From Gammaproteobacteria bacterium (GTDB taxonomy: Bacteria; Pseudomonadota; Gammaproteobacteria; Burkholderiales; Rhodocyclaceae): a stretch of DNA of 64,000 nucleotides. Below the pieces are notes generated by a model, which ran no database searches, was not told the origin of the DNA, and saw only the letters and a list, made by a program, of their open reading frames with translations. Numbering within the stretch: the first letter of the stretch is position 1; each line of letters begins with the position of its first letter. The translations under genes were made by a program, and so were the position numbers. The stretch is from the NCBI GenBank assembly GCA_018828385.1, contig JAHJVE010000023.1:434001-498000 (forward strand). The letters are read 5' to 3'. Below are positions 1 to 64,000 of this stretch, piece by piece.

Positions 1-35
1 TTTGAGCAATTTTTAGAATAAATACTGGAATCAAC

Positions 36-1316
36 ATGACGACAATTGCTGTAGTAGGTTTGGGGTATGTCGGTTTGCCGCTCGCCGTCGAGTTCGGCAA
101 GAAATTCCGGACAATTGGATTTGATCTGTCCCAAGCGAAAATTGACAGTTACCAGCGCCATATTGACCCAACAGGTGAAGTCAGCACCGATGACCTGAAG
201 GCGGCAACGCAACTCACGGTGTCAACGGAGGCCAGCACTCTACGCGAGGCAGATTTCGTGATCGTCGCTGTGCCTACGCCGGTTGACGATGCTCACCAAC
301 CCGATTTCAGCCCGCTTGTCGGCTCATCAACCACGGTTGGCCGCAATCTGAAACAGGGCGCCATCATTGTCTATGAATCAACCGTTTACCCGGGTGCTAC
401 GGAAGAGGTCTGCATCCCCATTCTCGAAAAGGAATCGGGAAAGACCTGGAAGAAAGACTTTTTTGTCGGCTACTCGCCCGAGCGCATCAATCCGGGTGAC
501 AAGGAGCGCACTGTCACCAAGATCGTCAAAGTGGTTTCCGGTGACACCCCGGAAACCCTGAACAAGGTCAAGGAAATTTATGGCAGCGTAATCACCGCCG
601 GCGTCTATCCGGCTTCCAATATCAAGGTTGCCGAAGCCGCCAAGGTTATCGAAAACACTCAGCGTGATCTCAACATCGCCCTGATGAATGAACTCGCTAT
701 CATTTTTGACAAGATCGGCATCGACACCCTGGAGGTGCTCCAGGCGGCCGGTACCAAGTGGAATTTTCTACCTTTCCGACCAGGCCTGGTCGGCGGCCAT
801 TGCATTGGCGTAGACCCCTACTATCTGACGCACAAGGCCCAGAAACTTGGTTACCACCCGGAAGTAATTCTGGCTGGCCGTCGCATCAATGACGGCATGG
901 GCAAATTCGTTGCTGAGCAGACCATCAAGATGCTGGTCCGCGCCGGCCATCCGATCAAGGATCAGCCGATTATCGTACTCGGCCTGACCTTCAAGGAAGA
1001 CTGCCCTGACCTGCGCAACTCCCGGGTCATCGATGTTATCCGGGAACTACAGTCCTACGGCGCCAAGGTCGTCGTGCACGATCCCGTTGCCGAGTCCAGC
1101 GAGGCACATCATGAATATGGCGTCGACCTTGTAGATTGGGACAATCTTCCCAAGGCTGCCGCCATAGTTGTTGCAGTCAATCACAAACAGTACAAGACCC
1201 TAACAACCAGCGAATTCACAGCTAAACTGAAACCTGATGGGGTAATTACCGACGTAAAGAGCATGCTGGACACCAAGGCCTTTGCCGAAGCCGGGGTGAC
1301 TGTCTGGCGTTTGTAA
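36..1316 (+). CDS. tviB: UDP-N-acetylhexosamine 6-dehydrogenase (TviB/VipA/WbpA-like)
   Basis: NAD-dependent oxidation of a UDP-GlcNAc/GalNAc-type sugar to its uronic acid, a cytoplasmic precursor step for capsule, O-antigen or exopolysaccharide. The 426-residue protein starts with the Rossmann motif GLGYVGLPLA (about residues 8-17). The central motif GGHCIGVDPYYL (253-264) carries the catalytic Cys256, followed by a C-terminal UDP-binding domain with GLTFKEDCPDLRNS. The GGHCIGVDPYY form and overall length fit the TviB/WbpA branch better than UDP-glucose dehydrogenase. The gene lies 7 bp before a lytic transglycosylase gene. It is probably the last gene of a polysaccharide cluster continuing to the left. 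Exact substrate is inferred. Confidence 0.88.
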   Translation: MTTIAVVGLGYVGLPLAVEFGKKFRTIGFDLSQAKIDSYQRHIDPTGEVSTDDLKAATQLTVSTEASTLREADFVIVAVPTPVDDAHQPDFSPLVGSSTTVGRNLKQGAIIVYESTVYPGATEEVCIPILEKESGKTWKKDFFVGYSPERINPGDKERTVTKIVKVVSGDTPETLNKVKEIYGSVITAGVYPASNIKVAEAAKVIENTQRDLNIALMNELAIIFDKIGIDTLEVLQAAGTKWNFLPFRPGLVGGHCIGVDPYYLTHKAQKLGYHPEVILAGRRINDGMGKFVAEQTIKMLVRAGHPIKDQPIIVLGLTFKEDCPDLRNSRVIDVIRELQSYGAKVVVHDPVAESSEAHHEYGVDLVDWDNLPKAAAIVVAVNHKQYKTLTTSEFTAKLKPDGVITDVKSMLDTKAFAEAGVTVWRL

Positions 1317-1323
1317 GGAGCAA

Positions 1324-2238
1324 ATGATGGAGCGCTCAGGGATTTCAGGATCAGCACCTTTTCCTTGGGCGCTTTGCGCGCTGGTTGTTACCAGCGTGTT
1401 GTGCAAGTCCGCCATCGCCGACACCAAATCGGTCAAGGAACGAGCGACTGCACTACGCATCGAAGCAAAGTCGTTTGAACACGGCGACGGAATTCCGCGC
1501 AACCCGGTTAAGGCTATAGAGCTTTATTGTGAAGCTGCACGACTCGGTGATGTGGAGTCTCAATATAACCTCGGCTGGATGTACGCAATGAGCCGCGGCA
1601 TCAAACGCGACGATGCCACTGCCGCATATTTCTTTAACATGGCCGCCCAACAGGGTGATGCACTGGCCGAACGCATGTTGCGCCAGGTTGGCAATCCGGT
1701 TGCCACACCACCCGCCTGCCTGGCAGACCCGGACATCAACGACATCAATGGCCACGACATCGTTGCCAATGCAACGCCTGAAGATCGCAAGGTCATGGAT
1801 CTTGTCCGGAAATTAGCCCCTGAATACGGTGTTTATCCGCGCCTTGCGATGGCGATAATTCGCGCTGAATCAAACTTCAACCCGACAGCCATCTCGCCCA
1901 AAAATGCGCAGGGCCTGATGCAACTAATTCCCGAAACCGCCGAGCGCTTCAACGTAAAAAAGCCATTCGATCCGGAGCAGAATATTCGTGGAGGCCTCGC
2001 CTATCTGAGATGGCTGCTCGCCTATTTCGAGGGAAATATCGAACTGGTCGCCGCCGCCTACAACGCAGGCGAAGGTGCAGTAAACCACTATATGGGCATT
2101 CCGCCCTACGCCGAAACACGAGGCTACGTAAGACGAATTCGCGAAATTTTCAAGCGCGATGAGCACCCGTTCGACGCAAAAATAACAACGCCCTCGCCGC
2201 AACTGCCAAGAATCGTCGCTACGAAAAGGCTAATGTGA
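1324..2238 (+). CDS. secreted lytic transglycosylase with Sel1-type repeats
   Basis: Peptidoglycan-cleaving periplasmic enzyme (Slt/MltE-like fold). An N-terminal hydrophobic signal ends near AIA (residues 30-32). A Sel1/TPR-like helical segment follows at about 45-115 (NPVKAIELYCEAARLGD, YNLGWMYA). The C-terminal SLT domain (about 160-285) has the catalytic Glu182 in AESNFNP, then GLMQLIPETA and AAYNAGEGAV. The Shine-Dalgarno AAGGAG overlaps the stop codon of the upstream dehydrogenase, so the two genes are probably cotranscribed. It overlaps the next gene by 4 bp. Its position beside polysaccharide genes suggests a role in envelope remodelling for export, which is inferred. Confidence 0.88.
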   Translation: MMERSGISGSAPFPWALCALVVTSVLCKSAIADTKSVKERATALRIEAKSFEHGDGIPRNPVKAIELYCEAARLGDVESQYNLGWMYAMSRGIKRDDATAAYFFNMAAQQGDALAERMLRQVGNPVATPPACLADPDINDINGHDIVANATPEDRKVMDLVRKLAPEYGVYPRLAMAIIRAESNFNPTAISPKNAQGLMQLIPETAERFNVKKPFDPEQNIRGGLAYLRWLLAYFEGNIELVAAAYNAGEGAVNHYMGIPPYAETRGYVRRIREIFKRDEHPFDAKITTPSPQLPRIVATKRLM

Positions 2239-2993
2239 AACGGAGCCTGATAGCCTTTTTCGTTTGCATTTTTGGCCTGTTTTTCCAGTCGACCGTAGCA
2301 GCCGCCGATTTACCGGCAACCATCGAAAAAGTTAAACCATCAATCGTCGCCATCGGTACCTACAAGAAAACCCGGAGCCCTCCGTTCAATTTTCGGGGGA
2401 CCGGCTTTGTTTTTGGCGCCGGAAACCGAGTAGCCACTAACGCCCACGTCCTGCCTGAACCCGGTATTCCCAATAGCCCCGAATTGGCCATACTTAGCCG
2501 ATTACCCAACGGCAACGCGACGATCCGTCCGGCCAGAGTCATCGCGCGTGATAACTCCCACGACGTCGCTATCATCGGATTCGATGGCCCAGTTCTGCTG
2601 GCACTCGCTCTCGGCGACGCGTCTTCAGTAAAAGAGGGTCAAGGAGTCGCCTTCACCGGTTTTCCAATTGGCGGCGCACTCGGATTTTCTCCGACTACAC
2701 ATCGAGGGATCATTTCTGCCATCGTGCCAATCGCACTCCCCAGCGGCAATTCGATACAACTCAATGAGAAACTGATCAAACAACTGAGAAGTGGCAGTTT
2801 CGATATTTTTCAACTAGACGCGACTGCCTATCCTGGCAACAGCGGCAGCCCGGTTTTCGATCCTGAAAGCGGTCAAGTTATTGGCATAATCAACATGGTA
2901 TTTATTAAAAGCACCCGTGAAGCGGCGATATCTACCCCTTCCGGGATTACATACGCCATACCAATCAATTACTTACGAGAACTTGCCTACTAG
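2235..2993 (+). CDS. secreted trypsin-like serine protease (HtrA/DegP-like protease domain, no PDZ)
   Basis: Predicted periplasmic S1-family protease of 252 residues. Signal peptide at residues 1-24, ending in VAAA. Catalytic triad visible: His71 (TNAHVL), Asp110 (SHDVAIIGF) and Ser203 (PGNSGSPVF). No PDZ domain follows, so it is shorter than DegP. The start is GTG at 2235, overlapping the TGA of the transglycosylase gene (GTGA), which suggests translational coupling. Part of the signal-peptide coding sequence (2267-2300) is a degenerate copy of the dispersed 40-bp repeat of this window. Substrate unknown. Confidence 0.85.
   Translation: MKRSLIAFFVCIFGLFFQSTVAAADLPATIEKVKPSIVAIGTYKKTRSPPFNFRGTGFVFGAGNRVATNAHVLPEPGIPNSPELAILSRLPNGNATIRPARVIARDNSHDVAIIGFDGPVLLALALGDASSVKEGQGVAFTGFPIGGALGFSPTTHRGIISAIVPIALPSGNSIQLNEKLIKQLRSGSFDIFQLDATAYPGNSGSPVFDPESGQVIGIINMVFIKSTREAAISTPSGITYAIPINYLRELAY
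2267..2300 (-). repeat. dispersed 40-bp repeat, copy 1 (inside protease signal-peptide codons)
   Basis: Reverse-oriented, diverged copy. It keeps GACCGTAGCA preceded by CATTTTTGG and a T-rich stretch. It is read in frame as part of the hydrophobic signal sequence and cleavage region of the protease. Weaker match than the intergenic copies. Confidence 0.5.
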
Positions 2994-3099
2994 TCAGAAG
3001 CTGAGATGAAAAGTACCCAAAAAGCCACGCTTGGCTAAATCTCCGGAGTGGGCTATGCGATTCCGTGGAGTTGCTCGCCAGCACACGTTAAATTCCCCA

Positions 3100-4215
3100 T
3101 CAGGCATTCCAAATGTTTGGGGCGTTTCCATCAGCCGTCGTCTCATTGTCCCGAATGAGCGCTTTCCTTCCCAGATGATAGGCTAATAGATGCAATGGCA
3201 TCCGCAGCCAATGCGACCGAAGATATAGCGCAAAACGTGCTAACCGGGTTCCCGTTTCATCGGTGCTTGAGTGTACCGGCCTAAGAGCATGCATATAGCA
3301 AAAGTCCATGATGTGCAGAAGCGCCCCCCTGGGCCGGGCAACCATGGCGTCCTTGAGAACACCGCTCGGGATCGGAGTTCCCAATATCGAATTCGTATAT
3401 CTCAATGCATAGAACAGCGGGCGCGCAAGACCCAATTCAAGTGCACGCGGGACCAGTTTCTCCCAAAAACAGTCCTTGCAACCAAATTCACGGAGAAGAC
3501 TGTCGAGATCGAAAAGGTCACGTAAACCTTTTTCGAATTCCCCTTCATGAAACAGGTGTGTTGCACTATGAAGAAACATGTCAGTGGGTTGCAGCATATA
3601 CACACTGTTGTGTCCGGCGAGGGGCATTGCGGCCGCCAGCAATGCCTCCGTATTTACCTTTACCCGTGCAGTCGGGGGCAAAATCGAGTGGTGAACGTCA
3701 ATTACCGTTCCGCGGCGAACGTGGCGCATTGGGGGAATTTCGTGCATCCAGCGTCGATAGTAACGTTGATCATATTCGTCGTATTGCAAACTCCGCCAGC
3801 CATGGAGCATCAACCCGCTCTCGACATCAGCCAACCGGTGCTTGGGTACCAGGATATCGACATCAGAAAATAAGCGTCCTCGCGCCGAACTTAACTCAGC
3901 CAGGACGTAGGCAGCACCTTTGAGGAGAATTACTGGCATCTCTATATCAGCCACCGCCTTGCGGATGCAGTCAATTTCCCACCGCATGGCGATATTCTGG
4001 CGATCCACCAACCGCAATGCCGATATCAGATGCTGTCGAGGGGCCTGCGGTACTATTTCTAGCAGATTCGCTTCAACGAAGTGATTGGCTAGTCGTGCGA
4101 GAAGATTGGCACTACGCGCTTGCCGGATTAGCAAATCCCACTGGCTTGCCGTAGCACTCAACAACAGGGTTGGTTCGGTAAGCAGTGCGCGCAGCAAAAA
4201 ATCACGTTCAATCAT
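3100..4215 (-). CDS. nucleotidyltransferase family protein (NTP_transf_5-like) of the HprK-related cassette
   Basis: 371-residue protein with a nucleotidyltransferase core: LLKGAAYVLAEL, then RLFSDVDILV with Asp118 and Asp120 as the likely metal-binding pair. This matches the uncharacterised nucleotidyltransferase family found in lasso-peptide and exosortase-type gene clusters. It would transfer a nucleotide or sugar-nucleotide-like group to an unknown acceptor. Its start overlaps the end of the HprK-related kinase gene by 8 bp, so it is the last gene of a four-gene minus-strand operon with a PqqD-like protein and a secreted protein. Function is inferred from family and context. Confidence 0.75.
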   Translation of the reverse strand: MIERDFLLRALLTEPTLLLSATASQWDLLIRQARSANLLARLANHFVEANLLEIVPQAPRQHLISALRLVDRQNIAMRWEIDCIRKAVADIEMPVILLKGAAYVLAELSSARGRLFSDVDILVPKHRLADVESGLMLHGWRSLQYDEYDQRYYRRWMHEIPPMRHVRRGTVIDVHHSILPPTARVKVNTEALLAAAMPLAGHNSVYMLQPTDMFLHSATHLFHEGEFEKGLRDLFDLDSLLREFGCKDCFWEKLVPRALELGLARPLFYALRYTNSILGTPIPSGVLKDAMVARPRGALLHIMDFCYMHALRPVHSSTDETGTRLARFALYLRSHWLRMPLHLLAYHLGRKALIRDNETTADGNAPNIWNA

Positions 4216-5128
4216 GAACGCACTCCGCTACCAGACGATCAAGGGCCACTACCGCAGCTTCCAGATCACTATAGGTAATACGATAACAATCGCATTGGTC
4301 GATCAACTCGCCGACCGCCTGGAAACCGTGAACACCGAGAATATCGTAATTGAACGATTGTTCCGCAATCAGGAGAAAGGTGTGTGCAGAACTGTTCAAC
4401 TCTAGGCTGAACGGTGTATCAGGCAAGTACTTTGGCAATACGATCCTGGCCGGCAACGCGGAACTCAGCACCTGCTGAACGCTCGCCGACGGCGGCTGCA
4501 TCAAGGCCACAGTACCTTTCGTCGTATCCGCCACAGGGTCGGACATCACTACTCCAGGGGCAAAGCTCTTGATCACATCTATTGAGGCGTTTTTTAGATT
4601 GACTGGGCGAGCCATGCCGTAAATCAAGCCGCTATCCATGTCATAGAGCGCTAACTCATCCGAAAGGAGGCGCCATCCGCGACAGACAAGTCCTGCGCAA
4701 AGAGTGCTTTTCCCCGATCCGGGTGGAGCCGGTAACACTACGGCCTTCCCGTTCTTTTCTACCACGGCGGCATGAATTACCAAATATTGATGACAATGGG
4801 CGGCAACACACCAATTGAGTCCCCATTCGAGCATCGGTAGAGCTTGACCAAGCGGAAGCGGCTTGAAAGCCGGAATTCCGTCAAAGTAAAACAACACTTG
4901 TGGCTTTATCCAGCGACGAAGTCCGGAGGGCGGCGCAAGTCGAACATGAAAATCCGCGAATTCCTTGGTATCTCCAAGCTGAAATTCTCCGTACATCAAC
5001 GCCAAGTTCTTTGCAAGCGACTTGACCGATGATTGAATCCGCACGACAAAAGGCGATATCCTGATCAACAGATCACCCCGCTCCAAGCGGTAAACCAAGT
5101 CAGCAGGGGCTAGTTCGGATACTCTCAA
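4208..5128 (-). CDS. HprK-related kinase A
   Basis: 306-residue protein related to HPr kinase/phosphorylase but lacking its N-terminal domain. The Walker A loop is PPGSGKST (about 135-142), followed by an LLSDE segment (154-158) like the acidic HprK motif. No HPr or PTS gene lies nearby, so the substrate is unlikely to be HPr. HprK homologues in lasso-peptide clusters phosphorylate the peptide, a useful precedent. The ATG overlaps the stop of the PqqD-like gene (ATGA) and the 3' end overlaps the nucleotidyltransferase gene, indicating strict coexpression. The family matches TIGRFAM HprK_rel_A from memory. Confidence 0.82.
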   Translation of the reverse strand: MRVSELAPADLVYRLERGDLLIRISPFVVRIQSSVKSLAKNLALMYGEFQLGDTKEFADFHVRLAPPSGLRRWIKPQVLFYFDGIPAFKPLPLGQALPMLEWGLNWCVAAHCHQYLVIHAAVVEKNGKAVVLPAPPGSGKSTLCAGLVCRGWRLLSDELALYDMDSGLIYGMARPVNLKNASIDVIKSFAPGVVMSDPVADTTKGTVALMQPPSASVQQVLSSALPARIVLPKYLPDTPFSLELNSSAHTFLLIAEQSFNYDILGVHGFQAVGELIDQCDCYRITYSDLEAAVVALDRLVAECVHD

Positions 5129-5427
5129 GCGGTTAAGTGAACAATCAAGCCGACCCGCTTGAGTTCATGCAATGCCGAGGTAGCAAGCGAATCAACATCG
5201 TCAGATGGCGCGAACACATATATATTTCCCAATTCCCGGATCAAACCATCCAACGAAAGCGGCTGCAATTCAATCAATGCCAAAACTTGAATTAAGAAGG
5301 CATCTAGCAGGTGAGTGTCACCTGTCACCTGATTGTAGAGTACTGATTCTTCCAAGAAAGCATGGCGGCAAAAATGCTGTCCGTCAGCAGATGTCCAGAT
5401 CAACTGGCTATCACTATTAGACACCAA
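5125..5427 (-). CDS. PqqD-like (RRE-type) small protein of the HPr-rel-A system
   Basis: Protein of about 100 residues with a PqqD-like winged-helix pattern: VYNQVTGDTHLLDAF followed by two helices. PqqD-type domains bind leader peptides of ribosomally made, modified peptides. Start is uncertain: the frame opens with TTG at 5427 followed by GTG at 5424, and no strong Shine-Dalgarno is visible. It lies 7-10 bp after the secreted-protein gene and overlaps the kinase gene by 4 bp. Best match is the HPr-rel-A system PqqD family. Its partner peptide is not known; the adjacent upstream product is the obvious candidate. Confidence 0.75.
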   Translation of the reverse strand: MVSNSDSQLIWTSADGQHFCRHAFLEESVLYNQVTGDTHLLDAFLIQVLALIELQPLSLDGLIRELGNIYVFAPSDDVDSLATSALHELKRVGLIVHLTA

Positions 5428-5433
5428 CAGCCA

Positions 5434-6012
5434 TCAACCTGTCACAATCCAATTTTCTTGGAGGTATGTGATGATCTTGGTAGCGTCCCAGTCAATACCA
5501 GCTGAAGGATGGTATGTGCCCCCACTAACCACAACGTACATGTCTCGAATATCCTGTAGCAACAAACACTTGTCGCCGTTAGTATCGCGCAGCCCCGAAT
5601 TGGCCTGTAGTTGAATATTGAGCGCAGCAGCAATCAGGTATTTTTCAAGTGGAGTACCTGAAGAAAGACGATGCTTTGCAAGAGTAGAACTCCCTGTACC
5701 GAATATGGCGCCCATGGTTGTGCTATTTTTTACGTATGGCGATGGCCACAAGTTGTTTTGCCAATAGCTTATTTGCTTGGTTCCTTCGTCACCCCACTCT
5801 GAATGGGTGTGGTTGCTTAGATTCGCGGAACCATAAGCTGATGGTGACTTGCAGTGCCAAGCCAATACCGGGCGGCTGGCCAGCGTCAGCACGACAGGAG
5901 TGAGTCCTGCCTTGATCAATTTCCGGCGCGCAGAAGCGTTTGCGCTACTCATCGCATCAGGGGATTCCTGCCCATCCAAGCGTTGACCCAATTTTTGATT
6001 ATTTTCGCTCAT
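5434..6012 (-). CDS. hypothetical secreted protein, candidate substrate of the kinase/PqqD-like cassette
   Basis: 192 residues, first gene of the cassette. A hydrophilic N-terminus of about 27 residues is followed by ARRKLIKAG, a twin-arginine-like or basic n-region, then a hydrophobic stretch ending ASRPVLA and a Cys/Ser/Asn-rich start of the mature part (WHCKSPSAYGSANLSN). The rest is soluble and polar. A Shine-Dalgarno-like AAAGGA lies upstream of the ATG at 6012. I recognise no enzyme domain. Its place ahead of the PqqD-like, kinase and nucleotidyltransferase genes suggests it is what they modify, which is an inference. Confidence 0.7.
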   Translation of the reverse strand: MSENNQKLGQRLDGQESPDAMSSANASARRKLIKAGLTPVVLTLASRPVLAWHCKSPSAYGSANLSNHTHSEWGDEGTKQISYWQNNLWPSPYVKNSTTMGAIFGTGSSTLAKHRLSSGTPLEKYLIAAALNIQLQANSGLRDTNGDKCLLLQDIRDMYVVVSGGTYHPSAGIDWDATKIITYLQENWIVTG

Positions 6013-6680
6013 ATTCTACGTCCTTTGCCGACCCATTAAAGCAGTGCCGCATAACGCCCAAATTAACACGACTATAAATTCATCGCCAAGAATTCTTACC
6101 CGTATCCGGACAAAATCTTTACGAACCTGTAGCCAAATACAAAGCACAGCTTATGCCATACAACAATAGAATTTTTACTTCTTTGTTTTAACTTGTTTTT
6201 TTATCTACACAGAACCACTTCCCATTTCCGACAGGATTTGTGTGTAAGTAAAACCGACACAAAAAAATGCCAGGGAATTTCGTGTCAGCAGGCGGTTAAA
6301 CATAGTGTGCGCCAGCAGTTTATTTGGCAAAATCCCCACTTTGCAAAACCACAATTGCAATGGCAAGCTGCACCCCGAAGCCCCCCCCCAAGCACCCCAT
6401 GCAACCGTATCAACAAATGCAGCTAGGGCACCGGTAGGAACACCATGTGCCCCCTCCCAAAAAAACGGACAGCAGCCCAGTAAATCGGGCATCCCGATCT
6501 AAGCATTCCACCCCGAATCTATGCGAACCTGATAAAGTCGGCAACACCAGATGCCGGAACCAAGGCAGCAGGGAAGTTAAGTGCTACAAAACCTTGTGAA
6601 GTTTCGAAGAAAATGGACGATATATCCGCATCACAATCAAGTCACAACGAAAATCTAAGCACTTGATCTAAAAATACGGT
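6013..6680. other. intergenic region without a convincing gene
   Basis: About 670 bp between the cassette and the tRNA genes. The first part is AT-rich and probably holds the cassette promoter on the minus strand. Around 6370 there is a C-rich run. A small hairpin (CGGCA paired with TGCCG) lies near 6540-6555. Open frames here are short and lack ribosome sites or family resemblance. Confidence 0.5.
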
Positions 6681-6757
6681 TGGTGTGCCCGGAGGGACTC
6701 GAACCCCCGACCTGCTGCTTAGAAGGCAGCTGCTCTATCCAGTTGAGCTACGGGCAC
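6681..6757 (-). tRNA. tRNA-Arg(UCU)
   Basis: 77 nt including an encoded CCA. Acceptor stem GTGCCCG pairs with CGGGCAC; the anticodon stem GCTGC/GCAGC closes the loop CTTCTAA, giving anticodon TCT; the T-arm contains GGTTCGAGTCC. It lies 22 bp downstream of tRNA-Pro on the same strand, probably one transcript. Confidence 0.96.
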
Positions 6758-6779
6758 CTGAGGGTGAATCTAGGAAAAT

Positions 6780-6856
6780 TGGTCGGGGCGGTGGGATTCG
6801 AACTCACGACCCTCTGCTCCCAAAGCAGATGCGCTACCAGGCTGCGCTACGCCCCG
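6780..6856 (-). tRNA. tRNA-Pro(UGG)
   Basis: 77 nt including an encoded CCA. Acceptor stem CGGGGCG pairs with CGCCCCG; anticodon stem TCTGC/GCAGA with loop TTTGGGA gives anticodon TGG; the T-arm contains AGTTCGAATCC. Confidence 0.96.
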
Positions 6857-6995
6857 ACACGAGAGACGGCATTCTAGCACCAGCCGGAAAACCGCACCAG
6901 ATCAAGAGCCTATCTTTTCGAAATAAAGAATCCTTGCCCACAGGCCGTCTTCATGATATTTAATCGCTTTTTTCGTCACTAGGACGCACCAGAAT

Positions 6996-7421
6996 ATGGC
7001 AGAAGAACTGCTCCACAAACACTTCACTCCCTACCAGCCGAAAGCCGGCGAGGATTACATGAGTGCGAAGCAACTGACGCACTTCCGCAAGATTCTCGAG
7101 ACGCTCAAAAAGGAGTTGGGCGAGGATATCGACCGCACGGTTCATACAATGCAGGACGAAGCTACGGTGTTTGCTGATCCGAACGATCGCGCCAGCCAGG
7201 AAACCGACATGGCAATCGAGCTGCGCAACCGTGACCGTGAGCGCAAGCTGATCAAGAAGATCGATGAGACACTCGCCAGCATCGAAAGCGGCGATTACGG
7301 CTTCTGCAACAAGTGCGGCGTCGAGATCGGCATCAAGCGCCTGGAAGCCCGCCCGACAGCGACACTGTGCATCGACTGCAAGACGCTGGACGAACTCAAG
7401 GAAAAACAGATGGCGAAGTAA
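6996..7421 (+). CDS. dksA: RNA polymerase-binding transcription factor DksA
   Basis: 141-residue coiled-coil regulator that enters the RNA polymerase secondary channel and works with ppGpp in the stringent response. The coiled-coil tip DPNDRA has Asp61 and Asp64, equivalent to the essential acidic tip in E. coli. The zinc finger uses Cys104, Cys107, Cys125 and Cys128. Full length and well conserved. It is monocistronic and convergent with pnp, ending at a shared terminator hairpin. Confidence 0.97.
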   Translation: MAEELLHKHFTPYQPKAGEDYMSAKQLTHFRKILETLKKELGEDIDRTVHTMQDEATVFADPNDRASQETDMAIELRNRDRERKLIKKIDETLASIESGDYGFCNKCGVEIGIKRLEARPTATLCIDCKTLDELKEKQMAK

Positions 7422-7435
7422 TTCGCCTTTTGGGC

Positions 7436-7473
7436 ATTGCTACGGTCGACCGGAAAAATATGCCAAAAACAAA
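7436..7473 (+). repeat. dispersed 40-bp repeat, copy 2 (between dksA and pnp)
   Basis: Forward copy beginning 15 bp after the dksA stop: ATTGCTACGGTCGACCGG, then an A-rich second half with TGCCAAAAAC. It abuts the dksA/pnp terminator stem. Confidence 0.7.
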
Positions 7474-7494
7474 GGGCGCCGCAAGGCGCCCTTT
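7471..7494. terminator. bidirectional intrinsic terminator, dksA/pnp
   Basis: Perfect 10-bp stem AAAGGGCGCC / GGCGCCCTTT with a GCAA loop. It sits between convergent genes, with a T-rich stretch on the minus-strand exit (pnp side). Confidence 0.88.
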
Positions 7495-7517
7495 GTACAT
7501 TCAGCTAGTACTGAAAC

Positions 7518-9665
7518 TTATTGCTGCGGCTCTTGAGCTGCGGCTTCGGTAGCTACCGGCTGAGCAGCGGCTGCCCCCTCTTCAGTTGCAGCGGCCTTCA
7601 TCGACAGCTTGACGCGACCGCGATCATCGGTTTCGAGAACCTTGACGCGAACGATCTGGCCTTCCTTGACGTAGTCTTCGACCTTGTTGACACGTTCCTG
7701 AGCGATCTGGGATATGTGCAATAGACCATCCTTGCCCGGCAGCACGGAAACGATTGCGCCGAAATCAAGGATTTTGAGCACAGTACCTTCGTAGATCTTG
7801 CCGATCTCGACTTCAGCCGTGATCGCATCGATACGGGCACGGGCAGCGGCAGCGGCTTCGCCACTGCTCGAAGCGATGGTGATCGTACCGTCGTCCTGGA
7901 TATCGATCGTGGTGCCGGTTTCTTCGGTCAGGGCGCGGATAACTGCACCGCCCTTGCCGATGACGTCACGGATCTTTTCCGGATTGATCTTGAAGGTGTA
8001 AAGACGCGGGGCGTAGGCCGACATTTCTTCACGCGGGCCGGCGGCAGCTTCCTGCATCAGATTCAGGATGTGGATGCGGGCATCCTTGGCCTGGGCCAGC
8101 GCAACCTGCATGATTTCCTTGGTGATGCCCTGAATCTTGATGTCCATCTGCAGCGCGGTGATACCGCTGGTCGAACCAGCAACCTTGAAGTCCATGTCGC
8201 CGAGATGATCTTCGTCGCCCAGAATGTCTGTCAGCACGGCGAAACGGTTGCCATCCTTGATCAGACCCATGGCGATACCGGCAACGTGCGCCTTGAGCGG
8301 CACACCAGCGTCCAGCAGGGCCAGACAGCCACCGCAAACGGAAGCCATCGAGGACGAACCGTTGGATTCGGTAATTTCCGAAACCAGACGCATCGAGTAG
8401 GAGAAATCTTCCGGCTTCGGCAGCACGGCGAGCAGCGCGCGCTTGGCCAGGCGACCGTGACCGATTTCGCGACGCTTCGGCGTACCGACACGACCGCATT
8501 CACCAGTAGCGTACGGGGGCATGTTGTAGTGCAGCATGAAGCGGTCACGATATTCGCCAGCCAGTGCATCGATGATCTGCTCATCGCGGTTGGTGCCCAG
8601 CGTGGCGACGGCCAGGGCCTGGGTTTCGCCACGGGTGAACAGGGCCGAACCATGGGTGCGCGGCAGAACGCCAGAACGCATGGTGATCGGACGCACGGTG
8701 CGCGTGTCGCGACCGTCGATACGCGGCGCACCGCTCAGGATGCGGCCACGAACGATGGAAGCTTCGATTTCGTGGAACAGGTTGCCGACAGTGTTTTCAT
8801 CCGGAGCACCTTCGCCCTGGCACAGCGCGGCAATGGCCTCAGCACGGGTAACCTTGACGGCCTGGCTGCGGGTTTGCTTGACGGTAATGTTGTAGGCTTC
8901 TTCGAGCTTGGCACTGACCAGAGCGGACAGGCTGGCAACCAGCGCTTCGTCCTTCGGCGCAGCTTCCCATTCCCATTCCGGCTTGCCGGCTTCTTCGACC
9001 AGTTCGTTGATGGCATTGATCGCCTTCTGCATTTCGGTGTGGCCAAAAACGACGGCGCCGAGCATGACTTCTTCGGACAGCTGGTCGGCTTCGGATTCAA
9101 CCATCAGCACGGCGGCTTCGGTACCGGCGACGACGAGGTCGAGCTGGCTGCCCTTGAGCTGGCTCAGGGTCGGGCACAGAACGTACTGGCCGTCGATGTA
9201 ACCGACGCGGGCAGCGCCGATCGGACCGTTGAATGGCACGCCGGAGATGGCCAGGGCAGCGGAAGCACCGATCAGGGCCGGAATATCGGAATCAATTTCC
9301 GGATTCAGGGACATCACGGTAGCGATGACCTGGACTTCGTTGTAGAAGCCATCGGGGAACAGCGGACGGATCGGACGATCGATCAGACGGCAGGTCAACG
9401 TTTCCTTTTCGGAAGGACGGCCTTCGCGCTTGAAGAAACCACCGGGGATACGGCCGGCAGCGTAGGTCTTTTCCTGATAATCAACGGTCAGCGGGAAGAA
9501 ATCCTGACCTGGTTTGGCATTCTTGGCGGCCACGACGGTGACCAGAACCACGGTTTCTTCCATGGAAACGAGGACGGCGCCGCCAGCCTGGCGGGCAACT
9601 TCGCCGGTTTCGATGGTGACCTGATGAGCACCATAGGCGAAGGTTTTTTTCACGACATTAAACAT
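7518..9665 (-). CDS. pnp: polyribonucleotide nucleotidyltransferase (PNPase)
   Basis: 3'-5' phosphorolytic exoribonuclease of RNA turnover. 715 residues: two RNase PH-like cores, then a KH domain with [10 protein letters not shown] and an S1 domain ([18 protein letters not shown]). A short Ala/Glu/Gln tail follows. Length is normal for the family. It follows rpsO on the minus strand, the classic rpsO-pnp order, but a terminator separates them and the AT-rich 9666-9740 segment probably holds a pnp promoter or leader. Confidence 0.98.
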
Positions 9666-9740
9666 ATTTTCCTTTCACTCTCAACACAATAAACAACGAT
9701 TTATCAACAACTTACAATAGACAACAACAAACAGTAGTGC

Positions 9741-9779
9741 AAAAAAAGAAAAAAGCGGCCGGGATCAATCCGGGCCGCT
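9741..9779 (-). terminator. intrinsic terminator after rpsO
   Basis: On the minus strand, stem AGCGGCC/GGCCGCT with inner GGAT/ATCC pairing is followed by a run of T. It sits between rpsO and pnp and probably allows partial read-through. Confidence 0.85.
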
Positions 9780-9800
9780 CTTTCGTGGCTTCGATCTAGC

Positions 9801-10070
9801 TTACTTGCGCAGACCGAGGCGGGTAATCAGGGTGCGGTATGCGTCGATGTTCTTGCTCTTGAGGTAGGTGAGCAGCTTGCGACGCTGATTGACCATGCGC
9901 AGCAGACCACGACGGGAGTGGTGATCCTTCTTGTGCTCTTTGAAGTGCGGGGTCAGATCGTTGATGCGGGCGGTCAGCAAGGCGACCTGGACTTCCGGAG
10001 AACCGGTATCGCCCTTGGCGCGCTGGAAATCGGCGACGACGCCGGCTTTGACTTCAGTAGTGAATGCCAT
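9801..10070 (-). CDS. rpsO: 30S ribosomal protein uS15
   Basis: 89 residues, exactly the usual size. Contains the 16S rRNA-binding signature region [19 protein letters not shown]. It binds the central domain of 16S rRNA early in 30S assembly. Lies between truB and pnp as in most proteobacteria. Confidence 0.98.
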
Positions 10071-10173
10071 TTCAAACTCTCTTTCATGAAAACGACGCCG
10101 CCCCGGTTTGATAGAGCCAGCGCCAGTGGATAAAATTTTTCCGTTGGCGACGGAAAGCGTTGGATTATATCAG

Positions 10174-11073
10174 CTAATCAGCGAGTTGAATCAGTCGTTT
10201 TGGCCACAGGCGATTGCCCTGCCCCGGCTCGCCAATACCTATCAGGCGCGCGTTTTCATAGACGCGAATCTTGCCGCTCAGGCCGGCCGGCAAATCAACC
10301 GGATTGCCATGACTGAAACGCTGCGCCGCCTCGCCTTCGATGTTAAGAATTGGCAAGGTGTGCAATAGCGCATCGACCGGTTTCAGGTGGGCCATGCGCC
10401 CCGCTTCGTCGAGGCCTTCAAGGTCGGCAAGAGTAACAGCACCCTCCAGCTCGAGGTCGCCAACGCGAGTTCGGCGCAAGGCAGCCAGGTGTGCACCACA
10501 ACCAAGTGCCGCACCGATGTCAGCCGCCAGAACGCGGATGTAGGTGCCCTTGCTGCAGGACACGCGCAGCGTCAGGGCGTCACCCGCAAAGTCGAGCAGC
10601 TCGATGGCGTGAATGGTGACCGCCCTCGCCTCGCGCTCGACTTCGATACCCTTGCGAGCCAGTTCGTAGAGCGGACGACCATCACGCTTCAGGGCCGAGT
10701 GCATGGGCGGAATCTGCTGAATATCGCCGGTGAATTGCGGCAGCAATTTCAAAATTGCCGCTTTTTCCGTGTTGACCGTAGCAGTCGCCGTCACCTTGCC
10801 CTCAGCGTCGCCAGAATCGGTGGTCACGCCCAGTTTGAGGACAGCCTCGTAGGTTTTGTCGGCATCGAGCAAATCAGCCGAAAACTTTGTCGCCTCGCCA
10901 AAACACAGCGGCAACAAGCCAGTAGCCAGAGGGTCCAGGGTGCCCGTATGGCCGCCCTTGGCCGCCGAGAACAGGCGGCGCGCCTTTTGCAGCGCATCGT
11001 TCGAGGTAAATCCGATGGGTTTGTCGAGCAACAGCACACCATCGACCTGTTTCCAGGCCTTCTTGACTTGCAT
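10174..11073 (-). CDS. truB: tRNA pseudouridine(55) synthase TruB
   Basis: Makes pseudouridine 55 in the tRNA T-loop. 299 residues; catalytic Asp47 in GGHTGTLDPLATGLL; PUA-like C-terminal part. Residues from about 97 to 110 (ATVNTEKAAILKLL) are encoded by a degenerate copy of the dispersed repeat, in a variable surface segment just before the conserved QIPPMHSALKRDG block. Last gene of the rimP-nusA-infB-rbfA-truB run, 7 bp after rbfA. Confidence 0.97.
   Translation of the reverse strand: MQVKKAWKQVDGVLLLDKPIGFTSNDALQKARRLFSAAKGGHTGTLDPLATGLLPLCFGEATKFSADLLDADKTYEAVLKLGVTTDSGDAEGKVTATATVNTEKAAILKLLPQFTGDIQQIPPMHSALKRDGRPLYELARKGIEVEREARAVTIHAIELLDFAGDALTLRVSCSKGTYIRVLAADIGAALGCGAHLAALRRTRVGDLELEGAVTLADLEGLDEAGRMAHLKPVDALLHTLPILNIEGEAAQRFSHGNPVDLPAGLSGKIRVYENARLIGIGEPGQGNRLWPKRLIQLAD
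10746..10784 (-). repeat. dispersed 40-bp repeat, copy 3 (inside truB)
   Basis: Forward relative to truB: GCTACGGTCAAC, GGAAA, then CAATTTTGAAATTG. Read in the same frame (ATVN-type) as the gcvP copy. Confidence 0.6.
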
Positions 11074-11080
11074 GGTGTGC

Positions 11081-11452
11081 TTAGTCTTCCGGCGTCTGAT
11101 CGCTCAGCGCATTGGCCTGATTGATCAACAAAGTCATGCTGGCGCCGTGCTCGATGGAGTTGTCGTAAACGAAATGCAACTCCGGCAAGGTATGGATATG
11201 GATACGACGACCCAGTTCGCGCCGCAGGAAACCGGACGCCCGCTTCAGGCCGCGCTCGATCTCTTCCAGATGCTCGGAATTGAGCGTCGCGTAAAACACC
11301 TTGGCGTGGGCGTAATCCGGTGTCAGCTCGACAGCTGTCAGGCTGATCATACCGACGCGCGGATCCTTCAATTCAGTCCGAATCAGATCGGCAAGGTCGC
11401 GGCGCACTTGCTCCGCGACCCGGTCACTACGCTGAAATCCTTTTTTCTTCAT
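11081..11452 (-). CDS. rbfA: 30S ribosome-binding factor RbfA
   Basis: 123-residue KH-fold protein that binds pre-30S subunits and helps mature the 5' end of 16S rRNA. Contains DRVAEQVRRDLADLI and the conserved KDPRVGMISLTAVELTPDY segment. The ATG overlaps the infB stop region, so it is translationally coupled. Confidence 0.96.
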   Translation of the reverse strand: MKKKGFQRSDRVAEQVRRDLADLIRTELKDPRVGMISLTAVELTPDYAHAKVFYATLNSEHLEEIERGLKRASGFLRRELGRRIHIHTLPELHFVYDNSIEHGASMTLLINQANALSDQTPED

Positions 11453-14157
11453 TACAGCGAGCGTGCCACTTCCTGAATTTCGTAAGCTTCCAGCTGGTCG
11501 CCCACCTGGATGTCGTTATTGCCACGCAGCGACAGACCGCATTCGAAGTTGGAACGCACTTCCTTGACGTCGTCCTTGAAGCGCTTGAGCGAGTCGAGTT
11601 CGCCGTCCCACTGAACAACGTTGTTGCGCAGCAGACGGACGCGGGAATTGCGCTTGACGAAGCCTTCCAGCACGTAACAGCCGGCAATGGCGCCAACCTT
11701 GGATACGTTGAAGACTTGGCGAATTTCGACCATGCCGGTGATCTGTTCGCGTTTCTCCGGGGACAACATGCCGGACAACGCCGCCTTGACCTCATCAACT
11801 GCGTCGTAAATCACGTTGTAGTAACGGATATCGACACCGAAGGTTTCGGCCAGCTTGCGTGAACCCGCATCGGCACGAATGTTGAAGCCAATGATGACCG
11901 CGCCGGAAGCCTGGGCCAGATTGACGTCGGATTCGCTGATCGCGCCGACGGCACCGTGGATGATCTGAACGCGGACTTCCTCGTTCGACAGCTTGGCCAG
12001 TGTCTGCACCAGCGCTTCCTGTGAACCTTGTACGTCGGCCTTGACGATGAGCGGCAGGGTCTTGACTTCGCCCTCTTCCATCTGCTGGAACATGTTTTCG
12101 AGCTTGGCGGCCTGTTGCTTGGCCAGCTTGACGTCGCGGAACTTGCCCTGACGGAACAAGGCGATTTCACGCGCCTTCTTCTCATCGGTCAGCACGATGG
12201 CTTCTTCGCCAGCAGCCGGCACATCGGACAAGCCGAGGATTTCGACCGGAATGGACGGGCCAGCTTCGTTGATCGGCTTGCCGTTCTCGTCGAGCATGGC
12301 GCGGACACGGCCGAAAACCTGACCGGCCAACACGACATCGCCGCGCTTCAAGGTGCCGGACTGAACCAGCATCGTCGCCACCGCACCACGCCCCTTGTCG
12401 AGACGGGCTTCGATGATCAGCCCCTTGGCGGGCGCGTCCTTCTGTGCCGTCAGTTCAAGGACTTCGGCCTGCAACAGGACCTGCTCAAGCAACTCGTCGA
12501 TTCCAGTACCCTTCTTGGCCGACACCGGGCAGAACGGCGAATCGCCACCGTACTCTTCCGGAATGACGCCTTCGGCGACCAGCTCCTGCTTGACGCGATC
12601 CGGGTTGGAATCGGGCTTGTCGATCTTGTTGACCGCAACCACGAGCGGCACGCCGGCCGCCTTGGCGTGGTGGATCGCTTCCTTGGTCTGCGGCATGACG
12701 CCGTCGTCAGCAGCGACGACCAGAATGACGATATCGGTCGCCTTGGCACCGCGGGCACGCATGGCCGTAAAGGCTTCGTGACCCGGGGTATCGAGGAAGG
12801 TGATCATGCCACGGTCGGTTTCGACGTGGTAGGCACCGATGTGCTGGGTAATGCCACCGGCTTCACCCGCTGCCACCTTGGCACGACGGATGTAGTCGAG
12901 CAGCGAGGTCTTGCCGTGGTCGACGTGACCCATGACAGTAACAACCGGAGCACGGGGCTCAAGCGGCACGTCCTTGTGATCGGCAGACTCTTCGAGGAAA
13001 GCATCCGGATCGTCCAGCTTGGCGGCAAACGCCTTGTGGCCCATTTCCTCGACGACAATCATCGCCGTTTCCTGGTCCAGCACCTGATTGATGGTAACCA
13101 TTGAACCCATTTTCATCATGACCTTGATGATCTCGATGGCCTTGATGGCCATCTTGTGCGCCAGGTCGGTCACGGAAATGGTTTCGGGAATATGCACTTC
13201 ACGAATGACCTGCTCGGTCGGCGCCTGGAAGCTGCCCTGACCGTCGTCACCCTTGTGCGACTTCTTGTGGCCGTGACGATTGTCCTTCCAGCCGGTACCG
13301 CCATCCGAGCCGCGCGTCTTAAGGCCGCCCTTTTTCTTGCCATCGTCGGCTACGCGACCCTTGTCACCCTTCTTGCCCGGCGCGTCCGGTTTCTTGTGCA
13401 GTGTTCCCTTGTCAGCAGCCGGTGCGGTGCCGTCGCCGGCCTTGGCAGCGGCAGCAGCGGTTTGCTTGGCCTGCTCGGCGACCTTGGCAGCAGCGGCAGC
13501 AACTTCTGCCTGCTGACGCATGCGAACCAGTTCGGCTTCACGCGCCTGCTTCTCGCGCAACTCGCGCTCCTGGATTTCACGCAACGTCGTATAGCGACGG
13601 TTTTCCTGCTCGCGAGCCTTCAGCTCCTTCTCGCCGATGATCGCAGCGCGGTCGAGAACGACCGGCGCCGGCTTGGCAACCTCAGGTTCAATTTCCGGCT
13701 CGACAGGTGCTTCAACCGGCGCCTCAACAACGGGCTCGGGTACGACCTCAACAACAGGCTCGGGAATCGGCTCCGGCTCTGGCTCCAGTGCCAATTCAAC
13801 GACAGGAACTTCCGGCTCGACCTCAAGCGCTTCAAGTTCTGCCTCGGGCACATGCTCACCGATTTCGCGCTTCATCAAAACGCGCTTCTTGCGCACCTCG
13901 ACCTGAACGGTACGGGCGCGGCCGTGAGAATCGGTAGCCTTGATTTCCGAGGTGGACTTGCGCGTCAGGGTGATCTTGGTCTTCGATTCGTCGCCATGGG
14001 CGCGGCGCAGATAATCAAGAAGCCGAGCCTTGTCCTGGTCGGTCAGGGCATCGTTGGCACCCTCCTTGCCCACGCCTGCCTTGCTCAATTGCTCGAGCAG
14101 GGCCGACACCGGCATTTTGAGTTCAACGGCAAATTGTGAGACTGTTGTTGCGGACAT
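11452..14157 (-). CDS. infB: translation initiation factor IF-2
   Basis: 901-residue GTPase that delivers fMet-tRNA to the 30S subunit. Order: IF2-N domain (residues 1-55), a long Pro/Glu/Ala-rich and then Lys/Gly-rich linker (about 110-310), second N-domain, G domain with [20 protein letters not shown] and NKIDKP, and domains II-IV. Size and low-complexity linker are typical of betaproteobacteria. Between nusA (17 bp) and rbfA in the conserved operon. Confidence 0.98.
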
Positions 14158-14174
14158 ACTTTGCTACCTCCCGC

Positions 14175-15647
14175 TCACTCGAACCAGTGAGCCCGTGCCT
14201 TGAGAATGAGTTCCTTGGCACGCTCGTCGTCGATGCCGGTCATTTCCGTCAATTCATCTACCGCCAGTTCCGCGAGGTCATCGCGTGTCTTGACGTCGTG
14301 ACCTGCCAGTTTCGCGGCCAATTCCTTGCTCATCCCCTCAAGACCCATCAGGTCATCGGAAACATTTTCCAGCTTTTCTTCAGTTGCAATCGCTTCCGTC
14401 AGCAGAACATTGCGGGCACGGTTGCGGAGTTCATTGACGATCCCCTCGTCCAGCCCGTCGATTTCCAGCATTTCGGCCAGCGGCACGTAGGCCACTTCTT
14501 CCAGCGACGAGAAGCCTTCCTCGATCAGCAGATCAGCGAGCTCTTCGTCGATATCCAGCTTTTCCATAAAGGTGACGCGGGTCTCGGCGTACTCGGCTTC
14601 GGACCGCTTGGCCGACTCGTCCTGGGTCATCAGGTTGATGGTCCAGCCGGTCAACTCGGAAGCCAGACGAACGTTCTGACCGTTGCGACCAATGGCGATG
14701 GCCAGATTGTCTTCATCGACAACAACGTCCATGGCGTGCTTTTCCTCATCGACCACGATGGAGGAAACCTCGGCCGGCGACAAGGCACCGATCACGAACT
14801 GGGCCGGATCGGCCGACCACAGCACGATGTCGATATTCTCGCCACCGATTTCGTTGCGCACGGCGGTAACACGGGAACCACGCAGGCCGACACAGGTACC
14901 AATCGGGTCGACACGCGGATCATTGGATTTGACGGCGATCTTGGCACGCAGGCCGGGGTCGCGGGCACAAGCCTTGAGCTCCATGAGACCATCGGCAATT
15001 TCCGGCACTTCCATATCGAACAGCTTGACGATGAATTCCGGCGCGGTGCGCGACAGGATGATTTGCGGGCCGCGGGCATTGCGGTCGATACGCAGCAGAT
15101 AGGCGCGAATTCGGTCGCCAACACGCAGATTTTCCTTGGGGATCATCTGATCGCGCGGCAGCAGCGCCTCGATCTTACCGGCTTCGACGATGGCATTGCC
15201 ACGTTCCATGCGCTTGATGGTGCCCGAAACGACATGCTCCTTGCGATCAAGGAAGTCGGACAGGATCTGCTCGCGCTCGGCATCGCGAATCTTCTGCAGG
15301 ATGACCTGCTTGGCTGCCTGGGCACCGATACGACCGAAATCAATCGGCTCAAGCCCCTCTTCCAGCGTATCGCCGGATTCGATATCCGAATCGTCCTTCT
15401 GGGCTTCGGAGAGCGGTATCTGCAGGTATTCGTTGACGTACTCGTTATCCGGCACAACCTGCCAGCGACGGAAGGACTCGAAGTTACCCGAATTGCGATC
15501 AATCGAGACGCGCACATCGGCCTCGTCATGGATGCGCTTCTTGGTGGCCGAAGCAAGGGCCAGCTCGAGGGCGCCAAAGACAATCTCTTTAGCGACGTTC
15601 TTTTCGCGGGCGAGTGCATCAACCAGCAGCAATATTTCACGGCTCAT
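14175..15647 (-). CDS. nusA: transcription termination/antitermination protein NusA
   Basis: 490 residues: N-terminal RNA polymerase-binding domain, S1 domain, two KH domains (motif [17 protein letters not shown]) and two C-terminal helical acidic repeats. It modulates pausing, intrinsic termination and rRNA antitermination. Second gene of the operon, with possible autoregulation through the two terminators before rimP. Confidence 0.98.
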
Positions 15648-15668
15648 GGGCTAAAACCTCCTAGTCCT

Positions 15669-16109
15669 TCAGTCGAAACGAGGCACCAGTCGTGCCTTCT
15701 CGATATTATTGAATTCCAGTTCCACATCATCTTTTTCCAGACGCAGACCAACCTTGCCATCCTTGCAACCGAGCAACTCACCCTGAAAATTGCGGCGACC
15801 GCCGTGCGGGATACGCAACTTGATCTGAACATCCTGACCGGCAAAACGCTCGAAGTCTTCAGCCTTCTTGACGACGCGATCGAGCCCCGGAGAGGAAATC
15901 TCCAGACGGTCGAAATCGAAGTTTTCCACTTCGAAAACCCGGGTCAGCTGATTGGAGACCTTGGCGCAATCTTCGACATCGATCCCGGTATCGCGCCCAG
16001 GGGCGTCGATGAAGACGCGAATCGTCCGCCCACGCGGCGACATCTCGACATCAACGAGTTCGTAACCCAGACCGACAACCGTCGTTTCAAGCAGTGCGTT
16101 TAAATCCAT
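15669..16109 (-). CDS. rimP: ribosome maturation factor RimP
   Basis: About 146 residues; needed for 30S maturation. Conserved start region LLETTVVGLGYELVDVEMSP and the GRTIRVFIDAPG strand. ATG at 16109 is preferred because family members start just before the DLN-type helix; an in-frame GTG at 16115 is possible. No strong ribosome site is visible. First gene of the nusA operon. Its start codon lies only a few bases after an intrinsic terminator hairpin. Confidence 0.92.
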   Translation of the reverse strand: MDLNALLETTVVGLGYELVDVEMSPRGRTIRVFIDAPGRDTGIDVEDCAKVSNQLTRVFEVENFDFDRLEISSPGLDRVVKKAEDFERFAGQDVQIKLRIPHGGRRNFQGELLGCKDGKVGLRLEKDDVELEFNNIEKARLVPRFD

Positions 16110-16115
16110 AGCCAC

Positions 16116-16140
16116 AAATAAAAAATGGGCGAAACGCCCA
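16116..16140 (-). terminator. terminator T2 immediately upstream of rimP
   Basis: Minus-strand hairpin TGGGCG-TTT-CGCCCA followed by TTTTTTATTT, ending a few bases before the rimP start. It could end rluB transcripts or act as a leader attenuator for the nusA operon. Confidence 0.75.
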
Positions 16141-16143
16141 CCT

Positions 16144-16176
16144 CATGAAAAAAGATGCCCTGCCAAAAATGGCAGG
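16144..16176 (-). terminator. terminator T1 between rluB and rimP
   Basis: Minus-strand hairpin CCTGCCA-TTTT-TGGCAGG followed after five bases by TTTTTT. First of two tandem terminators separating rluB from rimP. Confidence 0.75.
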
Positions 16177-16226
16177 AGGAACAAACCCGTGAATTATAAC
16201 GGATTTATTCCCTCTCGACAATCGAT

Positions 16227-17252
16227 TTAGGTACTCTCAGAGCCCTTTCGGGGCGCTGGTACCTTGTTTTCGAGGTCGCGCAGCAGCATTTTGATTTCGA
16301 CCTCTTTTAGCTCACGCGCCATGCCACGTTTCAATTGCGGCGGCAGCACGAACGGGCCGTAGCGAACACGGATCAATCGGCTGACTGTCACGCCGACCGC
16401 CTCGAACATGCGACGCACTTCGCGGTTGCGGCCTTCAAAGATGGTAACGCGATACCAATGGTTGGCACCTTCGCCACCACCGTCATGCAGCGTCCCGAAA
16501 TTGGCCCGGCCATCCTCGAGTTCGACACCATGCAGCAATTGCTGCTGGGCTTCGAGCGTCAGTTCGCCGAGCACGCGCACGGCGTATTCGCGGACCAGCT
16601 CCGAACTCGGGTGCATTAGCTTGTTGGCCAGATCGCCGGACGTCGTAAAAATCAGCAGGCCGGAGGTGTTGAAGTCAAGACGACCAACGTTGATCCAGCG
16701 GCCACCGCGCATGCGGGGCAGCGCCGCGAAGACCGACGGACGGCCATCCGGGTCGTCACGCGAGACAATCTCGCCTTCTGGCTTGTGATACATCAGGACG
16801 CGAGGCGGACGGGTGCTGCCGGTGAAGCGGATGTTGATCAGCCGGCCGCCGATCTTGACCTTGTCGGTCGGCACTACGGACTGGCCAATGGTCGCCACGA
16901 CGCCGTTGACGGTGACCTTGCCGGCTGAAATCCACTCTTCCATTTCGCGGCGCGAGCCGACGCCTGCCTGGGCGAGAATTTTCTGCAGGCGTTCCGGTTT
17001 GGCTTCGACGACCGCCTTGCCATTGCGCGCAATATTGCCGCGGCTGGCCCGACCCGTTGCCGGCAGCGCGGCGCGGCGACGCGGCTTGGGCGCCTCGACC
17101 ACTTCTTCAGCCTCGGGCGCCTCTTCGCGGGCATTGCGGGGGGTGCGACCGCGCGGGGCTGGATTGCTACGGTCAACCGGAATTTCCGGCCTTTTTTGAA
17201 ATCCGCCCGGCTTGCTGGCGGAACGGAGAGGTGTGCGTTTATTGGTTTTCAT
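16227..17252 (-). CDS. rluB: 23S rRNA pseudouridine(2605) synthase RluB
   Basis: Isomerises U2605 in 23S rRNA. 341 residues: a disordered basic N-terminal extension of about 85, an S4 RNA-binding domain ([19 protein letters not shown], 87-105) and the RsuA/RluB catalytic core with Asp193 in [11 protein letters not shown]. Residues 17-30 of the extension (ending PVDRSN) are encoded by a copy of the dispersed repeat. The start overlaps the scpB stop by 14 bp, so it sits in the scpA-scpB-rluB run. Confidence 0.95.
17163..17202 (+). repeat. dispersed 40-bp repeat, copy 4 (inside rluB)
   Basis: Good match in the first half (ATTGCTACGGTCAACCGG), diverged second half ending TTTTGAAAT. Antisense to rluB, read as PEIPVDRSN, the same frame as the epsF copy. 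Confidence 0.8.
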
Positions 17253-17784
17253 AATTCAGCTCCAGTGTCTGGGCGATTTGTTCGAGCGGCGGCAGTTCAC
17301 TGACGCTTCTCAGTCCCAGATCATCGAGAAATTGCTTGGTGGTGGCAAACAGGGCCGGCCTTCCTGGTGTTTCGCGATGGCCGACGACATCGATCCAGCC
17401 ACGCTCTTCCAGTGTTTTGACGACGTTGGTATTGACCGCAACGCCGCGGATTTCCTCAATGTCGCCGCGCGTCACCGGTTGACGATAGGCGATGATGGCC
17501 AGGGTTTCCAGAGCAGCGCGCGAGTATTTGGGCGGTCGCTCCGGGTTGAGGCGCTCAAGATAAGGCAGATATTCGGCGCGCGTCCGGAAGCGCCAGCCGG
17601 ACGCAAGCTGGATCAACTCGACCGGACGTTCGGCCCATTCCTCACGCAACTCGTCGAGCAGCTTGCGCAGGGTATCGGTCGACAAATCCTCGTCGAACAT
17701 CTTTTTCATTTCGCTGGGCGACATCGGCTCGCGCGCGGCGAGCAGCGCAGCCTCAAGCACTCTCTTGACCTGGCTCGGTTCCAC
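17239..17784 (-). CDS. scpB: segregation and condensation protein ScpB
   Basis: 181-residue winged-helix subunit (kite protein) of the Smc-ScpAB chromosome-condensing complex. Contains the conserved [24 protein letters not shown] segment characteristic of ScpB. GTG start at 17784, inside scpA (32-bp overlap), so translation is coupled. Confidence 0.95.
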
Positions 17785-18592
17785 CTTGATGCACTCGGAC
17801 GTAAATGGGTTGAAAGGCTTCGGTCTGGGTGATTTCGATCAGTTTTTCGCGGCCCAGTTCAAGCATGGCAATGAAATGGACGACCAGACCCGGGACGCCC
17901 ATGTCGGGGTCGAACAAGGTCTCGAACTGAACAAAGCCACCTTTGGCCTGCAAGGCACGCAGGATGATGCCCATGTGCTCGCGCACCGACAATTCTTCGC
18001 GCCCGATCTGGTGATGCTTTTTCAGGCCAGCCTGACGGACAACCGCCATCCAGGCCTCCTTGAGATCATTGACCGAGACCTCCGGCTGGCGGACCAGCAG
18101 CGATTTCTCGACCAGCGTCTCGACCCAGAAAAACTCGCGTTCGGCCTGCGGCATCGCGTTCAGATTCTGGCCGGCGAGCTTCATCTGCTCGTATTCCATG
18201 AGCCGGCGAACCAGTTCGGCGCGCGGATCCTCGACATCATCGCCCTCGCCCAGCTTTGGCCGGGGCAACAACATGCGCGACTTGATCTCGATGAGCATCG
18301 CCGCCATCACGAGGTAATCGGCTGCCAGTTCGAGATTGCTTGCCCGCATCGCCTCGACATAATCGAGATACTGCCGGGTCAGCGGCGCCATCGGGATATC
18401 GAGGATATCGATGTTGGCGCGGCGAATCATGTAGAGCAGGAGGTCAAGCGGCCCCTCGAAGGCGTCGAGCATGATGGCCAGCGCATCCGGCGGGATGTAC
18501 AGATCAAGTGGCATCTGCTCGAGCGGCTGCCCGTAAACGCGGGCTACCGGCTCGACTTCGCCTTCGGGAAGCACTTCGAGGACGTCGCTCAT
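17753..18592 (-). CDS. scpA: segregation and condensation protein ScpA
   Basis: 279-residue kleisin that bridges Smc heads. N-terminal motif [14 protein letters not shown] with [19 protein letters not shown] and a C-terminal winged helix. Length is at the upper end for proteobacteria. Four bases separate it from the LAB_N gene upstream. Confidence 0.95.
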
Positions 18593-18596
18593 GCGC

Positions 18597-18887
18597 TCAG
18601 GAGGCCGCCGCGCGGCCCTTGCCCCGGTAATGCAGATGCAAATTGCGGATATAGATAACCAGGCTGAGTGCCTGGCCGAAAATGAAGACCGGGTCCTTGC
18701 GGTGGATGGCGTAAATGGCCAGCACGATGCCGCCAGCCAGGCTGAAATACCAGAATGAAACCGGAATGACGACCATCTTGGCTTTTTCGCTGCTCCACCA
18801 CTGGATGACGAAACGCATCATGAACAGCGCCTGGCCACCAAAGCCGATGCCGATCCAGATCAGCGTTTCCCAGTCGTAGCCGAACAT
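18597..18887 (-). CDS. lipid-A-disaccharide synthase N-terminal domain (LAB_N) membrane protein
   Basis: 96 residues with three predicted membrane segments; the pattern FMMRFVIQWWSSEKAKMVVIP is typical of the LAB_N family. Found alone in many proteobacteria; proposed link to lipid A or envelope lipid modification is by family only. ATG overlaps the trpS stop by one base (TGATG). Confidence 0.85.
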   Translation of the reverse strand: MFGYDWETLIWIGIGFGGQALFMMRFVIQWWSSEKAKMVVIPVSFWYFSLAGGIVLAIYAIHRKDPVFIFGQALSLVIYIRNLHLHYRGKGRAAAS

Positions 18888-20089
18888 CAGTGGTATTCCA
18901 GCCCCATCGCTTCGCGTACGTCACGCATGGTTTCGCGGGCGTATTCACGGGCCTTCTCGCAACCGTCAGCGATGATGTTCTTGACCAGGGTGGGATCGTC
19001 CAGATAGACCTGTGCCCGTTCGCGCATCGGTGCCTGCTCACGGAGGATGGCATCGATGACCGGCTGCTTGCATTCGATGCAACCAATACCGGCCGTGCGA
19101 CAGCCTTGTTGCACCCATTCCTTGCAAGCATCGTTCGAATAGACCTGGTGCAACTGCCAGACCGGGCACTTGGCCGGTTCGCCCGGATCGGTGCGGCGCA
19201 CACGAGCCGGATCGGTCGGCATGCTGCGCACCTTCTTGGTCACCGATTCCTCTGATTCGCGCATGGTGATCGTGTTGTTGTACGACTTGGACATCTTCTG
19301 CCCATCCAGCCCTGGCATCTTGGAGGCTTCGGTTAGCAGGTAGCCCGGTTCAACGAGAATCATCTTGCCGGTACCTTCGAGATAGCCGAACAGACGCTCG
19401 CGGTCGGCCATCGACAGATGCTGCACTTCGTCGAGTACGGCCTTGGCCTGCTCGATGGCATCGCGATCGCCGTTCTGCTGGAAGCGGGTGCGCATCTCTT
19501 CGTACAAACGCGCCTTCTTGCTACCCAGTTTCTTGACGGCTTCGCGCGCCTTGTCCTCGAAACCGGGTTCGCGGCCATACATGTGATTGAAACGGCGGGC
19601 CAGCTCGCGGGTGAATTCGACGTGCGGAATCTGGTCCTCACCGACTGGCACCTTGTCGGCGCGGTAGATCAGGATATCGGCGCTCATCAGCAGCGGATAG
19701 CCGAGGAAGCCGTAGGTGGTCAGGTCCTTGCCAGCCAGCTTTTCCTGCTGATCCTTGTAGGTCGGCACGCGTTCCAGCCAGCTCAGTGGCGTCATCATCG
19801 ACATGAGCAGATGCAGCTCGGCGTGCTCGGGCACCCGCGACTGGACGAACAGCGTTGCCTGGTTGGGATCGACACCAGCCGCCAGCCAGTCAACCACCAT
19901 GTCCATTGACGCCTTTTCGATACCCTGCGGGTTGTCGTATTGGGTGGTCAGCGCATGCCAGTCGGCCACGAAGAACAGGCAGGGATACTCGTGCTGAAGT
20001 TCGATCCAGTTTTTGAGAACGCCATGGTAGTGGCCAAGATGCAGCGACCCGGTCGGGCGCATGCCGGAGAGAACACGTTCTGCGTACAT
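18887..20089 (-). CDS. trpS: tryptophanyl-tRNA synthetase
   Basis: Charges tRNA-Trp. 400 residues, class I synthetase with the HIGH-type motif TGSLHLGHY near the N-terminus and KMSKS in GQKMSKSYNNT. About 60 residues longer than the E. coli enzyme, a length common in betaproteobacteria. Lies 9 bp after the M50 peptidase gene on the same strand. Confidence 0.97.
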   Translation of the reverse strand: MYAERVLSGMRPTGSLHLGHYHGVLKNWIELQHEYPCLFFVADWHALTTQYDNPQGIEKASMDMVVDWLAAGVDPNQATLFVQSRVPEHAELHLLMSMMTPLSWLERVPTYKDQQEKLAGKDLTTYGFLGYPLLMSADILIYRADKVPVGEDQIPHVEFTRELARRFNHMYGREPGFEDKAREAVKKLGSKKARLYEEMRTRFQQNGDRDAIEQAKAVLDEVQHLSMADRERLFGYLEGTGKMILVEPGYLLTEASKMPGLDGQKMSKSYNNTITMRESEESVTKKVRSMPTDPARVRRTDPGEPAKCPVWQLHQVYSNDACKEWVQQGCRTAGIGCIECKQPVIDAILREQAPMRERAQVYLDDPTLVKNIIADGCEKAREYARETMRDVREAMGLEYH

Positions 20090-20098
20090 ATTGATTAG

Positions 20099-20755
20099 TT
20101 AGTAGAGACCAAAAATGAGTGCGATAAGCCCGGCTGAGGTATTGATCAGCGGAGTCATGATTGCACCGAGGATACCGGTGAACAACAGCAGCAGCAAAAT
20201 CGGAAAGCCCCACGGCTCAAGCCGGGCGAACTTCCAGGCAACTGAATTCGGCAGCAAGCTGACGGCGATCCGCCCACCGTCGAGCGGCGGCAAGGGAAGC
20301 AGGTTGAGCACCATCAACACGCAGTTGATCTGGATGCCCATCTCGGCCATGCGGGCCAGCGGCGTGCTAAAAAATTGCGGCAGTAACCACGAAAGTTTGA
20401 AGGCCAGAGCCCAGGCACAAGCCATTAGCAGATTGGCACCCGGACCGGCAGCGGCAACCCAGAACATGTCTTTCTTTGGCTCGCGCAGGCGACTGAAATC
20501 AACCGGCACCGGCTTGGCGTAGCCGAACAGAAAATTACCGCCGGAAAAGAGCAGGATACTCAAGGGAATCAGGATGGTGCCGACCGGATCAATATGGCGC
20601 AATGGATTCAGGCTGATTCGCCCGGCCTGCCAGGCAGTCGGATCGCCGAAATGCCTCGCCGCGTAGCCGTGCGCGGCTTCGTGCAAGGTAATCGCAAAAA
20701 CCAGCGGCAGAGCAAGAATCGCGATGGTTTGAATAATGGCGTTGATATCCAGCAT
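20099..20755 (-). CDS. site-2 protease family (M50) membrane protein
   Basis: 218 residues, about six hydrophobic segments. Zinc ligands in HEAAHGYAARHFGD near the N-terminus and Asp in LPPLDGGRIAV. This is the small SpoIVFB/YwhC-type rhomboid-like M50 group without a PDZ domain. Substrate unknown. Short 3-bp gap to the YciO/Sua5 gene. Confidence 0.9.
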   Translation of the reverse strand: MLDINAIIQTIAILALPLVFAITLHEAAHGYAARHFGDPTAWQAGRISLNPLRHIDPVGTILIPLSILLFSGGNFLFGYAKPVPVDFSRLREPKKDMFWVAAAGPGANLLMACAWALAFKLSWLLPQFFSTPLARMAEMGIQINCVLMVLNLLPLPPLDGGRIAVSLLPNSVAWKFARLEPWGFPILLLLLFTGILGAIMTPLINTSAGLIALIFGLY

Positions 20756-20758
20756 GCC

Positions 20759-21385
20759 TCAGCCCAATCCGAACAGTTCAAGCGGACCACGACCCGCCCG
20801 GATCAATTCCGGCGCTGCCCCGGTCAAGTCGATAACCGTCGTCGGCTCGGTGCCACAAGCGCCGGCATCGAGAATCAGCTCCAGCTGGTCCTCGAGACGA
20901 TCCTGGATTTCCCAGCCTTCAGTCAGCGGAAACTCGTCGCCCGGCAATTGCAGGGTCGTCGTCAACAAGGGCTCGTTCAGTTCTTCGAGCAGTGCCAGCG
21001 CCACCGGATGATCCGGCACACGTACGCCGATAGTCTTGCGCTTGGGATGCATGACACGACGCGGCAACTCTTTGGAGCCTTCGAGAATGAAGGTGTAGCT
21101 GCCCGGTGTCGCCGCCTTGAGCAAACGATACTGGGCGTTGTCGACCCGGGCGAAATGGGCGATTTCGGAAAGATCGCGGACCATCAGCGTCAGGTGATGG
21201 CGCTCATCCATTTGACGAATCAGGCGGATACGATCCAGTGCTTCCTTGTCGCCGAGATGGCAACCAAGGGCATAGCAGGAATCGGTCGGCAGGGCGACGA
21301 TGGCGCCTTTGCGAATAAACTCGGCGGCCTGGACGAGCAGGCGCTGTTGCGGCGATTCGGGGTGAATATTGACGACGCGAGCCAT
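20759..21385 (-). CDS. YciO/Sua5/YrdC-family L-threonylcarbamoyladenylate synthase-like protein
   Basis: 208-residue protein with the YrdC fold: KGAIVALPTDSCYALGCHLGDK, then KRKTIGVRVPDHPVAL. The YciO group resembles the TsaC/Sua5 enzymes that make threonylcarbamoyl-AMP for the t6A tRNA modification, but is usually a paralogue. Located between the PHP phosphatase gene (2-bp gap) and the M50 protease gene. Confidence 0.9.
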   Translation of the reverse strand: MARVVNIHPESPQQRLLVQAAEFIRKGAIVALPTDSCYALGCHLGDKEALDRIRLIRQMDERHHLTLMVRDLSEIAHFARVDNAQYRLLKAATPGSYTFILEGSKELPRRVMHPKRKTIGVRVPDHPVALALLEELNEPLLTTTLQLPGDEFPLTEGWEIQDRLEDQLELILDAGACGTEPTTVIDLTGAAPELIRAGRGPLELFGLG

Positions 21386-21387
21386 AC

Positions 21388-22227
21388 TCAGACCACCAGA
21401 CGCCAGACCGGCTTCAGGTCTTCTGGTAATTGCGGAAGCTTGCCGAGATCGACATAACTTTCTTCCGGCCCGTGAAAATCGGAGCCGCGCGAGGCGTGAA
21501 ATGCGTAGTGGCGGGCCAGACGGGCAAAATGCATGACATGGTCGGGCGAATGGCTGCCGCAGGTCACTTCGATGCCCTGCCCGCCAACGTCCTTGAAATC
21601 ATCGAGGAAACGGCGCATGTCGGCGCCCGACATCTTGTAGCGCGCCGGATGGGCGACAACCGCCACGCCGCCGGCGCCGGTAATCCAGCCGACCGCTTCT
21701 TCGAGCGTTGCCCAGCGATGATCGACATAACCCGGCTTGCCCGCCGCCAGGTAATGCTGGAATACCCCCGGCACGTCGCGGGCAATGCCGATCGACACGA
21801 GATAGCGGGCGAAATGGGCGCGGGAGATCAGGCTCGGATTGGTCACGAAGCACAGGGCGCCTTCATAGACGCCGGGGATACCGATGGCAGCCAGCGCGTC
21901 GCCCATTCGTTTGGCCCGTTCGATACGACCGACACGCAATTCGTCGAGGCCGCCGCTCAATGCCGGATTGGCCGGATCGAAGCCGAGACCGACGACATGG
22001 ATTGGCACGCCGCGCCATTCGATGGAAATTTCGACACCATTGACGAAGCCCATGCCGGCTTCTTCTGCCGCAGCCCTGGCTTCGGCCAGACCACCGAGGT
22101 CGTCGTGATCGGTCAGAGCCCAGAGATCGACACCATTCCCGGCAGCACGCCCCGCCACAACCCGAGGCGGCAGAAAGCCGTCGGAAACGATGGAGTGGCT
22201 ATGAAAATCGAAATTGGCTGGCGTCAC
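21388..22227 (-). CDS. PHP-domain phosphoesterase (YciV/RnmV-type 3',5'-nucleotidase or 5'-3' exonuclease)
   Basis: 279 residues from the GTG at 22227. Metal-site motifs FDFHSHSIVSDG, ALTDHDDLGG, GVEIS, and a later GSDFHGP. Related E. coli YciV acts on RNA 5' ends and 3',5'-bisphosphonucleosides. The open frame extends upstream to 22323, but the extra residues have no family resemblance and run toward the glycine riboswitch, so the shorter start is preferred. Divergent from gcvT. Confidence 0.88.
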   Translation of the reverse strand: MTPANFDFHSHSIVSDGFLPPRVVAGRAAGNGVDLWALTDHDDLGGLAEARAAAEEAGMGFVNGVEISIEWRGVPIHVVGLGFDPANPALSGGLDELRVGRIERAKRMGDALAAIGIPGVYEGALCFVTNPSLISRAHFARYLVSIGIARDVPGVFQHYLAAGKPGYVDHRWATLEEAVGWITGAGGVAVVAHPARYKMSGADMRRFLDDFKDVGGQGIEVTCGSHSPDHVMHFARLARHYAFHASRGSDFHGPEESYVDLGKLPQLPEDLKPVWRLVV

Positions 22228-22342
22228 AGGTAAGCAGTTGAAGGCAAACGAAGATTCTAGCACGAAGGAGGCCACGCCCCGAGGCCCCTTGTGCAGTGCA
22301 GCAGGTTGATCAGACCGCAGCATCCCGTTATAGTGCCACCCG

Positions 22343-22540
22343 TTCCGTGGGAGAGCGCAGATCCGTCTGCCGCCGAAGGCGCAAATCCACCCGAAAACGC
22401 TCAGGCAAAAGGACCGCGGAACGAGGCATTAGTAGTCTGCTTGCGAAGCAGACCACTAGCCAAAAAACTCTGGAGAGCGATGGCGGCTACGGCCGACATC
22501 CACCGATGGGGCAAATCTCTCAGGTATCGAGGACAGAGGG
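22343..22540 (+). promoter_or_regulatory. tandem glycine riboswitch upstream of gcvT
   Basis: Two aptamers. Aptamer 1 (22343-22421) closes with TTCCGTGG/CCGCGGAA and contains GGGAGAGCGC and GCTCAGGCAAAAGGACCG. Aptamer 2 (about 22466-22540) contains CTGGAGAGCG, the stem GGCGGCTACGGCCG and TCTCAGGTATCGAGGACAGAGG. This is the standard cooperative glycine sensor found before gcv genes. It sits between the divergent PHP gene and gcvT. Confidence 0.95.
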
Positions 22541-22577
22541 GTGAAACGAAAGAGCATTCTTTTGTTTCACCCTTTTT
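22538..22577 (+). terminator. expression-platform terminator of the glycine riboswitch
   Basis: Stem GGGTGAAAC/GTTTCACCC with an extended inner AAAGA/TCTTT pairing, followed by CTTTTTCC. Placed right after aptamer 2, so glycine binding probably controls read-through into gcvT. Confidence 0.85.
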
Positions 22578-22621
22578 CCGTTTCTAGAACCGACGTTAAT
22601 AAACGCTCGTAAAGGATTGAT

Positions 22622-23713
22622 ATGCTGAAGAAAACGGTTTTGAATGCCGCTCACCGCGCAATGAATGCCCGGATGGTCGATTTCGGTGGTTGGGACATGC
22701 CGGTGAACTACGGCTCACAGATCGAGGAGCACAACGCGGTTCGCAATAACTGCGGCATGTTCGACGTTTCGCACATGTGCCCGGTCGATGTTGTTGGCGC
22801 CGATTGCCGCGCTTTTCTCTCCCGCCTCGTCGCCAATGACGTGGCCAAGCTCAAGGTTTCCGGCAAGGCGCTCTACGCCGCCATGCTCAATGACGCTGGT
22901 GGCGTCATCGACGACCTGATCATCTATTTCCTGACCGACACCCGCTTCCGCATCGTCGTCAATGCCGGCACTGCCGAGAAGGATCTGGCCTGGATGCAGG
23001 CCAAGGTCGCCGAATGGAAGCTCGACGTGACCATCACCCAGCGCCGCGATGGCGCCAACAATCTCGGCATCATCGCCGTGCAGGGCCCGAATGCCCGCGC
23101 CAAGGTCTGGGAAGTACTGCCCCAGGCCAAGGCGGCGACCGAAGGCCTGAAGGCTTTCTTCGCCGCTGAAGTCGATCAGTATTTCATCGCCAGCACCGGC
23201 TACACCGGCGAAGACGGCTACGAAATCATGCTGCCGGCCGATGAAGCCGAAGCGCTGTGGAACAAGCTCAACGCCGTCGGCGTCGCGCCTTGCGGCCTCG
23301 GCGCCCGCGACACGCTGCGCCTGGAAGCCGGGATGAATCTTTACGGCCAGGACATGGATGAAACGGTTTCGCCGCTCGATGCTGGTCTGGCGTGGACGGT
23401 TTCGCTCAACACCGAGCGCGACTTCGTCGGCAAGGCAGCGCTGCTCGCCAACGGCCAGCAGAAGCAGTTCCTCGGCCTGATCCTGCTCGACAAGGGCGTC
23501 CTGCGCGGCCATCAGAAAGTCATGACCCCACACGGCGACGGTGAAATCACCTCCGGCAGCTTCTCGCCGACGCTCCAGCAATCCATCGCCCTCGCTCGCC
23601 TGCCGCTCGGCGTGCAGATCGGCGACGAAGTCGAAGTCGATATCCGCGGCAAGGCACTCAAGGCCAAGGTCACCAAACCCGTATTCGCCCGCAACGGCAA
23701 AGCAGTCATCTAA
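22622..23713 (+). CDS. gcvT: glycine cleavage system T protein (aminomethyltransferase)
   Basis: Transfers the methylene group from aminomethyl-lipoyl-H protein to tetrahydrofolate, releasing ammonia. 363 residues, full length, with [17 protein letters not shown] and [22 protein letters not shown] blocks. AAAGGA lies 5 bp before the ATG. First gene of the riboswitch-controlled gcvT-gcvH-gcvP operon. Confidence 0.97.
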
Positions 23714-23736
23714 TTCAACCCATTCAGGAGAAAACC

Positions 23737-24123
23737 ATGTCTAACGTCCTCGCCAACCTCAAGTACACCGCCTCCCACGAATGGATGCTGCTCAACGCTG
23801 ACGGCTCCGTCACCGTCGGCATCACCGACCACGCCCAGGAAGCCCTCGGCGATCTGGTTTTCGTCGAATTGCCGGAAGTCGGCGCCCATTTCGATGCCGA
23901 GAAGGAAATCGCCGTCGTTGAATCGGTCAAGGCTGCGGCTGACGTGTACGCACCGATCTCCGGCACCGTGACCGAAGTAAACCAGGCCGCTGTCGATGCG
24001 CCGGAATCGGTCAATCAGGACGCCTACGCTGCCTGGCTGTTCAAGATGACCCCGGACAACGTTGCCGACCTCGACAAGATGCTCGACGCTGCTGCTTACC
24101 AGGCCGTCGCTGACGCCGCCTAA
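23737..24123 (+). CDS. gcvH: glycine cleavage system H protein
   Basis: 128-residue lipoyl carrier shuttling the aminomethyl group between P, T and L proteins. Lipoylated Lys65 in [14 protein letters not shown]. Preceded by AGGAG. A GC-rich repeat pair separates it from gcvP. Confidence 0.97.
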
Positions 24124-24138
24124 GAACCAGCATTTAAA

Positions 24139-24235
24139 GCCCCCTCCTCTTCAAGGGGAGGGCCGGGGTGGGGATGGGTGGTGACGCAGACCAAACCCAT
24201 CCCCCTCCCATCCTCCCCCTTGAAGGGGGAGGGGC
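24139..24235. repeat. GC-rich REP-like inverted repeats between gcvH and gcvP
   Basis: Two facing elements, each a small palindrome (CTCTTCAAGGGGAGGG and CCCCCTTGAAGGGGGAGGGG), joined by GGGGATGGGTGG and CCCATCCCCCTCCCATCC, so the pair can fold into a long hairpin. A related element lies at 53417-53485. Probably a repetitive extragenic palindrome that may affect gcvP expression or mRNA ends. Confidence 0.75.
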
Positions 24236-24274
24236 ACAGAAAATCGCCGCGACCTACCGTTTTCAAGGATTCCC

Positions 24275-27181
24275 ATGCCGTTGAATCTTCCCCTTTCCGC
24301 CCTCGAGCAGCACGACGAGTTTATCGGCCGCCACATCGGCCCATGCTCGACCGAAATGGCCGCCATGCTGGCCACTATCGGTGCCGACAGCCTCGAGCAG
24401 TTGATAACCCAGACCGTCCCCGCCGCCATCCGTCTGCCGGCCGATCTGCCGCTGCCCGCCCCGCGTCGCGAACACGAAGCACTGGCCGACCTCAAGGCCA
24501 TCGCCAGCAAGAATGTCGTCAACAAGTCCTGCATCGGCATGGGCTACTACGACACCCTGACGCCCAAGGTCATCGTCCGGAATGTTCTGGAAAACCCGGG
24601 CTGGTACACCGCCTACACGCCCTACCAGGCTGAAATCGCCCAGGGCCGCCTCGAAGCGCTCATGAATTTCCAGCAGATGGTCGTCGACCTGACCGGCCTG
24701 GAAATCGCCAACGCGTCGCTGCTCGACGAAGCCACCGCCGCCGCCGAAGCGATGACCATGGCGCGCCGCGTTTCCAAGTCCAAATCCAACCGGTTTCTGG
24801 TCGATGCCAACTGCTTTCCGCAGACCATCGATGTCGTCAAGACCCGCGCCGGCTATTTCGGCTTCGAATTGGTCATTGCTACGGTCAACCCGGAAAATGA
24901 CCCAAAATTGGAAAGTGAAGACTTCTTCGGCGCCCTGCTCCAATATCCGGGCGACAACGGCGAAGTCCGCGACCTGACCGCCACCATCGCCGCGCTCAAG
25001 GCCAAGGGCACCACCGTCGCCGTCGCCTCCGACCTCATGGCCCTCGTCCTGCTCAAGTCGCCCGGCGCCATGGGTGCCGACATCGCCCTCGGCTCGAGCC
25101 AGCGTTTCGGCATTCCGATGGGGTTCGGCGGCCCGCACGCCGCCTTCTTCGCCACCCGCGAAGCCTTCGTCCGCTCGATGCCGGGCCGCATCATCGGCCT
25201 GTCCAAGGATGCCCGCGGCAAGACGGCCTACCGCATGGCGCTGCAAACGCGCGAGCAACACATTCGCCGCGAGAAGGCCAATTCCAACATCTGCACCTCA
25301 CAAGTGTTGCTCGCCAACATGGCCGGCATGTACGCCGTCTATCACGGCGCCGAAGGCCTGCGCACCATTGCCGGCCGTATCCACCGGCTGACCGCGATCC
25401 TCGCCGAGGGCCTCAAGCGCGCCGGCGTCAATCTGCTGACCAAGCAGTTCTACGACACCGTTCATTTCGAACTTGGCGCCCGCGCCGAGGCGGTTTACAA
25501 CGATGCCCTGGCTACCGGTTACAACCTGCGCCGCGTCTCGCCCGGCGTACTGGGCATCTCGCTCGACGAAACGACGACGCGCAGCGATGTCGCCACGTTG
25601 TTCAAGCTGATCACCCAGGTCACGCTCGACATGGACGTCATCGACGCCCAGGTTGCCGCCGCCGACTCCGCCCTGCCGGAAGCACTGATCCGTAGCGACG
25701 CCGTCCTCCAGCATCCGGTGTTCAACACGCACCACACCGAACACGAAATGCTGCGCTACCTCAAGTCGTTGCAGAACAAGGATCTGGCGCTCGACCACTC
25801 GATGATCTCGCTCGGCTCGTGCACCATGAAGCTCAACGCGACCAGCGAAATGATCCCGGTCACCTGGCCGGAATTCGGCGGCCTGCACCCGTTCGCGCCG
25901 CGCGATCAGGCTGTCGGCTACCTGGAAATGATCGCCGGCCTGACCGAATGGCTGAAGACCGTCACCGGCTTCGACGCCATCTGCATGCAGCCGAACTCCG
26001 GCGCCCAGGGCGAATATGCCGGTCTGGTCGCCATCGACCGCTACCACGCCAGCCGCGGCGAGGAACACCGCAACGTCTGCCTGATCCCCCGATCAGCCCA
26101 CGGCACCAACCCGGCCACAGCGCAGATGGCCAACATGAAGGTCGTCGTCGTCGATTGCGACGACAACGGCAACGTCGATGTCGTCGATCTGATGGCCAAG
26201 GCCGAAGAACACAAGGACGACCTGGCCTGCCTGATGATCACCTACCCGTCGACCCACGGCGTGTTCGAGGAAGCGATCAAGGACATCTGCGCCATCGTGC
26301 ACAAGTTCGGCGGCCAGGTTTACATGGACGGCGCCAACCTCAACGCCCAGGTCGGCCTGACCTCGCCCGGCTTCATCGGCGCCGACGTCAGCCACATGAA
26401 CCTGCACAAGACCTTCGCCATCCCGCACGGTGGCGGCGGACCGGGCATGGGGCCGATCGGCCTCAAGGCTCATCTGGCACCGTTCATGGCCGACCACGCG
26501 GTGGCGGCGACCGGCCCAGCAGATCGCGTCAATGCCGGCCAGGGCGCTGTCTCCGCCGCCCCGTTCGGCTCGGCTTCGATTCTGACCATTTCGTGGATGT
26601 ACCTCGCCATGCTCGGCGGTGAAGGCGTCAAGAAGGCCACGCAAGTCGCCATCCTCAACGCCAACTACGTTGCCCAGCAGTTGAAGGCGCATTACCCGGT
26701 GCTCTACGTCGGCAAGAACGGCCGCGTCGCCCACGAGTGCATCTTCGACATCCGCCCGCTCAAGGCAGCGACCGGGATCAGCGAAACCGACATCGCCAAG
26801 CGCCTGATGGACTACGGCTTCCACGCACCCACGGTGTCCTTCCCGGTGGCCGGCACGATCATGGTCGAGCCGACCGAATCCGAGTCGAAGGCCGAACTGG
26901 ACCGCTTCATCGCAGCCCTGGTCAGCATTCGTGAGGAAATCCGCCAGATCGAGAACGGCGCGTGGACGGCCGACAACAACCCGCTCAAGAATGCCCCGCA
27001 TTCACAGGCGGACGTCATCGACGGCGAGTGGAAGCATCCGTACAGTCGCGAACAGGCCGTCTTCCCGCTGCCCTGGGTGGCGGCCAACAAGTTCTGGCCG
27101 AGCGTCAATCGCATCGACGATGTGTATGGCGATCGCAACCTGAACTGCGCCTGCCCGCCGATGGAAGCCTACGAAGACTGA
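24275..27181 (+). CDS. gcvP: glycine dehydrogenase (decarboxylating), P protein
   Basis: PLP enzyme that decarboxylates glycine and loads aminomethyl onto GcvH. 968 residues, the long fused form. The PLP lysine is Lys712 in [18 protein letters not shown]. Residues about 201-214 ([14 protein letters not shown]) come from a well-preserved copy of the dispersed repeat in the N-terminal half; the frame stays open and conserved blocks flank it. The downstream hypothetical gene overlaps by one base. Confidence 0.97.
24875..24914 (+). repeat. dispersed 40-bp repeat, copy 5 (inside gcvP)
   Basis: One of the better coding copies: ATTGCTACGGTCAACC, GGAAAATG, then CCCAAAATTGGAAA. Sense to gcvP, read in the ATVN frame. 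Confidence 0.85.
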
Positions 27182-27723
27182 TGACCGTCGATCTCTCTGC
27201 CATCGCAAAATGGCCCAACGTCCCCGCCTGTTACGACTGGTTGTCGCTCGACCGGCGGGGCGACTGGCGATTGCAGGGAGAGCGCGTGACGCACAGCGGC
27301 CTGATCAACTTCATCAACCGGCAGTACGGTTGTGACGAATCAGGCTGCTGGTTCTTGCAGAACGGCCCGCAACGGGTTTTCGTCGAACTGGCCTACACCC
27401 CTTGGGTTTTCCGCCGCGAAGGTGAATCCTTCGTCAGTCATACCGGCGCATCGGCCGGCGACATCAAGGCGATTTACCTCGATGAAGAAGGCAGCATCCT
27501 GCTCGAAACGAGCCTGGGCATCGGCCTGCTCGACGACCGCGACCTGACCCGATTTCTCGCCGAATGCCATGACGGCAACGGCCAGCCAGCCAGCGACGAG
27601 GCCCTGACCAGCCTCATGGAAACGGCCTCCGGCGATATCCGCTGGCAAAACCGGCCACTCCAGTCGATTGCTACGGTCGACACGAAAAAACGCTTTAATT
27701 TCAACCCGCACCCGCAGCCCTGA
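27181..27723 (+). CDS. conserved hypothetical protein downstream of gcvP
   Basis: 180 residues from the ATG that overlaps the gcvP stop (TGATG). Features WPNVPACYDWLSLDRRGDWRL and GCWFLQNGPQRVFVELAYTPW look like a conserved betaproteobacterial family, but I cannot name a function. Soluble, no signal. The last 20 residues, beginning SIATVDTKKRF, come from a degenerate dispersed repeat that supplies the C-terminus. Coupled to gcvP, so probably expressed with glycine cleavage. Confidence 0.75.
   Translation: MTVDLSAIAKWPNVPACYDWLSLDRRGDWRLQGERVTHSGLINFINRQYGCDESGCWFLQNGPQRVFVELAYTPWVFRREGESFVSHTGASAGDIKAIYLDEEGSILLETSLGIGLLDDRDLTRFLAECHDGNGQPASDEALTSLMETASGDIRWQNRPLQSIATVDTKKRFNFNPHPQP
27667..27705 (+). 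repeat. dispersed 40-bp repeat, copy 6 (3' end of hypothetical gene)
   Basis: Diverged forward copy: ATTGCTACGGTCGAC, GAAAAAA, then TTTAATTTCAA. Same reading frame as the gcvP and truB copies. Confidence 0.6.
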
Positions 27724-27732
27724 ACGGCCGGC

Positions 27733-28737
27733 TTAGTCCAGGTCGTGGGCGTTTCGCCAGTCGGCGATCTCCGGTAATGCCCCCGCCGCGTCATCCAGCA
27801 AGGCGGCGTTGGCCTGCAACAACAGCTTGCGCTGCCGGGCGCTGAGTTTGCTCGGAAACACCGGCATCAGCTCGACCACCAGATCGCCGGCGTGACTCTT
27901 GCCCCGCCCCGGATAGCCCTTGCCGACCAGACGCAACTCACGCCGCTCAGCCGAACCAGCCGCCAAGCCATGGCAGATCACCCCGGCCAGCGACGGCACA
28001 TCGATGTCGCCACCCGCCATCATGGCCAGCGCACTGACCGGCATCCGGAAATGCACATCCCGGCCGCGCAATTGATAGAGCGGATGCGGCGCGATGACGA
28101 TGCTCAGGAATAGATCGCCGGCCTTGAGTTCGTCGTCGCCCGGCTCGCCCTGACCCACCAGGCGCAGCTCGTCGCCGGGCAGCATGCCGTGCGGTACGCG
28201 AATGTCCAGGCTGACGTCGGCCAGCTCGCGGCCGCTGCCCCCACAATCCTTGCAAATACGCTCGGTAAACAGCCCGCGCCCACCACACTCCTCGCAACGC
28301 ACGAGATTGCGCTTGGCATCATGCACCCGGCCACTGCCGTGACAGGCGCCGCAAAAACGCGTCCTGGACAAACCGTGTTCGCCCGTACCGGCACAGGTCG
28401 GGCAGTCCTTGCCGCGCGCGTAGTGAATCGTCTTGCGGCAGCCGGCAGCGGCCTCTTCCAGGCTGATTTCAAGGCTGAGTCGAATATCGGCAGCCCGCGC
28501 CGCCGCTTCCGTTTCCTCCGGCGCGGCATCGACCTCTTCGCCCTCCGGATCATCGCCGGCCAGCAGGCGCTCGTAGGCGGCGCCAATCTCCTTGAAACGC
28601 TCAGTCGCGTGCGGATGATCGCTACGATCGGGATGCCAGCGCATGGCCAGCCGCCGATAGGCGCGTTTCAGCTCGGCCGGCGTCGCGCCAGGCGAAACGC
28701 CGAGAATGTCATGAGGATCGGAATTCATTGACTGCAT
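27733..28737 (-). CDS. J-domain protein with DnaJ-type zinc fingers and C-terminal domains
   Basis: Hsp70 co-chaperone of 334 residues. J domain at about residues 4-70 with the HPD motif (MRWHPDRSDHP), an acidic Ala/Glu linker instead of a Gly/Phe-rich region, four CXXCXGXG zinc motifs (CPTCAGTG, CGACHGSG, CEECGGRG, CKDCGGSG), then the CTDI/II beta domains. Shorter than canonical DnaJ (about 375) and not next to dnaK, so probably a second, specialised J protein. An internal Met4 is an alternative start. Convergent with the gcvP-linked gene. Confidence 0.88.
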   Translation of the reverse strand: MQSMNSDPHDILGVSPGATPAELKRAYRRLAMRWHPDRSDHPHATERFKEIGAAYERLLAGDDPEGEEVDAAPEETEAAARAADIRLSLEISLEEAAAGCRKTIHYARGKDCPTCAGTGEHGLSRTRFCGACHGSGRVHDAKRNLVRCEECGGRGLFTERICKDCGGSGRELADVSLDIRVPHGMLPGDELRLVGQGEPGDDELKAGDLFLSIVIAPHPLYQLRGRDVHFRMPVSALAMMAGGDIDVPSLAGVICHGLAAGSAERRELRLVGKGYPGRGKSHAGDLVVELMPVFPSKLSARQRKLLLQANAALLDDAAGALPEIADWRNAHDLD

Positions 28738-28898
28738 GGACCAGGCTGCCCCTCAACAACGCAAAACCGCCGATGCGCCTTGGGTCAAAAGCCCGAACAG
28801 ACTGCAATTCGCAGGGCACAGAAGGGAGCCATTATAAAAGACCCGGCCCTGATTCCAGCGCCTTGCCGAAAAAAGCGCGGACCCCGGCGAATAATGCC

Positions 28899-30320
28899 TC
28901 AGTACGCGCTTGCGTCCTTGAAGACGAGCCAGACAGTACGGAAAATGATGTAGATGTCGAGATTCAGGGACCAGTTGCGCAGGTATTCGAGATCGTAGTC
29001 GATACGCGCCTGCATCTTGTCCAGCGTTTCCGTCTCGCCACGGTAGCCGTTCACCTGTGCCCAGCCCGTAATGCCGGGCTTGACCTTGTGGCGGACCATG
29101 TAACCCCTGATCAACTTGCGGTACATCTCGTTGTGCGCCACCGCATGCGGCCGCGGACCGACAATGCTCATGCGCCCCTGCAGCACGTTCACGAACTGCG
29201 GCAACTCGTCGAGCGAAGTCCGGCGCAGGATGCCGCCGACCCGCGTGACCCGGGCATCGCCCTTGCGTGCCTGGGGAACGTTCGGACCGTCCTCGCAGAC
29301 GCTCATCGAACGAAATTTATAGACCATGATCTCCTCGCCATCGAGACCGTAGCGGCGCTGCTTGAAGATGATCGGCCCCGGCGAACTCAGCTTGACCAGC
29401 AAGGCAACGACAAGCAGGACAGGCGAAATCAGGATCAGTATCGACAGCGCAAGAACAACGTCACCCAACCTTTTGACGATCCCGTTCAGGCCCGAAAATG
29501 GCGTGTCGCAGACGGCAACCACCGGCACCCGGCCAACCGCATCCATGCGCGCCTGGATCAGGTCGGTGACAAAAATATCGGGCACGAAATAGACCGAAGC
29601 CGTCGTGTCGTTCAGGGATTCCAGCAAGGAAAGAATCCGTGGCTGGGTCGCCATCGGCAAGGCGAGGTAGATCAGATCTATCCGGTTCTCCTTGACGTAG
29701 TCGGCCACCTCGGTAAAACGTCCGATCAACCGGCTGTTGCCCATCTCGAGCCGGTCGATGTCGCGGTCGTCGAAATAGCCGTTGAGCTTGATGCCCTGCA
29801 TCGGGTGCGCGTCGATCTCGGCGGCCAGATGACGCCCCAATTCGTTGCAACCGACCACCACGGCCCGCTTTGGAAAGCCGTTGGCGGCGAGCACGGCTGG
29901 CATCGTAACGCGAAACAGGAAATGACCGGCGAGTTGTGCAGCAGGCGCCATCCACAGCCAGTTGAACAGCACCTCTTCGGGGAAATGCGTATACAGCCCG
30001 GTGGCCAGCCCGAAGAAAACCAGAAGGGCAGAAACGCCCAGCCAGCCGAAAAGCACTTCGCGGATACTGCCCCGCACGGTTTCCTGAATCAGGCTCTTGC
30101 CCGGAAAGGTCAGCGAGAAAACGAGCACGCCAAGCACGGCGTAATTGGCGTACTGATCGTCACGAAACCAGAACATCAAGCCGAACAGCGTGACAAGAAC
30201 CGAAAGCGGATCAACCAGCGACTCAAAAAGTCGAAACAATGCTCCGCCAACCCGTTCCATTCCAAAAAATGGACGATTCGCAGCAACGCCACCGAAGCGT
30301 GAGGAAGACAAAATGTTCAT
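28899..30320 (-). CDS. wcaJ: undecaprenyl-phosphate glucose phosphotransferase (WcaJ/EpsB-like)
   Basis: Starts exopolysaccharide synthesis by moving glucose-1-phosphate from UDP-glucose to undecaprenyl phosphate. About 473 residues from the ATG at 30320 (a GTG at 30332 is possible). Four N-terminal membrane segments, a Rossmann-like middle region, and a C-terminal bacterial sugar-transferase domain with KFRSM, RRTSLDELPQ, GRMSIVGPRP and PGITGWAQVNGYRG. Last gene of the exopolysaccharide locus on this strand. Confidence 0.92.
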   Translation of the reverse strand: MNILSSSRFGGVAANRPFFGMERVGGALFRLFESLVDPLSVLVTLFGLMFWFRDDQYANYAVLGVLVFSLTFPGKSLIQETVRGSIREVLFGWLGVSALLVFFGLATGLYTHFPEEVLFNWLWMAPAAQLAGHFLFRVTMPAVLAANGFPKRAVVVGCNELGRHLAAEIDAHPMQGIKLNGYFDDRDIDRLEMGNSRLIGRFTEVADYVKENRIDLIYLALPMATQPRILSLLESLNDTTASVYFVPDIFVTDLIQARMDAVGRVPVVAVCDTPFSGLNGIVKRLGDVVLALSILILISPVLLVVALLVKLSSPGPIIFKQRRYGLDGEEIMVYKFRSMSVCEDGPNVPQARKGDARVTRVGGILRRTSLDELPQFVNVLQGRMSIVGPRPHAVAHNEMYRKLIRGYMVRHKVKPGITGWAQVNGYRGETETLDKMQARIDYDLEYLRNWSLNLDIYIIFRTVWLVFKDASAY

Positions 30321-30750
30321 GGCATCAATCACGGACTTTATTTAATTTGAATACAGGCCAAATTGTATACCAAATGCAAGAAAATGCCGCACCGCAGCAA
30401 TTGAATAGTCCGTCAATCCGCCATCATGGGCATGTCACAAGCGCTGCTTAGTGGCGGTTCGAAACCATTGCCAATACGACAACATGCCACCATGCCCAGC
30501 CATCACTGACTATGTACCAATCCCCCGCAGCGCGCTCGTAAGCGCCACTCATCAACACTCGCCCGCAGGATCTCTTGATGTGACACAAGCATCAATCACA
30601 ATAATGTGTTATTCAAATACATGAAATAAACAAACCAACCGATAAATTTCATGAAAATGAAACATGTTCACTTCGACGCAATGCCCGACCCTCGTTTCAG
30701 ATCGGATCCTCTGGATATTCCGCTCAGGCAAAAAATGGCTTGTCTGCCGA
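30321..30750. other. intergenic region between wcaJ and the VanZ-like gene
   Basis: About 430 bp. AT-rich stretches near 30560-30670 and a TATACAAT box on the minus strand near 30362-30370 could serve a wcaJ promoter, but no good -35 box is visible. I see no gene here. Confidence 0.4.
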
Positions 30751-31116
30751 TCAACGAGCCCGGACTGCCAGCCGCCACCAGGCAGCCATGACGATGCCGC
30801 ACAAACCCGCCAACCAGTCATCCAGCCCGGGCTGACGGCCGGGCAGGAAGACCTGGTGAAACTCGTCGGCCGCTGAAATCAGCAGCGGAATCATCAAGGC
30901 CAGCCAGAGCGGCAGGACCAGGGCACTGTCGAGAATCAGGAAGAGAGCGCCGAACGCCACGAAATGCGCCAATTTATCGAACGGCATGGGCACCAGCCCG
31001 ACGGCAAAGGGCTGCTCGCCGAGAACGAACAGCGCGCCAACGCCAAACAGCCCGGCCAGCAGCCAGAAATAGCTGCGCACCCGGGGCTGATTGGCGGTCA
31101 AGCGTTCTGCATCCAT
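30751..31116 (-). CDS. VanZ-family membrane protein
   Basis: About 121 residues, four membrane segments. The family pattern DKLAHFVAFGAL and ADEFHQVFLPGRQPGLDDWLAG is clear. The ATG at 31116 is preferred over the GTG one codon earlier. VanZ-like proteins are often found at the edge of exosortase/exopolysaccharide loci, role unknown. It follows manC by about 14 bp. Confidence 0.85.
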   Translation of the reverse strand: MDAERLTANQPRVRSYFWLLAGLFGVGALFVLGEQPFAVGLVPMPFDKLAHFVAFGALFLILDSALVLPLWLALMIPLLISAADEFHQVFLPGRQPGLDDWLAGLCGIVMAAWWRLAVRAR

Positions 31117-31130
31117 CACCGGGCTAGCGC

Positions 31131-32570
31131 TCAGCTCCGGCCATAGGTGTCCTCGAAACGCACAATATCGTCTTCACCGAGATAGCTGCCCGATTGCACC
31201 TCGATCATTTCGAGCGGAACAATGCCGGGGTTTTCGAGGCGGTGGGTAACGCCGAGCGGAATGTAGGTCGACTGGTTCTCGGAAACGAGGAAGGTCTCTT
31301 CGCCCCGGGTCACGCGGGCGGTGCCGCTGACGACGATCCAGTGCTCGGCGCGGTGGTGGTGCATTTGCAGCGACAGGGTGCCGCCCGGCTTGACGCCGAT
31401 GCGCTTGACCTGGAAGCGTTCGCCGGAATCGACGCCGTCGTACCAGCCCCACGGACGATAGACCTTGCGGTGCCATTGGGCGAGGCCGGGCTTATCGGTT
31501 TTGAGGCGATCGACAATTTTCTTCACGTCCTGCGTGGCGTCGTGGTGGACGACGAGCACGGCATCGTCGGTTTCAACGACCACCAGATTGCTGACGCCGA
31601 TGCAGGCGACGAAGCGGCCTTCGGAGACAACCAGCGTATCGCGGCAGTTTTCGAGCATGACGTCGCCGCGGGTGGCGTTGCCTTGGCCGCATTTTGGCAG
31701 CACTTTCCACAGGGCGTCCCAGGCGCCGACGTCGGACCAGCCCGCGCTGAGCGGGATGACGGCGGCTTTGGGCAGGCCGGCACCGCCGGTGGTCAGGCGT
31801 TCCATGACGGCGTAGTCGATGGAGTCGGAGGGGCAGGCTTTGAAGGCTTCAACGTCGACACGGACGAAGTCGCCATCGGTCTTGCCGCCGGCGAGGGCCT
31901 TTTGGCAGGCGGCAAGAATGTCGGGGCGACAGAGGCCGAGGGCGGTGATCCAGGTTGAGGCCTTCATGACGAAGATGCCGCTGTTCCAGAGGTAGTCGCC
32001 GGAGTCGAGGTAGCTTTCGGCGGTCGGGCGGTCGGGCTTTTCGACAAAGCGCGCGAGGGTATAGGCACCCGAGCCGTCGGTCAGGGCCTGGCCGCGCTGG
32101 ATGTAGCCGTAGCCGGTTTCCGGGCAGTCGGGGGTGATGCCGAAGGTGACGGTGACACCGGTTTCGGCCAGGGTGACGGCGCGGCTGACGGCGTCACGGA
32201 AGGCGGCGCCGTCGGCGATGTCGTGGTCGGCTGGCATGACGACGAGGACCGGGTCTTCGCCGTCGCGGACGGCCCACAGGGCAGCCAGGGCAAGGGCCGG
32301 GGCGGTGTTGCGGCCGAAGGGCTCAAGCAGGACGGAGCCGCGCAGACCGAGGGTGCGGATTTGTTCGGCGACGACGAAGCGATGCTCCTCGTTGCAAACG
32401 AGCAGCGGCCCCGCCATGTCGGCCAGGCCGTCGAGACGCGCTACCGTCGCCTGCAACATCGACTGTTCGCCGACCAAGGGCAGCAACTGCTTCGGATATT
32501 TCTCGCGCGACAGCGGCCACAGACGCGTGCCGGAACCACCGGAGAGTACGACGGGAAGAATCTGGGTCAT
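31131..32570 (-). CDS. manC: mannose-1-phosphate guanylyltransferase / mannose-6-phosphate isomerase
   Basis: Bifunctional type II enzyme making GDP-mannose. About 479 residues from the third in-frame Met. N-terminal nucleotidyltransferase with VVLSGGSGTRLWPLSREKYPKQ; C-terminal cupin isomerase with the PWGWYDGVD and LSLQMHHHRAEHWIVVSGTA motifs. Supplies GDP-mannose for the polymer. A dispersed repeat copy lies in the leader about 28 bp before the start. Confidence 0.94.
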   Translation of the reverse strand: MTQILPVVLSGGSGTRLWPLSREKYPKQLLPLVGEQSMLQATVARLDGLADMAGPLLVCNEEHRFVVAEQIRTLGLRGSVLLEPFGRNTAPALALAALWAVRDGEDPVLVVMPADHDIADGAAFRDAVSRAVTLAETGVTVTFGITPDCPETGYGYIQRGQALTDGSGAYTLARFVEKPDRPTAESYLDSGDYLWNSGIFVMKASTWITALGLCRPDILAACQKALAGGKTDGDFVRVDVEAFKACPSDSIDYAVMERLTTGGAGLPKAAVIPLSAGWSDVGAWDALWKVLPKCGQGNATRGDVMLENCRDTLVVSEGRFVACIGVSNLVVVETDDAVLVVHHDATQDVKKIVDRLKTDKPGLAQWHRKVYRPWGWYDGVDSGERFQVKRIGVKPGGTLSLQMHHHRAEHWIVVSGTARVTRGEETFLVSENQSTYIPLGVTHRLENPGIVPLEMIEVQSGSYLGEDDIVRFEDTYGRS

Positions 32571-32597
32571 GAACATCCACACCTATAAAAAACGTTG

Positions 32598-32637
32598 ATT
32601 GCTACGGTCAACCGGAAATTTAGCCCAAAAACAAAAT
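32598..32637 (+). repeat. dispersed 40-bp repeat, copy 7 (rmlC-manC gap)
   Basis: Excellent match: ATTGCTACGGTCAACCGG, AAATTTAGCCC, AAAAACAAAAT. Intergenic, upstream of manC and downstream of rmlC. Confidence 0.9.
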
Positions 32638-32697
32638 CCGGATCAGAACTTCATCGCCCTCGGGGCCACCTGCCCACGGAGCGGCAACACACCGCGC

Positions 32698-33240
32698 CTA
32701 CGCCCCTACTGCATCCCGAAACCGCTGCCCCGCCGCATCCTTTGCCGAGAGCAGCGGCTCGCCTTCGAGCTGCCAGTCAATCGCCAGATCCGGGTCGTTC
32801 CACGCGATGCAGCGCTCATGCGCCGGGGCGTAGTAGTCCGTCGTCTTGTAGAGAAACTCAGCCGTTTCGGAGAGCACGACAAAGCCGTGCGCCAGGCCGG
32901 GCGGAATCCACAGTTGGCGTTTGTTGTCCGCCGAGAGAAGTTCGCCGACCCACTTGCCATAGGTTTTCGAGCCTTTGCGGATGTCGACCGCGACATCGAA
33001 AACCTCGCCCTGCACCACACGCACCAGCTTGCCTTGCGGCTGCTGCACTTGGTAATGCAGGCCGCGCAGGACATTGCGGGCGGATTTGGAGTGGTTGTCC
33101 TGAACGAAGGTAACATCCAGCCCGGTGGCTTCCTGAAAGACTTTCTGGTTGTAGCTCTCATAGAAAAAGCCGCGGTCGTCGCCGAAAACCTTCGGGTAAA
33201 GGGCGATCACATCAGGAATGGCGGTGGGTATCGCACGCAT
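32698..33240 (-). CDS. rmlC: dTDP-4-dehydrorhamnose 3,5-epimerase
   Basis: Third step of dTDP-L-rhamnose synthesis. About 180 residues, cupin fold with RGFFYESYN, VLRGLHYQ (catalytic His) and the WIPPGLAHGFVVLS and DPDLAIDW blocks. ATG at 33240 overlaps the rmlA stop by one base (TGATG). Confidence 0.96.
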   Translation of the reverse strand: MRAIPTAIPDVIALYPKVFGDDRGFFYESYNQKVFQEATGLDVTFVQDNHSKSARNVLRGLHYQVQQPQGKLVRVVQGEVFDVAVDIRKGSKTYGKWVGELLSADNKRQLWIPPGLAHGFVVLSETAEFLYKTTDYYAPAHERCIAWNDPDLAIDWQLEGEPLLSAKDAAGQRFRDAVGA

Positions 33241-34118
33241 CAAAACACCCTTTCCTTGAGCACGCTCATCAGGTACTGGCCGTAAAGGTTCTTGATCATC
33301 GGCTGGGCCAGCTTTTCGAGCTGGCCGGCATCGACCCAGCCCTTGCGGTAGGCGATTTCTTCCGGACAGGCCACTTTCAGGCCCTGACGTTTTTCGATGG
33401 TGGCGATGAACTGGCTGGCGTCGAGCAGGCTTTCATGCGTGCCGGTATCGAGCCAAGCATGGCCGCGGCCCATGACCTGGACGTTCAACTGCTGGCGCTC
33501 GAGATAGATACGATTGACGTCGGTGATTTCCAGCTCGCCACGCGGCGACGGCTTGAGGTCGCGCGAGATGTCGAGCACCTGGTTGTCGTAGAAATAAAGG
33601 CCGGTCACCGCGTAATTGGACTTCGGCACCTTCGGCTTTTCTTCGAGGCTGATCGCCTGCCCGGCGGCGTCGAACTCGACCACGCCGTAACGTTCCGGGT
33701 CATGCACGTGATAAGCGAAGACCGTGGCGCCGCCGGTCTGACTACCGGCTGCCGCCAGATCGTTGGCAAACTCGTGGCCGTAAAAAATGTTGTCGCCGAG
33801 AACCAGCGCGCAGTCGCCATTGCCGACGAAGTCACGGCCGATGATGAAAGCCTGGGCCAAGCCGTCCGGGCTGGGCTGGATGGCGTATTGCAGATTGAGG
33901 CCCCACTGGCTGCCGTCGCCGAGCAACTGCTGAAAGCGCGGCGTGTCCTGCGGCGTCGAAATGATCAGGATGTCGCGAATCCCGGCCAGCATGAGCGTCG
34001 CCAGCGGGTAGTAGATCATCGGCTTGTCGTGGATCGGCAGCAGTTGCTTGGAAACGGCCAGGGTGACCGGGTAGAGACGGGTGCCGGAACCGCCGGCCAG
34101 GATGATGCCTTTACGCAT
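33240..34118 (-). CDS. rmlA: glucose-1-phosphate thymidylyltransferase
   Basis: First step of dTDP-rhamnose synthesis. 292 residues with [32 protein letters not shown] and the [13 protein letters not shown] motif. Feedback-regulated in relatives. Between rmlD and rmlC in an rmlBDAC order. Confidence 0.97.
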
Positions 34119-34132
34119 GATGAGTCCTCAAA

Positions 34133-35020
34133 TCAAAGAATCTGTTGCAAAACATGGTCCAGCCCGCTGTTCCAATCAGGCAGTTCCAGCCCGAAGGTCT
34201 GGCGCAGGCGGCTCGTGTCGAGTCGGGAATTGCTCGGCCGGGGCGCCGGCAGCGGGTAATCGGCCGTGGTGATCGGCAATATGTCGTCGGCCGTCAGCTT
34301 GAGCGGCTTGCCGGCTGCCAAGGGAGCGCGCACCACCGTCTGCGCGTATTCGTGCCACGTCGTGCAGCCACCAGCGGCCAGGTGATAGAGACCGAACGGG
34401 AAGCCCGCCCTGCCCTCGCGCTGGTAGCGCCCGAGCACCTGCGCCGTCACGTCAGCCAGTAGCGCAGCCGAAGTCGGCGCACCGAACTGGTCGGCGACGA
34501 TCTTCAAGCCATCGCGCTCGGCCGCCAGACGCAGCATGGTCTTGGCGAAATTGGCGCCGTGCGCACCGAACACCCAGCTCGTGCGAAAGATCAGGCAATC
34601 TGCCCCGCTCGCCTGCAAAGCCTGCTCACCGGCCAGCTTGGTCTGGCCATAAACGCTTTGCGGGTTGGGCGCATCGCTTTCCAGATAAGCGCCGGGCTTG
34701 CTGCCGTCGAAGACATAGTCCGTCGAGTAATGAATGACCAGCGCGCCAAGACGCGCCGCTTCCTCACCGAAGACGCCCGGCGCCGTGCCGTTGATGGCCC
34801 GGGCCAGCGCCGGCTCGGCTTCGGCCTTGTCCACGGCCGTGTAGGCCGCCGGATTGATGATCACCTGCGGCTTGACCTCGGCCACCAGCCGGCGGATGGC
34901 GTCCGGGCTGGACAGATCGCAGTCCGCCAGATCAACGGCAACCACCTCGCCCAGCGGCGCCAGGGCCCGCTGCAGCTCAAAGCCAACCTGGCCGTTTTTG
35001 CCTGTCAGAAGAATTTTCAT
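34133..35020 (-). CDS. rmlD: dTDP-4-dehydrorhamnose reductase
   Basis: Last step of dTDP-L-rhamnose synthesis. 295 residues, short-chain dehydrogenase: N-terminal GKNGQVGFEL cofactor loop, HYSTDYVFDG and the catalytic YGQTKLAGE. Two bases after rmlB. Confidence 0.96.
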   Translation of the reverse strand: MKILLTGKNGQVGFELQRALAPLGEVVAVDLADCDLSSPDAIRRLVAEVKPQVIINPAAYTAVDKAEAEPALARAINGTAPGVFGEEAARLGALVIHYSTDYVFDGSKPGAYLESDAPNPQSVYGQTKLAGEQALQASGADCLIFRTSWVFGAHGANFAKTMLRLAAERDGLKIVADQFGAPTSAALLADVTAQVLGRYQREGRAGFPFGLYHLAAGGCTTWHEYAQTVVRAPLAAGKPLKLTADDILPITTADYPLPAPRPSNSRLDTSRLRQTFGLELPDWNSGLDHVLQQIL

Positions 35021-35022
35021 GA

Positions 35023-36081
35023 TCAGGCGCTGTACTGCTTGCCGACCCAGTTCTGGTAAGCGCCGCTGGTCACATTGGCCACCCAGGCCTGGTTATCGAG
35101 ATACCACTGCACCGTCTTCTTGATGCCGGTCTCGAAGGTTTCAGCCGGCTTCCAGCCGAGTTCGCGTTCGATCTTGGTCGCATCAATCGCGTAGCGACGG
35201 TCATGACCGGGGCGGTCGGTAACGTAGGTGATCTGTTCGACGTAAGGCTTGCCGTCAGCCCGCGGGCTCAGTTCGTCGAGGATGGCGCACAGCGTATGCA
35301 CGACATCCAGATTCGGCTTCTCGTTCCAGCCACCAACGTTGTAGGTCTCGCCGACCTTGCCGGCTTCGAGCACGCGGCGGATGGCGCTGCAGTGATCCTT
35401 GACGTAGAGCCAGTCACGAATCTGCTGGCCGTCGCCGTAGATGGGCAGCGGCTTGCCGGCCAGGGCGTTGTGGATGACCAGCGGGATGAGCTTTTCCGGG
35501 AAGTGGTAGGGACCGTAGTTGTTGGAGCAGTTGGTGGTCAGCACCGGCAGGCCGTAGGTGTGGTGGTAGGCGCGCACCAGATGGTCGCTCGCTGCCTTGC
35601 TCGCCGAGTACGGGCTGTTCGGCTCGTACTGGTGGGTTTCGGTGAAGGCCGGATCGTCCTTGGCCAGCGAACCGTAGACCTCGTCGGTCGACACATGGAG
35701 AAAACGGAATTCATTTTTGGCCGTTTTTTCCAGTTGACCGTAGTAAGCCCGCACGGCTTCGAGCAAACGGAAGGTGCCGACAATATTGGTCTGGATGAAG
35801 TCTTCCGGGCCATGAATGCTACGGTCGACGTGCGATTCCGCCGCAAAATTGACCACCGCCCGCGGCTGGTGCTCGGCCAGCAGTTTGGCGACAAGATCGA
35901 AGTCGCCGATGCTGCCCTTGACGAAAATATGCCGCGCATCGCCATCGAGCGAAGCGAGGTTCTCAAGATTGCCCGCGTAGGTCAGATCATCTAGGTTGAT
36001 GACCGGCTCATCGGACAGGGCCAGCCAATCCAACACGAAATTACTGCCGATAAAACCCGCTGCTCCGGTAACTAAAATCAT
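35023..36081 (-). CDS. rmlB: dTDP-glucose 4,6-dehydratase
   Basis: Second step of dTDP-rhamnose synthesis. 352 residues: [29 protein letters not shown] and the catalytic [10 protein letters not shown]. Residues about 112-125 ([14 protein letters not shown]) derive from a dispersed repeat, in the loop before HVSTDEVYG that varies among family members. First gene of rmlBDAC; the accessory island lies just upstream. Confidence 0.97.
35708..35746 (-). repeat. dispersed 40-bp repeat, copy 8 (inside rmlB)
   Basis: Sense to rmlB: CTACGGTCAACTGGAAA, then ACGGCCAAAAATGAAT. Read in the YGQ frame. Confidence 0.7.
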
Positions 36082-36213
36082 GACTGCTCCATCAAAAGTG
36101 AATATCTAAAACGCATTTTTTACACGAGCCTGAGCCCATCCCCAAAACCCACGACCGCAAACAGCCGTCCGAGCGCGTCCAAGCTGATTGGTGCCCGCGC
36201 ATGTCTTTTCATG

Positions 36214-36798
36214 TCAGCTCCGGGCGAAAGCAAGCAAGGGAGCGTAATCGCGGGCATCGGCGGCTTGCAGTGCAGCGATGTAGCCCTGACGGGTATCGGT
36301 GGCATCGATCAAATTGCGGCTCCCCCAGGTAAAGCCGGGTTGCCCCAGACGCACCACCAACAAGTCGGCCATCATGCGGGCGTGGCGTCCGTTGCCATTT
36401 GGAAAGGGATGAATGGCGACCAAACGATGATGGAAGCGCACGGCAATTTCATCCGGCGAATAGGTCGCATGCGCCACCTGGTAACTGACGTCATCGAGCA
36501 GCTTCTTCAGTTCAACGCCCACCTTCAGCCAATCGACCCCAATGTTCTTATCGGACTTGCGGAAATTCCCCGCCCATTGCCAGGTTTCGCCGAACATCTG
36601 TCTGTGCAATTGGCGCACGAACGCTTCGTTGAGGATTTCCTTGCGTTGCTTGCGCGCCCAAGCCTCACCTTGCACGATGTTGAGCTGCTCCCATTCGTTC
36701 AACTCGCCCTGCGTCGTGATGTGGCCGGGGATAAGGCTGGCCAGCTCATCGGCATCAAGCGGGGTGGCGCCCGGCGGGTATTCCATGTTGAACGCCAT
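36214..36798 (-). CDS. Fic-family protein, mobile mystery protein B
   Basis: 194-residue Fic protein, predicted to transfer AMP or a related group to a target. Catalytic motif HPFPNGNGRHAR with His130. Normally overlaps the gene for mobile mystery protein A, a small HTH protein, but here a MITE sits between them. The pair behaves like a mobile toxin/regulator unit in published family descriptions (TIGRFAM mobile mystery proteins A and B, from memory). Start ATG at 36798, immediately after the MITE end. Confidence 0.88.
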   Translation of the reverse strand: MAFNMEYPPGATPLDADELASLIPGHITTQGELNEWEQLNIVQGEAWARKQRKEILNEAFVRQLHRQMFGETWQWAGNFRKSDKNIGVDWLKVGVELKKLLDDVSYQVAHATYSPDEIAVRFHHRLVAIHPFPNGNGRHARMMADLLVVRLGQPGFTWGSRNLIDATDTRQGYIAALQAADARDYAPLLAFARS

Positions 36799-36800
36799 TA

Positions 36801-37037
36801 TCCTTGAAACCTCAGTTGGACGCGGCTGATGGTGCGTCTGGGCGGGATGGCTGGCGCGAAGCGACGACGCGGCAGGCTCATGCCTGCAAGGAGGAGTGAC
36901 AAAGCCGGACGCCCGACCAGGCGTGCCAGCGGCTGCGTAGCGCTGTCACCCAACGGGTGAATGCCCTCGAAGGCACAAAAACCGGTATTCGTGCGACGGA
37001 TCAAGGATGAGTAAGCGGTCAACTGAGGTTTCAAGGA
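36801..37037. mobile_element. 237-bp MITE with 18-bp terminal inverted repeats and TTA target duplication
   Basis: Ends TCCTTGAAACCTCAGTTG (36801-36818) and its complement (37020-37037); flanking TTA at 36798-36800 and 37038-37040. No transposase. The 3-bp TNA-type duplication suits the IS1031 group of IS5-family elements, but the parent IS is not in the window. A 78-codon open frame inside it spans both ends and looks accidental. Confidence 0.85.
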
Positions 37038-37505
37038 TTATTGATCCCGCCACAGGGCACGGCGAGGACCATTGAGCAGACTCACCGCCAATTCACGGGT
37101 TTGCGCTTCAACGGTATCCCGTGAAGTCGATTGCGCCTCCAGCGCCATGGTGTGGCTGATGGTGGCCATGCGGCTCCGCGCCAATTCAAGCGCGCGCGCT
37201 TCCAGGGTTTCCGATAGCGACTGCCTGGGCACCAGCGCATATTGGAGCTCACAACCCATCGCTTCAGCAGCGCGGCGCAAGGTGGCCAGGCTGATGGTGT
37301 CATCGGCCTCCGAGGTTTCCAGGCGGGTAACAGTCGAGGTGGTGACGCCCAGACGTTGCGCAATATGGGTTGCCGTCATGCCAAGGCTTTCCCTGATCGC
37401 CTTGACCCAGCCCGAGGGCGGGCGTGGTGGCAGATCAGCACTGCGCCAGCGGTTCAAGGCAACATCAAGTTGACGACGCTTCAGATCGGAGAAATTCGAT
37501 TTCAT
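37038..37505 (-). CDS. mobile mystery protein A (HTH regulator)
   Basis: 155 residues with an XRE-type helix-turn-helix at about 38-95 (MTATHIAQRLGVTTSTVTRLE). Predicted to repress its own operon with the Fic protein. Stop TAA coincides with the TTA duplication of the MITE. The start lies 4 bp from the first of three palindromic operators, which fits autorepression. Confidence 0.85.
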   Translation of the reverse strand: MKSNFSDLKRRQLDVALNRWRSADLPPRPPSGWVKAIRESLGMTATHIAQRLGVTTSTVTRLETSEADDTISLATLRRAAEAMGCELQYALVPRQSLSETLEARALELARSRMATISHTMALEAQSTSRDTVEAQTRELAVSLLNGPRRALWRDQ

Positions 37506-37509
37506 TTTA

Positions 37510-37591
37510 TTGCACCATGACGCAATATATAATTTATATATATTGCACTATAACGCAATAAAATAAAATTCCAATTTGCACCATGGCGCAA
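37510..37591. promoter_or_regulatory. three 16-bp palindromic operators spaced 33 bp
   Basis: Sites 37510-37525, 37543-37558 and 37576-37591, consensus TTGCACYATRRCGCAA with outer TTGC...GCAA symmetry. Starts are exactly 33 bp apart, about three helical turns. AT-rich spacer includes TATATAATTTATATATA, a likely promoter for mobile mystery protein A. Binding by that protein is inferred. Confidence 0.75.
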
Positions 37592-37596
37592 CATAT

Positions 37597-38715
37597 CTAT
37601 ACGCCCTCCAGCTCATAACTGGTACTACGCCCACCCGCCGCCGACTTGCGCAAAACCCCGCGGGCCAGCAAGTCGGTGATGTCACGCAGTGCAGTGTCGG
37701 GGGAACATTTGGCAATAGCCGCCCACTTGCTGCTGTTGAGCTTGCCATCAAAGCCATCCAGCAGCCGATTGAGCAGCTTTACCTGACGCTCGTTCAAGGG
37801 TGCAGTGGCCCAGCGTTGCCAAAAGCGCGTCTTGACCAGGACAGCATCCAATGTGTGCTGTGCGGCATTAACCGCCGTTGCCAGATTTTCCAGAAACCAC
37901 TTGAGCCACGGCGTCACGTCGAGCGCCCCCTTTTGCGTCTGCTCCAGGATGGCGTAGTACTCACGGCGCTCGCGCTGGATCTGCGCCGACAAACTATAAA
38001 AACGCTGCGGACTGCCATCGGCACGCGCCAGCAACAAATCACCGATCGCCCGGGCGATGCGGCCATTGCCATCGTCGAACGGATGCAGCGTCACAAACCA
38101 CAAGTGGCCAAGACCAGCCTTCAGGATCGGATGATCTTTTGAGCTGCCATTCGCCCACGCGATAAAACGCGCCACCTCCACCGCCAATTGACCGGCCGGC
38201 GGCGCCTCGAAATGAACCCGCTGCCGGCCGATCGGGCCGGACACCACCTGCATGGGGCCATTGGCATCGTCGCGAAAGGCACCGACATCAATTTGCGATA
38301 GCCCGCTGTAGCCAGTGGGAAACAAGGCAGCGTGCCAGGCGAACAACCGGTCCATCGTCAGTGCGCTCTCACAACGCGCCGTCGCGTCCAGCACCAACTC
38401 GACCACACCCTCAACGTGGCGATCCATTGGCGCCAGCGCACCGATATCGACACCCAGACGACGAGCAATGGAAGAACGAACAGACTCGGCATCGAGTCGT
38501 TCGCCCTCAATCTCGCTCGTCCTGATCACATCCTCCGTCAACGCCGCCAGGCTCGCCTGATCGCGCAAGGCCATGCCAACGTCGGCCAAACGGCCAAGCA
38601 ACAAGCCCTGGGCACGACTCACGTCAGCCAGAGGCTGAGCCAAGGCAGCCAAGTCATAGCGCCAGTCCGGCCAATCACTGGCCTGCCAGATGTAAGTGTT
38701 ATCACCGCTATTCAT
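37597..38715 (-). CDS. Fic-family protein (class II, N-terminal inhibitory helix)
   Basis: About 372 residues from the ATG at 38715 (the frame also extends to a TTG at 38745). N-terminal TSEIEGE is the inhibitory-helix motif that blocks AMP transfer until relieved. Active site HPFDDGNGRIAR. C-terminal winged-helix region (LRDITDLLARGVL). Likely AMPylator/deAMPylator of an unknown target. Second Fic gene in the island; separated from the mystery protein pair by the operators. Confidence 0.88.
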   Translation of the reverse strand: MNSGDNTYIWQASDWPDWRYDLAALAQPLADVSRAQGLLLGRLADVGMALRDQASLAALTEDVIRTSEIEGERLDAESVRSSIARRLGVDIGALAPMDRHVEGVVELVLDATARCESALTMDRLFAWHAALFPTGYSGLSQIDVGAFRDDANGPMQVVSGPIGRQRVHFEAPPAGQLAVEVARFIAWANGSSKDHPILKAGLGHLWFVTLHPFDDGNGRIARAIGDLLLARADGSPQRFYSLSAQIQRERREYYAILEQTQKGALDVTPWLKWFLENLATAVNAAQHTLDAVLVKTRFWQRWATAPLNERQVKLLNRLLDGFDGKLNSSKWAAIAKCSPDTALRDITDLLARGVLRKSAAGGRSTSYELEGV

Positions 38716-38817
38716 ACGTGGATTATGGAACCGACTCTCAATCAAGGCAAACTATTAGCCGCAAAACATGCGGAGAATAAACAAGTTATTCTCCGCACAG
38801 AACTTAATGAACATGCC

Positions 38818-38856
38818 ATTTCAAAATTGGCCAAAATTTCCGGTTGACCGTAGAAA
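38818..38856 (-). repeat. dispersed 40-bp repeat, copy 9 (intergenic)
   Basis: Reverse copy, strong match: ATTTCAAAATTGGCC, AAAATTTCCGG, TTGACCGTAG. Lies between the Fic gene and the nucleotidyltransferase gene. Confidence 0.88.
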
Positions 38857-38936
38857 GCCTGCAGCGACGCCTTGGTTTCGATCCAGCGCATACAAGCCCC
38901 CCATTTTCCTTTAACCCCACCCTTTGTCATGTCAGA

Positions 38937-39992
38937 CTAGCCAGCCAGCATCGCCAGCACGGTTTGCTTTGCCACCCCATGCATTCGCTCGGCCGATTTT
39001 TGCAAACTTGCTTTCGGAGAACCATAGGGCAAGGCAAGCAGGGCCGTGAGTGCCAAATCAAGATCATCCGTTCGCCCGGTTTCGACCAATGCTTCAACCA
39101 CCTCGGAAGCCTGGGCAATATCCTTTTGGACCTTCGTCTGAAAAGACGCTGACCGCTCCTGCGCGACCACCAGCTTGTGCAGCGCAAAGCGAGCCGGGTC
39201 GGGCAAAGTGACGGGGATCGCGTAAGAACCAACCAGCAGACCTTGCGACAGTTGACCGCCAATCAGGTAATCCATGAATTTCAGTGGCTCGGCGGCAATC
39301 GCAAGGTCAGGAAAGTAATGCGGCGTATCGTCGTCCAATGCCTTTTGGGTCGTCAAAAAATCGATCTTTACCTTCGTCTTCCGGCTCATCATCGATGTCG
39401 ACGGATGTTTGAGATTGAGCCTGGGAACCTCAAAAAACGAAGCATCGAGCTCCTTCATAACCTCGGGAACGCAGATCGTCTCCCCTGAATCCGGGATTGC
39501 CAGGCTAATTCCGGTCGGCCGCGCAAAATCCATGTCAGTTGTCTTGAGGCTGCTGCCCCAACGAACCCCCAGCGAATTGCCGATACCGGCAAAGGCATGC
39601 GAGCCAACCACCACCACGCCCTTCGAAAACAGACCACAACGAGCCAGCCATTCCAGCACCTTGAAATGCGTCGGTTCCACAGACATCCCGCCACTACCCA
39701 CGAAGGCGCGAGTCGTTGCCCGCAGCCCGGCAATGGCATCCTCAGCCGTTTTTTTACGCTCAAGCAAACTGCTGATCAGTGCCGTCGTCGCCTCACTCTC
39801 AACACCAATCGACTTTCGCTTGAAGCGACCATCGGGCAACTTGATCTGCCAATAGACGTAGCGCTTCCCCCTCGCCGTATTGATGTAAGGGCTGCCAACA
39901 ACCCCATTCTCAAAGATCAAAACGCTATACGCCATCGCCTCTTCGAGCAATTGCGAATAGAGAGTCTGAGTAACAGCGCTTTGCAATTCCAT
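38937..39992 (-). CDS. nucleotidyltransferase-like protein (NTP_transf_8 / GSU2403 type)
   Basis: 351 residues. Catalytic-type pattern VVVGSHAFAGIGNSLG with TTDMDFARP supplying the acidic pair. The N-terminal 60 residues resemble a small fold with VLIFENGVVGSPY. Family members occur in accessory islands and may be toxin-like, but the substrate is unknown. A perfect 12-bp inverted repeat sits 15 bp upstream of the start, suggesting a dedicated repressor or self-control. No antitoxin gene is obvious next to it. Confidence 0.8.
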   Translation of the reverse strand: MELQSAVTQTLYSQLLEEAMAYSVLIFENGVVGSPYINTARGKRYVYWQIKLPDGRFKRKSIGVESEATTALISSLLERKKTAEDAIAGLRATTRAFVGSGGMSVEPTHFKVLEWLARCGLFSKGVVVVGSHAFAGIGNSLGVRWGSSLKTTDMDFARPTGISLAIPDSGETICVPEVMKELDASFFEVPRLNLKHPSTSMMSRKTKVKIDFLTTQKALDDDTPHYFPDLAIAAEPLKFMDYLIGGQLSQGLLVGSYAIPVTLPDPARFALHKLVVAQERSASFQTKVQKDIAQASEVVEALVETGRTDDLDLALTALLALPYGSPKASLQKSAERMHGVAKQTVLAMLAG

Positions 39993-40006
39993 GATCAGCT
40001 CAGCAA

Positions 40007-40038
40007 GTTGTAGTACACAAAACCAAGTGTACTACAAC
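40007..40038. promoter_or_regulatory. 12-bp perfect inverted repeat upstream of the nucleotidyltransferase gene
   Basis: Arms GTTGTAGTACAC (40007-40018) and GTGTACTACAAC (40027-40038) around an 8-base spacer. Located between the gene and the upstream glycosyltransferase gene. Lacks a T-tract, so an operator is more likely than a terminator. Confidence 0.75.
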
Positions 40039-40092
40039 ACTTTGAATAACGAGTAGATTCCCTCTTTGAATTGCCACGGCTTTTCTCGGTAC

Positions 40093-41199
40093 TCACTTAC
40101 CTGGCAAATACCTGGCCAACAAATCCTCGTACTGCGCCAGCACATGCGGCCATGTAAACTCTCGCAGGAAGCGTCCGCGACTATTGCCCGACAAGGCCTG
40201 CAAACGAGACGGCTCAGCCAACAACGGCCCAAGTTGCTCCGAGAAAGAAGCTTCCCCATCGAAATACACCGCGCCATCCCCCGCCACCCAGCGATTGAAG
40301 CGGTTGTCGTGGGCAATGACCGCATTCCCGGCCCCCAGCGCCTCAACCAATGAGGGATTGGTACCACCCACCTGATGGCCGTGCACATAAGCCGCGCAAT
40401 GAAAGCGCAAAGCCTGGACGACCGTCTTGTCGTAGATAGCCCCGGGGAACAAAACCTCATCACTTGCCGCACTCTTGATCGCCTGGTGATAAGCGTTCTC
40501 ATCCTGATAATTGCCCAGCACCACCAAGTGATAACCGCGTTTCGCCGCAGAAAATCCCTGCACAATCTCCAGCAACGAGTTTTCCGGCTCGGCACGAGCA
40601 ACCACCGTCAGATAACGCCCCGGCTCAACCCCGAGCGCACGCACCGGCGCCTCATCCGCCGTCAACACCTCATCGGCCCCATAAGGAATCGTCGTGATCT
40701 TGCTGCCGCGCACACGCGACTCCAGATGCACCTTGATCTGCGGGTGGTCTGCCACCAGATGATTGCCCAGCCAGCAGCCCGCCCAATCGTTCATCCAGAA
40801 CCACGTCTTGGCAATGCCTCCCCACTTGGCACGCGACCACTCGATTCCATCCATGTTGATCAGGTTCGGAATGCCCTTCAAACGCAGCAGGCTGCAGAAC
40901 ACCGCCGTGTTGTAACCCAGCGTCAAACACAAATCACCAAACTGCGCGGCATGCGCTGTTGCCTTCCAATCGAACACAATCGTGCCCTTGGGGCCAGTCT
41001 GGGCAACCGGAATACGTACCCGCTCCACACCACGCCACGTATCGTTGAACACCGGGCCGCTGCCATCCTCCTGGCAATAGACAATCACTCGCCATCCACG
41101 GTCAACGAGAAAAAGAGCCAAATATTCGGCAAAGGTTTCAAAGCCACCGTGGGCGGCAGGCACGCCACGCGTGCCAAGGATTCTTAGGGTTTTTTGCAT
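40093..41199 (-). CDS. glycosyltransferase (DUF1972 / GT4-like)
   Basis: 368 residues. Starts with LRILGTRGVPAAHGGFETF, the hallmark of the DUF1972 glycosyltransferase group, often rhamnosyl- or similar transferases of exopolysaccharide. C-terminal part has the GT4 pattern GGTNPSLVEALGAGNAVIAHD. Two bases separate it from the next glycosyltransferase gene. Acceptor and sugar not identifiable. Confidence 0.85.
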   Translation of the reverse strand: MQKTLRILGTRGVPAAHGGFETFAEYLALFLVDRGWRVIVYCQEDGSGPVFNDTWRGVERVRIPVAQTGPKGTIVFDWKATAHAAQFGDLCLTLGYNTAVFCSLLRLKGIPNLINMDGIEWSRAKWGGIAKTWFWMNDWAGCWLGNHLVADHPQIKVHLESRVRGSKITTIPYGADEVLTADEAPVRALGVEPGRYLTVVARAEPENSLLEIVQGFSAAKRGYHLVVLGNYQDENAYHQAIKSAASDEVLFPGAIYDKTVVQALRFHCAAYVHGHQVGGTNPSLVEALGAGNAVIAHDNRFNRWVAGDGAVYFDGEASFSEQLGPLLAEPSRLQALSGNSRGRFLREFTWPHVLAQYEDLLARYLPGK

Positions 41200-41201
41200 G
41201 T

Positions 41202-42428
41202 TTAGTTCTTGACGCCTAATTCGGCATACAGGGCCAGCGTCGCCTGCAGATAGCCCTCGCGATTAAAGTTGGTGGTTACATGATTGCGCGCTGAACGCCC
41301 GGCCTGCGCGATTTGCTCCGCTGGCAAGGCATTTATTCGGCCGAGCAATGCAGCCAATTCATCGACATTTCGGCTCTCAAAAGTCCAGCCGGTTTCCCCT
41401 TCGATCACCATTTCAGGAATACCGCCGATACGCGCTCCGACAACAGGCGTTCCCAGCGCAAAACTTTCCAGCACGCTCATCGGCGCGTTTTCGAACCACT
41501 CAGAAGGCAGCACTACCGCCCGAGCTTCACGAATCAAGGCATGCAAATCTGCACCGGAACGGTAGCCAAGAAACTCAACATCCCCGGCCAATTCCTTTTG
41601 CAAGGCATGCAACTCAGCCTCAATCGGCCCCGTGCCTGCAATTTTCACCTTCACGCCAGCGGCTTTGGCTGCCCTCATCAAGGTTGCGACACCCTTTTCC
41701 GGAGCTAGGCGCCCAAAATACAAAAAATAATCGCCGGACTCATAGGCTGGCTCAAAGCTGGAAGAGTCAACGTAGTTCGGGATGTAGATCAATTTCTCGC
41801 GAGGCCAGCCCCATTCAACAAACTTTTCGAGAAAGAAGCGACTCGGAACAACCACCCTGGCCAGATGTCGCTGATACGTGTTCATAGTGCGCTGCAGAGC
41901 ACTTTCAGCTGCAACGATAACGCTGGCCGCCAACGAACCACGTACGCAGCGATGCTTGATGACGTTCAGTACCGAACCATCCTTGCAACGCTCGCACACG
42001 CCAGTGTCGTTCAGCATTTTGTACGCCGGGCACGCGATTTTGAGGTCATGTGCAGTCATAACGGCCGGAATTCCTTCAGCCGACAACACCGGCAATATCG
42101 AAGGCGACAGGTGGTGGTAGATGCAATGCAAATGCGCCACATCCGGACGAAAGTCAGCAATCAGGCTACGCAGCTTGCGCTGGGCCTCAAAAGAATAAAT
42201 TGCCTTGGCCGCCATCGAAATTTTTTGTGGCAGCGAATAGGCCTCGCCAAACTCCAACTCATCAATGAAATAACGTGACCATGAAGTGTCGAAGTTTTTT
42301 GGGTGCTTCATCGAGAAGAACCCGTTCTTCCATCCCAAGCCCTCCAACAGCGCGGCATGTTCCAGATACACCACATCGGAACCGCCACGACGGTAGTGGT
42401 AGCTATTGACGTTAAGCAGCTGCGGCAT
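41202..42428 (-). CDS. glycosyltransferase family 4 protein
   Basis: 408 residues, GT-B fold. N-terminal acceptor domain begins NVNSYHYRRGGSDV, a pattern seen in exopolysaccharide GT4 enzymes. C-terminal donor site with YFGRLAPEKG and SVLESFALGTPVVGAR. Three bases separate it from the next gene. Retaining transferase; sugar unknown. Confidence 0.87.
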   Translation of the reverse strand: MPQLLNVNSYHYRRGGSDVVYLEHAALLEGLGWKNGFFSMKHPKNFDTSWSRYFIDELEFGEAYSLPQKISMAAKAIYSFEAQRKLRSLIADFRPDVAHLHCIYHHLSPSILPVLSAEGIPAVMTAHDLKIACPAYKMLNDTGVCERCKDGSVLNVIKHRCVRGSLAASVIVAAESALQRTMNTYQRHLARVVVPSRFFLEKFVEWGWPREKLIYIPNYVDSSSFEPAYESGDYFLYFGRLAPEKGVATLMRAAKAAGVKVKIAGTGPIEAELHALQKELAGDVEFLGYRSGADLHALIREARAVVLPSEWFENAPMSVLESFALGTPVVGARIGGIPEMVIEGETGWTFESRNVDELAALLGRINALPAEQIAQAGRSARNHVTTNFNREGYLQATLALYAELGVKN

Positions 42429-42431
42429 TGC

Positions 42432-43529
42432 TCAATGCACCTTTAAATAGTTAACAACACGATTGGCAATATCGGGCCACTGCGCATCACCTCCTGCAGC
42501 CTGCATTGCAGCCGAATAGCCGGAGAAGTTTCCGGCGATTTCGCGAATGGCCACTTCGAGATGACGTGCCAAGGCTTTATCAGCCTCAAAAAGCACACCG
42601 GCGCCGGCGGGAATTTGCTCAGGAAAGTCGCCAACGCGGCTGGCCACAACCGGCTTGCCAAAAGCCAGCGCCAGTTTCAGTACGCCACTTGTGGTGCCCT
42701 CGCGATAAGGCAGGGCGATGATGTCGGAAGCTGCAAAGTAATTCTCAACCGCTTCAAACGGAATACGCCGGTCGTGCACAATCACGTTAGGCATGGCCCT
42801 CGCCTCTTCCAGTCGCTGCGCATACGCTGTGCCGTGGCTATCAAGGCTACCGCCGCCCGCAACCAGAAATTTTACGTTGGGGTCAGAAAGCAACATCGTC
42901 TTGGCAGCATCAAGGAACTCCATCAACCCTTTTCGCGGTTCCAGATGCCCGAAAAAGAGCACCACCGTGTCATCAGGCTCAATGCCGCCAATAGCTTTAC
43001 GAGCTGCCTCACGATTTATTCCAGTGAGGTCAAAAATGTCATAAATGCCGTGCGGAACGACCAATACCTCCGTTGCTACGCCTAGTTTACGCAGGCCGGA
43101 AGCAGCGGCAGTGGAATGGGCAATCACTCGCGAGAATGATCGGTAATAAAACCCGAACTCTGCTCGACTCCAGGGCCGGGGATAGTGCGGCAACACATCG
43201 TGCACCGTCACTGCACAGCCGATTCCGAACAACTTCAATACCCTCACCACCAAAGCATCGATCACCGGGAATTTCAGTGGCCCTTGAATAAGCACCCAAT
43301 CGGGGCGACGACGCAGAACCCCGAAAAAAAATCGGAAAATATCAAGCGGATAGTGACGTGAACGCCTAAAGACGCGCTCGACAGCAAACCCCATTTCGTC
43401 GAAACGCACCGGCAGGGATTGCGCCGATACGACCTGCGCCTTGACCAACCTAGCCAAAGCACGCGCCAGGGAAACCGAATAATCGGCCAAGCCGGAGTCA
43501 CCGGTGAAACTGACCACTTCAACTTTCAT
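42432..43529 (-). CDS. glycosyltransferase family 4 protein
   Basis: 365 residues from the ATG at 43529, which overlaps the upstream stop (ATGA); the longer frame has no family resemblance. GT-B fold: N-terminal SFTGDSGLADYSVSLARAL, C-terminal FFGHLEPRKG and LKLALAFGKPVVASRVG. Sugar unknown. Confidence 0.87.
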   Translation of the reverse strand: MKVEVVSFTGDSGLADYSVSLARALARLVKAQVVSAQSLPVRFDEMGFAVERVFRRSRHYPLDIFRFFFGVLRRRPDWVLIQGPLKFPVIDALVVRVLKLFGIGCAVTVHDVLPHYPRPWSRAEFGFYYRSFSRVIAHSTAAASGLRKLGVATEVLVVPHGIYDIFDLTGINREAARKAIGGIEPDDTVVLFFGHLEPRKGLMEFLDAAKTMLLSDPNVKFLVAGGGSLDSHGTAYAQRLEEARAMPNVIVHDRRIPFEAVENYFAASDIIALPYREGTTSGVLKLALAFGKPVVASRVGDFPEQIPAGAGVLFEADKALARHLEVAIREIAGNFSGYSAAMQAAGGDAQWPDIANRVVNYLKVH

Positions 43530-44761
43530 ACAGTCGCCTCGACGTACTTGGGGTTGCCATAAATACGCTCGATCAATGCATCCCAGCCAAATGCCTGAAC
43601 CCGCTTTCGGCAAGCGCTCGACAACGCCGGATCAGAGCGAACACGAGCAAGCACGCGGATCACGGCATCAGCAAATTCATTCAGTGTGGAGTCGACATTT
43701 GTACCGGCTGCGACGGCAGCCCCACACGTGTCATCGACCACGACACCAGGACCGCCGAGGCGAAAACAGACGACCGGCAGGCCACACTGCAGCGCTTCAA
43801 GTACGACAAAGCCACCCGAATCCCGCAGGCTGGGATAAAACAACAAATCAAAATCCTTGTAACGGGCAAGAACCTCGTCTTTTGTCATCCAGCCCAGCCA
43901 GGTAACCACATGAGAGATGCCAAGGTGTTCGGCGCTTTGCTGCCAGCGGGCGCGGTCCACGCCGTCACCAATGATGGTCAGCGTGAGCGATGAATCTGCA
44001 GCCAAAGCGCGGGCAAATGCCTGCAGGCCGAGATCCATGCCCTTCAAGCCAATGCACCGGCCAACGAAAACAAGGCGGGTTCCTTTGCGCGGAACAGCTT
44101 CAGAATAGTTTGCTAATGGCAATGCGTCACAACCAATAGCCAGCTCTACCCGTGCCGACTTTGCAACACGCGGCGAAACTTTGTTCAGATGGCCTTCTGA
44201 AGTAAAGAAAACCCTTTCGGCACGCCCAAAGGTCAGGCGCATCAGCGGATCAAAACGGACCACACTGTTCGCAATGTGGCGCACCACTTCAACCATGCGT
44301 TGAGACCACGAAAACTCGGCGGTATAACCCGCCGGAATTTCATCACCGCCAGCAACCGGCCCGAAATAGAATGGAATACCGAGCTTCCACATGAAGCTCG
44401 GCTGCCGAAAACTTACCCAGGTCACGTGATGAACGAGATCGAACCGCCGCTCTTGATGGGCGCGGGCGGCCACCCGATAGGCAGCCCACTGCCAAACGTA
44501 GTAATAGAGATGATTGCGACGATTGAAACGCCGAAGAACGGAATGCAATGCCGGCAAATCGACATAAAGAAAACGTACTTTTTGACACTCGCCAGTTTTG
44601 CTGACGTGCGCCTCAATCGTTGCTTGATGGCTGGCACGAGTAATAACAGTCACATCGAAACCACGATCGGATAATTGCCGCGCCCATTGCCAGCCGACTT
44701 CTTCATCAGAGCCGAACACCGGGTCACAGGCAAAGGCGGACAAAAGAATTCGTTGATTCAT
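43526..44761 (-). CDS. glycosyltransferase family 4 protein
   Basis: 411 residues from the ATG at 44761, which overlaps the stop of the glycosidase-like gene. Begins ILLSAFACDPVFGSDEEVGWQWA, a recognised exopolysaccharide GT4 pattern. Donor site FVGRCIGLKGMDLG and GGFVVLEALQCGLPVVCF. Sugar unknown. Confidence 0.87.
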   Translation of the reverse strand: MNQRILLSAFACDPVFGSDEEVGWQWARQLSDRGFDVTVITRASHQATIEAHVSKTGECQKVRFLYVDLPALHSVLRRFNRRNHLYYYVWQWAAYRVAARAHQERRFDLVHHVTWVSFRQPSFMWKLGIPFYFGPVAGGDEIPAGYTAEFSWSQRMVEVVRHIANSVVRFDPLMRLTFGRAERVFFTSEGHLNKVSPRVAKSARVELAIGCDALPLANYSEAVPRKGTRLVFVGRCIGLKGMDLGLQAFARALAADSSLTLTIIGDGVDRARWQQSAEHLGISHVVTWLGWMTKDEVLARYKDFDLLFYPSLRDSGGFVVLEALQCGLPVVCFRLGGPGVVVDDTCGAAVAAGTNVDSTLNEFADAVIRVLARVRSDPALSSACRKRVQAFGWDALIERIYGNPKYVEATV

Positions 44762-46251
44762 TCGGCTACTCTGAAACGTAGGATGGAAACTGAGCGTGCC
44801 GGCAGGTTCACCTTTGCGCTTTCGCGCTGCACGGCAATTTGAGTCGGCTGCATGCCGAGCGTACGAAAATTTTCGCCACGACAAGCCTTCGCTTCGCTTA
44901 AACAAACGAGTGACTGACCAACCACGTCACCATCCAATGACAAGGTATCTGGTAATCCAAGAGAAAAGCCTGCCGAGCTATTTGCTCGATTTACCACCCA
45001 AACAATGAGATTTTTTCCAGCTGCATCTAAAAATGCTGCGCTACGCAGGTCATAGCCGCCGGCGTAACCCGAGTCGCTTCGGCTTGTCGTCAGGGATTTG
45101 AGGCGCACCTCCGCGCCTGATCCGCCAAGAAGTTTCAACAAATAGCCAACACCAGTTGGTTGGGGCACACCATTTTTGATATCGAAAACGTTCCACGGAC
45201 CGGCACGCAGTCCGTGCAACATCGCGCCGGCAACACTGGGCACCTGAGATATGGCAATGATGAAGTCCGCTGTTCCTAAGACGCCATCCAGATCATTGGT
45301 TTGCGACCAGTTCTTTTCCCATTCTGGGTCGCGCCCATCGCCTTCCGGCCAGCGCCCGTGTTCAGTAATCCAGAGCTCCACCGGCCGTTTGAGCATCCGT
45401 TCAGCCTGCTCCCCTGTCTCGACGACGGTCCGCAACTGCGTTGAAACCGATGGCCCCCCGGGCTTTCCATCGTAGTAAAGATGCAGCGCAACACCACCAA
45501 TCGGGGTGGTAGTTACACTCAGCAACCGCTCATTGAATATGCGGCGCGGCGGTTGCCTCGGATCGTCATACTCGATCAAGGGCAAAACAAGACGGGCCAC
45601 TTTGTCTTTGCTCAAAATTGCGTTACCAACAACGGAAGCCCGCTTACCAATCTGCTCCGGGGACCATTGGTAGCGCCCCCGCTCCAGTTCATTCCCCAGT
45701 TCCCAATAGCGATGCATTCCGACCGCCTGGGTAGCCAGCATGGCTGCGCCCGCCCCCGCATCTGACGCGACCTTGGCGTCAGAAACAACACGATAGTTCT
45801 CACCAACTAAGTTCGCAATGAGCCAGGCAGTGTTCCCTCGAGTGTTCCGGACAAGGCTCAGATACTCATCAATACCGAAACGACACTGCATGGGCCCAGC
45901 CCACGGAACTGCTTTGACCGGCCATCGATTTGCGAGTGGACCGCTACAAGATCGCCATGAGATTTCATTCGCGCCGCCACCGTAACGGACGACGCCGCCT
46001 GCTTGGCTTAGCAAGTCGGAAACAGAGGTGTGCGTAGTTTCCGTGGCTTGCTCTAACAGGCCATCAGCATGGCCCCACCACAAAGAATGTACGCCTAGCA
46101 GATTTCGAGCAGGATAGACCGACACACTCTCGCGTATAACTTCTAGACGATACTCATTGCCGCGACCCACGATGGTCGAGGATTCGTTGGCTGCGCCCGC
46201 GGCATGCCAAAAAACAAAAGCCACAAGAAAAACAGCGACTCCCGTCGCCAT
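44758..46251 (-). CDS. secreted clan-A-type glycoside hydrolase in the exopolysaccharide locus
   Basis: About 497 residues. An N-terminal hydrophobic segment ending AAGAAN looks like a signal or anchor. A TIM-barrel pattern is suggested by YWELGNELERG (likely acid/base Glu) and ELWITEHGRWP (likely nucleophile Glu), followed by a beta-domain. This resembles arabinofuranosidase/GH39-like enzymes. ATG at 46251 is preferred for its GGAGG spacing, though 46257 is possible. Likely trims or releases the polymer; the substrate is inferred. Confidence 0.72.
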   Translation of the reverse strand: MATGVAVFLVAFVFWHAAGAANESSTIVGRGNEYRLEVIRESVSVYPARNLLGVHSLWWGHADGLLEQATETTHTSVSDLLSQAGGVVRYGGGANEISWRSCSGPLANRWPVKAVPWAGPMQCRFGIDEYLSLVRNTRGNTAWLIANLVGENYRVVSDAKVASDAGAGAAMLATQAVGMHRYWELGNELERGRYQWSPEQIGKRASVVGNAILSKDKVARLVLPLIEYDDPRQPPRRIFNERLLSVTTTPIGGVALHLYYDGKPGGPSVSTQLRTVVETGEQAERMLKRPVELWITEHGRWPEGDGRDPEWEKNWSQTNDLDGVLGTADFIIAISQVPSVAGAMLHGLRAGPWNVFDIKNGVPQPTGVGYLLKLLGGSGAEVRLKSLTTSRSDSGYAGGYDLRSAAFLDAAGKNLIVWVVNRANSSAGFSLGLPDTLSLDGDVVGQSLVCLSEAKACRGENFRTLGMQPTQIAVQRESAKVNLPARSVSILRFRVAE

Positions 46252-46268
46252 TTGCATGTACCTCCGAT

Positions 46269-47744
46269 TCAACTTGAATGCTTCGTGCATCGGCAATACT
46301 CGACGTAACCAACAAAGAGCCAGAACAGCACCTGCATGGGCGCACCACCAACCATAGACACTTGATATGGCAGCATCACTGCAAAACCAAACATCGCGCC
46401 TCGTGCAACTTTAAGCATGCCAAGATGGTTGCCCGAGCAGAGCCCGCTAGCAACGATGCGGTGCGCGTTAAGTGCAGTTCGTCCGATAACCACGCAAAAC
46501 ATCAGAAATCCGGTCAGCCCCGAATCCCAAAGCAGCTTGTTGGCTGCATGAGCATCAAGTCCATATCCAAACGACCTGACCGCGTTACCCTCGCCCAATA
46601 CTCGACTAGCCTCAAGCGTCGACGCCATGCCATATCCGAACATGGCATGAAGAAAATCAAAATCTAGAATATTGTTGTTCCACCAATGAACCAGCGCAGC
46701 AACCCGACCGCGATGGAGACGGTCGACCATAAAATTGGGGTCAAAAGAGTATGTAAACGCATGCCAGAACTCATCGCTACCTGCCGACCAGAAACGCCAT
46801 GCGTATATACCTGCAAGTATTCCAAGCATCGCGCCACCGCCAAGCAATAGCGCAAACATTCGAGTTGGCGAAGAACGTAGTTCCTCAAGAAACACAACGA
46901 CGAGCATGATTGGCGCGAGTACGAAAACAATCTTCGTTTCAGCCATCCCAATACAGGCAAGTGCCGCAATAGGCATTAGCCGAAATGCGATTCGCACCAA
47001 ACGCCCCTGTGGTTTGACCGCAAACGAAATGCAAGCGGCTATAAGTACGAAAACAGCCATTTCACCGGTATAGCCACCGCCTAATGGATCACCACCGAAC
47101 GTACCGACGATTGCCTCTGCTCCGCCACCAATTGCTGCCAAAGAATGTTGACGCATAGGAGCCACAACCAGCGCCTGGTGCAGGCAGAATGGCAATTGAA
47201 GCAAAGCAATACCAACAAGCATCGTTGGCATTTTGGACAGCGTTGAATCGGTGGCGAGATAACGGCAGGCTATAAACACTCCTATGAATGGAAGGTAATT
47301 CCGCACCCCGACAAGAAATTGAAGCGGGGAAATACCATTCAATAAACTCGCTACCAGTAAAGCAAGAACGTAGGCCAAAACAGCAGGCATTACTGATTTG
47401 GTCAGCGCAGTTGGAAGAGACCTGGTTTTACCCAACGCAGATAACAGAGCAGCTCCACCCAACAAAAGCACAATACCGGATGCTCCCCAGTTCGCTTGAC
47501 CCACCCGCAAATAAAACTCGGCCAACCCACTGATCACTAGCGCAAATATCAACGCTGCGAAGAATAGAAACTGTGGTGAAAACATTAGCGCCATACCTAA
47601 AATCAGCGCAGCAAACCCGCCGATTAGCATCGGCGAACCAGTTACAGCGATTAACCCGGCGAATGCAGCCAGCAACAGCAATCCCAAATAGCCAAATACG
47701 CTACTCAGGGTGCTACCGTTGTAAATGATTGAAAACTTTTGCAT
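46269..47744 (-). CDS. O-antigen ligase/Wzy-like polymerase membrane protein
   Basis: 491 residues with about 11-12 membrane segments and a large periplasmic loop around residues 320-400 (FWHAFTYSFDPNFMVDRLHRG). Size and layout match the Wzy/WaaL superfamily, which has low sequence identity. Together with the flippase it makes a Wzx/Wzy assembly system. Lower GC than the housekeeping genes. Confidence 0.75.
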   Translation of the reverse strand: MQKFSIIYNGSTLSSVFGYLGLLLLAAFAGLIAVTGSPMLIGGFAALILGMALMFSPQFLFFAALIFALVISGLAEFYLRVGQANWGASGIVLLLGGAALLSALGKTRSLPTALTKSVMPAVLAYVLALLVASLLNGISPLQFLVGVRNYLPFIGVFIACRYLATDSTLSKMPTMLVGIALLQLPFCLHQALVVAPMRQHSLAAIGGGAEAIVGTFGGDPLGGGYTGEMAVFVLIAACISFAVKPQGRLVRIAFRLMPIAALACIGMAETKIVFVLAPIMLVVVFLEELRSSPTRMFALLLGGGAMLGILAGIYAWRFWSAGSDEFWHAFTYSFDPNFMVDRLHRGRVAALVHWWNNNILDFDFLHAMFGYGMASTLEASRVLGEGNAVRSFGYGLDAHAANKLLWDSGLTGFLMFCVVIGRTALNAHRIVASGLCSGNHLGMLKVARGAMFGFAVMLPYQVSMVGGAPMQVLFWLFVGYVEYCRCTKHSS

Positions 47745-47752
47745 TTTCAGAC

Positions 47753-49015
47753 TCAGGCAGCGACAGGTTTTGGCTGCATTAGTAATTCAGCAAGCAGTTC
47801 AGCAGAGCGTGAGGCATTTCTTTTCCATAGCGGCATGCGTTCATTTAGCAATGAAATGATTTCTGCTTTTTCAACTCTAAGTAGTTCAAGATGCTCCCTT
47901 AGACTGTGACGAGTCACGCTTGGTGTTTCAAGAACATAACGCGTGTGACCAAACAGGTCGTTGTTGATCCCTTTAGCTTTGATACTGTAGGCGATTGAAG
48001 TGGTAGGCACGCATTGCGAAAGAGAAGCAACCGTCGCATGGGTTCTTGCTCCCATGAAAAAGGCACATTGGCTAATAACGCCTTTGAGTTGGGATGCGTT
48101 AAGCGTGCGGGGCAATATATCGATGGAGTCGGCGCCAAAGCCTGCTTCACGTACTTTGGCCAGAATGCCGTTCATATAAGCCGAATCACTGTTCTCACTC
48201 GTACCATCAAGCGGGTCAACGTGTGGTATCAGCAGTACCGGCATCTGACCTTCACGCAGTACATCACACAGAAACTCGATAACCTCGCGGTCAAGTTCAT
48301 TTCTACGCTCTTCACTATCTCTGAACTTACGAATCAGTGGACTGACATTAAATCCAAGCACCGGTTTGCCTTGAGCGAACAAGCTTACGCAGGCTTCAGG
48401 GAATGATTCGGGCTCAAGCGCAAAAGCGGAGTCAGTTACTAACTGCACATCCGTCATGCCTAAACCACGAAGGTATTCAAGACTGGATGTCTCTCGAACA
48501 GTAATCAGCGAAAATCGGCGCAGAAACGCCCGCATGCGACGCTCAGCGGAAGGTGTCTTTCCGAAGGGTCCAACAGAGGCCCCCCACAGAACTGTCGGAA
48601 CACCCGCATCCATCGCAATCTCGCAAATACGACTCCAGTAATAAAGTGACTCAAGACCATAATCAAGCGAAATAATGTCGCCGCCGGTCATCACTAATGC
48701 ATCGCTGCTTAGGATTGCATAGCGAGTAGCCTGAGTCACTCGATAAGACGGTGGGACTGCATCTAATGCAGAAAATACTCGACGACCTCGACTCCACCAG
48801 CGGATAGCAGAAGGAATAGGTTCAGCTGCAATAAATTTCACCCCCATGTCGTTTGCAGCCGCCCATTGAGGTGCATCTCTTTCAACATTCCTGGTCGGAA
48901 CAAGAAATATCGCTGCGGGTATATGTTGCTTAAGTGTTTTAACATTTGAGCGGACAAGAGCCTCACAGCCTCGATTACCGAAATTATCTTGACCGGCGAA
49001 ATATATTTTCGTCAT
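47753..49015 (-). CDS. polysaccharide pyruvyl transferase family protein
   Basis: 420 residues from the ATG at 49015, chosen for its AAGG ribosome site; the frame continues upstream to a TTG. Family marks: GQDNFGNRGCEALV, VMTGGDIISLDYGL, VPTVLWGASVGPFG and MGARTHATVASLSQCVP. Adds pyruvate ketals to sugar residues, making the polymer acidic. Adjacent to the nitroreductase-like gene. Confidence 0.85.
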   Translation of the reverse strand: MTKIYFAGQDNFGNRGCEALVRSNVKTLKQHIPAAIFLVPTRNVERDAPQWAAANDMGVKFIAAEPIPSAIRWWSRGRRVFSALDAVPPSYRVTQATRYAILSSDALVMTGGDIISLDYGLESLYYWSRICEIAMDAGVPTVLWGASVGPFGKTPSAERRMRAFLRRFSLITVRETSSLEYLRGLGMTDVQLVTDSAFALEPESFPEACVSLFAQGKPVLGFNVSPLIRKFRDSEERRNELDREVIEFLCDVLREGQMPVLLIPHVDPLDGTSENSDSAYMNGILAKVREAGFGADSIDILPRTLNASQLKGVISQCAFFMGARTHATVASLSQCVPTTSIAYSIKAKGINNDLFGHTRYVLETPSVTRHSLREHLELLRVEKAEIISLLNERMPLWKRNASRSAELLAELLMQPKPVAA

Positions 49016-49053
49016 TTTTTGCCTTGAAATTTGAATATTCATTTCGCGATACA

Positions 49054-50082
49054 TCAATGAACAACAAATACATCCTGAATCCCCCGCCTTGGTGAACGAG
49101 GAACAGTTGTTTCCAATTCGGCATACCCAGCAGCGATATACATAATTATTCTCTCGCTCGATGGGATATCACCGCACTCATGCGCCTTGATATCCTGCAT
49201 CGGTTCAACGCACCAATTTAAACAACATGAAGAAATACCCTGCGCCTGTAATGAAAGAAGTAAGCTCATACCGAACAGTCCTCCATCTATGTATGGCTCG
49301 TAACGTTCAGAGGCGTCAAAAAAACACGATGCCTCGGCAGTTAGGACTAGCAGCAAAGGCGCGGTATGACCAAAGCCACGGTTGCCATTTTGTAAAGACA
49401 ACAATTCATCAATTCGTTTTCTTTCTGCGTAAACGTGAACCCTGCATGGCTGACGATTACAAGCACTCGGACTTAACTGCGCTGATTGAATTGCTCGAAT
49501 AACAATTTCGTTGGGCACAGGACGTAATTGGTAGGAACGCACACTGCGCCTGGCCTGAACCAAACACTCAAACTCGCCAATAGCTTGCTCGCTGATCTCT
49601 GCGCCAAAAGGCACAGGTGTTTTAAGCTGAGGAAATCGAATCTGATTTTTGGCTAACTCTGTATCAATTTTTGAAGTAAGAAGTTCAACATTGTCTGGAT
49701 ATGTTTGTTCTATGCGCTCTCTATATGCATGTAAAGCCTCAAAAGCACCTTGATAGATTGGGTTATCAGTTGAATAGCCACGCTGACGCCACGCATCCAA
49801 TAGCTCCAATGTAGATGTGGCAGGATCATATCCAAAAAACCTCTTGGGACCGGGCATACACAAACCTTTTTCGAGTTTGTGGTATTGAAAAAGTAACTCA
49901 GCACTTGCTGCCCAATATCGATCTTCAGCCTGTCCAGTCCAGCGCATATCACGAAGCGAAATTATTGCATCTCTAAAATAAAACTTTAGCTTCCGTAGTC
50001 TGTGGTAATTTTCCCTAGACGCTTCATATGCCCCCATCAGTCCAAAATTACTTAATATTCTTTTGATTATTTTTTTAATCAT
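49054..50082 (-). CDS. nitroreductase-family protein of the exopolysaccharide locus
   Basis: 342 residues. The C-terminal half carries the FMN-dependent nitroreductase pattern VQARRSVRSYQLRPVP, SPSACNRQPCRVHVY and GLFGMSLLLSLQAQGISSCCLNW. A helical N-terminal extension of about 150 residues is unusual for simple nitroreductases. Such genes recur beside polysaccharide pyruvyl transferases in surface-polymer clusters, so a redox step on a sugar or acceptor is plausible but unproven. Five bases after the flippase gene. Confidence 0.82.
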   Translation of the reverse strand: MIKKIIKRILSNFGLMGAYEASRENYHRLRKLKFYFRDAIISLRDMRWTGQAEDRYWAASAELLFQYHKLEKGLCMPGPKRFFGYDPATSTLELLDAWRQRGYSTDNPIYQGAFEALHAYRERIEQTYPDNVELLTSKIDTELAKNQIRFPQLKTPVPFGAEISEQAIGEFECLVQARRSVRSYQLRPVPNEIVIRAIQSAQLSPSACNRQPCRVHVYAERKRIDELLSLQNGNRGFGHTAPLLLVLTAEASCFFDASERYEPYIDGGLFGMSLLLSLQAQGISSCCLNWCVEPMQDIKAHECGDIPSSERIIMYIAAGYAELETTVPRSPRRGIQDVFVVH

Positions 50083-50087
50083 TGCAA

Positions 50088-51635
50088 TTAACCAAATCCG
50101 AATACTCTCTTAACGATTGAGCCAAAGGGCAGAACAGACACAAGCCAATCTATCTCCCGCTGATTAAATACCCTCATCATAATCAACAACAAGAAAAATG
50201 TAACCGCTAAAACAAAACCCAATAAATACAAATTAGAACCAGTAATCCAACGAACCAATTCAACAAAACAAACTGACAGCAACGTAATAACTACAATTTT
50301 CAAAAGACCAGACCAATATCCGGTTGAAAAATCACTTCGCCTTGCAAATATCACAGATGCGCATGCGACACACCAGATAAGTTCAGCCACACCGAAAGCA
50401 ACTGCGACCCCGAGAGCTCCATGCTGCTTTCCAAGAAAAAAACCAAGTGGAAGCCCAACTGTAGCAATCGCGGTAGCAAACAACGGGGGCCAAGAATTCT
50501 CAATGGCTAAACAGTATTGAGAAAATGTGAGGTGAACGGCAACCGCCAGAAGACTGCAAACAACAATCAACAAAACAAAACCAGCATTGGGGTAATTTCC
50601 ATTCGAAATCGTCAACAACAACTTATCCCCGAATAAATATACTGCACACGCCAGCGGCGCTATAACTAGCCAATTTATTTTTATACAGACAACCAATAGA
50701 TCACAGAGTAAATTTTGAGGATTATCTTTTTTTGCTGCAGCCACAAATAGTGGCCGAAATAGTCCAGCAAGCAAATTTGCGGGAATGTACCGTTGAACAA
50801 CAGCAGCAAGGGAGTATGCGAAGCCAAATATTGCCAGCTCTCTACTATCCCCGACACTCGAAAGCACAAGCTTTAACGCATCCGGCCCATATACCAAACC
50901 CAATACTTGCGCAATAAAGGCCGGAATGGCAAAACGCGTTATTTTCCGAAAGCTCGGCTTTTCTTGAATATAACTATTAGAGTTATTAAACTTGCTCTTT
51001 CGATAAATAACTTGAAGCATTACCACTCCAAATATTGCTCCCAATGCCGTCGCCAGCATTTCAATTCGCAGAATTTGTTCAATATGGATCGCCCCCGAAT
51101 CCAAAACAAGTAAATAGAGAATTCCAAGTAGGCGTACTATCGTGCGCGAGACTAGGGTAATCTGACTCCGCCCCTGACAAAGCATTGAGTCAAAAATAAT
51201 CTCAAAGAAACGAGCCATGCCCTCGCAGAACACAATTATTGCAACAATTTTTAAATAGCTGGCATCGAGGTTATCTAAATTAAATGCACCTAAAACAATC
51301 TGCGAAGAATAAATAAGCAATATTCCGGCACAAACGAGTGTAATGCAGCGCCAAAAAATGACGGAACGAACAGGGCCATCGGGAATAATTACCCGGTCAA
51401 CCGTTTCGATAGCGCTGACATAACGATATACAGCATGAAGCAAACCAACGTTGCTACACAATATTAGTATTTCAATCAACGCCCATAAAGCAAAATAGAC
51501 CCCATATTCACTAGGAGACATATAGCGCGAGAGGAGGATCAGAACTAGAAGGCCTCCGACAGCAGAAATTGGACGGCCGACAAGCATGGAAACCATGCTT
51601 CTCTTCAGTCTATTGGAAGTACTTTGTTCGGTCAT
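50088..51635 (-). CDS. Wzx-type oligosaccharide flippase
   Basis: 515 residues with about 12-14 membrane segments, MATE/PST-type. Starts SMLVGRPISAVGGLLVLILLSRYMSPSEYG, typical of polysaccharide flippases. Moves the lipid-linked repeat unit across the inner membrane. AT-rich coding sequence compared with neighbours, consistent with horizontal exchange of the polymer-specific block. Confidence 0.88.
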   Translation of the reverse strand: MTEQSTSNRLKRSMVSMLVGRPISAVGGLLVLILLSRYMSPSEYGVYFALWALIEILILCSNVGLLHAVYRYVSAIETVDRVIIPDGPVRSVIFWRCITLVCAGILLIYSSQIVLGAFNLDNLDASYLKIVAIIVFCEGMARFFEIIFDSMLCQGRSQITLVSRTIVRLLGILYLLVLDSGAIHIEQILRIEMLATALGAIFGVVMLQVIYRKSKFNNSNSYIQEKPSFRKITRFAIPAFIAQVLGLVYGPDALKLVLSSVGDSRELAIFGFAYSLAAVVQRYIPANLLAGLFRPLFVAAAKKDNPQNLLCDLLVVCIKINWLVIAPLACAVYLFGDKLLLTISNGNYPNAGFVLLIVVCSLLAVAVHLTFSQYCLAIENSWPPLFATAIATVGLPLGFFLGKQHGALGVAVAFGVAELIWCVACASVIFARRSDFSTGYWSGLLKIVVITLLSVCFVELVRWITGSNLYLLGFVLAVTFFLLLIMMRVFNQREIDWLVSVLPFGSIVKRVFGFG

Positions 51636-51732
51636 TACTGCAGAATGAGCCTATTAATATGAACAGTTAAAATTTTCTTAATAACCGAATTCCAGTTATT
51701 GAGATAATGCACAAAGATGTATACCGAATTCG

Positions 51733-52419
51733 CTAGTTACGGTTTGTTGCCCCAATAAACTTGTCGCGACTTTTATCATCTAGTGCAGAAATAAGATCAT
51801 TCAGGAATGCATCCTGATTCAGGTAGGCGTTCTGCAGATTAGCGTCAATTGAGGAGACTCTAACAAGCATTCCATCGGGAATTTTCCCGGTGAGCCCATA
51901 TCTCAATTCAGCGATTTTCTTGCCAAGCCCGCTCTCTACTACTTGGTTACCTACTGTTATCCAATAGGTAACTGGTTCAATCCTTGAACCAAGAGAAGTC
52001 TGTATGCGTGTTACAGGAACCTTCCTGGTTGCAAGAACTACCGTGCTTGCGTCTTTTCCATGAACAACAAAGCCTTGTGCGGGATAACACACTTCAGGCT
52101 TGTGAACCTCACTTCGATCTGTCTGGTCACTGCCATAGGCCAATGAAAGCATGATGCGGTAGCCATTCCCGTTCACGTAAGTACGAGATAGTGTTTGGCT
52201 ATACGTTTTTTTTATTACCTCTGCTTGGTTAGGGTCAACGATGAGGGCGCTGACGCGCTCTTCTTCAACCCATGCACCTAATTGCTTAGGAACAATGGCT
52301 TCCAACTCAAAAGCTGGCCCTTGCTCTGCAATTTTGTGCACAGGCCGCATAGCGATGGCCAGGCCTGAACTAGCCAGCATGAGAACAAGCAGGATGATGT
52401 TGCGGATCGGGAGTTTCAT
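51733..52419 (-). CDS. epsI: exosortase-associated protein EpsI
   Basis: 228 residues with one N-terminal membrane anchor. Family segments LGAWVEEE, YGSDQTDRSEVHKPEVCYPAQGF and SRIEPVTYWITVG. EpsI sits next to or is fused to exosortase in many Gram-negatives and is needed for polymer export. ATG overlaps the xrtB stop by 4 bp. Confidence 0.92.
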   Translation of the reverse strand: MKLPIRNIILLVLMLASSGLAIAMRPVHKIAEQGPAFELEAIVPKQLGAWVEEERVSALIVDPNQAEVIKKTYSQTLSRTYVNGNGYRIMLSLAYGSDQTDRSEVHKPEVCYPAQGFVVHGKDASTVVLATRKVPVTRIQTSLGSRIEPVTYWITVGNQVVESGLGKKIAELRYGLTGKIPDGMLVRVSSIDANLQNAYLNQDAFLNDLISALDDKSRDKFIGATNRN

Positions 52420-53318
52420 GCTTGCGCCTTGTTCACGACAGCCTGCCCGCGCCAGCGCTTTTCGCCGAGTTGCAGCAGCGAATCGACGCCCATGATGATG
52501 AGCAGCGCGGTGATGAAGAGGACCATGCCGGCAAATCCGTGCAGGAAGCCTTGGCCTGCTTCGTCGCCAAAGTGGTAGGTGATCAGCGTGAGGACCATGA
52601 CGCGGATGACGTTGGCGGTGAAGGAGATGGGGATGATGAGGATAGCCAGGGCAACGTTGCGGAACAGGGAGTCGTGGCGAACGATGTTGAGGTAGAGCAG
52701 GCCGAGTGCTTCGAGGGTGAACAGGGTTTGCAGGCCGGCGCAGGCGTCGGCGACGAGCAGTTTGTATTGGCCGATCTGCAGGATGACGCCGCTGCGCGAA
52801 ATGGGGTAGCCGACCGAGTAGAGGACATTTTCGGACACATAGGAGACGGCCATCTTCATGGGCATAGTCAGCGCATCAACAAAAGCGCCGGGCAGCGGGA
52901 TCATGAAGAGCATGAAGAAGAGCGGGAACCAGGCTGCGCCGAGGGCGGACCAGCCGCGCAGGATGAGCAGCAGGCTGGCGATGACGACGATTTGCGAGCC
53001 GACTTCAAAGAGCAGGATGTCTTGCGAGCGGCCGATGGTGTAGAGCAGCAGGCCGAGGATGAAGAGCGGCCAGCCGGCTTTTGCGGGGGCCGCGGGTGTG
53101 CTGTGGATGGTCGGACCTTGTTTCCAGAAGAACCAGGCGGCGACGCTGAGGATGATGGGGCCGTGGGCCTGGGCTTCGGTGGCCCAGATGGTTCTGGAGA
53201 GATCAACCCAGGTGGGGACGTAGAGGGCGATGAGGCCGAGGAGAATGGGGAACCATTCGGCGATGGCCGGGCGGGTTTGCGCCGGGAGTAGCCGGGTGTT
53301 TTGTGCGGCGTGGTTCAT
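52416..53318 (-). CDS. xrtB: exosortase B
   Basis: Membrane cysteine protease-like transpeptidase of the PEP-CTERM system, about eight membrane segments, 300 residues. Catalytic Cys193 in VADACAGLQTLFTLEALG, Arg239 in NVIRVMVLTL and His260 in GFLHGFAGM. The B type is always next to an eps-type exopolysaccharide locus. No PEP-CTERM substrate with an intact sorting tail was seen in this window. A dispersed repeat lies 20 bp upstream of the start. Confidence 0.94.
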   Translation of the reverse strand: MNHAAQNTRLLPAQTRPAIAEWFPILLGLIALYVPTWVDLSRTIWATEAQAHGPIILSVAAWFFWKQGPTIHSTPAAPAKAGWPLFILGLLLYTIGRSQDILLFEVGSQIVVIASLLLILRGWSALGAAWFPLFFMLFMIPLPGAFVDALTMPMKMAVSYVSENVLYSVGYPISRSGVILQIGQYKLLVADACAGLQTLFTLEALGLLYLNIVRHDSLFRNVALAILIIPISFTANVIRVMVLTLITYHFGDEAGQGFLHGFAGMVLFITALLIIMGVDSLLQLGEKRWRGQAVVNKAQA

Positions 53319-53338
53319 GGCCGAGCCTTTGCCGGTTG

Positions 53339-53378
53339 AATGCTACGGTCAACCGGGAATTTTGCCCAAAATTGAAAT
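53339..53378 (+). repeat. dispersed 40-bp repeat, copy 10 (xrtB leader)
   Basis: Near-consensus: AATGCTACGGTCAACCGG, GAATTTTGCCC, AAAATTGAAAT. With the preceding CCGGTTGA (53332-53339) it forms an 8-bp stem against TCAACCGG (53349-53356). Confidence 0.92.
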
Positions 53379-53416
53379 GTTGCTGGGCGCGGGGGGGCGA
53401 TATTTGCGCTTTCACC

Positions 53417-53485
53417 TTCACCCATCCCGGCCCTCCCCTTGTCCAAGGGGATACCGCCCCTGCGGGACATAAAGGGGAGGGAGTG
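53417..53485. repeat. GC-rich repeat related to the gcvH-gcvP element
   Basis: CACCCATCCCGGCCCTCCCC, TTGTCCAAGGGG, then ATAAAGGGGAGGGAGTG. Shares CCATCCC and GCCCTCCCCTTG with the reverse of 24139-24180. Fills much of the epsG-xrtB gap. Confidence 0.65.
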
Positions 53486-53565
53486 TGAAACGGAGGAACG
53501 CCTGTTCCTTTGGCCGTGACGCGCATCCGAAGAGCACAGCGGGAATGAACGGAATGGCACGCTGC

Positions 53566-54435
53566 CTACCCGTTGTTCAGCACGGCGCCAACGACGGCGA
53601 CGCCGCTGTGCTGCAGCGAGGAGACGAAGGCTTGCAGGGCGGGGGCGGACGACATGTCTTTGCGGGCGACGACGACGGCGCCGCGGGTGCGGGCGGCAAT
53701 GGTCTGGCTGTCCGCGGTTTCGGCGCCGGCCGGGGTGTCGACGATCACGATGTCGTATTGGCCGGCGACGGTGGCCATGAGCGCGTTGAAGACGGGGCGG
53801 GCGAGCAGTTCCTGCGGGTTGGGCGGGGTGGCGCCGGCGGGCAGGACGGATAGGTCGATGAGGCCGGGGATGCGGGTGATGGCTTCGGCCAGTTCGGCGC
53901 GGCCGGCCAGCAGGCTGGAGAGGCCGAGCTTGTTTTCAAGGCGGAAGAGCTGGTGCTGGCTCGGGTTGCGCAGGTCGGCATCGATCAGCAGCGTGCGTTC
54001 GCCGAGTTGCGAGAAGACGACGGCGAGGTTGGCGGCGGTGAAGCTGCGGCCATCTGCCCTGCTCGCGCTGACGACGGCCAGCGTCTTGTGGCCGATTTCG
54101 GCGTCGAACCAGCGCAGCATGAGCTGGCTGCGCACGGCGCGCAGTTGTTCGACGATGGGGCTGAAGGGCTTGAAGGCGGCGACGACTTCTTCGCTGACGC
54201 GCTCGTCACCGGGCATCAGATAGGGATAGTCGTACTGGCGGGAGAGCGCCTGCTGGATGTCGGCCTCGGAGAGCAGGCCAAGCTGGATGGCGGCGTCGCC
54301 AAAGCGCAGGCCCTGCTCTTTTTGCAGCTTGAGGATGCGCTCGGCGGCGTCCGGCGTCAGGCGGCCGTTGTCGATGAGGATGGCACCGATGGAGCGTCCG
54401 GCACCGGTGTCGAGTTTGTCGGTCATGGCGTTCAT
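53566..54435 (-). CDS. epsG: chain-length determinant tyrosine kinase EpsG
   Basis: 289 residues. N-terminal helical region (GRLTPDAAERILKLQKEQG), then a BY-kinase domain with a Walker-A-like SRADGRSFTAANLA (Arg in place of the usual Lys, as I recall normal for EpsG) and Walker A' LLIDADLR. Partner of EpsF in controlling polymer length. Six bases after epsF. Confidence 0.9.
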   Translation of the reverse strand: MNAMTDKLDTGAGRSIGAILIDNGRLTPDAAERILKLQKEQGLRFGDAAIQLGLLSEADIQQALSRQYDYPYLMPGDERVSEEVVAAFKPFSPIVEQLRAVRSQLMLRWFDAEIGHKTLAVVSASRADGRSFTAANLAVVFSQLGERTLLIDADLRNPSQHQLFRLENKLGLSSLLAGRAELAEAITRIPGLIDLSVLPAGATPPNPQELLARPVFNALMATVAGQYDIVIVDTPAGAETADSQTIAARTRGAVVVARKDMSSAPALQAFVSSLQHSGVAVVGAVLNNG

Positions 54436-54441
54436 GTTGAA

Positions 54442-55890
54442 TCAGGCTTTCGTCGCAGCAGGCTGATGGCCCGTTTTGAAGGGGGTTTCACGATTGCTAC
54501 GGTCAACCGGCTTTTTTGCCCAAAATCGAAATCCTCTTTTTGCCCGGGGCAGCGCGGAATCGAGTTCGGCCAGCACAGGCAGGTCGAGCGCCAGGGCGAG
54601 GTCTTCGGCCGAACGGATGCGGCGCTGGCTGAGTTCGAGGACGAGCGCGGCGCCAACGCCGAGCATGCCGCCGAGGAAAATGGAAACCAGCACGTTGAGG
54701 AAGACCTTGGGCCGGGAGTGCTCGGTCGGCTCAGTGGCCGGGCTGAGCACGAGCACGTTGGTCTGCTGCGACTGGCCTTCGAGATTGGTTTGCATCATGC
54801 GCTGGCCAACGGCCTCGTAGGCGCGGCGGGCGGTTTCGACGTCGTTGACCAGCACGGAGAGTTCATCGCGCTGCGAGCGCAGGTCGAGTACCCGTTTTTT
54901 CTGTTCTTCGATCGCCTTCTTGAGTTCGTCCTGCTTTACGATACCGAACTTGCTGGCGACGGCGTTCCCGCCGGAGATACGGCCGATTTCCTGACGCAGT
55001 TGCTGGCGCTGCTCGGCGATCTGGGCTTCGAGCTGCTGGACTTGCGGATGATTCTTGCCGAGGTTGCTGCCGATTTGCGAAAGCTGCGATTCGGCCCGGG
55101 CGATTTCGGCTTTGAGGCCCTGGACCAGCGGGTTCTGCAGGACTTCGAGCGAGAGTTCGCTGGTGCCGCTCTTTTGCCGGCTGGAGGCGTCGGCACGCTG
55201 GGCCTGGGTAGCGGAGAGCTGCATGGTCAGGTCGTTGAGGCGGGCGGTTTCGTTGTCCATCATGCGTTCGTCGGTAACGACGATGCCTTTTTCCTGCTGG
55301 TAGGCGGAAAGGCGGGACTGGGCTTTTTCGAGGTTGGCGCGCAGGCCTTTCTGGCGCTCTTCAAACCAGGCGCTGTATTGGCGGGCCGGCTCGACGCGCA
55401 TTTCGATGGAGGTGTCGATATAGGCCTGGGCAAAGGCGTTGGCAACGGCGGCGGCAAAAATCGGGTCGGCGCCGGAGAAGCTCACGCTGATCACATTGCT
55501 CTCGCGGGAAGGCTTGATGTCTAGCTTCTTTTGCAGGATTCCGGCGTAGTAGCCTTCCAGCGTGCCCTTGCCTTCGCTGGCTTCTTTCCAGCTGTCGACG
55601 GCCTCGGCACTCTTCTCGAAGCCGAGCAGCTTGACGACGCGGGTGGCGACGCGCTCGCTGTTGATGATGTCCATCTGCGTCGCCATGTAGCCGGGCGCCA
55701 TCATGCCCTGCATGATCATGCCGGCGATGGGGTCGGGCGATTTGACGTCGATGACCAGCGAGGTGGTGGCCGTGTATTCCTTGGGCAGGATCAGGCTGAT
55801 GACCAAGGTGGTCAGCACCGTGACGCCAAAAATCGACAGCGCCAGCTTGCGGCGTGCCCAGAGGATGAGGAGAAATTGCTGAAAAGTCAT
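54442..55890 (-). CDS. epsF: chain-length determinant protein EpsF (Wzz/GNVR type)
   Basis: 482 residues: membrane segment near the N-terminus, long periplasmic coiled coils and a second membrane segment at about 405-425 (NVLVSIFLGGMLGVGAALVLEL). The cytoplasmic tail ends in an insertion from the dispersed repeat: residues about 453-466, reading WAKKPVDRSN. Anchors the kinase EpsG and spans the periplasm toward EpsE. Confidence 0.92.
   Translation of the reverse strand: MTFQQFLLILWARRKLALSIFGVTVLTTLVISLILPKEYTATTSLVIDVKSPDPIAGMIMQGMMAPGYMATQMDIINSERVATRVVKLLGFEKSAEAVDSWKEASEGKGTLEGYYAGILQKKLDIKPSRESNVISVSFSGADPIFAAAVANAFAQAYIDTSIEMRVEPARQYSAWFEERQKGLRANLEKAQSRLSAYQQEKGIVVTDERMMDNETARLNDLTMQLSATQAQRADASSRQKSGTSELSLEVLQNPLVQGLKAEIARAESQLSQIGSNLGKNHPQVQQLEAQIAEQRQQLRQEIGRISGGNAVASKFGIVKQDELKKAIEEQKKRVLDLRSQRDELSVLVNDVETARRAYEAVGQRMMQTNLEGQSQQTNVLVLSPATEPTEHSRPKVFLNVLVSIFLGGMLGVGAALVLELSQRRIRSAEDLALALDLPVLAELDSALPRAKRGFRFWAKKPVDRSNRETPFKTGHQPAATKA
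54493..54532 (+). repeat. dispersed 40-bp repeat, copy 11 (3' end of epsF)
   Basis: Close match: ATTGCTACGGTCAACCGG, CTTTTTTGCCC, AAAATCGAAAT. Antisense to epsF; read as FWAKKPVDRSN, the frame also used in rluB. Confidence 0.9.
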
Positions 55891-55914
55891 GCGGGGCTTT
55901 CGGTGATCTTCTGT

Positions 55915-56724
55915 TTAGAAGAAGCTTTCCTGGACGTAGAGCACATCGTCGGCTTGAATGAGGTCGGACTTTTCCGGCGAGATGATCTGCACCTTGCCGT
56001 CCGGGCCGCGCCGGTGAATGCGCAGGCCGCGTTCGGTGCCGCGAACGGTCAGGCCGGCGCTCTGGGCCAGGCCCTGGAGCACGGTCATGTTGCGTTCGAG
56101 GCGGTAGGAGCCACCGCGCTGGACTTCGCCGTAGATGTAGAAAACCGGGGCGCGATGAACGTAGATGATGTCGCCGCCGGCCACCGGCACATCGAGATCG
56201 GTGTCGCCGCTGAGGAGCATGGCCGGGATGTCGATTTCCCGGCGGAAGGTCTTGCCGTCGCGAACGCCGGAAAGAATGATGACATCGGCGCCGCCGGTGG
56301 GGATGGCACCACCGGCCGTGGCCAGCATGTCGGTCAGCCGGGTGTTGCCGGTTTCGATGGGGTAGCGGCCCGGCCGATTGACCATGCCGAGAATGGAAAC
56401 CTGGTTGCCCTTGAATTGCATGAGCAGGATATTGACCTGCGGCTTTTGCACGAAGCCGCCGTCGCGCAGCTTGTTGGCGATGGCCAGCTCGGCCTCGGCA
56501 ATCGACAGACCACCGAGGTGCACGGCGCCGATCAGCGGATAGGTGATGGAGCCGCTTTCGGCAACGCGGGTTTCAACCGTGAGGTCCGGGCTCTGGAACA
56601 CGCTGATCTTGATGGCGTCGCCGGCCCCCAGGCGGTAGTCGACCGGCTTGCCTTGCGCCTGCGCGCCGGCGATGAGGCCAAAGGTGAGGAGAACGCCGAG
56701 GAGAAGTCTGTTTAGGTAGCTCAT
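55915..56724 (-). CDS. epsE: polysaccharide export protein EpsE (Wza-like)
   Basis: 269 residues. Signal peptide ending AQAQ; polysaccharide export domain starting YRLGAGDAIKISVFQSPDLT, then SLBB-type repeats (QVSILGMVNRPGRYPI, FYIYGEVQRGGSYRL). Periplasmic/outer-membrane component that passes the polymer out. Between epsF (24-bp gap) and epsD. Confidence 0.93.
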   Translation of the reverse strand: MSYLNRLLLGVLLTFGLIAGAQAQGKPVDYRLGAGDAIKISVFQSPDLTVETRVAESGSITYPLIGAVHLGGLSIAEAELAIANKLRDGGFVQKPQVNILLMQFKGNQVSILGMVNRPGRYPIETGNTRLTDMLATAGGAIPTGGADVIILSGVRDGKTFRREIDIPAMLLSGDTDLDVPVAGGDIIYVHRAPVFYIYGEVQRGGSYRLERNMTVLQGLAQSAGLTVRGTERGLRIHRRGPDGKVQIISPEKSDLIQADDVLYVQESFF

Positions 56725-56742
56725 GGATGGGTGTTTTCCGCT

Positions 56743-57681
56743 TTACTTGAGACCGGCAATGCCTTTGGTGACGGCAGCCTCGGCGGCGCTGGGCGCAGCC
56801 TTTTCAGGTTCGGCAGTCGCCGGGGCGGCGGCGACTGCCGGCTCGCTGCGGACAAATTCGCCGACGTATTCGATCTTGGCCTTTTCGCGCAGCTCCTTCA
56901 TGGCGCCGCGGGCGGCTTCGGATTTCTGCTTGTTGTTGATGAAGTTTTCGATGAAGGGCTGAGCCTTGATTTCATCCATCGGCTCGGACTTGCTGGCCAG
57001 CACGGTGATGAGCGCAGCACGCCCCTGGTTTTCGATCATCTGAACCTGACCATCCTTGACCTGGGACAGACGCGGCAGCAGTTCGAGAGCCAGTTGCTCG
57101 GCCGCCTTGACGCTGACGCCGCCGGCAACTTGAATGCCTTTGGCCTTGAGCCCGGTGACCACTTCGGCCACCGAGGATTTGCCGGTGCCCAGTTGCGCCT
57201 TCACGCCGTCGATGATGTCCTGGCTGGCGGCAAAGGCGATTTCTTCAATACGGTAGATCTTGCGGTTGGCAAACAGCTCCGGGTGATCGTTGTAAAACTT
57301 GCGAATCTCGTCGATGGAGGGCTTGGTCTGATTGGCCACCTTTTGCTCGATGAAGGCGCGAGCGAGGATGTCGCGGCGAGCGCCTTCGATGGCCTGCATG
57401 ACATTGGGCGTGCGCTCGAGCTTGGCTTCCAGCGCCTGCTGCACGGCCAGCTCCTGATCGATCAGGCTTTCCAGCACCTGGTGCTTGGCGGCTTCGGCCT
57501 TGGCAGCGGGAATGTTGGGGGTGCGCTGCAGTACGAAGTTGATCTGATGAACGGAGATTTCGCCGTCATTCACTTTCGCGGCAACCTGGGAGGCTGCTTT
57601 TTTCTCGGGCGGACGATCGCCGCACGCGCCAAGAACCAGGGTGGAAAGAACAACGGCAGAGATGGTTTTGAGCTTGTTCAC
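56743..57681 (-). CDS. epsD: EpsD-family peptidyl-prolyl isomerase-like lipoprotein
   Basis: 312 residues. Lipobox LGAC at the N-terminus. SurA-N-like helical region followed by a PpiC-type domain, with a Pro/Ala-rich tail. Probably helps fold export components in the periplasm. Between epsE and epsL. Confidence 0.9.
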   Translation of the reverse strand: MNKLKTISAVVLSTLVLGACGDRPPEKKAASQVAAKVNDGEISVHQINFVLQRTPNIPAAKAEAAKHQVLESLIDQELAVQQALEAKLERTPNVMQAIEGARRDILARAFIEQKVANQTKPSIDEIRKFYNDHPELFANRKIYRIEEIAFAASQDIIDGVKAQLGTGKSSVAEVVTGLKAKGIQVAGGVSVKAAEQLALELLPRLSQVKDGQVQMIENQGRAALITVLASKSEPMDEIKAQPFIENFINNKQKSEAARGAMKELREKAKIEYVGEFVRSEPAVAAAPATAEPEKAAPSAAEAAVTKGIAGLK

Positions 57682-57732
57682 TGGGTCACCTTAAATTTAG
57701 TTGGGGCGGATTCTTGTATGGGTTTGGTCAGG

Positions 57733-58983
57733 TCAGTACTGGGCGCTGAGCGAGACATAAGTGGTGCGGTCTTTGTAGTCGTAGCGGTCATCGTTGACGT
57801 TGCGCTTCTCGAAGTTCATGCCGGCCTTGAGTTCGAGCCAGCGCACGGGGCGGTAGCCAAGATCGAGGCCGGCCCGGCTGGTTTTGTCTTCGCGCTGCGC
57901 AACGCCGGCCGGCAGCGGGGTTATTTCGCCGCGATAGCTGCGCTTGCCGTAGCCCAGGCGGGCGCCGGCCGAGATCTTGTCGGTGGCAGCCCAGCGGGCG
58001 CCAAGGTTGAGTTCATCCAGTTCGTAGTAGCTGGAGGTGATCAGCCCGAAAGGCGGCTGCGCTTCCCGGTAGCTTCCCTGGAAGCCCACGAGATCGTGCT
58101 TGTAGCCGAAGGTAAAACTGCTCTTGCCGGTGACGGCATAGACGAGATCGAGATTGCCGGCCCAGCCGCTGTAGTCGCGCGAGACGAAATGGTCGTGCTG
58201 GCGCTCAAGGTATTCGACCCGGCTGCGCAATTGGGCCTTGCCGGTGAGCAACCAGCTGACATCGACTTCGACACCGTTATGAGAGAAACCGTTGTCGGAC
58301 TGCGCAGCCGCATTGAACGGGCGATTCGAGTAGCTGCCATCGAGCTGCTTGACGCGCAGGGTGACGGTATTGCCGGAAACGGGACGGAAACGGAAGCCGA
58401 AGTTGAAGCCGCTGGCTTCGTAATCGTTTTCGGCCAGAACCGCCTGTTCGTTGCTCACGCTGGTCCGCGACACCCCAAGCAGGGCCGCCCAGTTGCTGTG
58501 AAACCAGTAGTTGACCGTGAACCGCTCGTTCTCGATCAGGCGAACATTACGCGCCCGATAGTCGTTGGTGGTGTAGTCGGAATAGGTGTTGAGCGACTCG
58601 GCACGATCAAGCGAAAGATCGCCCGTCCACCGGGTGCCAACGGCCCACAGCCACTTGCCGTCGTAGTTCAGGGCCAGGAAATCGAGAAAGCCGCTGCGCT
58701 GGTAGCTGGTATCGACAAAATTGATATTGCCGATGAGTTGCTGGCGGCCCAGCGTCTTGCTGGCATTGAGCCCCACCGAGGCAATGGTGATGGTGTCGGA
58801 ACGCCCTTCAAGACCGTAATTGGCCGGGTTTGCCGAGGGCGTCAGGCGGAACATATTATCGTCATGCATCATCGTCATCGCGGCGCTCAGATTAATGACA
58901 TCGCCTTCATTCGCCACCGCAGCGGAGGCATGAACGAGCAGAGAGGCCGCTAATGCGAAAAGGATTTTTTGACATGACATCAT
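57733..58983 (-). CDS. epsL: outer-membrane beta-barrel protein EpsL
   Basis: 416 residues with a signal peptide ending AAVAN, then about 16 alternating beta segments and a C-terminal aromatic residue (SLSAQY). Matches the XrtB/PEP-CTERM-associated outer-membrane family. First gene of the large minus-strand operon; its promoter should be in the following 58984-59360 gap. Confidence 0.9.
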   Translation of the reverse strand: MMSCQKILFALAASLLVHASAAVANEGDVINLSAAMTMMHDDNMFRLTPSANPANYGLEGRSDTITIASVGLNASKTLGRQQLIGNINFVDTSYQRSGFLDFLALNYDGKWLWAVGTRWTGDLSLDRAESLNTYSDYTTNDYRARNVRLIENERFTVNYWFHSNWAALLGVSRTSVSNEQAVLAENDYEASGFNFGFRFRPVSGNTVTLRVKQLDGSYSNRPFNAAAQSDNGFSHNGVEVDVSWLLTGKAQLRSRVEYLERQHDHFVSRDYSGWAGNLDLVYAVTGKSSFTFGYKHDLVGFQGSYREAQPPFGLITSSYYELDELNLGARWAATDKISAGARLGYGKRSYRGEITPLPAGVAQREDKTSRAGLDLGYRPVRWLELKAGMNFEKRNVNDDRYDYKDRTTYVSLSAQY

Positions 58984-59360
58984 TCTTTAAATGTTACCAC
59001 ATTGCACTGCAGCATTTTTCCTGAAAACACCGATTTTGCCCATAAATCAAGGATTACAGACAAAACCGGAATCAATTGAACATTCATTTGCCATGAACCA
59101 CTTAAGCGGAACAAATTTCCACGACCCCTGCGAAAATAAAATCCATTCAGAATAACCCGTCATTATCTGCACAATTCAATGAATGGAGCATCTAAACCAC
59201 GCGTCATTTTGTCGCAGTCAAGTCTGTGAGCTTAGAGGAGGTGTGTTGCATTTGAATGACGCCAGGCCGCTGCCGGCGGATCGGCGGAACGGTCACTCCG
59301 TCGCCTGCGAGGGGAGCACCTGTGGCAACGCCATCACGACGTCGCTGACGACCTGAAATG
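58984..59360. promoter_or_regulatory. intergenic region between epsL and rocF
   Basis: About 375 bp, AT-rich near epsL. It must hold the promoter of the eps operon (minus strand), but I could not identify a clear -35/-10 or sigma-54 pair. A partial repeat-like GATTTTGCCCATAAAT occurs near 59031. Confidence 0.4.
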
Positions 59361-60257
59361 CTACATGCCGGGTGGCAGCAGTTCCCCGATCAGGTCCGAG
59401 ATCAGCCCGGCCGTAGCGCCGTGGCGGTCGCGGTCGGGGTTGTATTCGACGATTTCCAGCGCCTTGAGGCCGGGCAAGCCGCCAATCCGGCGCATGGCCT
59501 CGACCACATCGTGCACGACCAGGCCATCCGGTTCCGGGCTGCCCACGCCGGGCGCCAGACGCGGGTCGATGGCATCGAGGTCGAGCGTGACGCCAAAACC
59601 AGCCGGTGCGCTGGCCACGATGGCAATGGCTTCGTCGAGGCAGTCGGCAAAGCCGCGGTGGAGAATTTCATCGCTGTCGATGATGCGGACCTGCATGCCC
59701 CGGAGAAATTCGAGTTCCTCGGGTTCGTAGCTGCGCGGGCCGAGAACGACGGTATGGGCGGCAACGACCTGCCGGCCGGCGAGACCGATGTTGAGCAGGC
59801 GTTTGTCGCCGCGCCCGAGCAGGCAGGCCAGCGGCATGCCGTGGATGGCGCCGGAGTAGCTGGTTTCCGGGGTGTGGCTGTCGAGATGGGCATCGATCCA
59901 GAGTAGCCCGACCGGCTCGTTCAGGGTGCGGGCAACGCCGCTCCAGGTGCCGATGGCGACCGAGTGATCGCCCCCGAGAACGACTGGAAATTCTTTGCTG
60001 CGCAGGGCGAGCCCGACTTCATCGGCAAGATTGCGGCACAGGCCGGCGATGCGGGCGATGGTCGAGGCACCGTCGCCTTCCGGCGCAAACAGCGTCCTAC
60101 CCCAGTCGATGCGGGGGTGATGCTCCAGTTCGTGCCAGGCTTGCGAGCGGTGAAAGGCAACCGGACCATCGGCGCAGGCACGATCCTGGGCACCGATGCC
60201 GCTGGCGGCACCAATGATGCGGATGTGGGCTGCGTGGTCCGGGTTGTGCCGTTTCAT
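59361..60257 (-). CDS. rocF: arginase
   Basis: Hydrolyses arginine to ornithine and urea with two manganese ions. 298 residues from the ATG at 60257, which overlaps the yceH stop by 4 bp. Metal-site patterns VVLGGDHSVAIG, LWIDAHLDSHTPE, LDLDAIDP and EIVEYNP. The SGAIHGMPLA motif favours arginase over agmatinase. Unrelated to the polymer locus. Confidence 0.92.
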   Translation of the reverse strand: MKRHNPDHAAHIRIIGAASGIGAQDRACADGPVAFHRSQAWHELEHHPRIDWGRTLFAPEGDGASTIARIAGLCRNLADEVGLALRSKEFPVVLGGDHSVAIGTWSGVARTLNEPVGLLWIDAHLDSHTPETSYSGAIHGMPLACLLGRGDKRLLNIGLAGRQVVAAHTVVLGPRSYEPEELEFLRGMQVRIIDSDEILHRGFADCLDEAIAIVASAPAGFGVTLDLDAIDPRLAPGVGSPEPDGLVVHDVVEAMRRIGGLPGLKALEIVEYNPDRDRHGATAGLISDLIGELLPPGM

Positions 60258-60892
60258 GCGCCGATGGCAGCAAGCCTGGTTTTCATTTCGGCCAGTTCGG
60301 CTTCGAGCGCACTCACCCTCGCTTTCAGCTCCTCGATTTCCTGGTTGGCTGAATAGCTGGCCCTGGCCGGCGGCGCAGCTTCGATTTCCGGCTGACCGCT
60401 GAGCAAGTGCGCCCAGCGGTTTTCGCGGGCGCCGGGGAGGCGCGGCAATTCGATGACGAGAGCGCCCTCTTCCCGGTTGGCCAGTTCTTCGAGGAAGGCT
60501 TCGACCGAGGAGATGTCGGCAAAGCGGTGCAGGCGGTCGCAATTGAGGCGCAGTTCGCCGGCCGTCTGCGGGCCGCGCAGCATGAGCACGGTGAGCAGCG
60601 CCGAGGCCTGGGTCGGCACGCCGAGTATCTTTTCGAGGCGATGCTCAAAGCGGCTGACGCGGCTGCCGCTGACTTCATTGACCAACCACAGGCTCTTGAG
60701 CGTATCGAGGGCCTGCACGATGTCGGCTTCGCTGGCTTCGATGACCGGATTGCGGCTGGTCTTCTGATTGCAGCCGGCTTGGAGGGCATTGACCGAAAGC
60801 GGGTAGGTGTCGGGCACGGTGCGCTGTTTTTCGACCAGCGTTGCGAGTACGCGGGTTTCGAGCAGCGAGAGCGGGGGTAGCGGATTGGCCAT
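60254..60892 (-). CDS. yceH: YceH family protein (DUF480)
   Basis: 212 residues: two winged-helix-like domains (LLETRVLATLVEKQRTVPDTYPLSVNAL and ALLTVLMLRGPQTAGELRLN) and a C-terminal coiled coil ending in EMKTRLAAIG. Function unproven. Coupled to rocF by a 4-bp overlap. Confidence 0.9.
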   Translation of the reverse strand: MANPLPPLSLLETRVLATLVEKQRTVPDTYPLSVNALQAGCNQKTSRNPVIEASEADIVQALDTLKSLWLVNEVSGSRVSRFEHRLEKILGVPTQASALLTVLMLRGPQTAGELRLNCDRLHRFADISSVEAFLEELANREEGALVIELPRLPGARENRWAHLLSGQPEIEAAPPARASYSANQEIEELKARVSALEAELAEMKTRLAAIGA

Positions 60893-60910
60893 GACGTTTC
60901 TTTCCTGGTG

Positions 60911-61588
60911 TTATTGTTGATCGTTGACCGGCGCCTTTTGTTCCGGGTCGCGCAGCCAGGCGCGGTAGATTTGCAGGGCGACGTGGGCATCGTTGGCGGC
61001 GTAGAGCAACTGTCGGTCGTTGAGGCGGGTGCTGGCCCAGTTGCTGGTGCCAACCTTCTTGGATTTCTGGAGTTTCTGCCCGAAATAGTGGGCCACCGCC
61101 ACCTTGGCGCCAACGGTGCCGCGATGCCCCGGCCCGCGCAGCACTTCGCCGAGATCGAGCACATTGGTCAGTTCGATACCCAGGCGCGAACGCAGGGCGC
61201 TGCGGTCGTTGCCCAGCCCGAAACCGATCTTGAGCAGATGCGGCGCCGCGAGTATCTGGCGCAGGACGTCATGGTTGGCTGCGAAAGCGACGGGAAAGAG
61301 ATAAACGTGCTCATCGGTAGCCAGCTGAACGAGGTGCGGCCCGGTCGATATCTCGCCTTTGAGGAAGGTCGGTTTGGATTCCGTGTCGAAACCGATGGCC
61401 GGGGCTGCCTGCAATGCGGCCAGGGCGCGGGCAGCGAGCGATGCATCGAAAACCAGGCTGATCCTGTCCAGACCGACGCCGGGGTAGATCGGCAATTCGC
61501 TCTCGGCGAGTTGCCGGCGACTGATCGTGACGTCGCTCAATTGCCTGCACTCCTGACTGGTTTCATCGTCGTGACCGGCGGCATCCAT
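60911..61588 (-). CDS. 3'-5' exonuclease, DEDDy family (RNase D-like)
   Basis: 225 residues from the ATG at 61588, chosen for its AAGGA site. Exonuclease motifs: AIGFDTESKPTF, KIGFGLGNDRSAL and YAANDAHVAL. Lacks HRDC domains, so it is a stand-alone nuclease of unknown substrate. Confidence 0.87.
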   Translation of the reverse strand: MDAAGHDDETSQECRQLSDVTISRRQLAESELPIYPGVGLDRISLVFDASLAARALAALQAAPAIGFDTESKPTFLKGEISTGPHLVQLATDEHVYLFPVAFAANHDVLRQILAAPHLLKIGFGLGNDRSALRSRLGIELTNVLDLGEVLRGPGHRGTVGAKVAVAHYFGQKLQKSKKVGTSNWASTRLNDRQLLYAANDAHVALQIYRAWLRDPEQKAPVNDQQ

Positions 61589-61620
61589 GTATCCTTCAGG
61601 TTTTATACAGAAGCAAGTGT

Positions 61621-61872
61621 ATGGGATCACGCTGGCTCGCGGGCCTTTTCTCGCGCCTCAAGGCGCTGTTTTTCGGCTGCCCCGCCCCGCTCTCCGACTA
61701 TGCCCGCGCCCGGCAACTGATTGCCGCGGTCGACCGTGGCGGCATCCCGCTCAATCCGGCCAAGGTCAATGCCATCGCCCGCAGCCTCGGCCTCGAGGTT
61801 GCCCGCCACGCGCCGGTCGAGGCCACGCTGGAGCGCATCCGCCTCGCCCTGGCGCGCGCCACCGAACCATGA
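61621..61872 (+). CDS. small hypothetical protein
   Basis: 83 residues, basic and helical (LAGLFSRLKALFFGCP, then VNAIARSLGLEV). No known family. The stop overlaps the start of the GIY-YIG gene, so they are likely cotranscribed; this supports it being real. Divergent from the exonuclease gene. Confidence 0.6.
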   Translation: MGSRWLAGLFSRLKALFFGCPAPLSDYARARQLIAAVDRGGIPLNPAKVNAIARSLGLEVARHAPVEATLERIRLALARATEP

Positions 61873-62147
61873 GCAAGCCCTGGTTTCTATACATGATCGA
61901 GTGTGCCGATGGCAGCATCTACACCGGCATCGCCGTCGATGTCGAAAGCCGCTACGCCGCCCACTGCGCCGGAACCGGCGCCCGGTACACGCGCTCGCAT
62001 CCCCCGCTCCGTCTGCTCGGCTACGAAAACCATCCGGACAGATCATCGGCGTCGAAAGCGGAATACCGGGTCAAGCGACTGACACCTGGCGAGAAGCGCC
62101 GGTACGCCGCTTCACTGCACCCCGTCCCCGCCAATTTTCCCGGCTGA
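61869..62147 (+). CDS. GIY-YIG nuclease-family protein (YhbQ-like)
   Basis: 92 residues. Motifs FLYMIECADGSIYTGIA and SKAEYRVKRLTPGEKR. Single-domain UvrC-N-type endonuclease fold, function unknown. The ATG overlaps the upstream stop (ATGA). Confidence 0.87.
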   Translation: MSKPWFLYMIECADGSIYTGIAVDVESRYAAHCAGTGARYTRSHPPLRLLGYENHPDRSSASKAEYRVKRLTPGEKRRYAASLHPVPANFPG

Positions 62148-62162
62148 AAACCGGAAACTTCC

Positions 62163-62199
62163 ATTTCAATTTTGGGCAAAAATTCCGGTTGACCGTAGG
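62163..62199 (-). repeat. dispersed 40-bp repeat, copy 12 (intergenic)
   Basis: Reverse near-consensus copy: ATTTCAATTTTGGGC, AAAAATTCCGG, TTGACCGTAGG. Lies 15 bp after the GIY-YIG gene. Confidence 0.92.
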
Positions 62200-62354
62200 A
62201 GTCCCAAGTCGCCGAACGATCCTCCGTCAACCTTGAATGCCAAGGGAATTGCTCTATGCTAACCACATGGAGCATCGACTCATGAGGCGCTGGCGGGCAG
62301 CGGTTCAGCCAACCACGACGGGTGCTCCAATAACGCTGAACAGGAGTCCTGCCC

Positions 62355-62984
62355 ATGCCCACCTTCACCAGCCATGTCACCCAACTCGGTGGCACCGTTA
62401 CTCTGCGCCCCCCGTTCCCCCAGTACCGCAATATCTGGCGAACGGTGACCCTGACCTTTGACGACGTTGCCCATGGCACTGCCGTTGACACGACCTATGC
62501 CGGCACCGGCGTCACCCTGGCCAGTGTGACCTACCCACCTCGCACCTGGTCGGCATACGCCCGACAAATGCCCTTGGGTGCCGACGGCCAGAGCGGAAAG
62601 AATGTCCTGACGATCATCGAGAGCGATCCAGCCCACCCCTGGTTCGATGCGCGCTACGGCGCCATTGAAGTCACCTTTTCCCAATTGCAGCAATCGGTCA
62701 GCGTCTGGGCCTATGCCATGAATTCACCTGAAGGCGCCGGAAACGCCGACAACCGGCCATTCCTGGAAGCCTACGATGCCAGCGGGAAATATCTGGGAAA
62801 AGCGCTGACACAACTCGGCGTACACGACGCCAATTTCATCGGGCACTGGCATCCACTGAGTTTTTCATCGGCAAGCCGAAACATCGCGAAAATTCGCCTC
62901 TCGTCGCAGGCAAACGGGCTGCCGTGGACCTACACCGCCTTCGACAATCTGACGTTTGATCGAAACATATTCGCCAGTCCGTAG
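62355..62984 (+). CDS. hypothetical protein resembling the ectodomain of PEP-CTERM proteins
   Basis: 209 residues, GGAG ribosome site before ATG. Contains VTLTFDDVAHGTAVDTTYAG and ends AFDNLTFDRNIFASP. This layout is common in PEP-CTERM-anchored extracellular proteins, but here there is neither a signal peptide nor a PEP-CTERM tail. Beta-rich, soluble. Function unknown. Ends before a clear terminator. Confidence 0.6.
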   Translation: MPTFTSHVTQLGGTVTLRPPFPQYRNIWRTVTLTFDDVAHGTAVDTTYAGTGVTLASVTYPPRTWSAYARQMPLGADGQSGKNVLTIIESDPAHPWFDARYGAIEVTFSQLQQSVSVWAYAMNSPEGAGNADNRPFLEAYDASGKYLGKALTQLGVHDANFIGHWHPLSFSSASRNIAKIRLSSQANGLPWTYTAFDNLTFDRNIFASP

Positions 62985-63003
62985 CAACGAATTGCAGAAA
63001 TCC

Positions 63004-63030
63004 AAAAAGCGCCAATTTCGGCGCTTTTTT
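63004..63030 (+). terminator. intrinsic terminator after the 62355 gene
   Basis: AAAAAGCGCC-AATTTC-GGCGCTTTTTT: stem with a T-tract, placed 20 bp after the stop codon; also usable by the convergent DUF4124-like gene. Confidence 0.88.
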
Positions 63031-63063
63031 CTGCTGCCAACTCTCGGGACAAGAACCCCGAAA

Positions 63064-63426
63064 TCACCGCGTATTCGGAGGCGTAGGCGACTGCCCGGAG
63101 GACGGCGGAGACAAGGGAGTCGGCACCGATGGCGAGCGAGGAGGACTGACGTACTCGGGAAGGATAGCCGGCATTGGCGAAGTGGACCTGGCCCGCGCAT
63201 TCTCGGCAGCCTGACGCTCGGTGTACGCCTTCTGTCTTTCAAGTTCTTTTTGGGCGGCGACAGGATCGGGGACCGATTCGCTCGGACTTATCTTCTCGAT
63301 AATCGACCCTTTCCCACAAGGCAGGTCTGAATAGACGGTGTCCCCGGAAGGCGTTTGGCACGTAAAGACGTCGGCGTATGCCACATTGAAACAAAGCAGA
63401 CATGCAGGAAAGATGCTGTAGCGCAT
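63064..63426 (-). CDS. DUF4124-like secreted protein
   Basis: 120 residues: signal peptide ending AYA, then VFTCQTPSGDTVYSDLPCGKG, the usual DUF4124 pattern, followed by a charged helix and a Pro/Ser-rich tail. Function unknown. Confidence 0.78.
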   Translation of the reverse strand: MRYSIFPACLLCFNVAYADVFTCQTPSGDTVYSDLPCGKGSIIEKISPSESVPDPVAAQKELERQKAYTERQAAENARARSTSPMPAILPEYVSPPRSPSVPTPLSPPSSGQSPTPPNTR

Positions 63427-63500
63427 AGATACCTCCTTTCGGCCCCATCTAATCTACGCCCCAAACAGCCACGCTTCAAGTTGGGGATCAAGGCACCGTG

Positions 63501-63602
63501 CTAGTGCCTGAATTTGCTCCTCAACCAGCTCCAGATAGCCTCGCCAAGGTAGGGCAAAACTGCGATGCAACCAAGCGCAACAAGGGTTTCCGGTTCCAGC
63601 AT
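63501..63602 (-). CDS. possible 33-residue membrane peptide
   Basis: ATG at 63602 preceded by GAGGTGATCACG, a good ribosome site. The product has one hydrophobic segment (LVALGCIAVLPYLGEAIW) and a basic tail. Too short to assign; no family seen. Confidence 0.3.
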   Translation of the reverse strand: MLEPETLVALGCIAVLPYLGEAIWSWLRSKFRH

Positions 63603-63727
63603 CGTGATCACCTCATCGAGGGAAGTCCGAGACACGATATCCCTTGCATCAGTTATGCCAGCGGCAAAGAGGAGCCGGATGAAGGCAACAAAAAAGCGCC
63701 CCGAGGGACGCTTGTTTGCTTGCTGCT

Positions 63728-63820
63728 TGGCGGACACGCAGGGATTCGAACCCTGGATCCAGGTTTTGCCCGGATGCACCCTTAGCAGGGGTGTGCCTTC
63801 GACCACTCGGCCACGTGTCC
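63728..63820 (-). tRNA. tRNA-Ser(GCU)
   Basis: 93 nt with a long variable arm and encoded CCA. Acceptor GGACACG/CGTGTCC; anticodon loop CTGCTAA between CACCC and GGGTG gives GCT; T-arm GGTTCGAATCC. Confidence 0.96.
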
Positions 63821-63874
63821 TTGCCTGCTACAACGAGGCGCGGATGATATAGGCTCCGCGCCTTTTGGTCAAAC

Positions 63875-64000
63875 TTACTGGTCGAGATCGAAGGTGCGAT
63901 GCAGGACGCGGACAGCCAGCTCCAGATACTTTTCGTCGATGACAACGGAAATCTTGATCTCGGAGGTCGAGATCATCTGGATGTTGATGCCTTCGTCAGC
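63875..64000 (-). CDS. lysC: aspartate kinase, C-terminal fragment
   Basis: Last 41 residues of a protein running off the window edge. The pattern [17 protein letters not shown] and [15 protein letters not shown] is the ACT regulatory domain of aspartokinase, which responds to lysine/threonine. First step of the aspartate amino-acid family. Stop TAA at 63877-63875. Confidence 0.9.

Follow-up and report, generated by a model that had tools for sequence, protein, structure and literature searches.

The window, by which we mean the whole 64-kb stretch of DNA that was analysed, carries twelve strong copies of a dispersed 41-bp motif. All twelve repeats proposed by the first-pass annotation were found at their positions, seven on the plus and five on the minus strand, and they are the top-scoring sites of the window in a matrix scan (38.3–60.6 bits). 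Six lie in genes: 2263–2303 (−, 47.5 bits) in a trypsin-like protease gene (2235–2993, +), 10746–10786 (−, 49.6 bits) in a TruB-family gene, 17162–17202 (+, 50.6 bits) in a pseudouridine synthase gene (16227–17252, −), 24874–24914 (+, 53.4 bits) in a glycine dehydrogenase (gcvP-type) gene, 35708–35748 (−, 51.5 bits) in a sugar dehydratase gene (35023–36081, −; PF16363), and 54492–54532 (+, 53.6 bits) within the 3′ portion of a Wzz/GNVR-type gene (54442–55890, −). The copy at 27666–27706 (+, 38.3 bits) separates the gcvP-type gene from a convergent DnaJ-family gene, and that at 38818–38858 (−, 56.4 bits) lies between the open reading frames 37597–38745 and 38937–39992. Two further copies adjoin a sugar-phosphate nucleotidyltransferase gene (31131–32582, −) and an exosortase gene (52416–53318, −), at 32597–32637 (+, 60.6 bits) and 53338–53378 (+, 60.4 bits), respectively. 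The remaining copies are found at 62163–62203 (−, 58.5 bits) and, in non-coding DNA next to a GC inverted repeat, at 7435–7475 (+, 48.8 bits). This inverted repeat is located where a polynucleotide phosphorylase-type gene (7518–9665, −) has its 3′ end. The scan added three weaker sites absent from the first-pass annotation, at 35814–35854 (+, 22.3 bits), 41091–41131 (+, 19.0 bits) and 46712–46752 (+, 13.0 bits), and the reversed window gave no site of at least 10 bits.

The motif reads GATTGCTACGGTCAACCGG-AAAWWW-N-GGCC-AAWWWT-GAAAT over 41 bp with sharp edges, a core followed by two A-tracts approximately 11 bp apart. TpA steps are avoided in the tracts, with only 4 in 98 all-A/T tracts vs. 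73.6 when the tracts were shuffled internally; A/T hexamers in general contain 0.70 TpA each. The two small palindromes initially described as the halves of the repeat turned out not to be the conserved feature, and we rejected them after examining both halves: self-complementarity averages 74% for the CGGTCAACCG half, and 9% of 86 sites have an AT half that is at least 85% palindromic.

As had been proposed from the window, the motif belongs to a genome-wide family. The 15-base core GCTACGGTCAACCGG, allowing at most one mismatch, occurs 425 times (207 + 218) in the whole genome, and the reversed pattern is absent (0 + 0). Likewise, CTACGGTCAACCGG occurs 267 + 286 times genome-wide vs. 3 + 2 for its reversed pattern, and the over-represented 9-mers in 484 kb are headed by TACGGTCAA (58 vs. 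2.2 expected) and ACGGTCAAC (82 vs. 5.0 expected). The motif matrix, trained on the window and C6:1–400000, detected 64 sites of at least 24 bits in 320 kb of the same genome outside the training set (56, 2 and 6 in pieces of C23 without the window, C7 and C1, respectively) and none in the same pieces reversed. We agree with the earlier view that this betaproteobacterial repeat family has no known name.

Non-coding DNA, which makes up 16% of the base pairs, holds 64 of 150 sites, an approximately 2.6-fold enrichment, with 21 sites lying between convergent genes and 6 between divergent ones. This enrichment, the preference for convergent gene ends and the window copy adjoining the GC inverted repeat would suit a repeated gene-end element with a regulatory or terminator role. 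Such an element is nevertheless extremely unlikely, as the other 86 of the 150 sites reside within genes on either strand (29 on the same and 19 on the opposite strand in the 86-site set), no palindrome is conserved, and the dialects of the motif vary by species (see below). With low GC as a stand-in for acquired DNA, the sites lie mainly in core-like DNA and are rare in acquired islands: 32 of 156 5-kb bins have a low GC content and contain 9 of 149 sites, with 30.6 expected (P = 7e-7). Even spacing of the sites was not seen; the spacing is near random (CV 1.03 vs. 0.99 and 1.09 vs. 0.98). Even spacing, or spacing matched to the conversion-tract length, has been reported for Neisseria and is not a strict criterion for uptake sequences.

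High copy number, fixed length and sharp edges are also what a non-autonomous mobile repeat jumping into genes and intergenic spaces would show, similar to REP/BIME, MITE or Rickettsia palindromic elements. REP/REPIN and Rickettsia palindromic elements are short dispersed families, some of them within genes. We located the two flanks separately for 147 sites of the present genome, 69 of which had an ortholog pair. At coding sites, the flanks are exactly 41 apart in 73 of 85 motif-less pairs, corresponding to 33 of 38 sites, and none of the 38 was empty in the motif-less orthologs compared, which show continuous sequence with substitutions and small indels. The first-pass annotation had implied a transposed element with empty sites and a matching transposase. 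Equal-length motif-less orthologs and the lack of empty sites rule out a mobile element at the coding sites tested, and differences of about the motif length or more were found at three non-coding sites. Among the non-coding motif-less pairs, 9 of 22 have the exact length and 3 of 22 are shorter by 40–71 bp; the latter represent 3 of 19 sites with differences of 40, 45 and 71 bp, once nearly the exact motif length. These three differences favor a mobile repeat, although the data do not distinguish loss of the tag from an occasional gain by insertion. Copies descending from a single ancestor would not be expected to interchange A and T without TpA. The lack of a conserved palindrome and of any empty coding site sets the motif apart from REP/REPIN and Rickettsia palindromic elements. 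Altogether, we consider a mobile repeat very unlikely. The comparison of orthologs shows that the motif inside genes arose by substitution in existing sequence.

Individual window copies can be followed in relatives as well. Both the 10746–10786 and the 17162–17202 copies align without gaps to 8 of 8 relatives, the 24874–24914 copy aligns without gaps to 4 of 8 and with 13–18 gap columns to the remaining four, and the 35708–35748 copy shows gradual loss by substitution over 28 relatives. The underlying alignment test is weaker evidence: it retained a pair only when one BLAST match covered the site, and large gaps could go unseen in this way. Its 24 sites reduce to approximately six positions on the chromosome, taken in several species, 7 of 12 sites of the present genome had no ortholog in the compared pieces, and its 106 "motif-less" pairs include one-base-indel shifts and relatives with dialect cores (G062 and G207). 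For G206, which is free of the motif and serves as the clean comparator, 5 of 10 alignment rows contain no gap, and no gap exceeds 15.

With the patterns used, abundance of the motif was confined to Azonexus/Dechloromonas, and the other genera examined in this family and class gave background counts; this restriction to the genus holds for these patterns, which may not cover every dialect. Within the genus, 11 of 76 genomes have no match to the pattern containing both tracts. Not all low counts are true absences, because this pattern misses copies in species whose first tract is weak, such as G204 (18 copies, but 415 sites/Mb by the core and second tract) and G062 (30 copies, but 288 sites/Mb). 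The core and second tract occur at 188–415 sites/Mb in 6 of 7 species of the genus, where the 335/Mb of G147 is biased upward because its 200 kb was chosen around listed matches. The genus core is RCGGTCRAC, and dialects differ between its species, as judged from small samples of both-tract sites (83 in the present genome, 24 in G177, 11 in G147 and 32 in G210); the dialect of G062 is GCTGCGGTCGAC. In the complete genome of G244, the motif cross-matches among the matches listed are spread between 164 kb and 4.28 Mb of the 4.42-Mb sequence without clustering.

The size of 41 bp, the in-phase A-tracts and the distribution on both strands would also suit a DNA-bending protein, and the motif could be the place at which a nucleoid or chromosome-organising protein binds, bending the DNA at the phased A-tracts. 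Examples of sites for such proteins are matS, SlmA and KOPS sites. Dialects differing within one genus seem unlike a conserved site of this kind, however, and the background level in other genera, the absence from some genomes of the genus, the unclustered listed matches in G244 and the avoidance of AT-rich islands also speak against this explanation, which we regard as improbable.

Two families, Pasteurellaceae and Neisseriaceae, are established carriers of uptake sequences. We propose that the repeat is likely a DNA uptake sequence, a USS- or DUS-like tag, of a naturally competent Azonexus/Dechloromonas lineage. The Pasteurellaceae USS is the nearest known system. The first AT motif of the USS has A's at its start and T's at its end, the second is centred 12 positions downstream, and the USS is reported to have originated by substitution rather than insertion (PMC1626085). 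In the Hin and Apl dialects, as in the present motif, a core is followed on its 3′ side by two AT-rich tracts approximately a helical turn apart, the first running from A's to T's; both systems also have copies in the hundreds on the two strands, a substitution origin and clade dialects. The letters GCGGTCAA are common to the extended USS (AAAGTGCGGTCAATTTT, AACAAGCGGTCAAATTT) and the genus core, and the density in 6 of 7 species of the genus lies within the 31–913/Mb given for USS in PMC12616744. The two systems differ in the other core letters (GCTRCGGTCRACCGG), and the present dialect has A in place of the first G of the USS GCGG, with the first AT tract beginning approximately 6 nt farther from the core. 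The 9-bp USS cores AAGTGCGGT (4 vs. 2.9 expected) and ACAAGCGGT (2 vs. 6.6 expected) are not enriched in 784 kb. The host is a betaproteobacterium, unlike those of the USS, and the uptake role here is presumptive. The Neisseriaceae DUS, GCCGTCTGAA, has no flanking motifs (PMC1626085). It is likewise an abundant genomic tag with species dialects that favors the core genome and is absent from recent acquisitions (PMC3630211 and PMC2397512). Of the DUS dialects, we examined this one word, which is not enriched (1 vs. 2.9 expected in 784 kb). Our literature search found no report of uptake sequences in Azonexus/Dechloromonas and, among the matches listed, none of competence in the genus.

Among the competence genes we looked for, comEC is intact and type IV pilus minor pilins are present in the genome; one of these matches ComP_DUS (PF16732), the family of the Neisseriaceae DUS pilin. 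A pilin of this family occurs in 70 of 76 genus genomes, including all 51 of high quality, whatever their copy number, and in none of 14 control genomes; its presence gives no clean pattern with copy number within the genus. A FimT-like pilin is 33–37% alike, partly over short stretches, in the motif-rich G210, G215, G216, G255 and G266, and is not supported as the specificity determinant. Neither pilin comparison yielded a receptor for the motif. The integrity of comEC showed no clean correlation with copy number either: the gene is broken or partial in the motif-free G206 and G250, in G218 (3 copies) and G211 (1 copy, at a contig edge), but also in G209 (45 copies) and G253 (33 copies), and split in G230 (456 copies).

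For the uptake sequence proposed here, recognition of the core RCGGTCRAC would fall to a receptor linked to the type IV pilus, with the two phased, stiff A-tracts downstream presumably assisting. Tag-bearing DNA fragments would be preferentially taken up, enter through ComEC and recombine into the chromosome. The tag could then accumulate on both strands, mainly in core-like DNA, by mutation and biased transfer where coding and promoter constraints permit, because tagged alleles would be transferred more often. It is conceivable, if rather doubtful, that this USS-type system is related via its pilin receptor to that of Pasteurellaceae, given the same GCGGTCAA and pair of phased A-tracts in a betaproteobacterium. 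If so, uptake specificity would not have been invented by two host-associated families but would be an old, recurrent proteobacterial trait, and the dialects could be gene-exchange barriers between species of the genus.

A third lineage, of environmental bacteria, would reveal self-recognition by DNA tags to be more widespread. Dialects in closely related species would allow tests of the co-change of tag and receptor and of species barriers, and adding the tag to DNA could aid the laboratory transformation of Dechloromonas and Azonexus.

All twelve copies of the dispersed repeat that the first-pass annotation had listed in the window were recovered on the claimed strands. Throughout the whole genome (4.3 Mb in 24 contigs), the 15-base core with at most one mismatch matched 425 times, and its reversed pattern never. 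We built the motif from 71 sites with up to two core mismatches in 464 kb, comprising the window and 400 kb of another contig, C6. It spans 41 bp with sharp edges: GATTGCTACGGTCAACCGG is followed by an A-tract, a single variable base, GGCC, another A-tract, and GAAAT, the centers of the two tracts lying 11 bp apart. A search of 784 kb with the matrix derived from these 71 sites gave 150 sites of at least 24 bits, against zero when the sequence was reversed; 64 of the 150 fall in the 320 kb outside the training sequence. The 18-base motif word ATTGCTACGGTCAACCGG is common to Azonexus/Dechloromonas genomes among the matches listed. The exact 18-mer of the motif also occurs on a contig titled Litorilinea aerophila (L067, CAMDQF010000052.1), which is perhaps misbinned. 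A second, unrelated repeat of ~95 bp at 24137-24250 of the window matches in either orientation and looks REP/BIME-like; it is numerous in one Azonexus/Dechloromonas genome (G210) and less so in two others (G062 and G266).

The palindromes described in the annotation for each half of the repeat proved not to be conserved across copies. A and T are freely interchangeable inside the tracts, and 98 all-A/T tracts contain only 4 TpA steps, versus 73.6 expected when letters are shuffled within tracts; the genome at large has 0.70 TpA per A/T hexamer. The same depletion is found at sites with the core and both tracts in this genome (9 seen versus 84.8 expected) and in its relatives G177 (4 versus 28.7), G147 (0 versus 6.4), and G210 (5 versus 32.6). 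An A-tract is a run of A followed by a run of T without a TpA step. Since the tracts have this composition, they point to DNA shape as the feature under selection.

We counted the core plus both tracts as RCGGTCRAC-N3-W5-N6-W5, a pattern under-counting species with a weak first tract. Of 76 genus genomes, 16 have at least 100 copies and 11 have none, with 7 reversed control matches in total, versus maxima of 3 copies in 194 genomes from other genera of the family and 2 among 368 genomes from the rest of the class. The one to three full copies each in G031, G012, G038, G079, and G125, from other genera of the family, are perhaps DNA acquired from Azonexus/Dechloromonas. Core plus second tract occurs at 253 sites per Mb in the present genome, 188 in G177, 288 in G062, 415 in G204, 245 in G210, 4 in G206, and 335 in G147, the last in regions chosen around matches (reversed controls, 0 to 4 counts). 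The motif also has dialects, which by commonest letters read TGCTACGGTCAACCGG here (83 sites), TCCCACGGTCAACCGG in G210 (32 sites), GCTGCGGTCGACNGG in G177 (24 sites), and CACGGTCGACCGTAAAAA in G147 (11 sites). The most over-represented 9-mer is GCGGTCGAC in G204 (70 versus 9.4 expected) and GCGGTCAAC in G177 (29 versus 4.8), and TGCGGTCGA ranks second in G062 (48 versus 8.7); in G204 and G062 the second tract is strong and the first weak.

Of 30 loci fetched for the site at 35708-35748, inside a sugar dehydratase gene, 29 could be aligned, its own among them. The motif decays to ordinary sequence as relatives grow more distant, and the 93 columns displayed are gap-free apart from 3 nt inserted in a single relative. 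Around 7-27 kb of the window, 24 sites from five genomes, representing about six chromosomal positions, gave 173 ortholog pairs with no gap of 30 or longer. In a wider test, we placed the two 200-bp flanks of 147 sites of the present genome independently of each other on 2.6 Mb of relatives' sequence (262 loci), yielding 146 ortholog pairs covering 69 sites. Among the 85 motif-less coding pairs (38 sites), flank spacing is exactly 41 in 73 (33 sites) and 26 to 95 in the remaining 12; none has an empty site. We give little weight to the motif being a mobile or regulatory repeat. Of 22 motif-less non-coding pairs (19 sites), 9 are exactly 41 and in three the relative is shorter, by 40, 45, and 71 bp; at one of these, the non-coding spacer C6:4317, the present genome is 40 bp longer than G206 (L205), almost exactly the motif's size. 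These three differences may be either tag loss in the relative or tag gain here. Control positions 1 kb away are exactly 41 in 156 of 159 coding pairs, and motif sites therefore also occupy places tolerant of small indels. The aligned sequences point to an origin of the tag at coding sites by substitution. The accessible text of PMC1626085 describes such an origin for the uptake signal sequence (USS) of Pasteurellaceae, and that of PMC2397512 locates the DNA uptake sequence (DUS) of Neisseriaceae where the core genome is permissive.

By gene calls from a simple codon-usage script, 86 of the 150 sites lie within genes; the other 64 are in non-coding DNA, 16% of all bases. Convergent spacers hold 21 sites and divergent spacers 6, the two classes being comparable in total length (30 and 28 kb). 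In a second set, of 86 sites in all, 29 intragenic sites were on the gene's strand and 19 opposite, a single frame predominating in both (19 of 29 and 13 of 19). Site density climbs with GC content: it is 0 per kb under 50% and 0.31 over 64%, and low-GC bins (32 of 156) contain 9 of 149 sites versus 30.6 expected; an AT-rich motif matched by chance should show the opposite trend. Of the largest motif deserts, one takes up 38 kb of C6 and is the longest on that contig; among the five proteins scanned there is a BREX BrxC/D ATPase (L110, C6:236715-238010). A second runs for 41 kb from left of the window into its first 2 kb, and of the five proteins scanned in it four are glycan-type. A third, 14.5 kb within the window, carries glycosyltransferase genes. 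Overall site spacing is near random. A binding site for a chromosome protein seems to us an improbable identity for the motif.

In this genome comEC is intact (772 aa), and the minor pilins form an operon. The first of them matches Pfam ComP_DUS with E 1.3e-10, passing the family's cut-off, and the second matches GspH (FimT class); PilW and PilY1 are among those that follow. The FimT-like pilin is poorly conserved across motif-rich relatives. ComP_DUS-family pilins occur in 70 of 76 genus genomes and none of 14 controls, and their presence alone therefore fails to explain copy number. comEC was detected in 71 of the 76, broken or partial in several, and its state showed no clean relation to copy number across them. 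G206, without both-tract sites, has a partial match (profile 26-240, frame 236 aa; L225, C8:1085724-1086371), as if, in this one case, competence and tags were lost together. In two species, G250 (C1:2218693-2251157; L226, L227) and G230 (C33:109608-143311; L228, L229), a ~33-kb element splits comEC at roughly the same point (PF03772 position ~28), which would presumably switch off transformation. Its large serine recombinase adjoins the 5' part of comEC; it also encodes a phage-type integrase, a family B DNA polymerase, and a D5-type primase-helicase. The cargo varies: G230 carries a type ISP restriction enzyme, whereas G250 has AAA_13 and FRG proteins.

Our literature search, covering few subscription journals and preprints, found no report of uptake sequences in Dechloromonas or Rhodocyclales and no match to six motif words; Azonexus is co-mentioned with natural transformation in two papers. 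As far as the consulted portions of the sources go, the first AT motif of the USS has A's first and T's last, with the second centered 12 positions further (PMC1626085), and in H. influenzae both AT tracts are predicted to form rigid, slightly bent DNA, a shape that seems to favor uptake (PMC7811141). The excerpted text of PMC12616744 gives 9-mer USS densities of 31-913 per Mb in Pasteurellaceae and the extended forms AAAGTGCGGTCAATTTT and AACAAGCGGTCAAATTT, which have GCGGTCAA in common with the Azonexus/Dechloromonas core. The published USS 9-mers were not enriched in the 784 kb of the present genome. As a sign of kinship, the resemblance is suggestive, not proof. Taken together, the anatomy, the substitutional origin at coding sites, the scarcity of sites in AT-rich islands, the dialects, and the competence genes indicate that the motif is, with good probability, a DNA uptake sequence of USS architecture.
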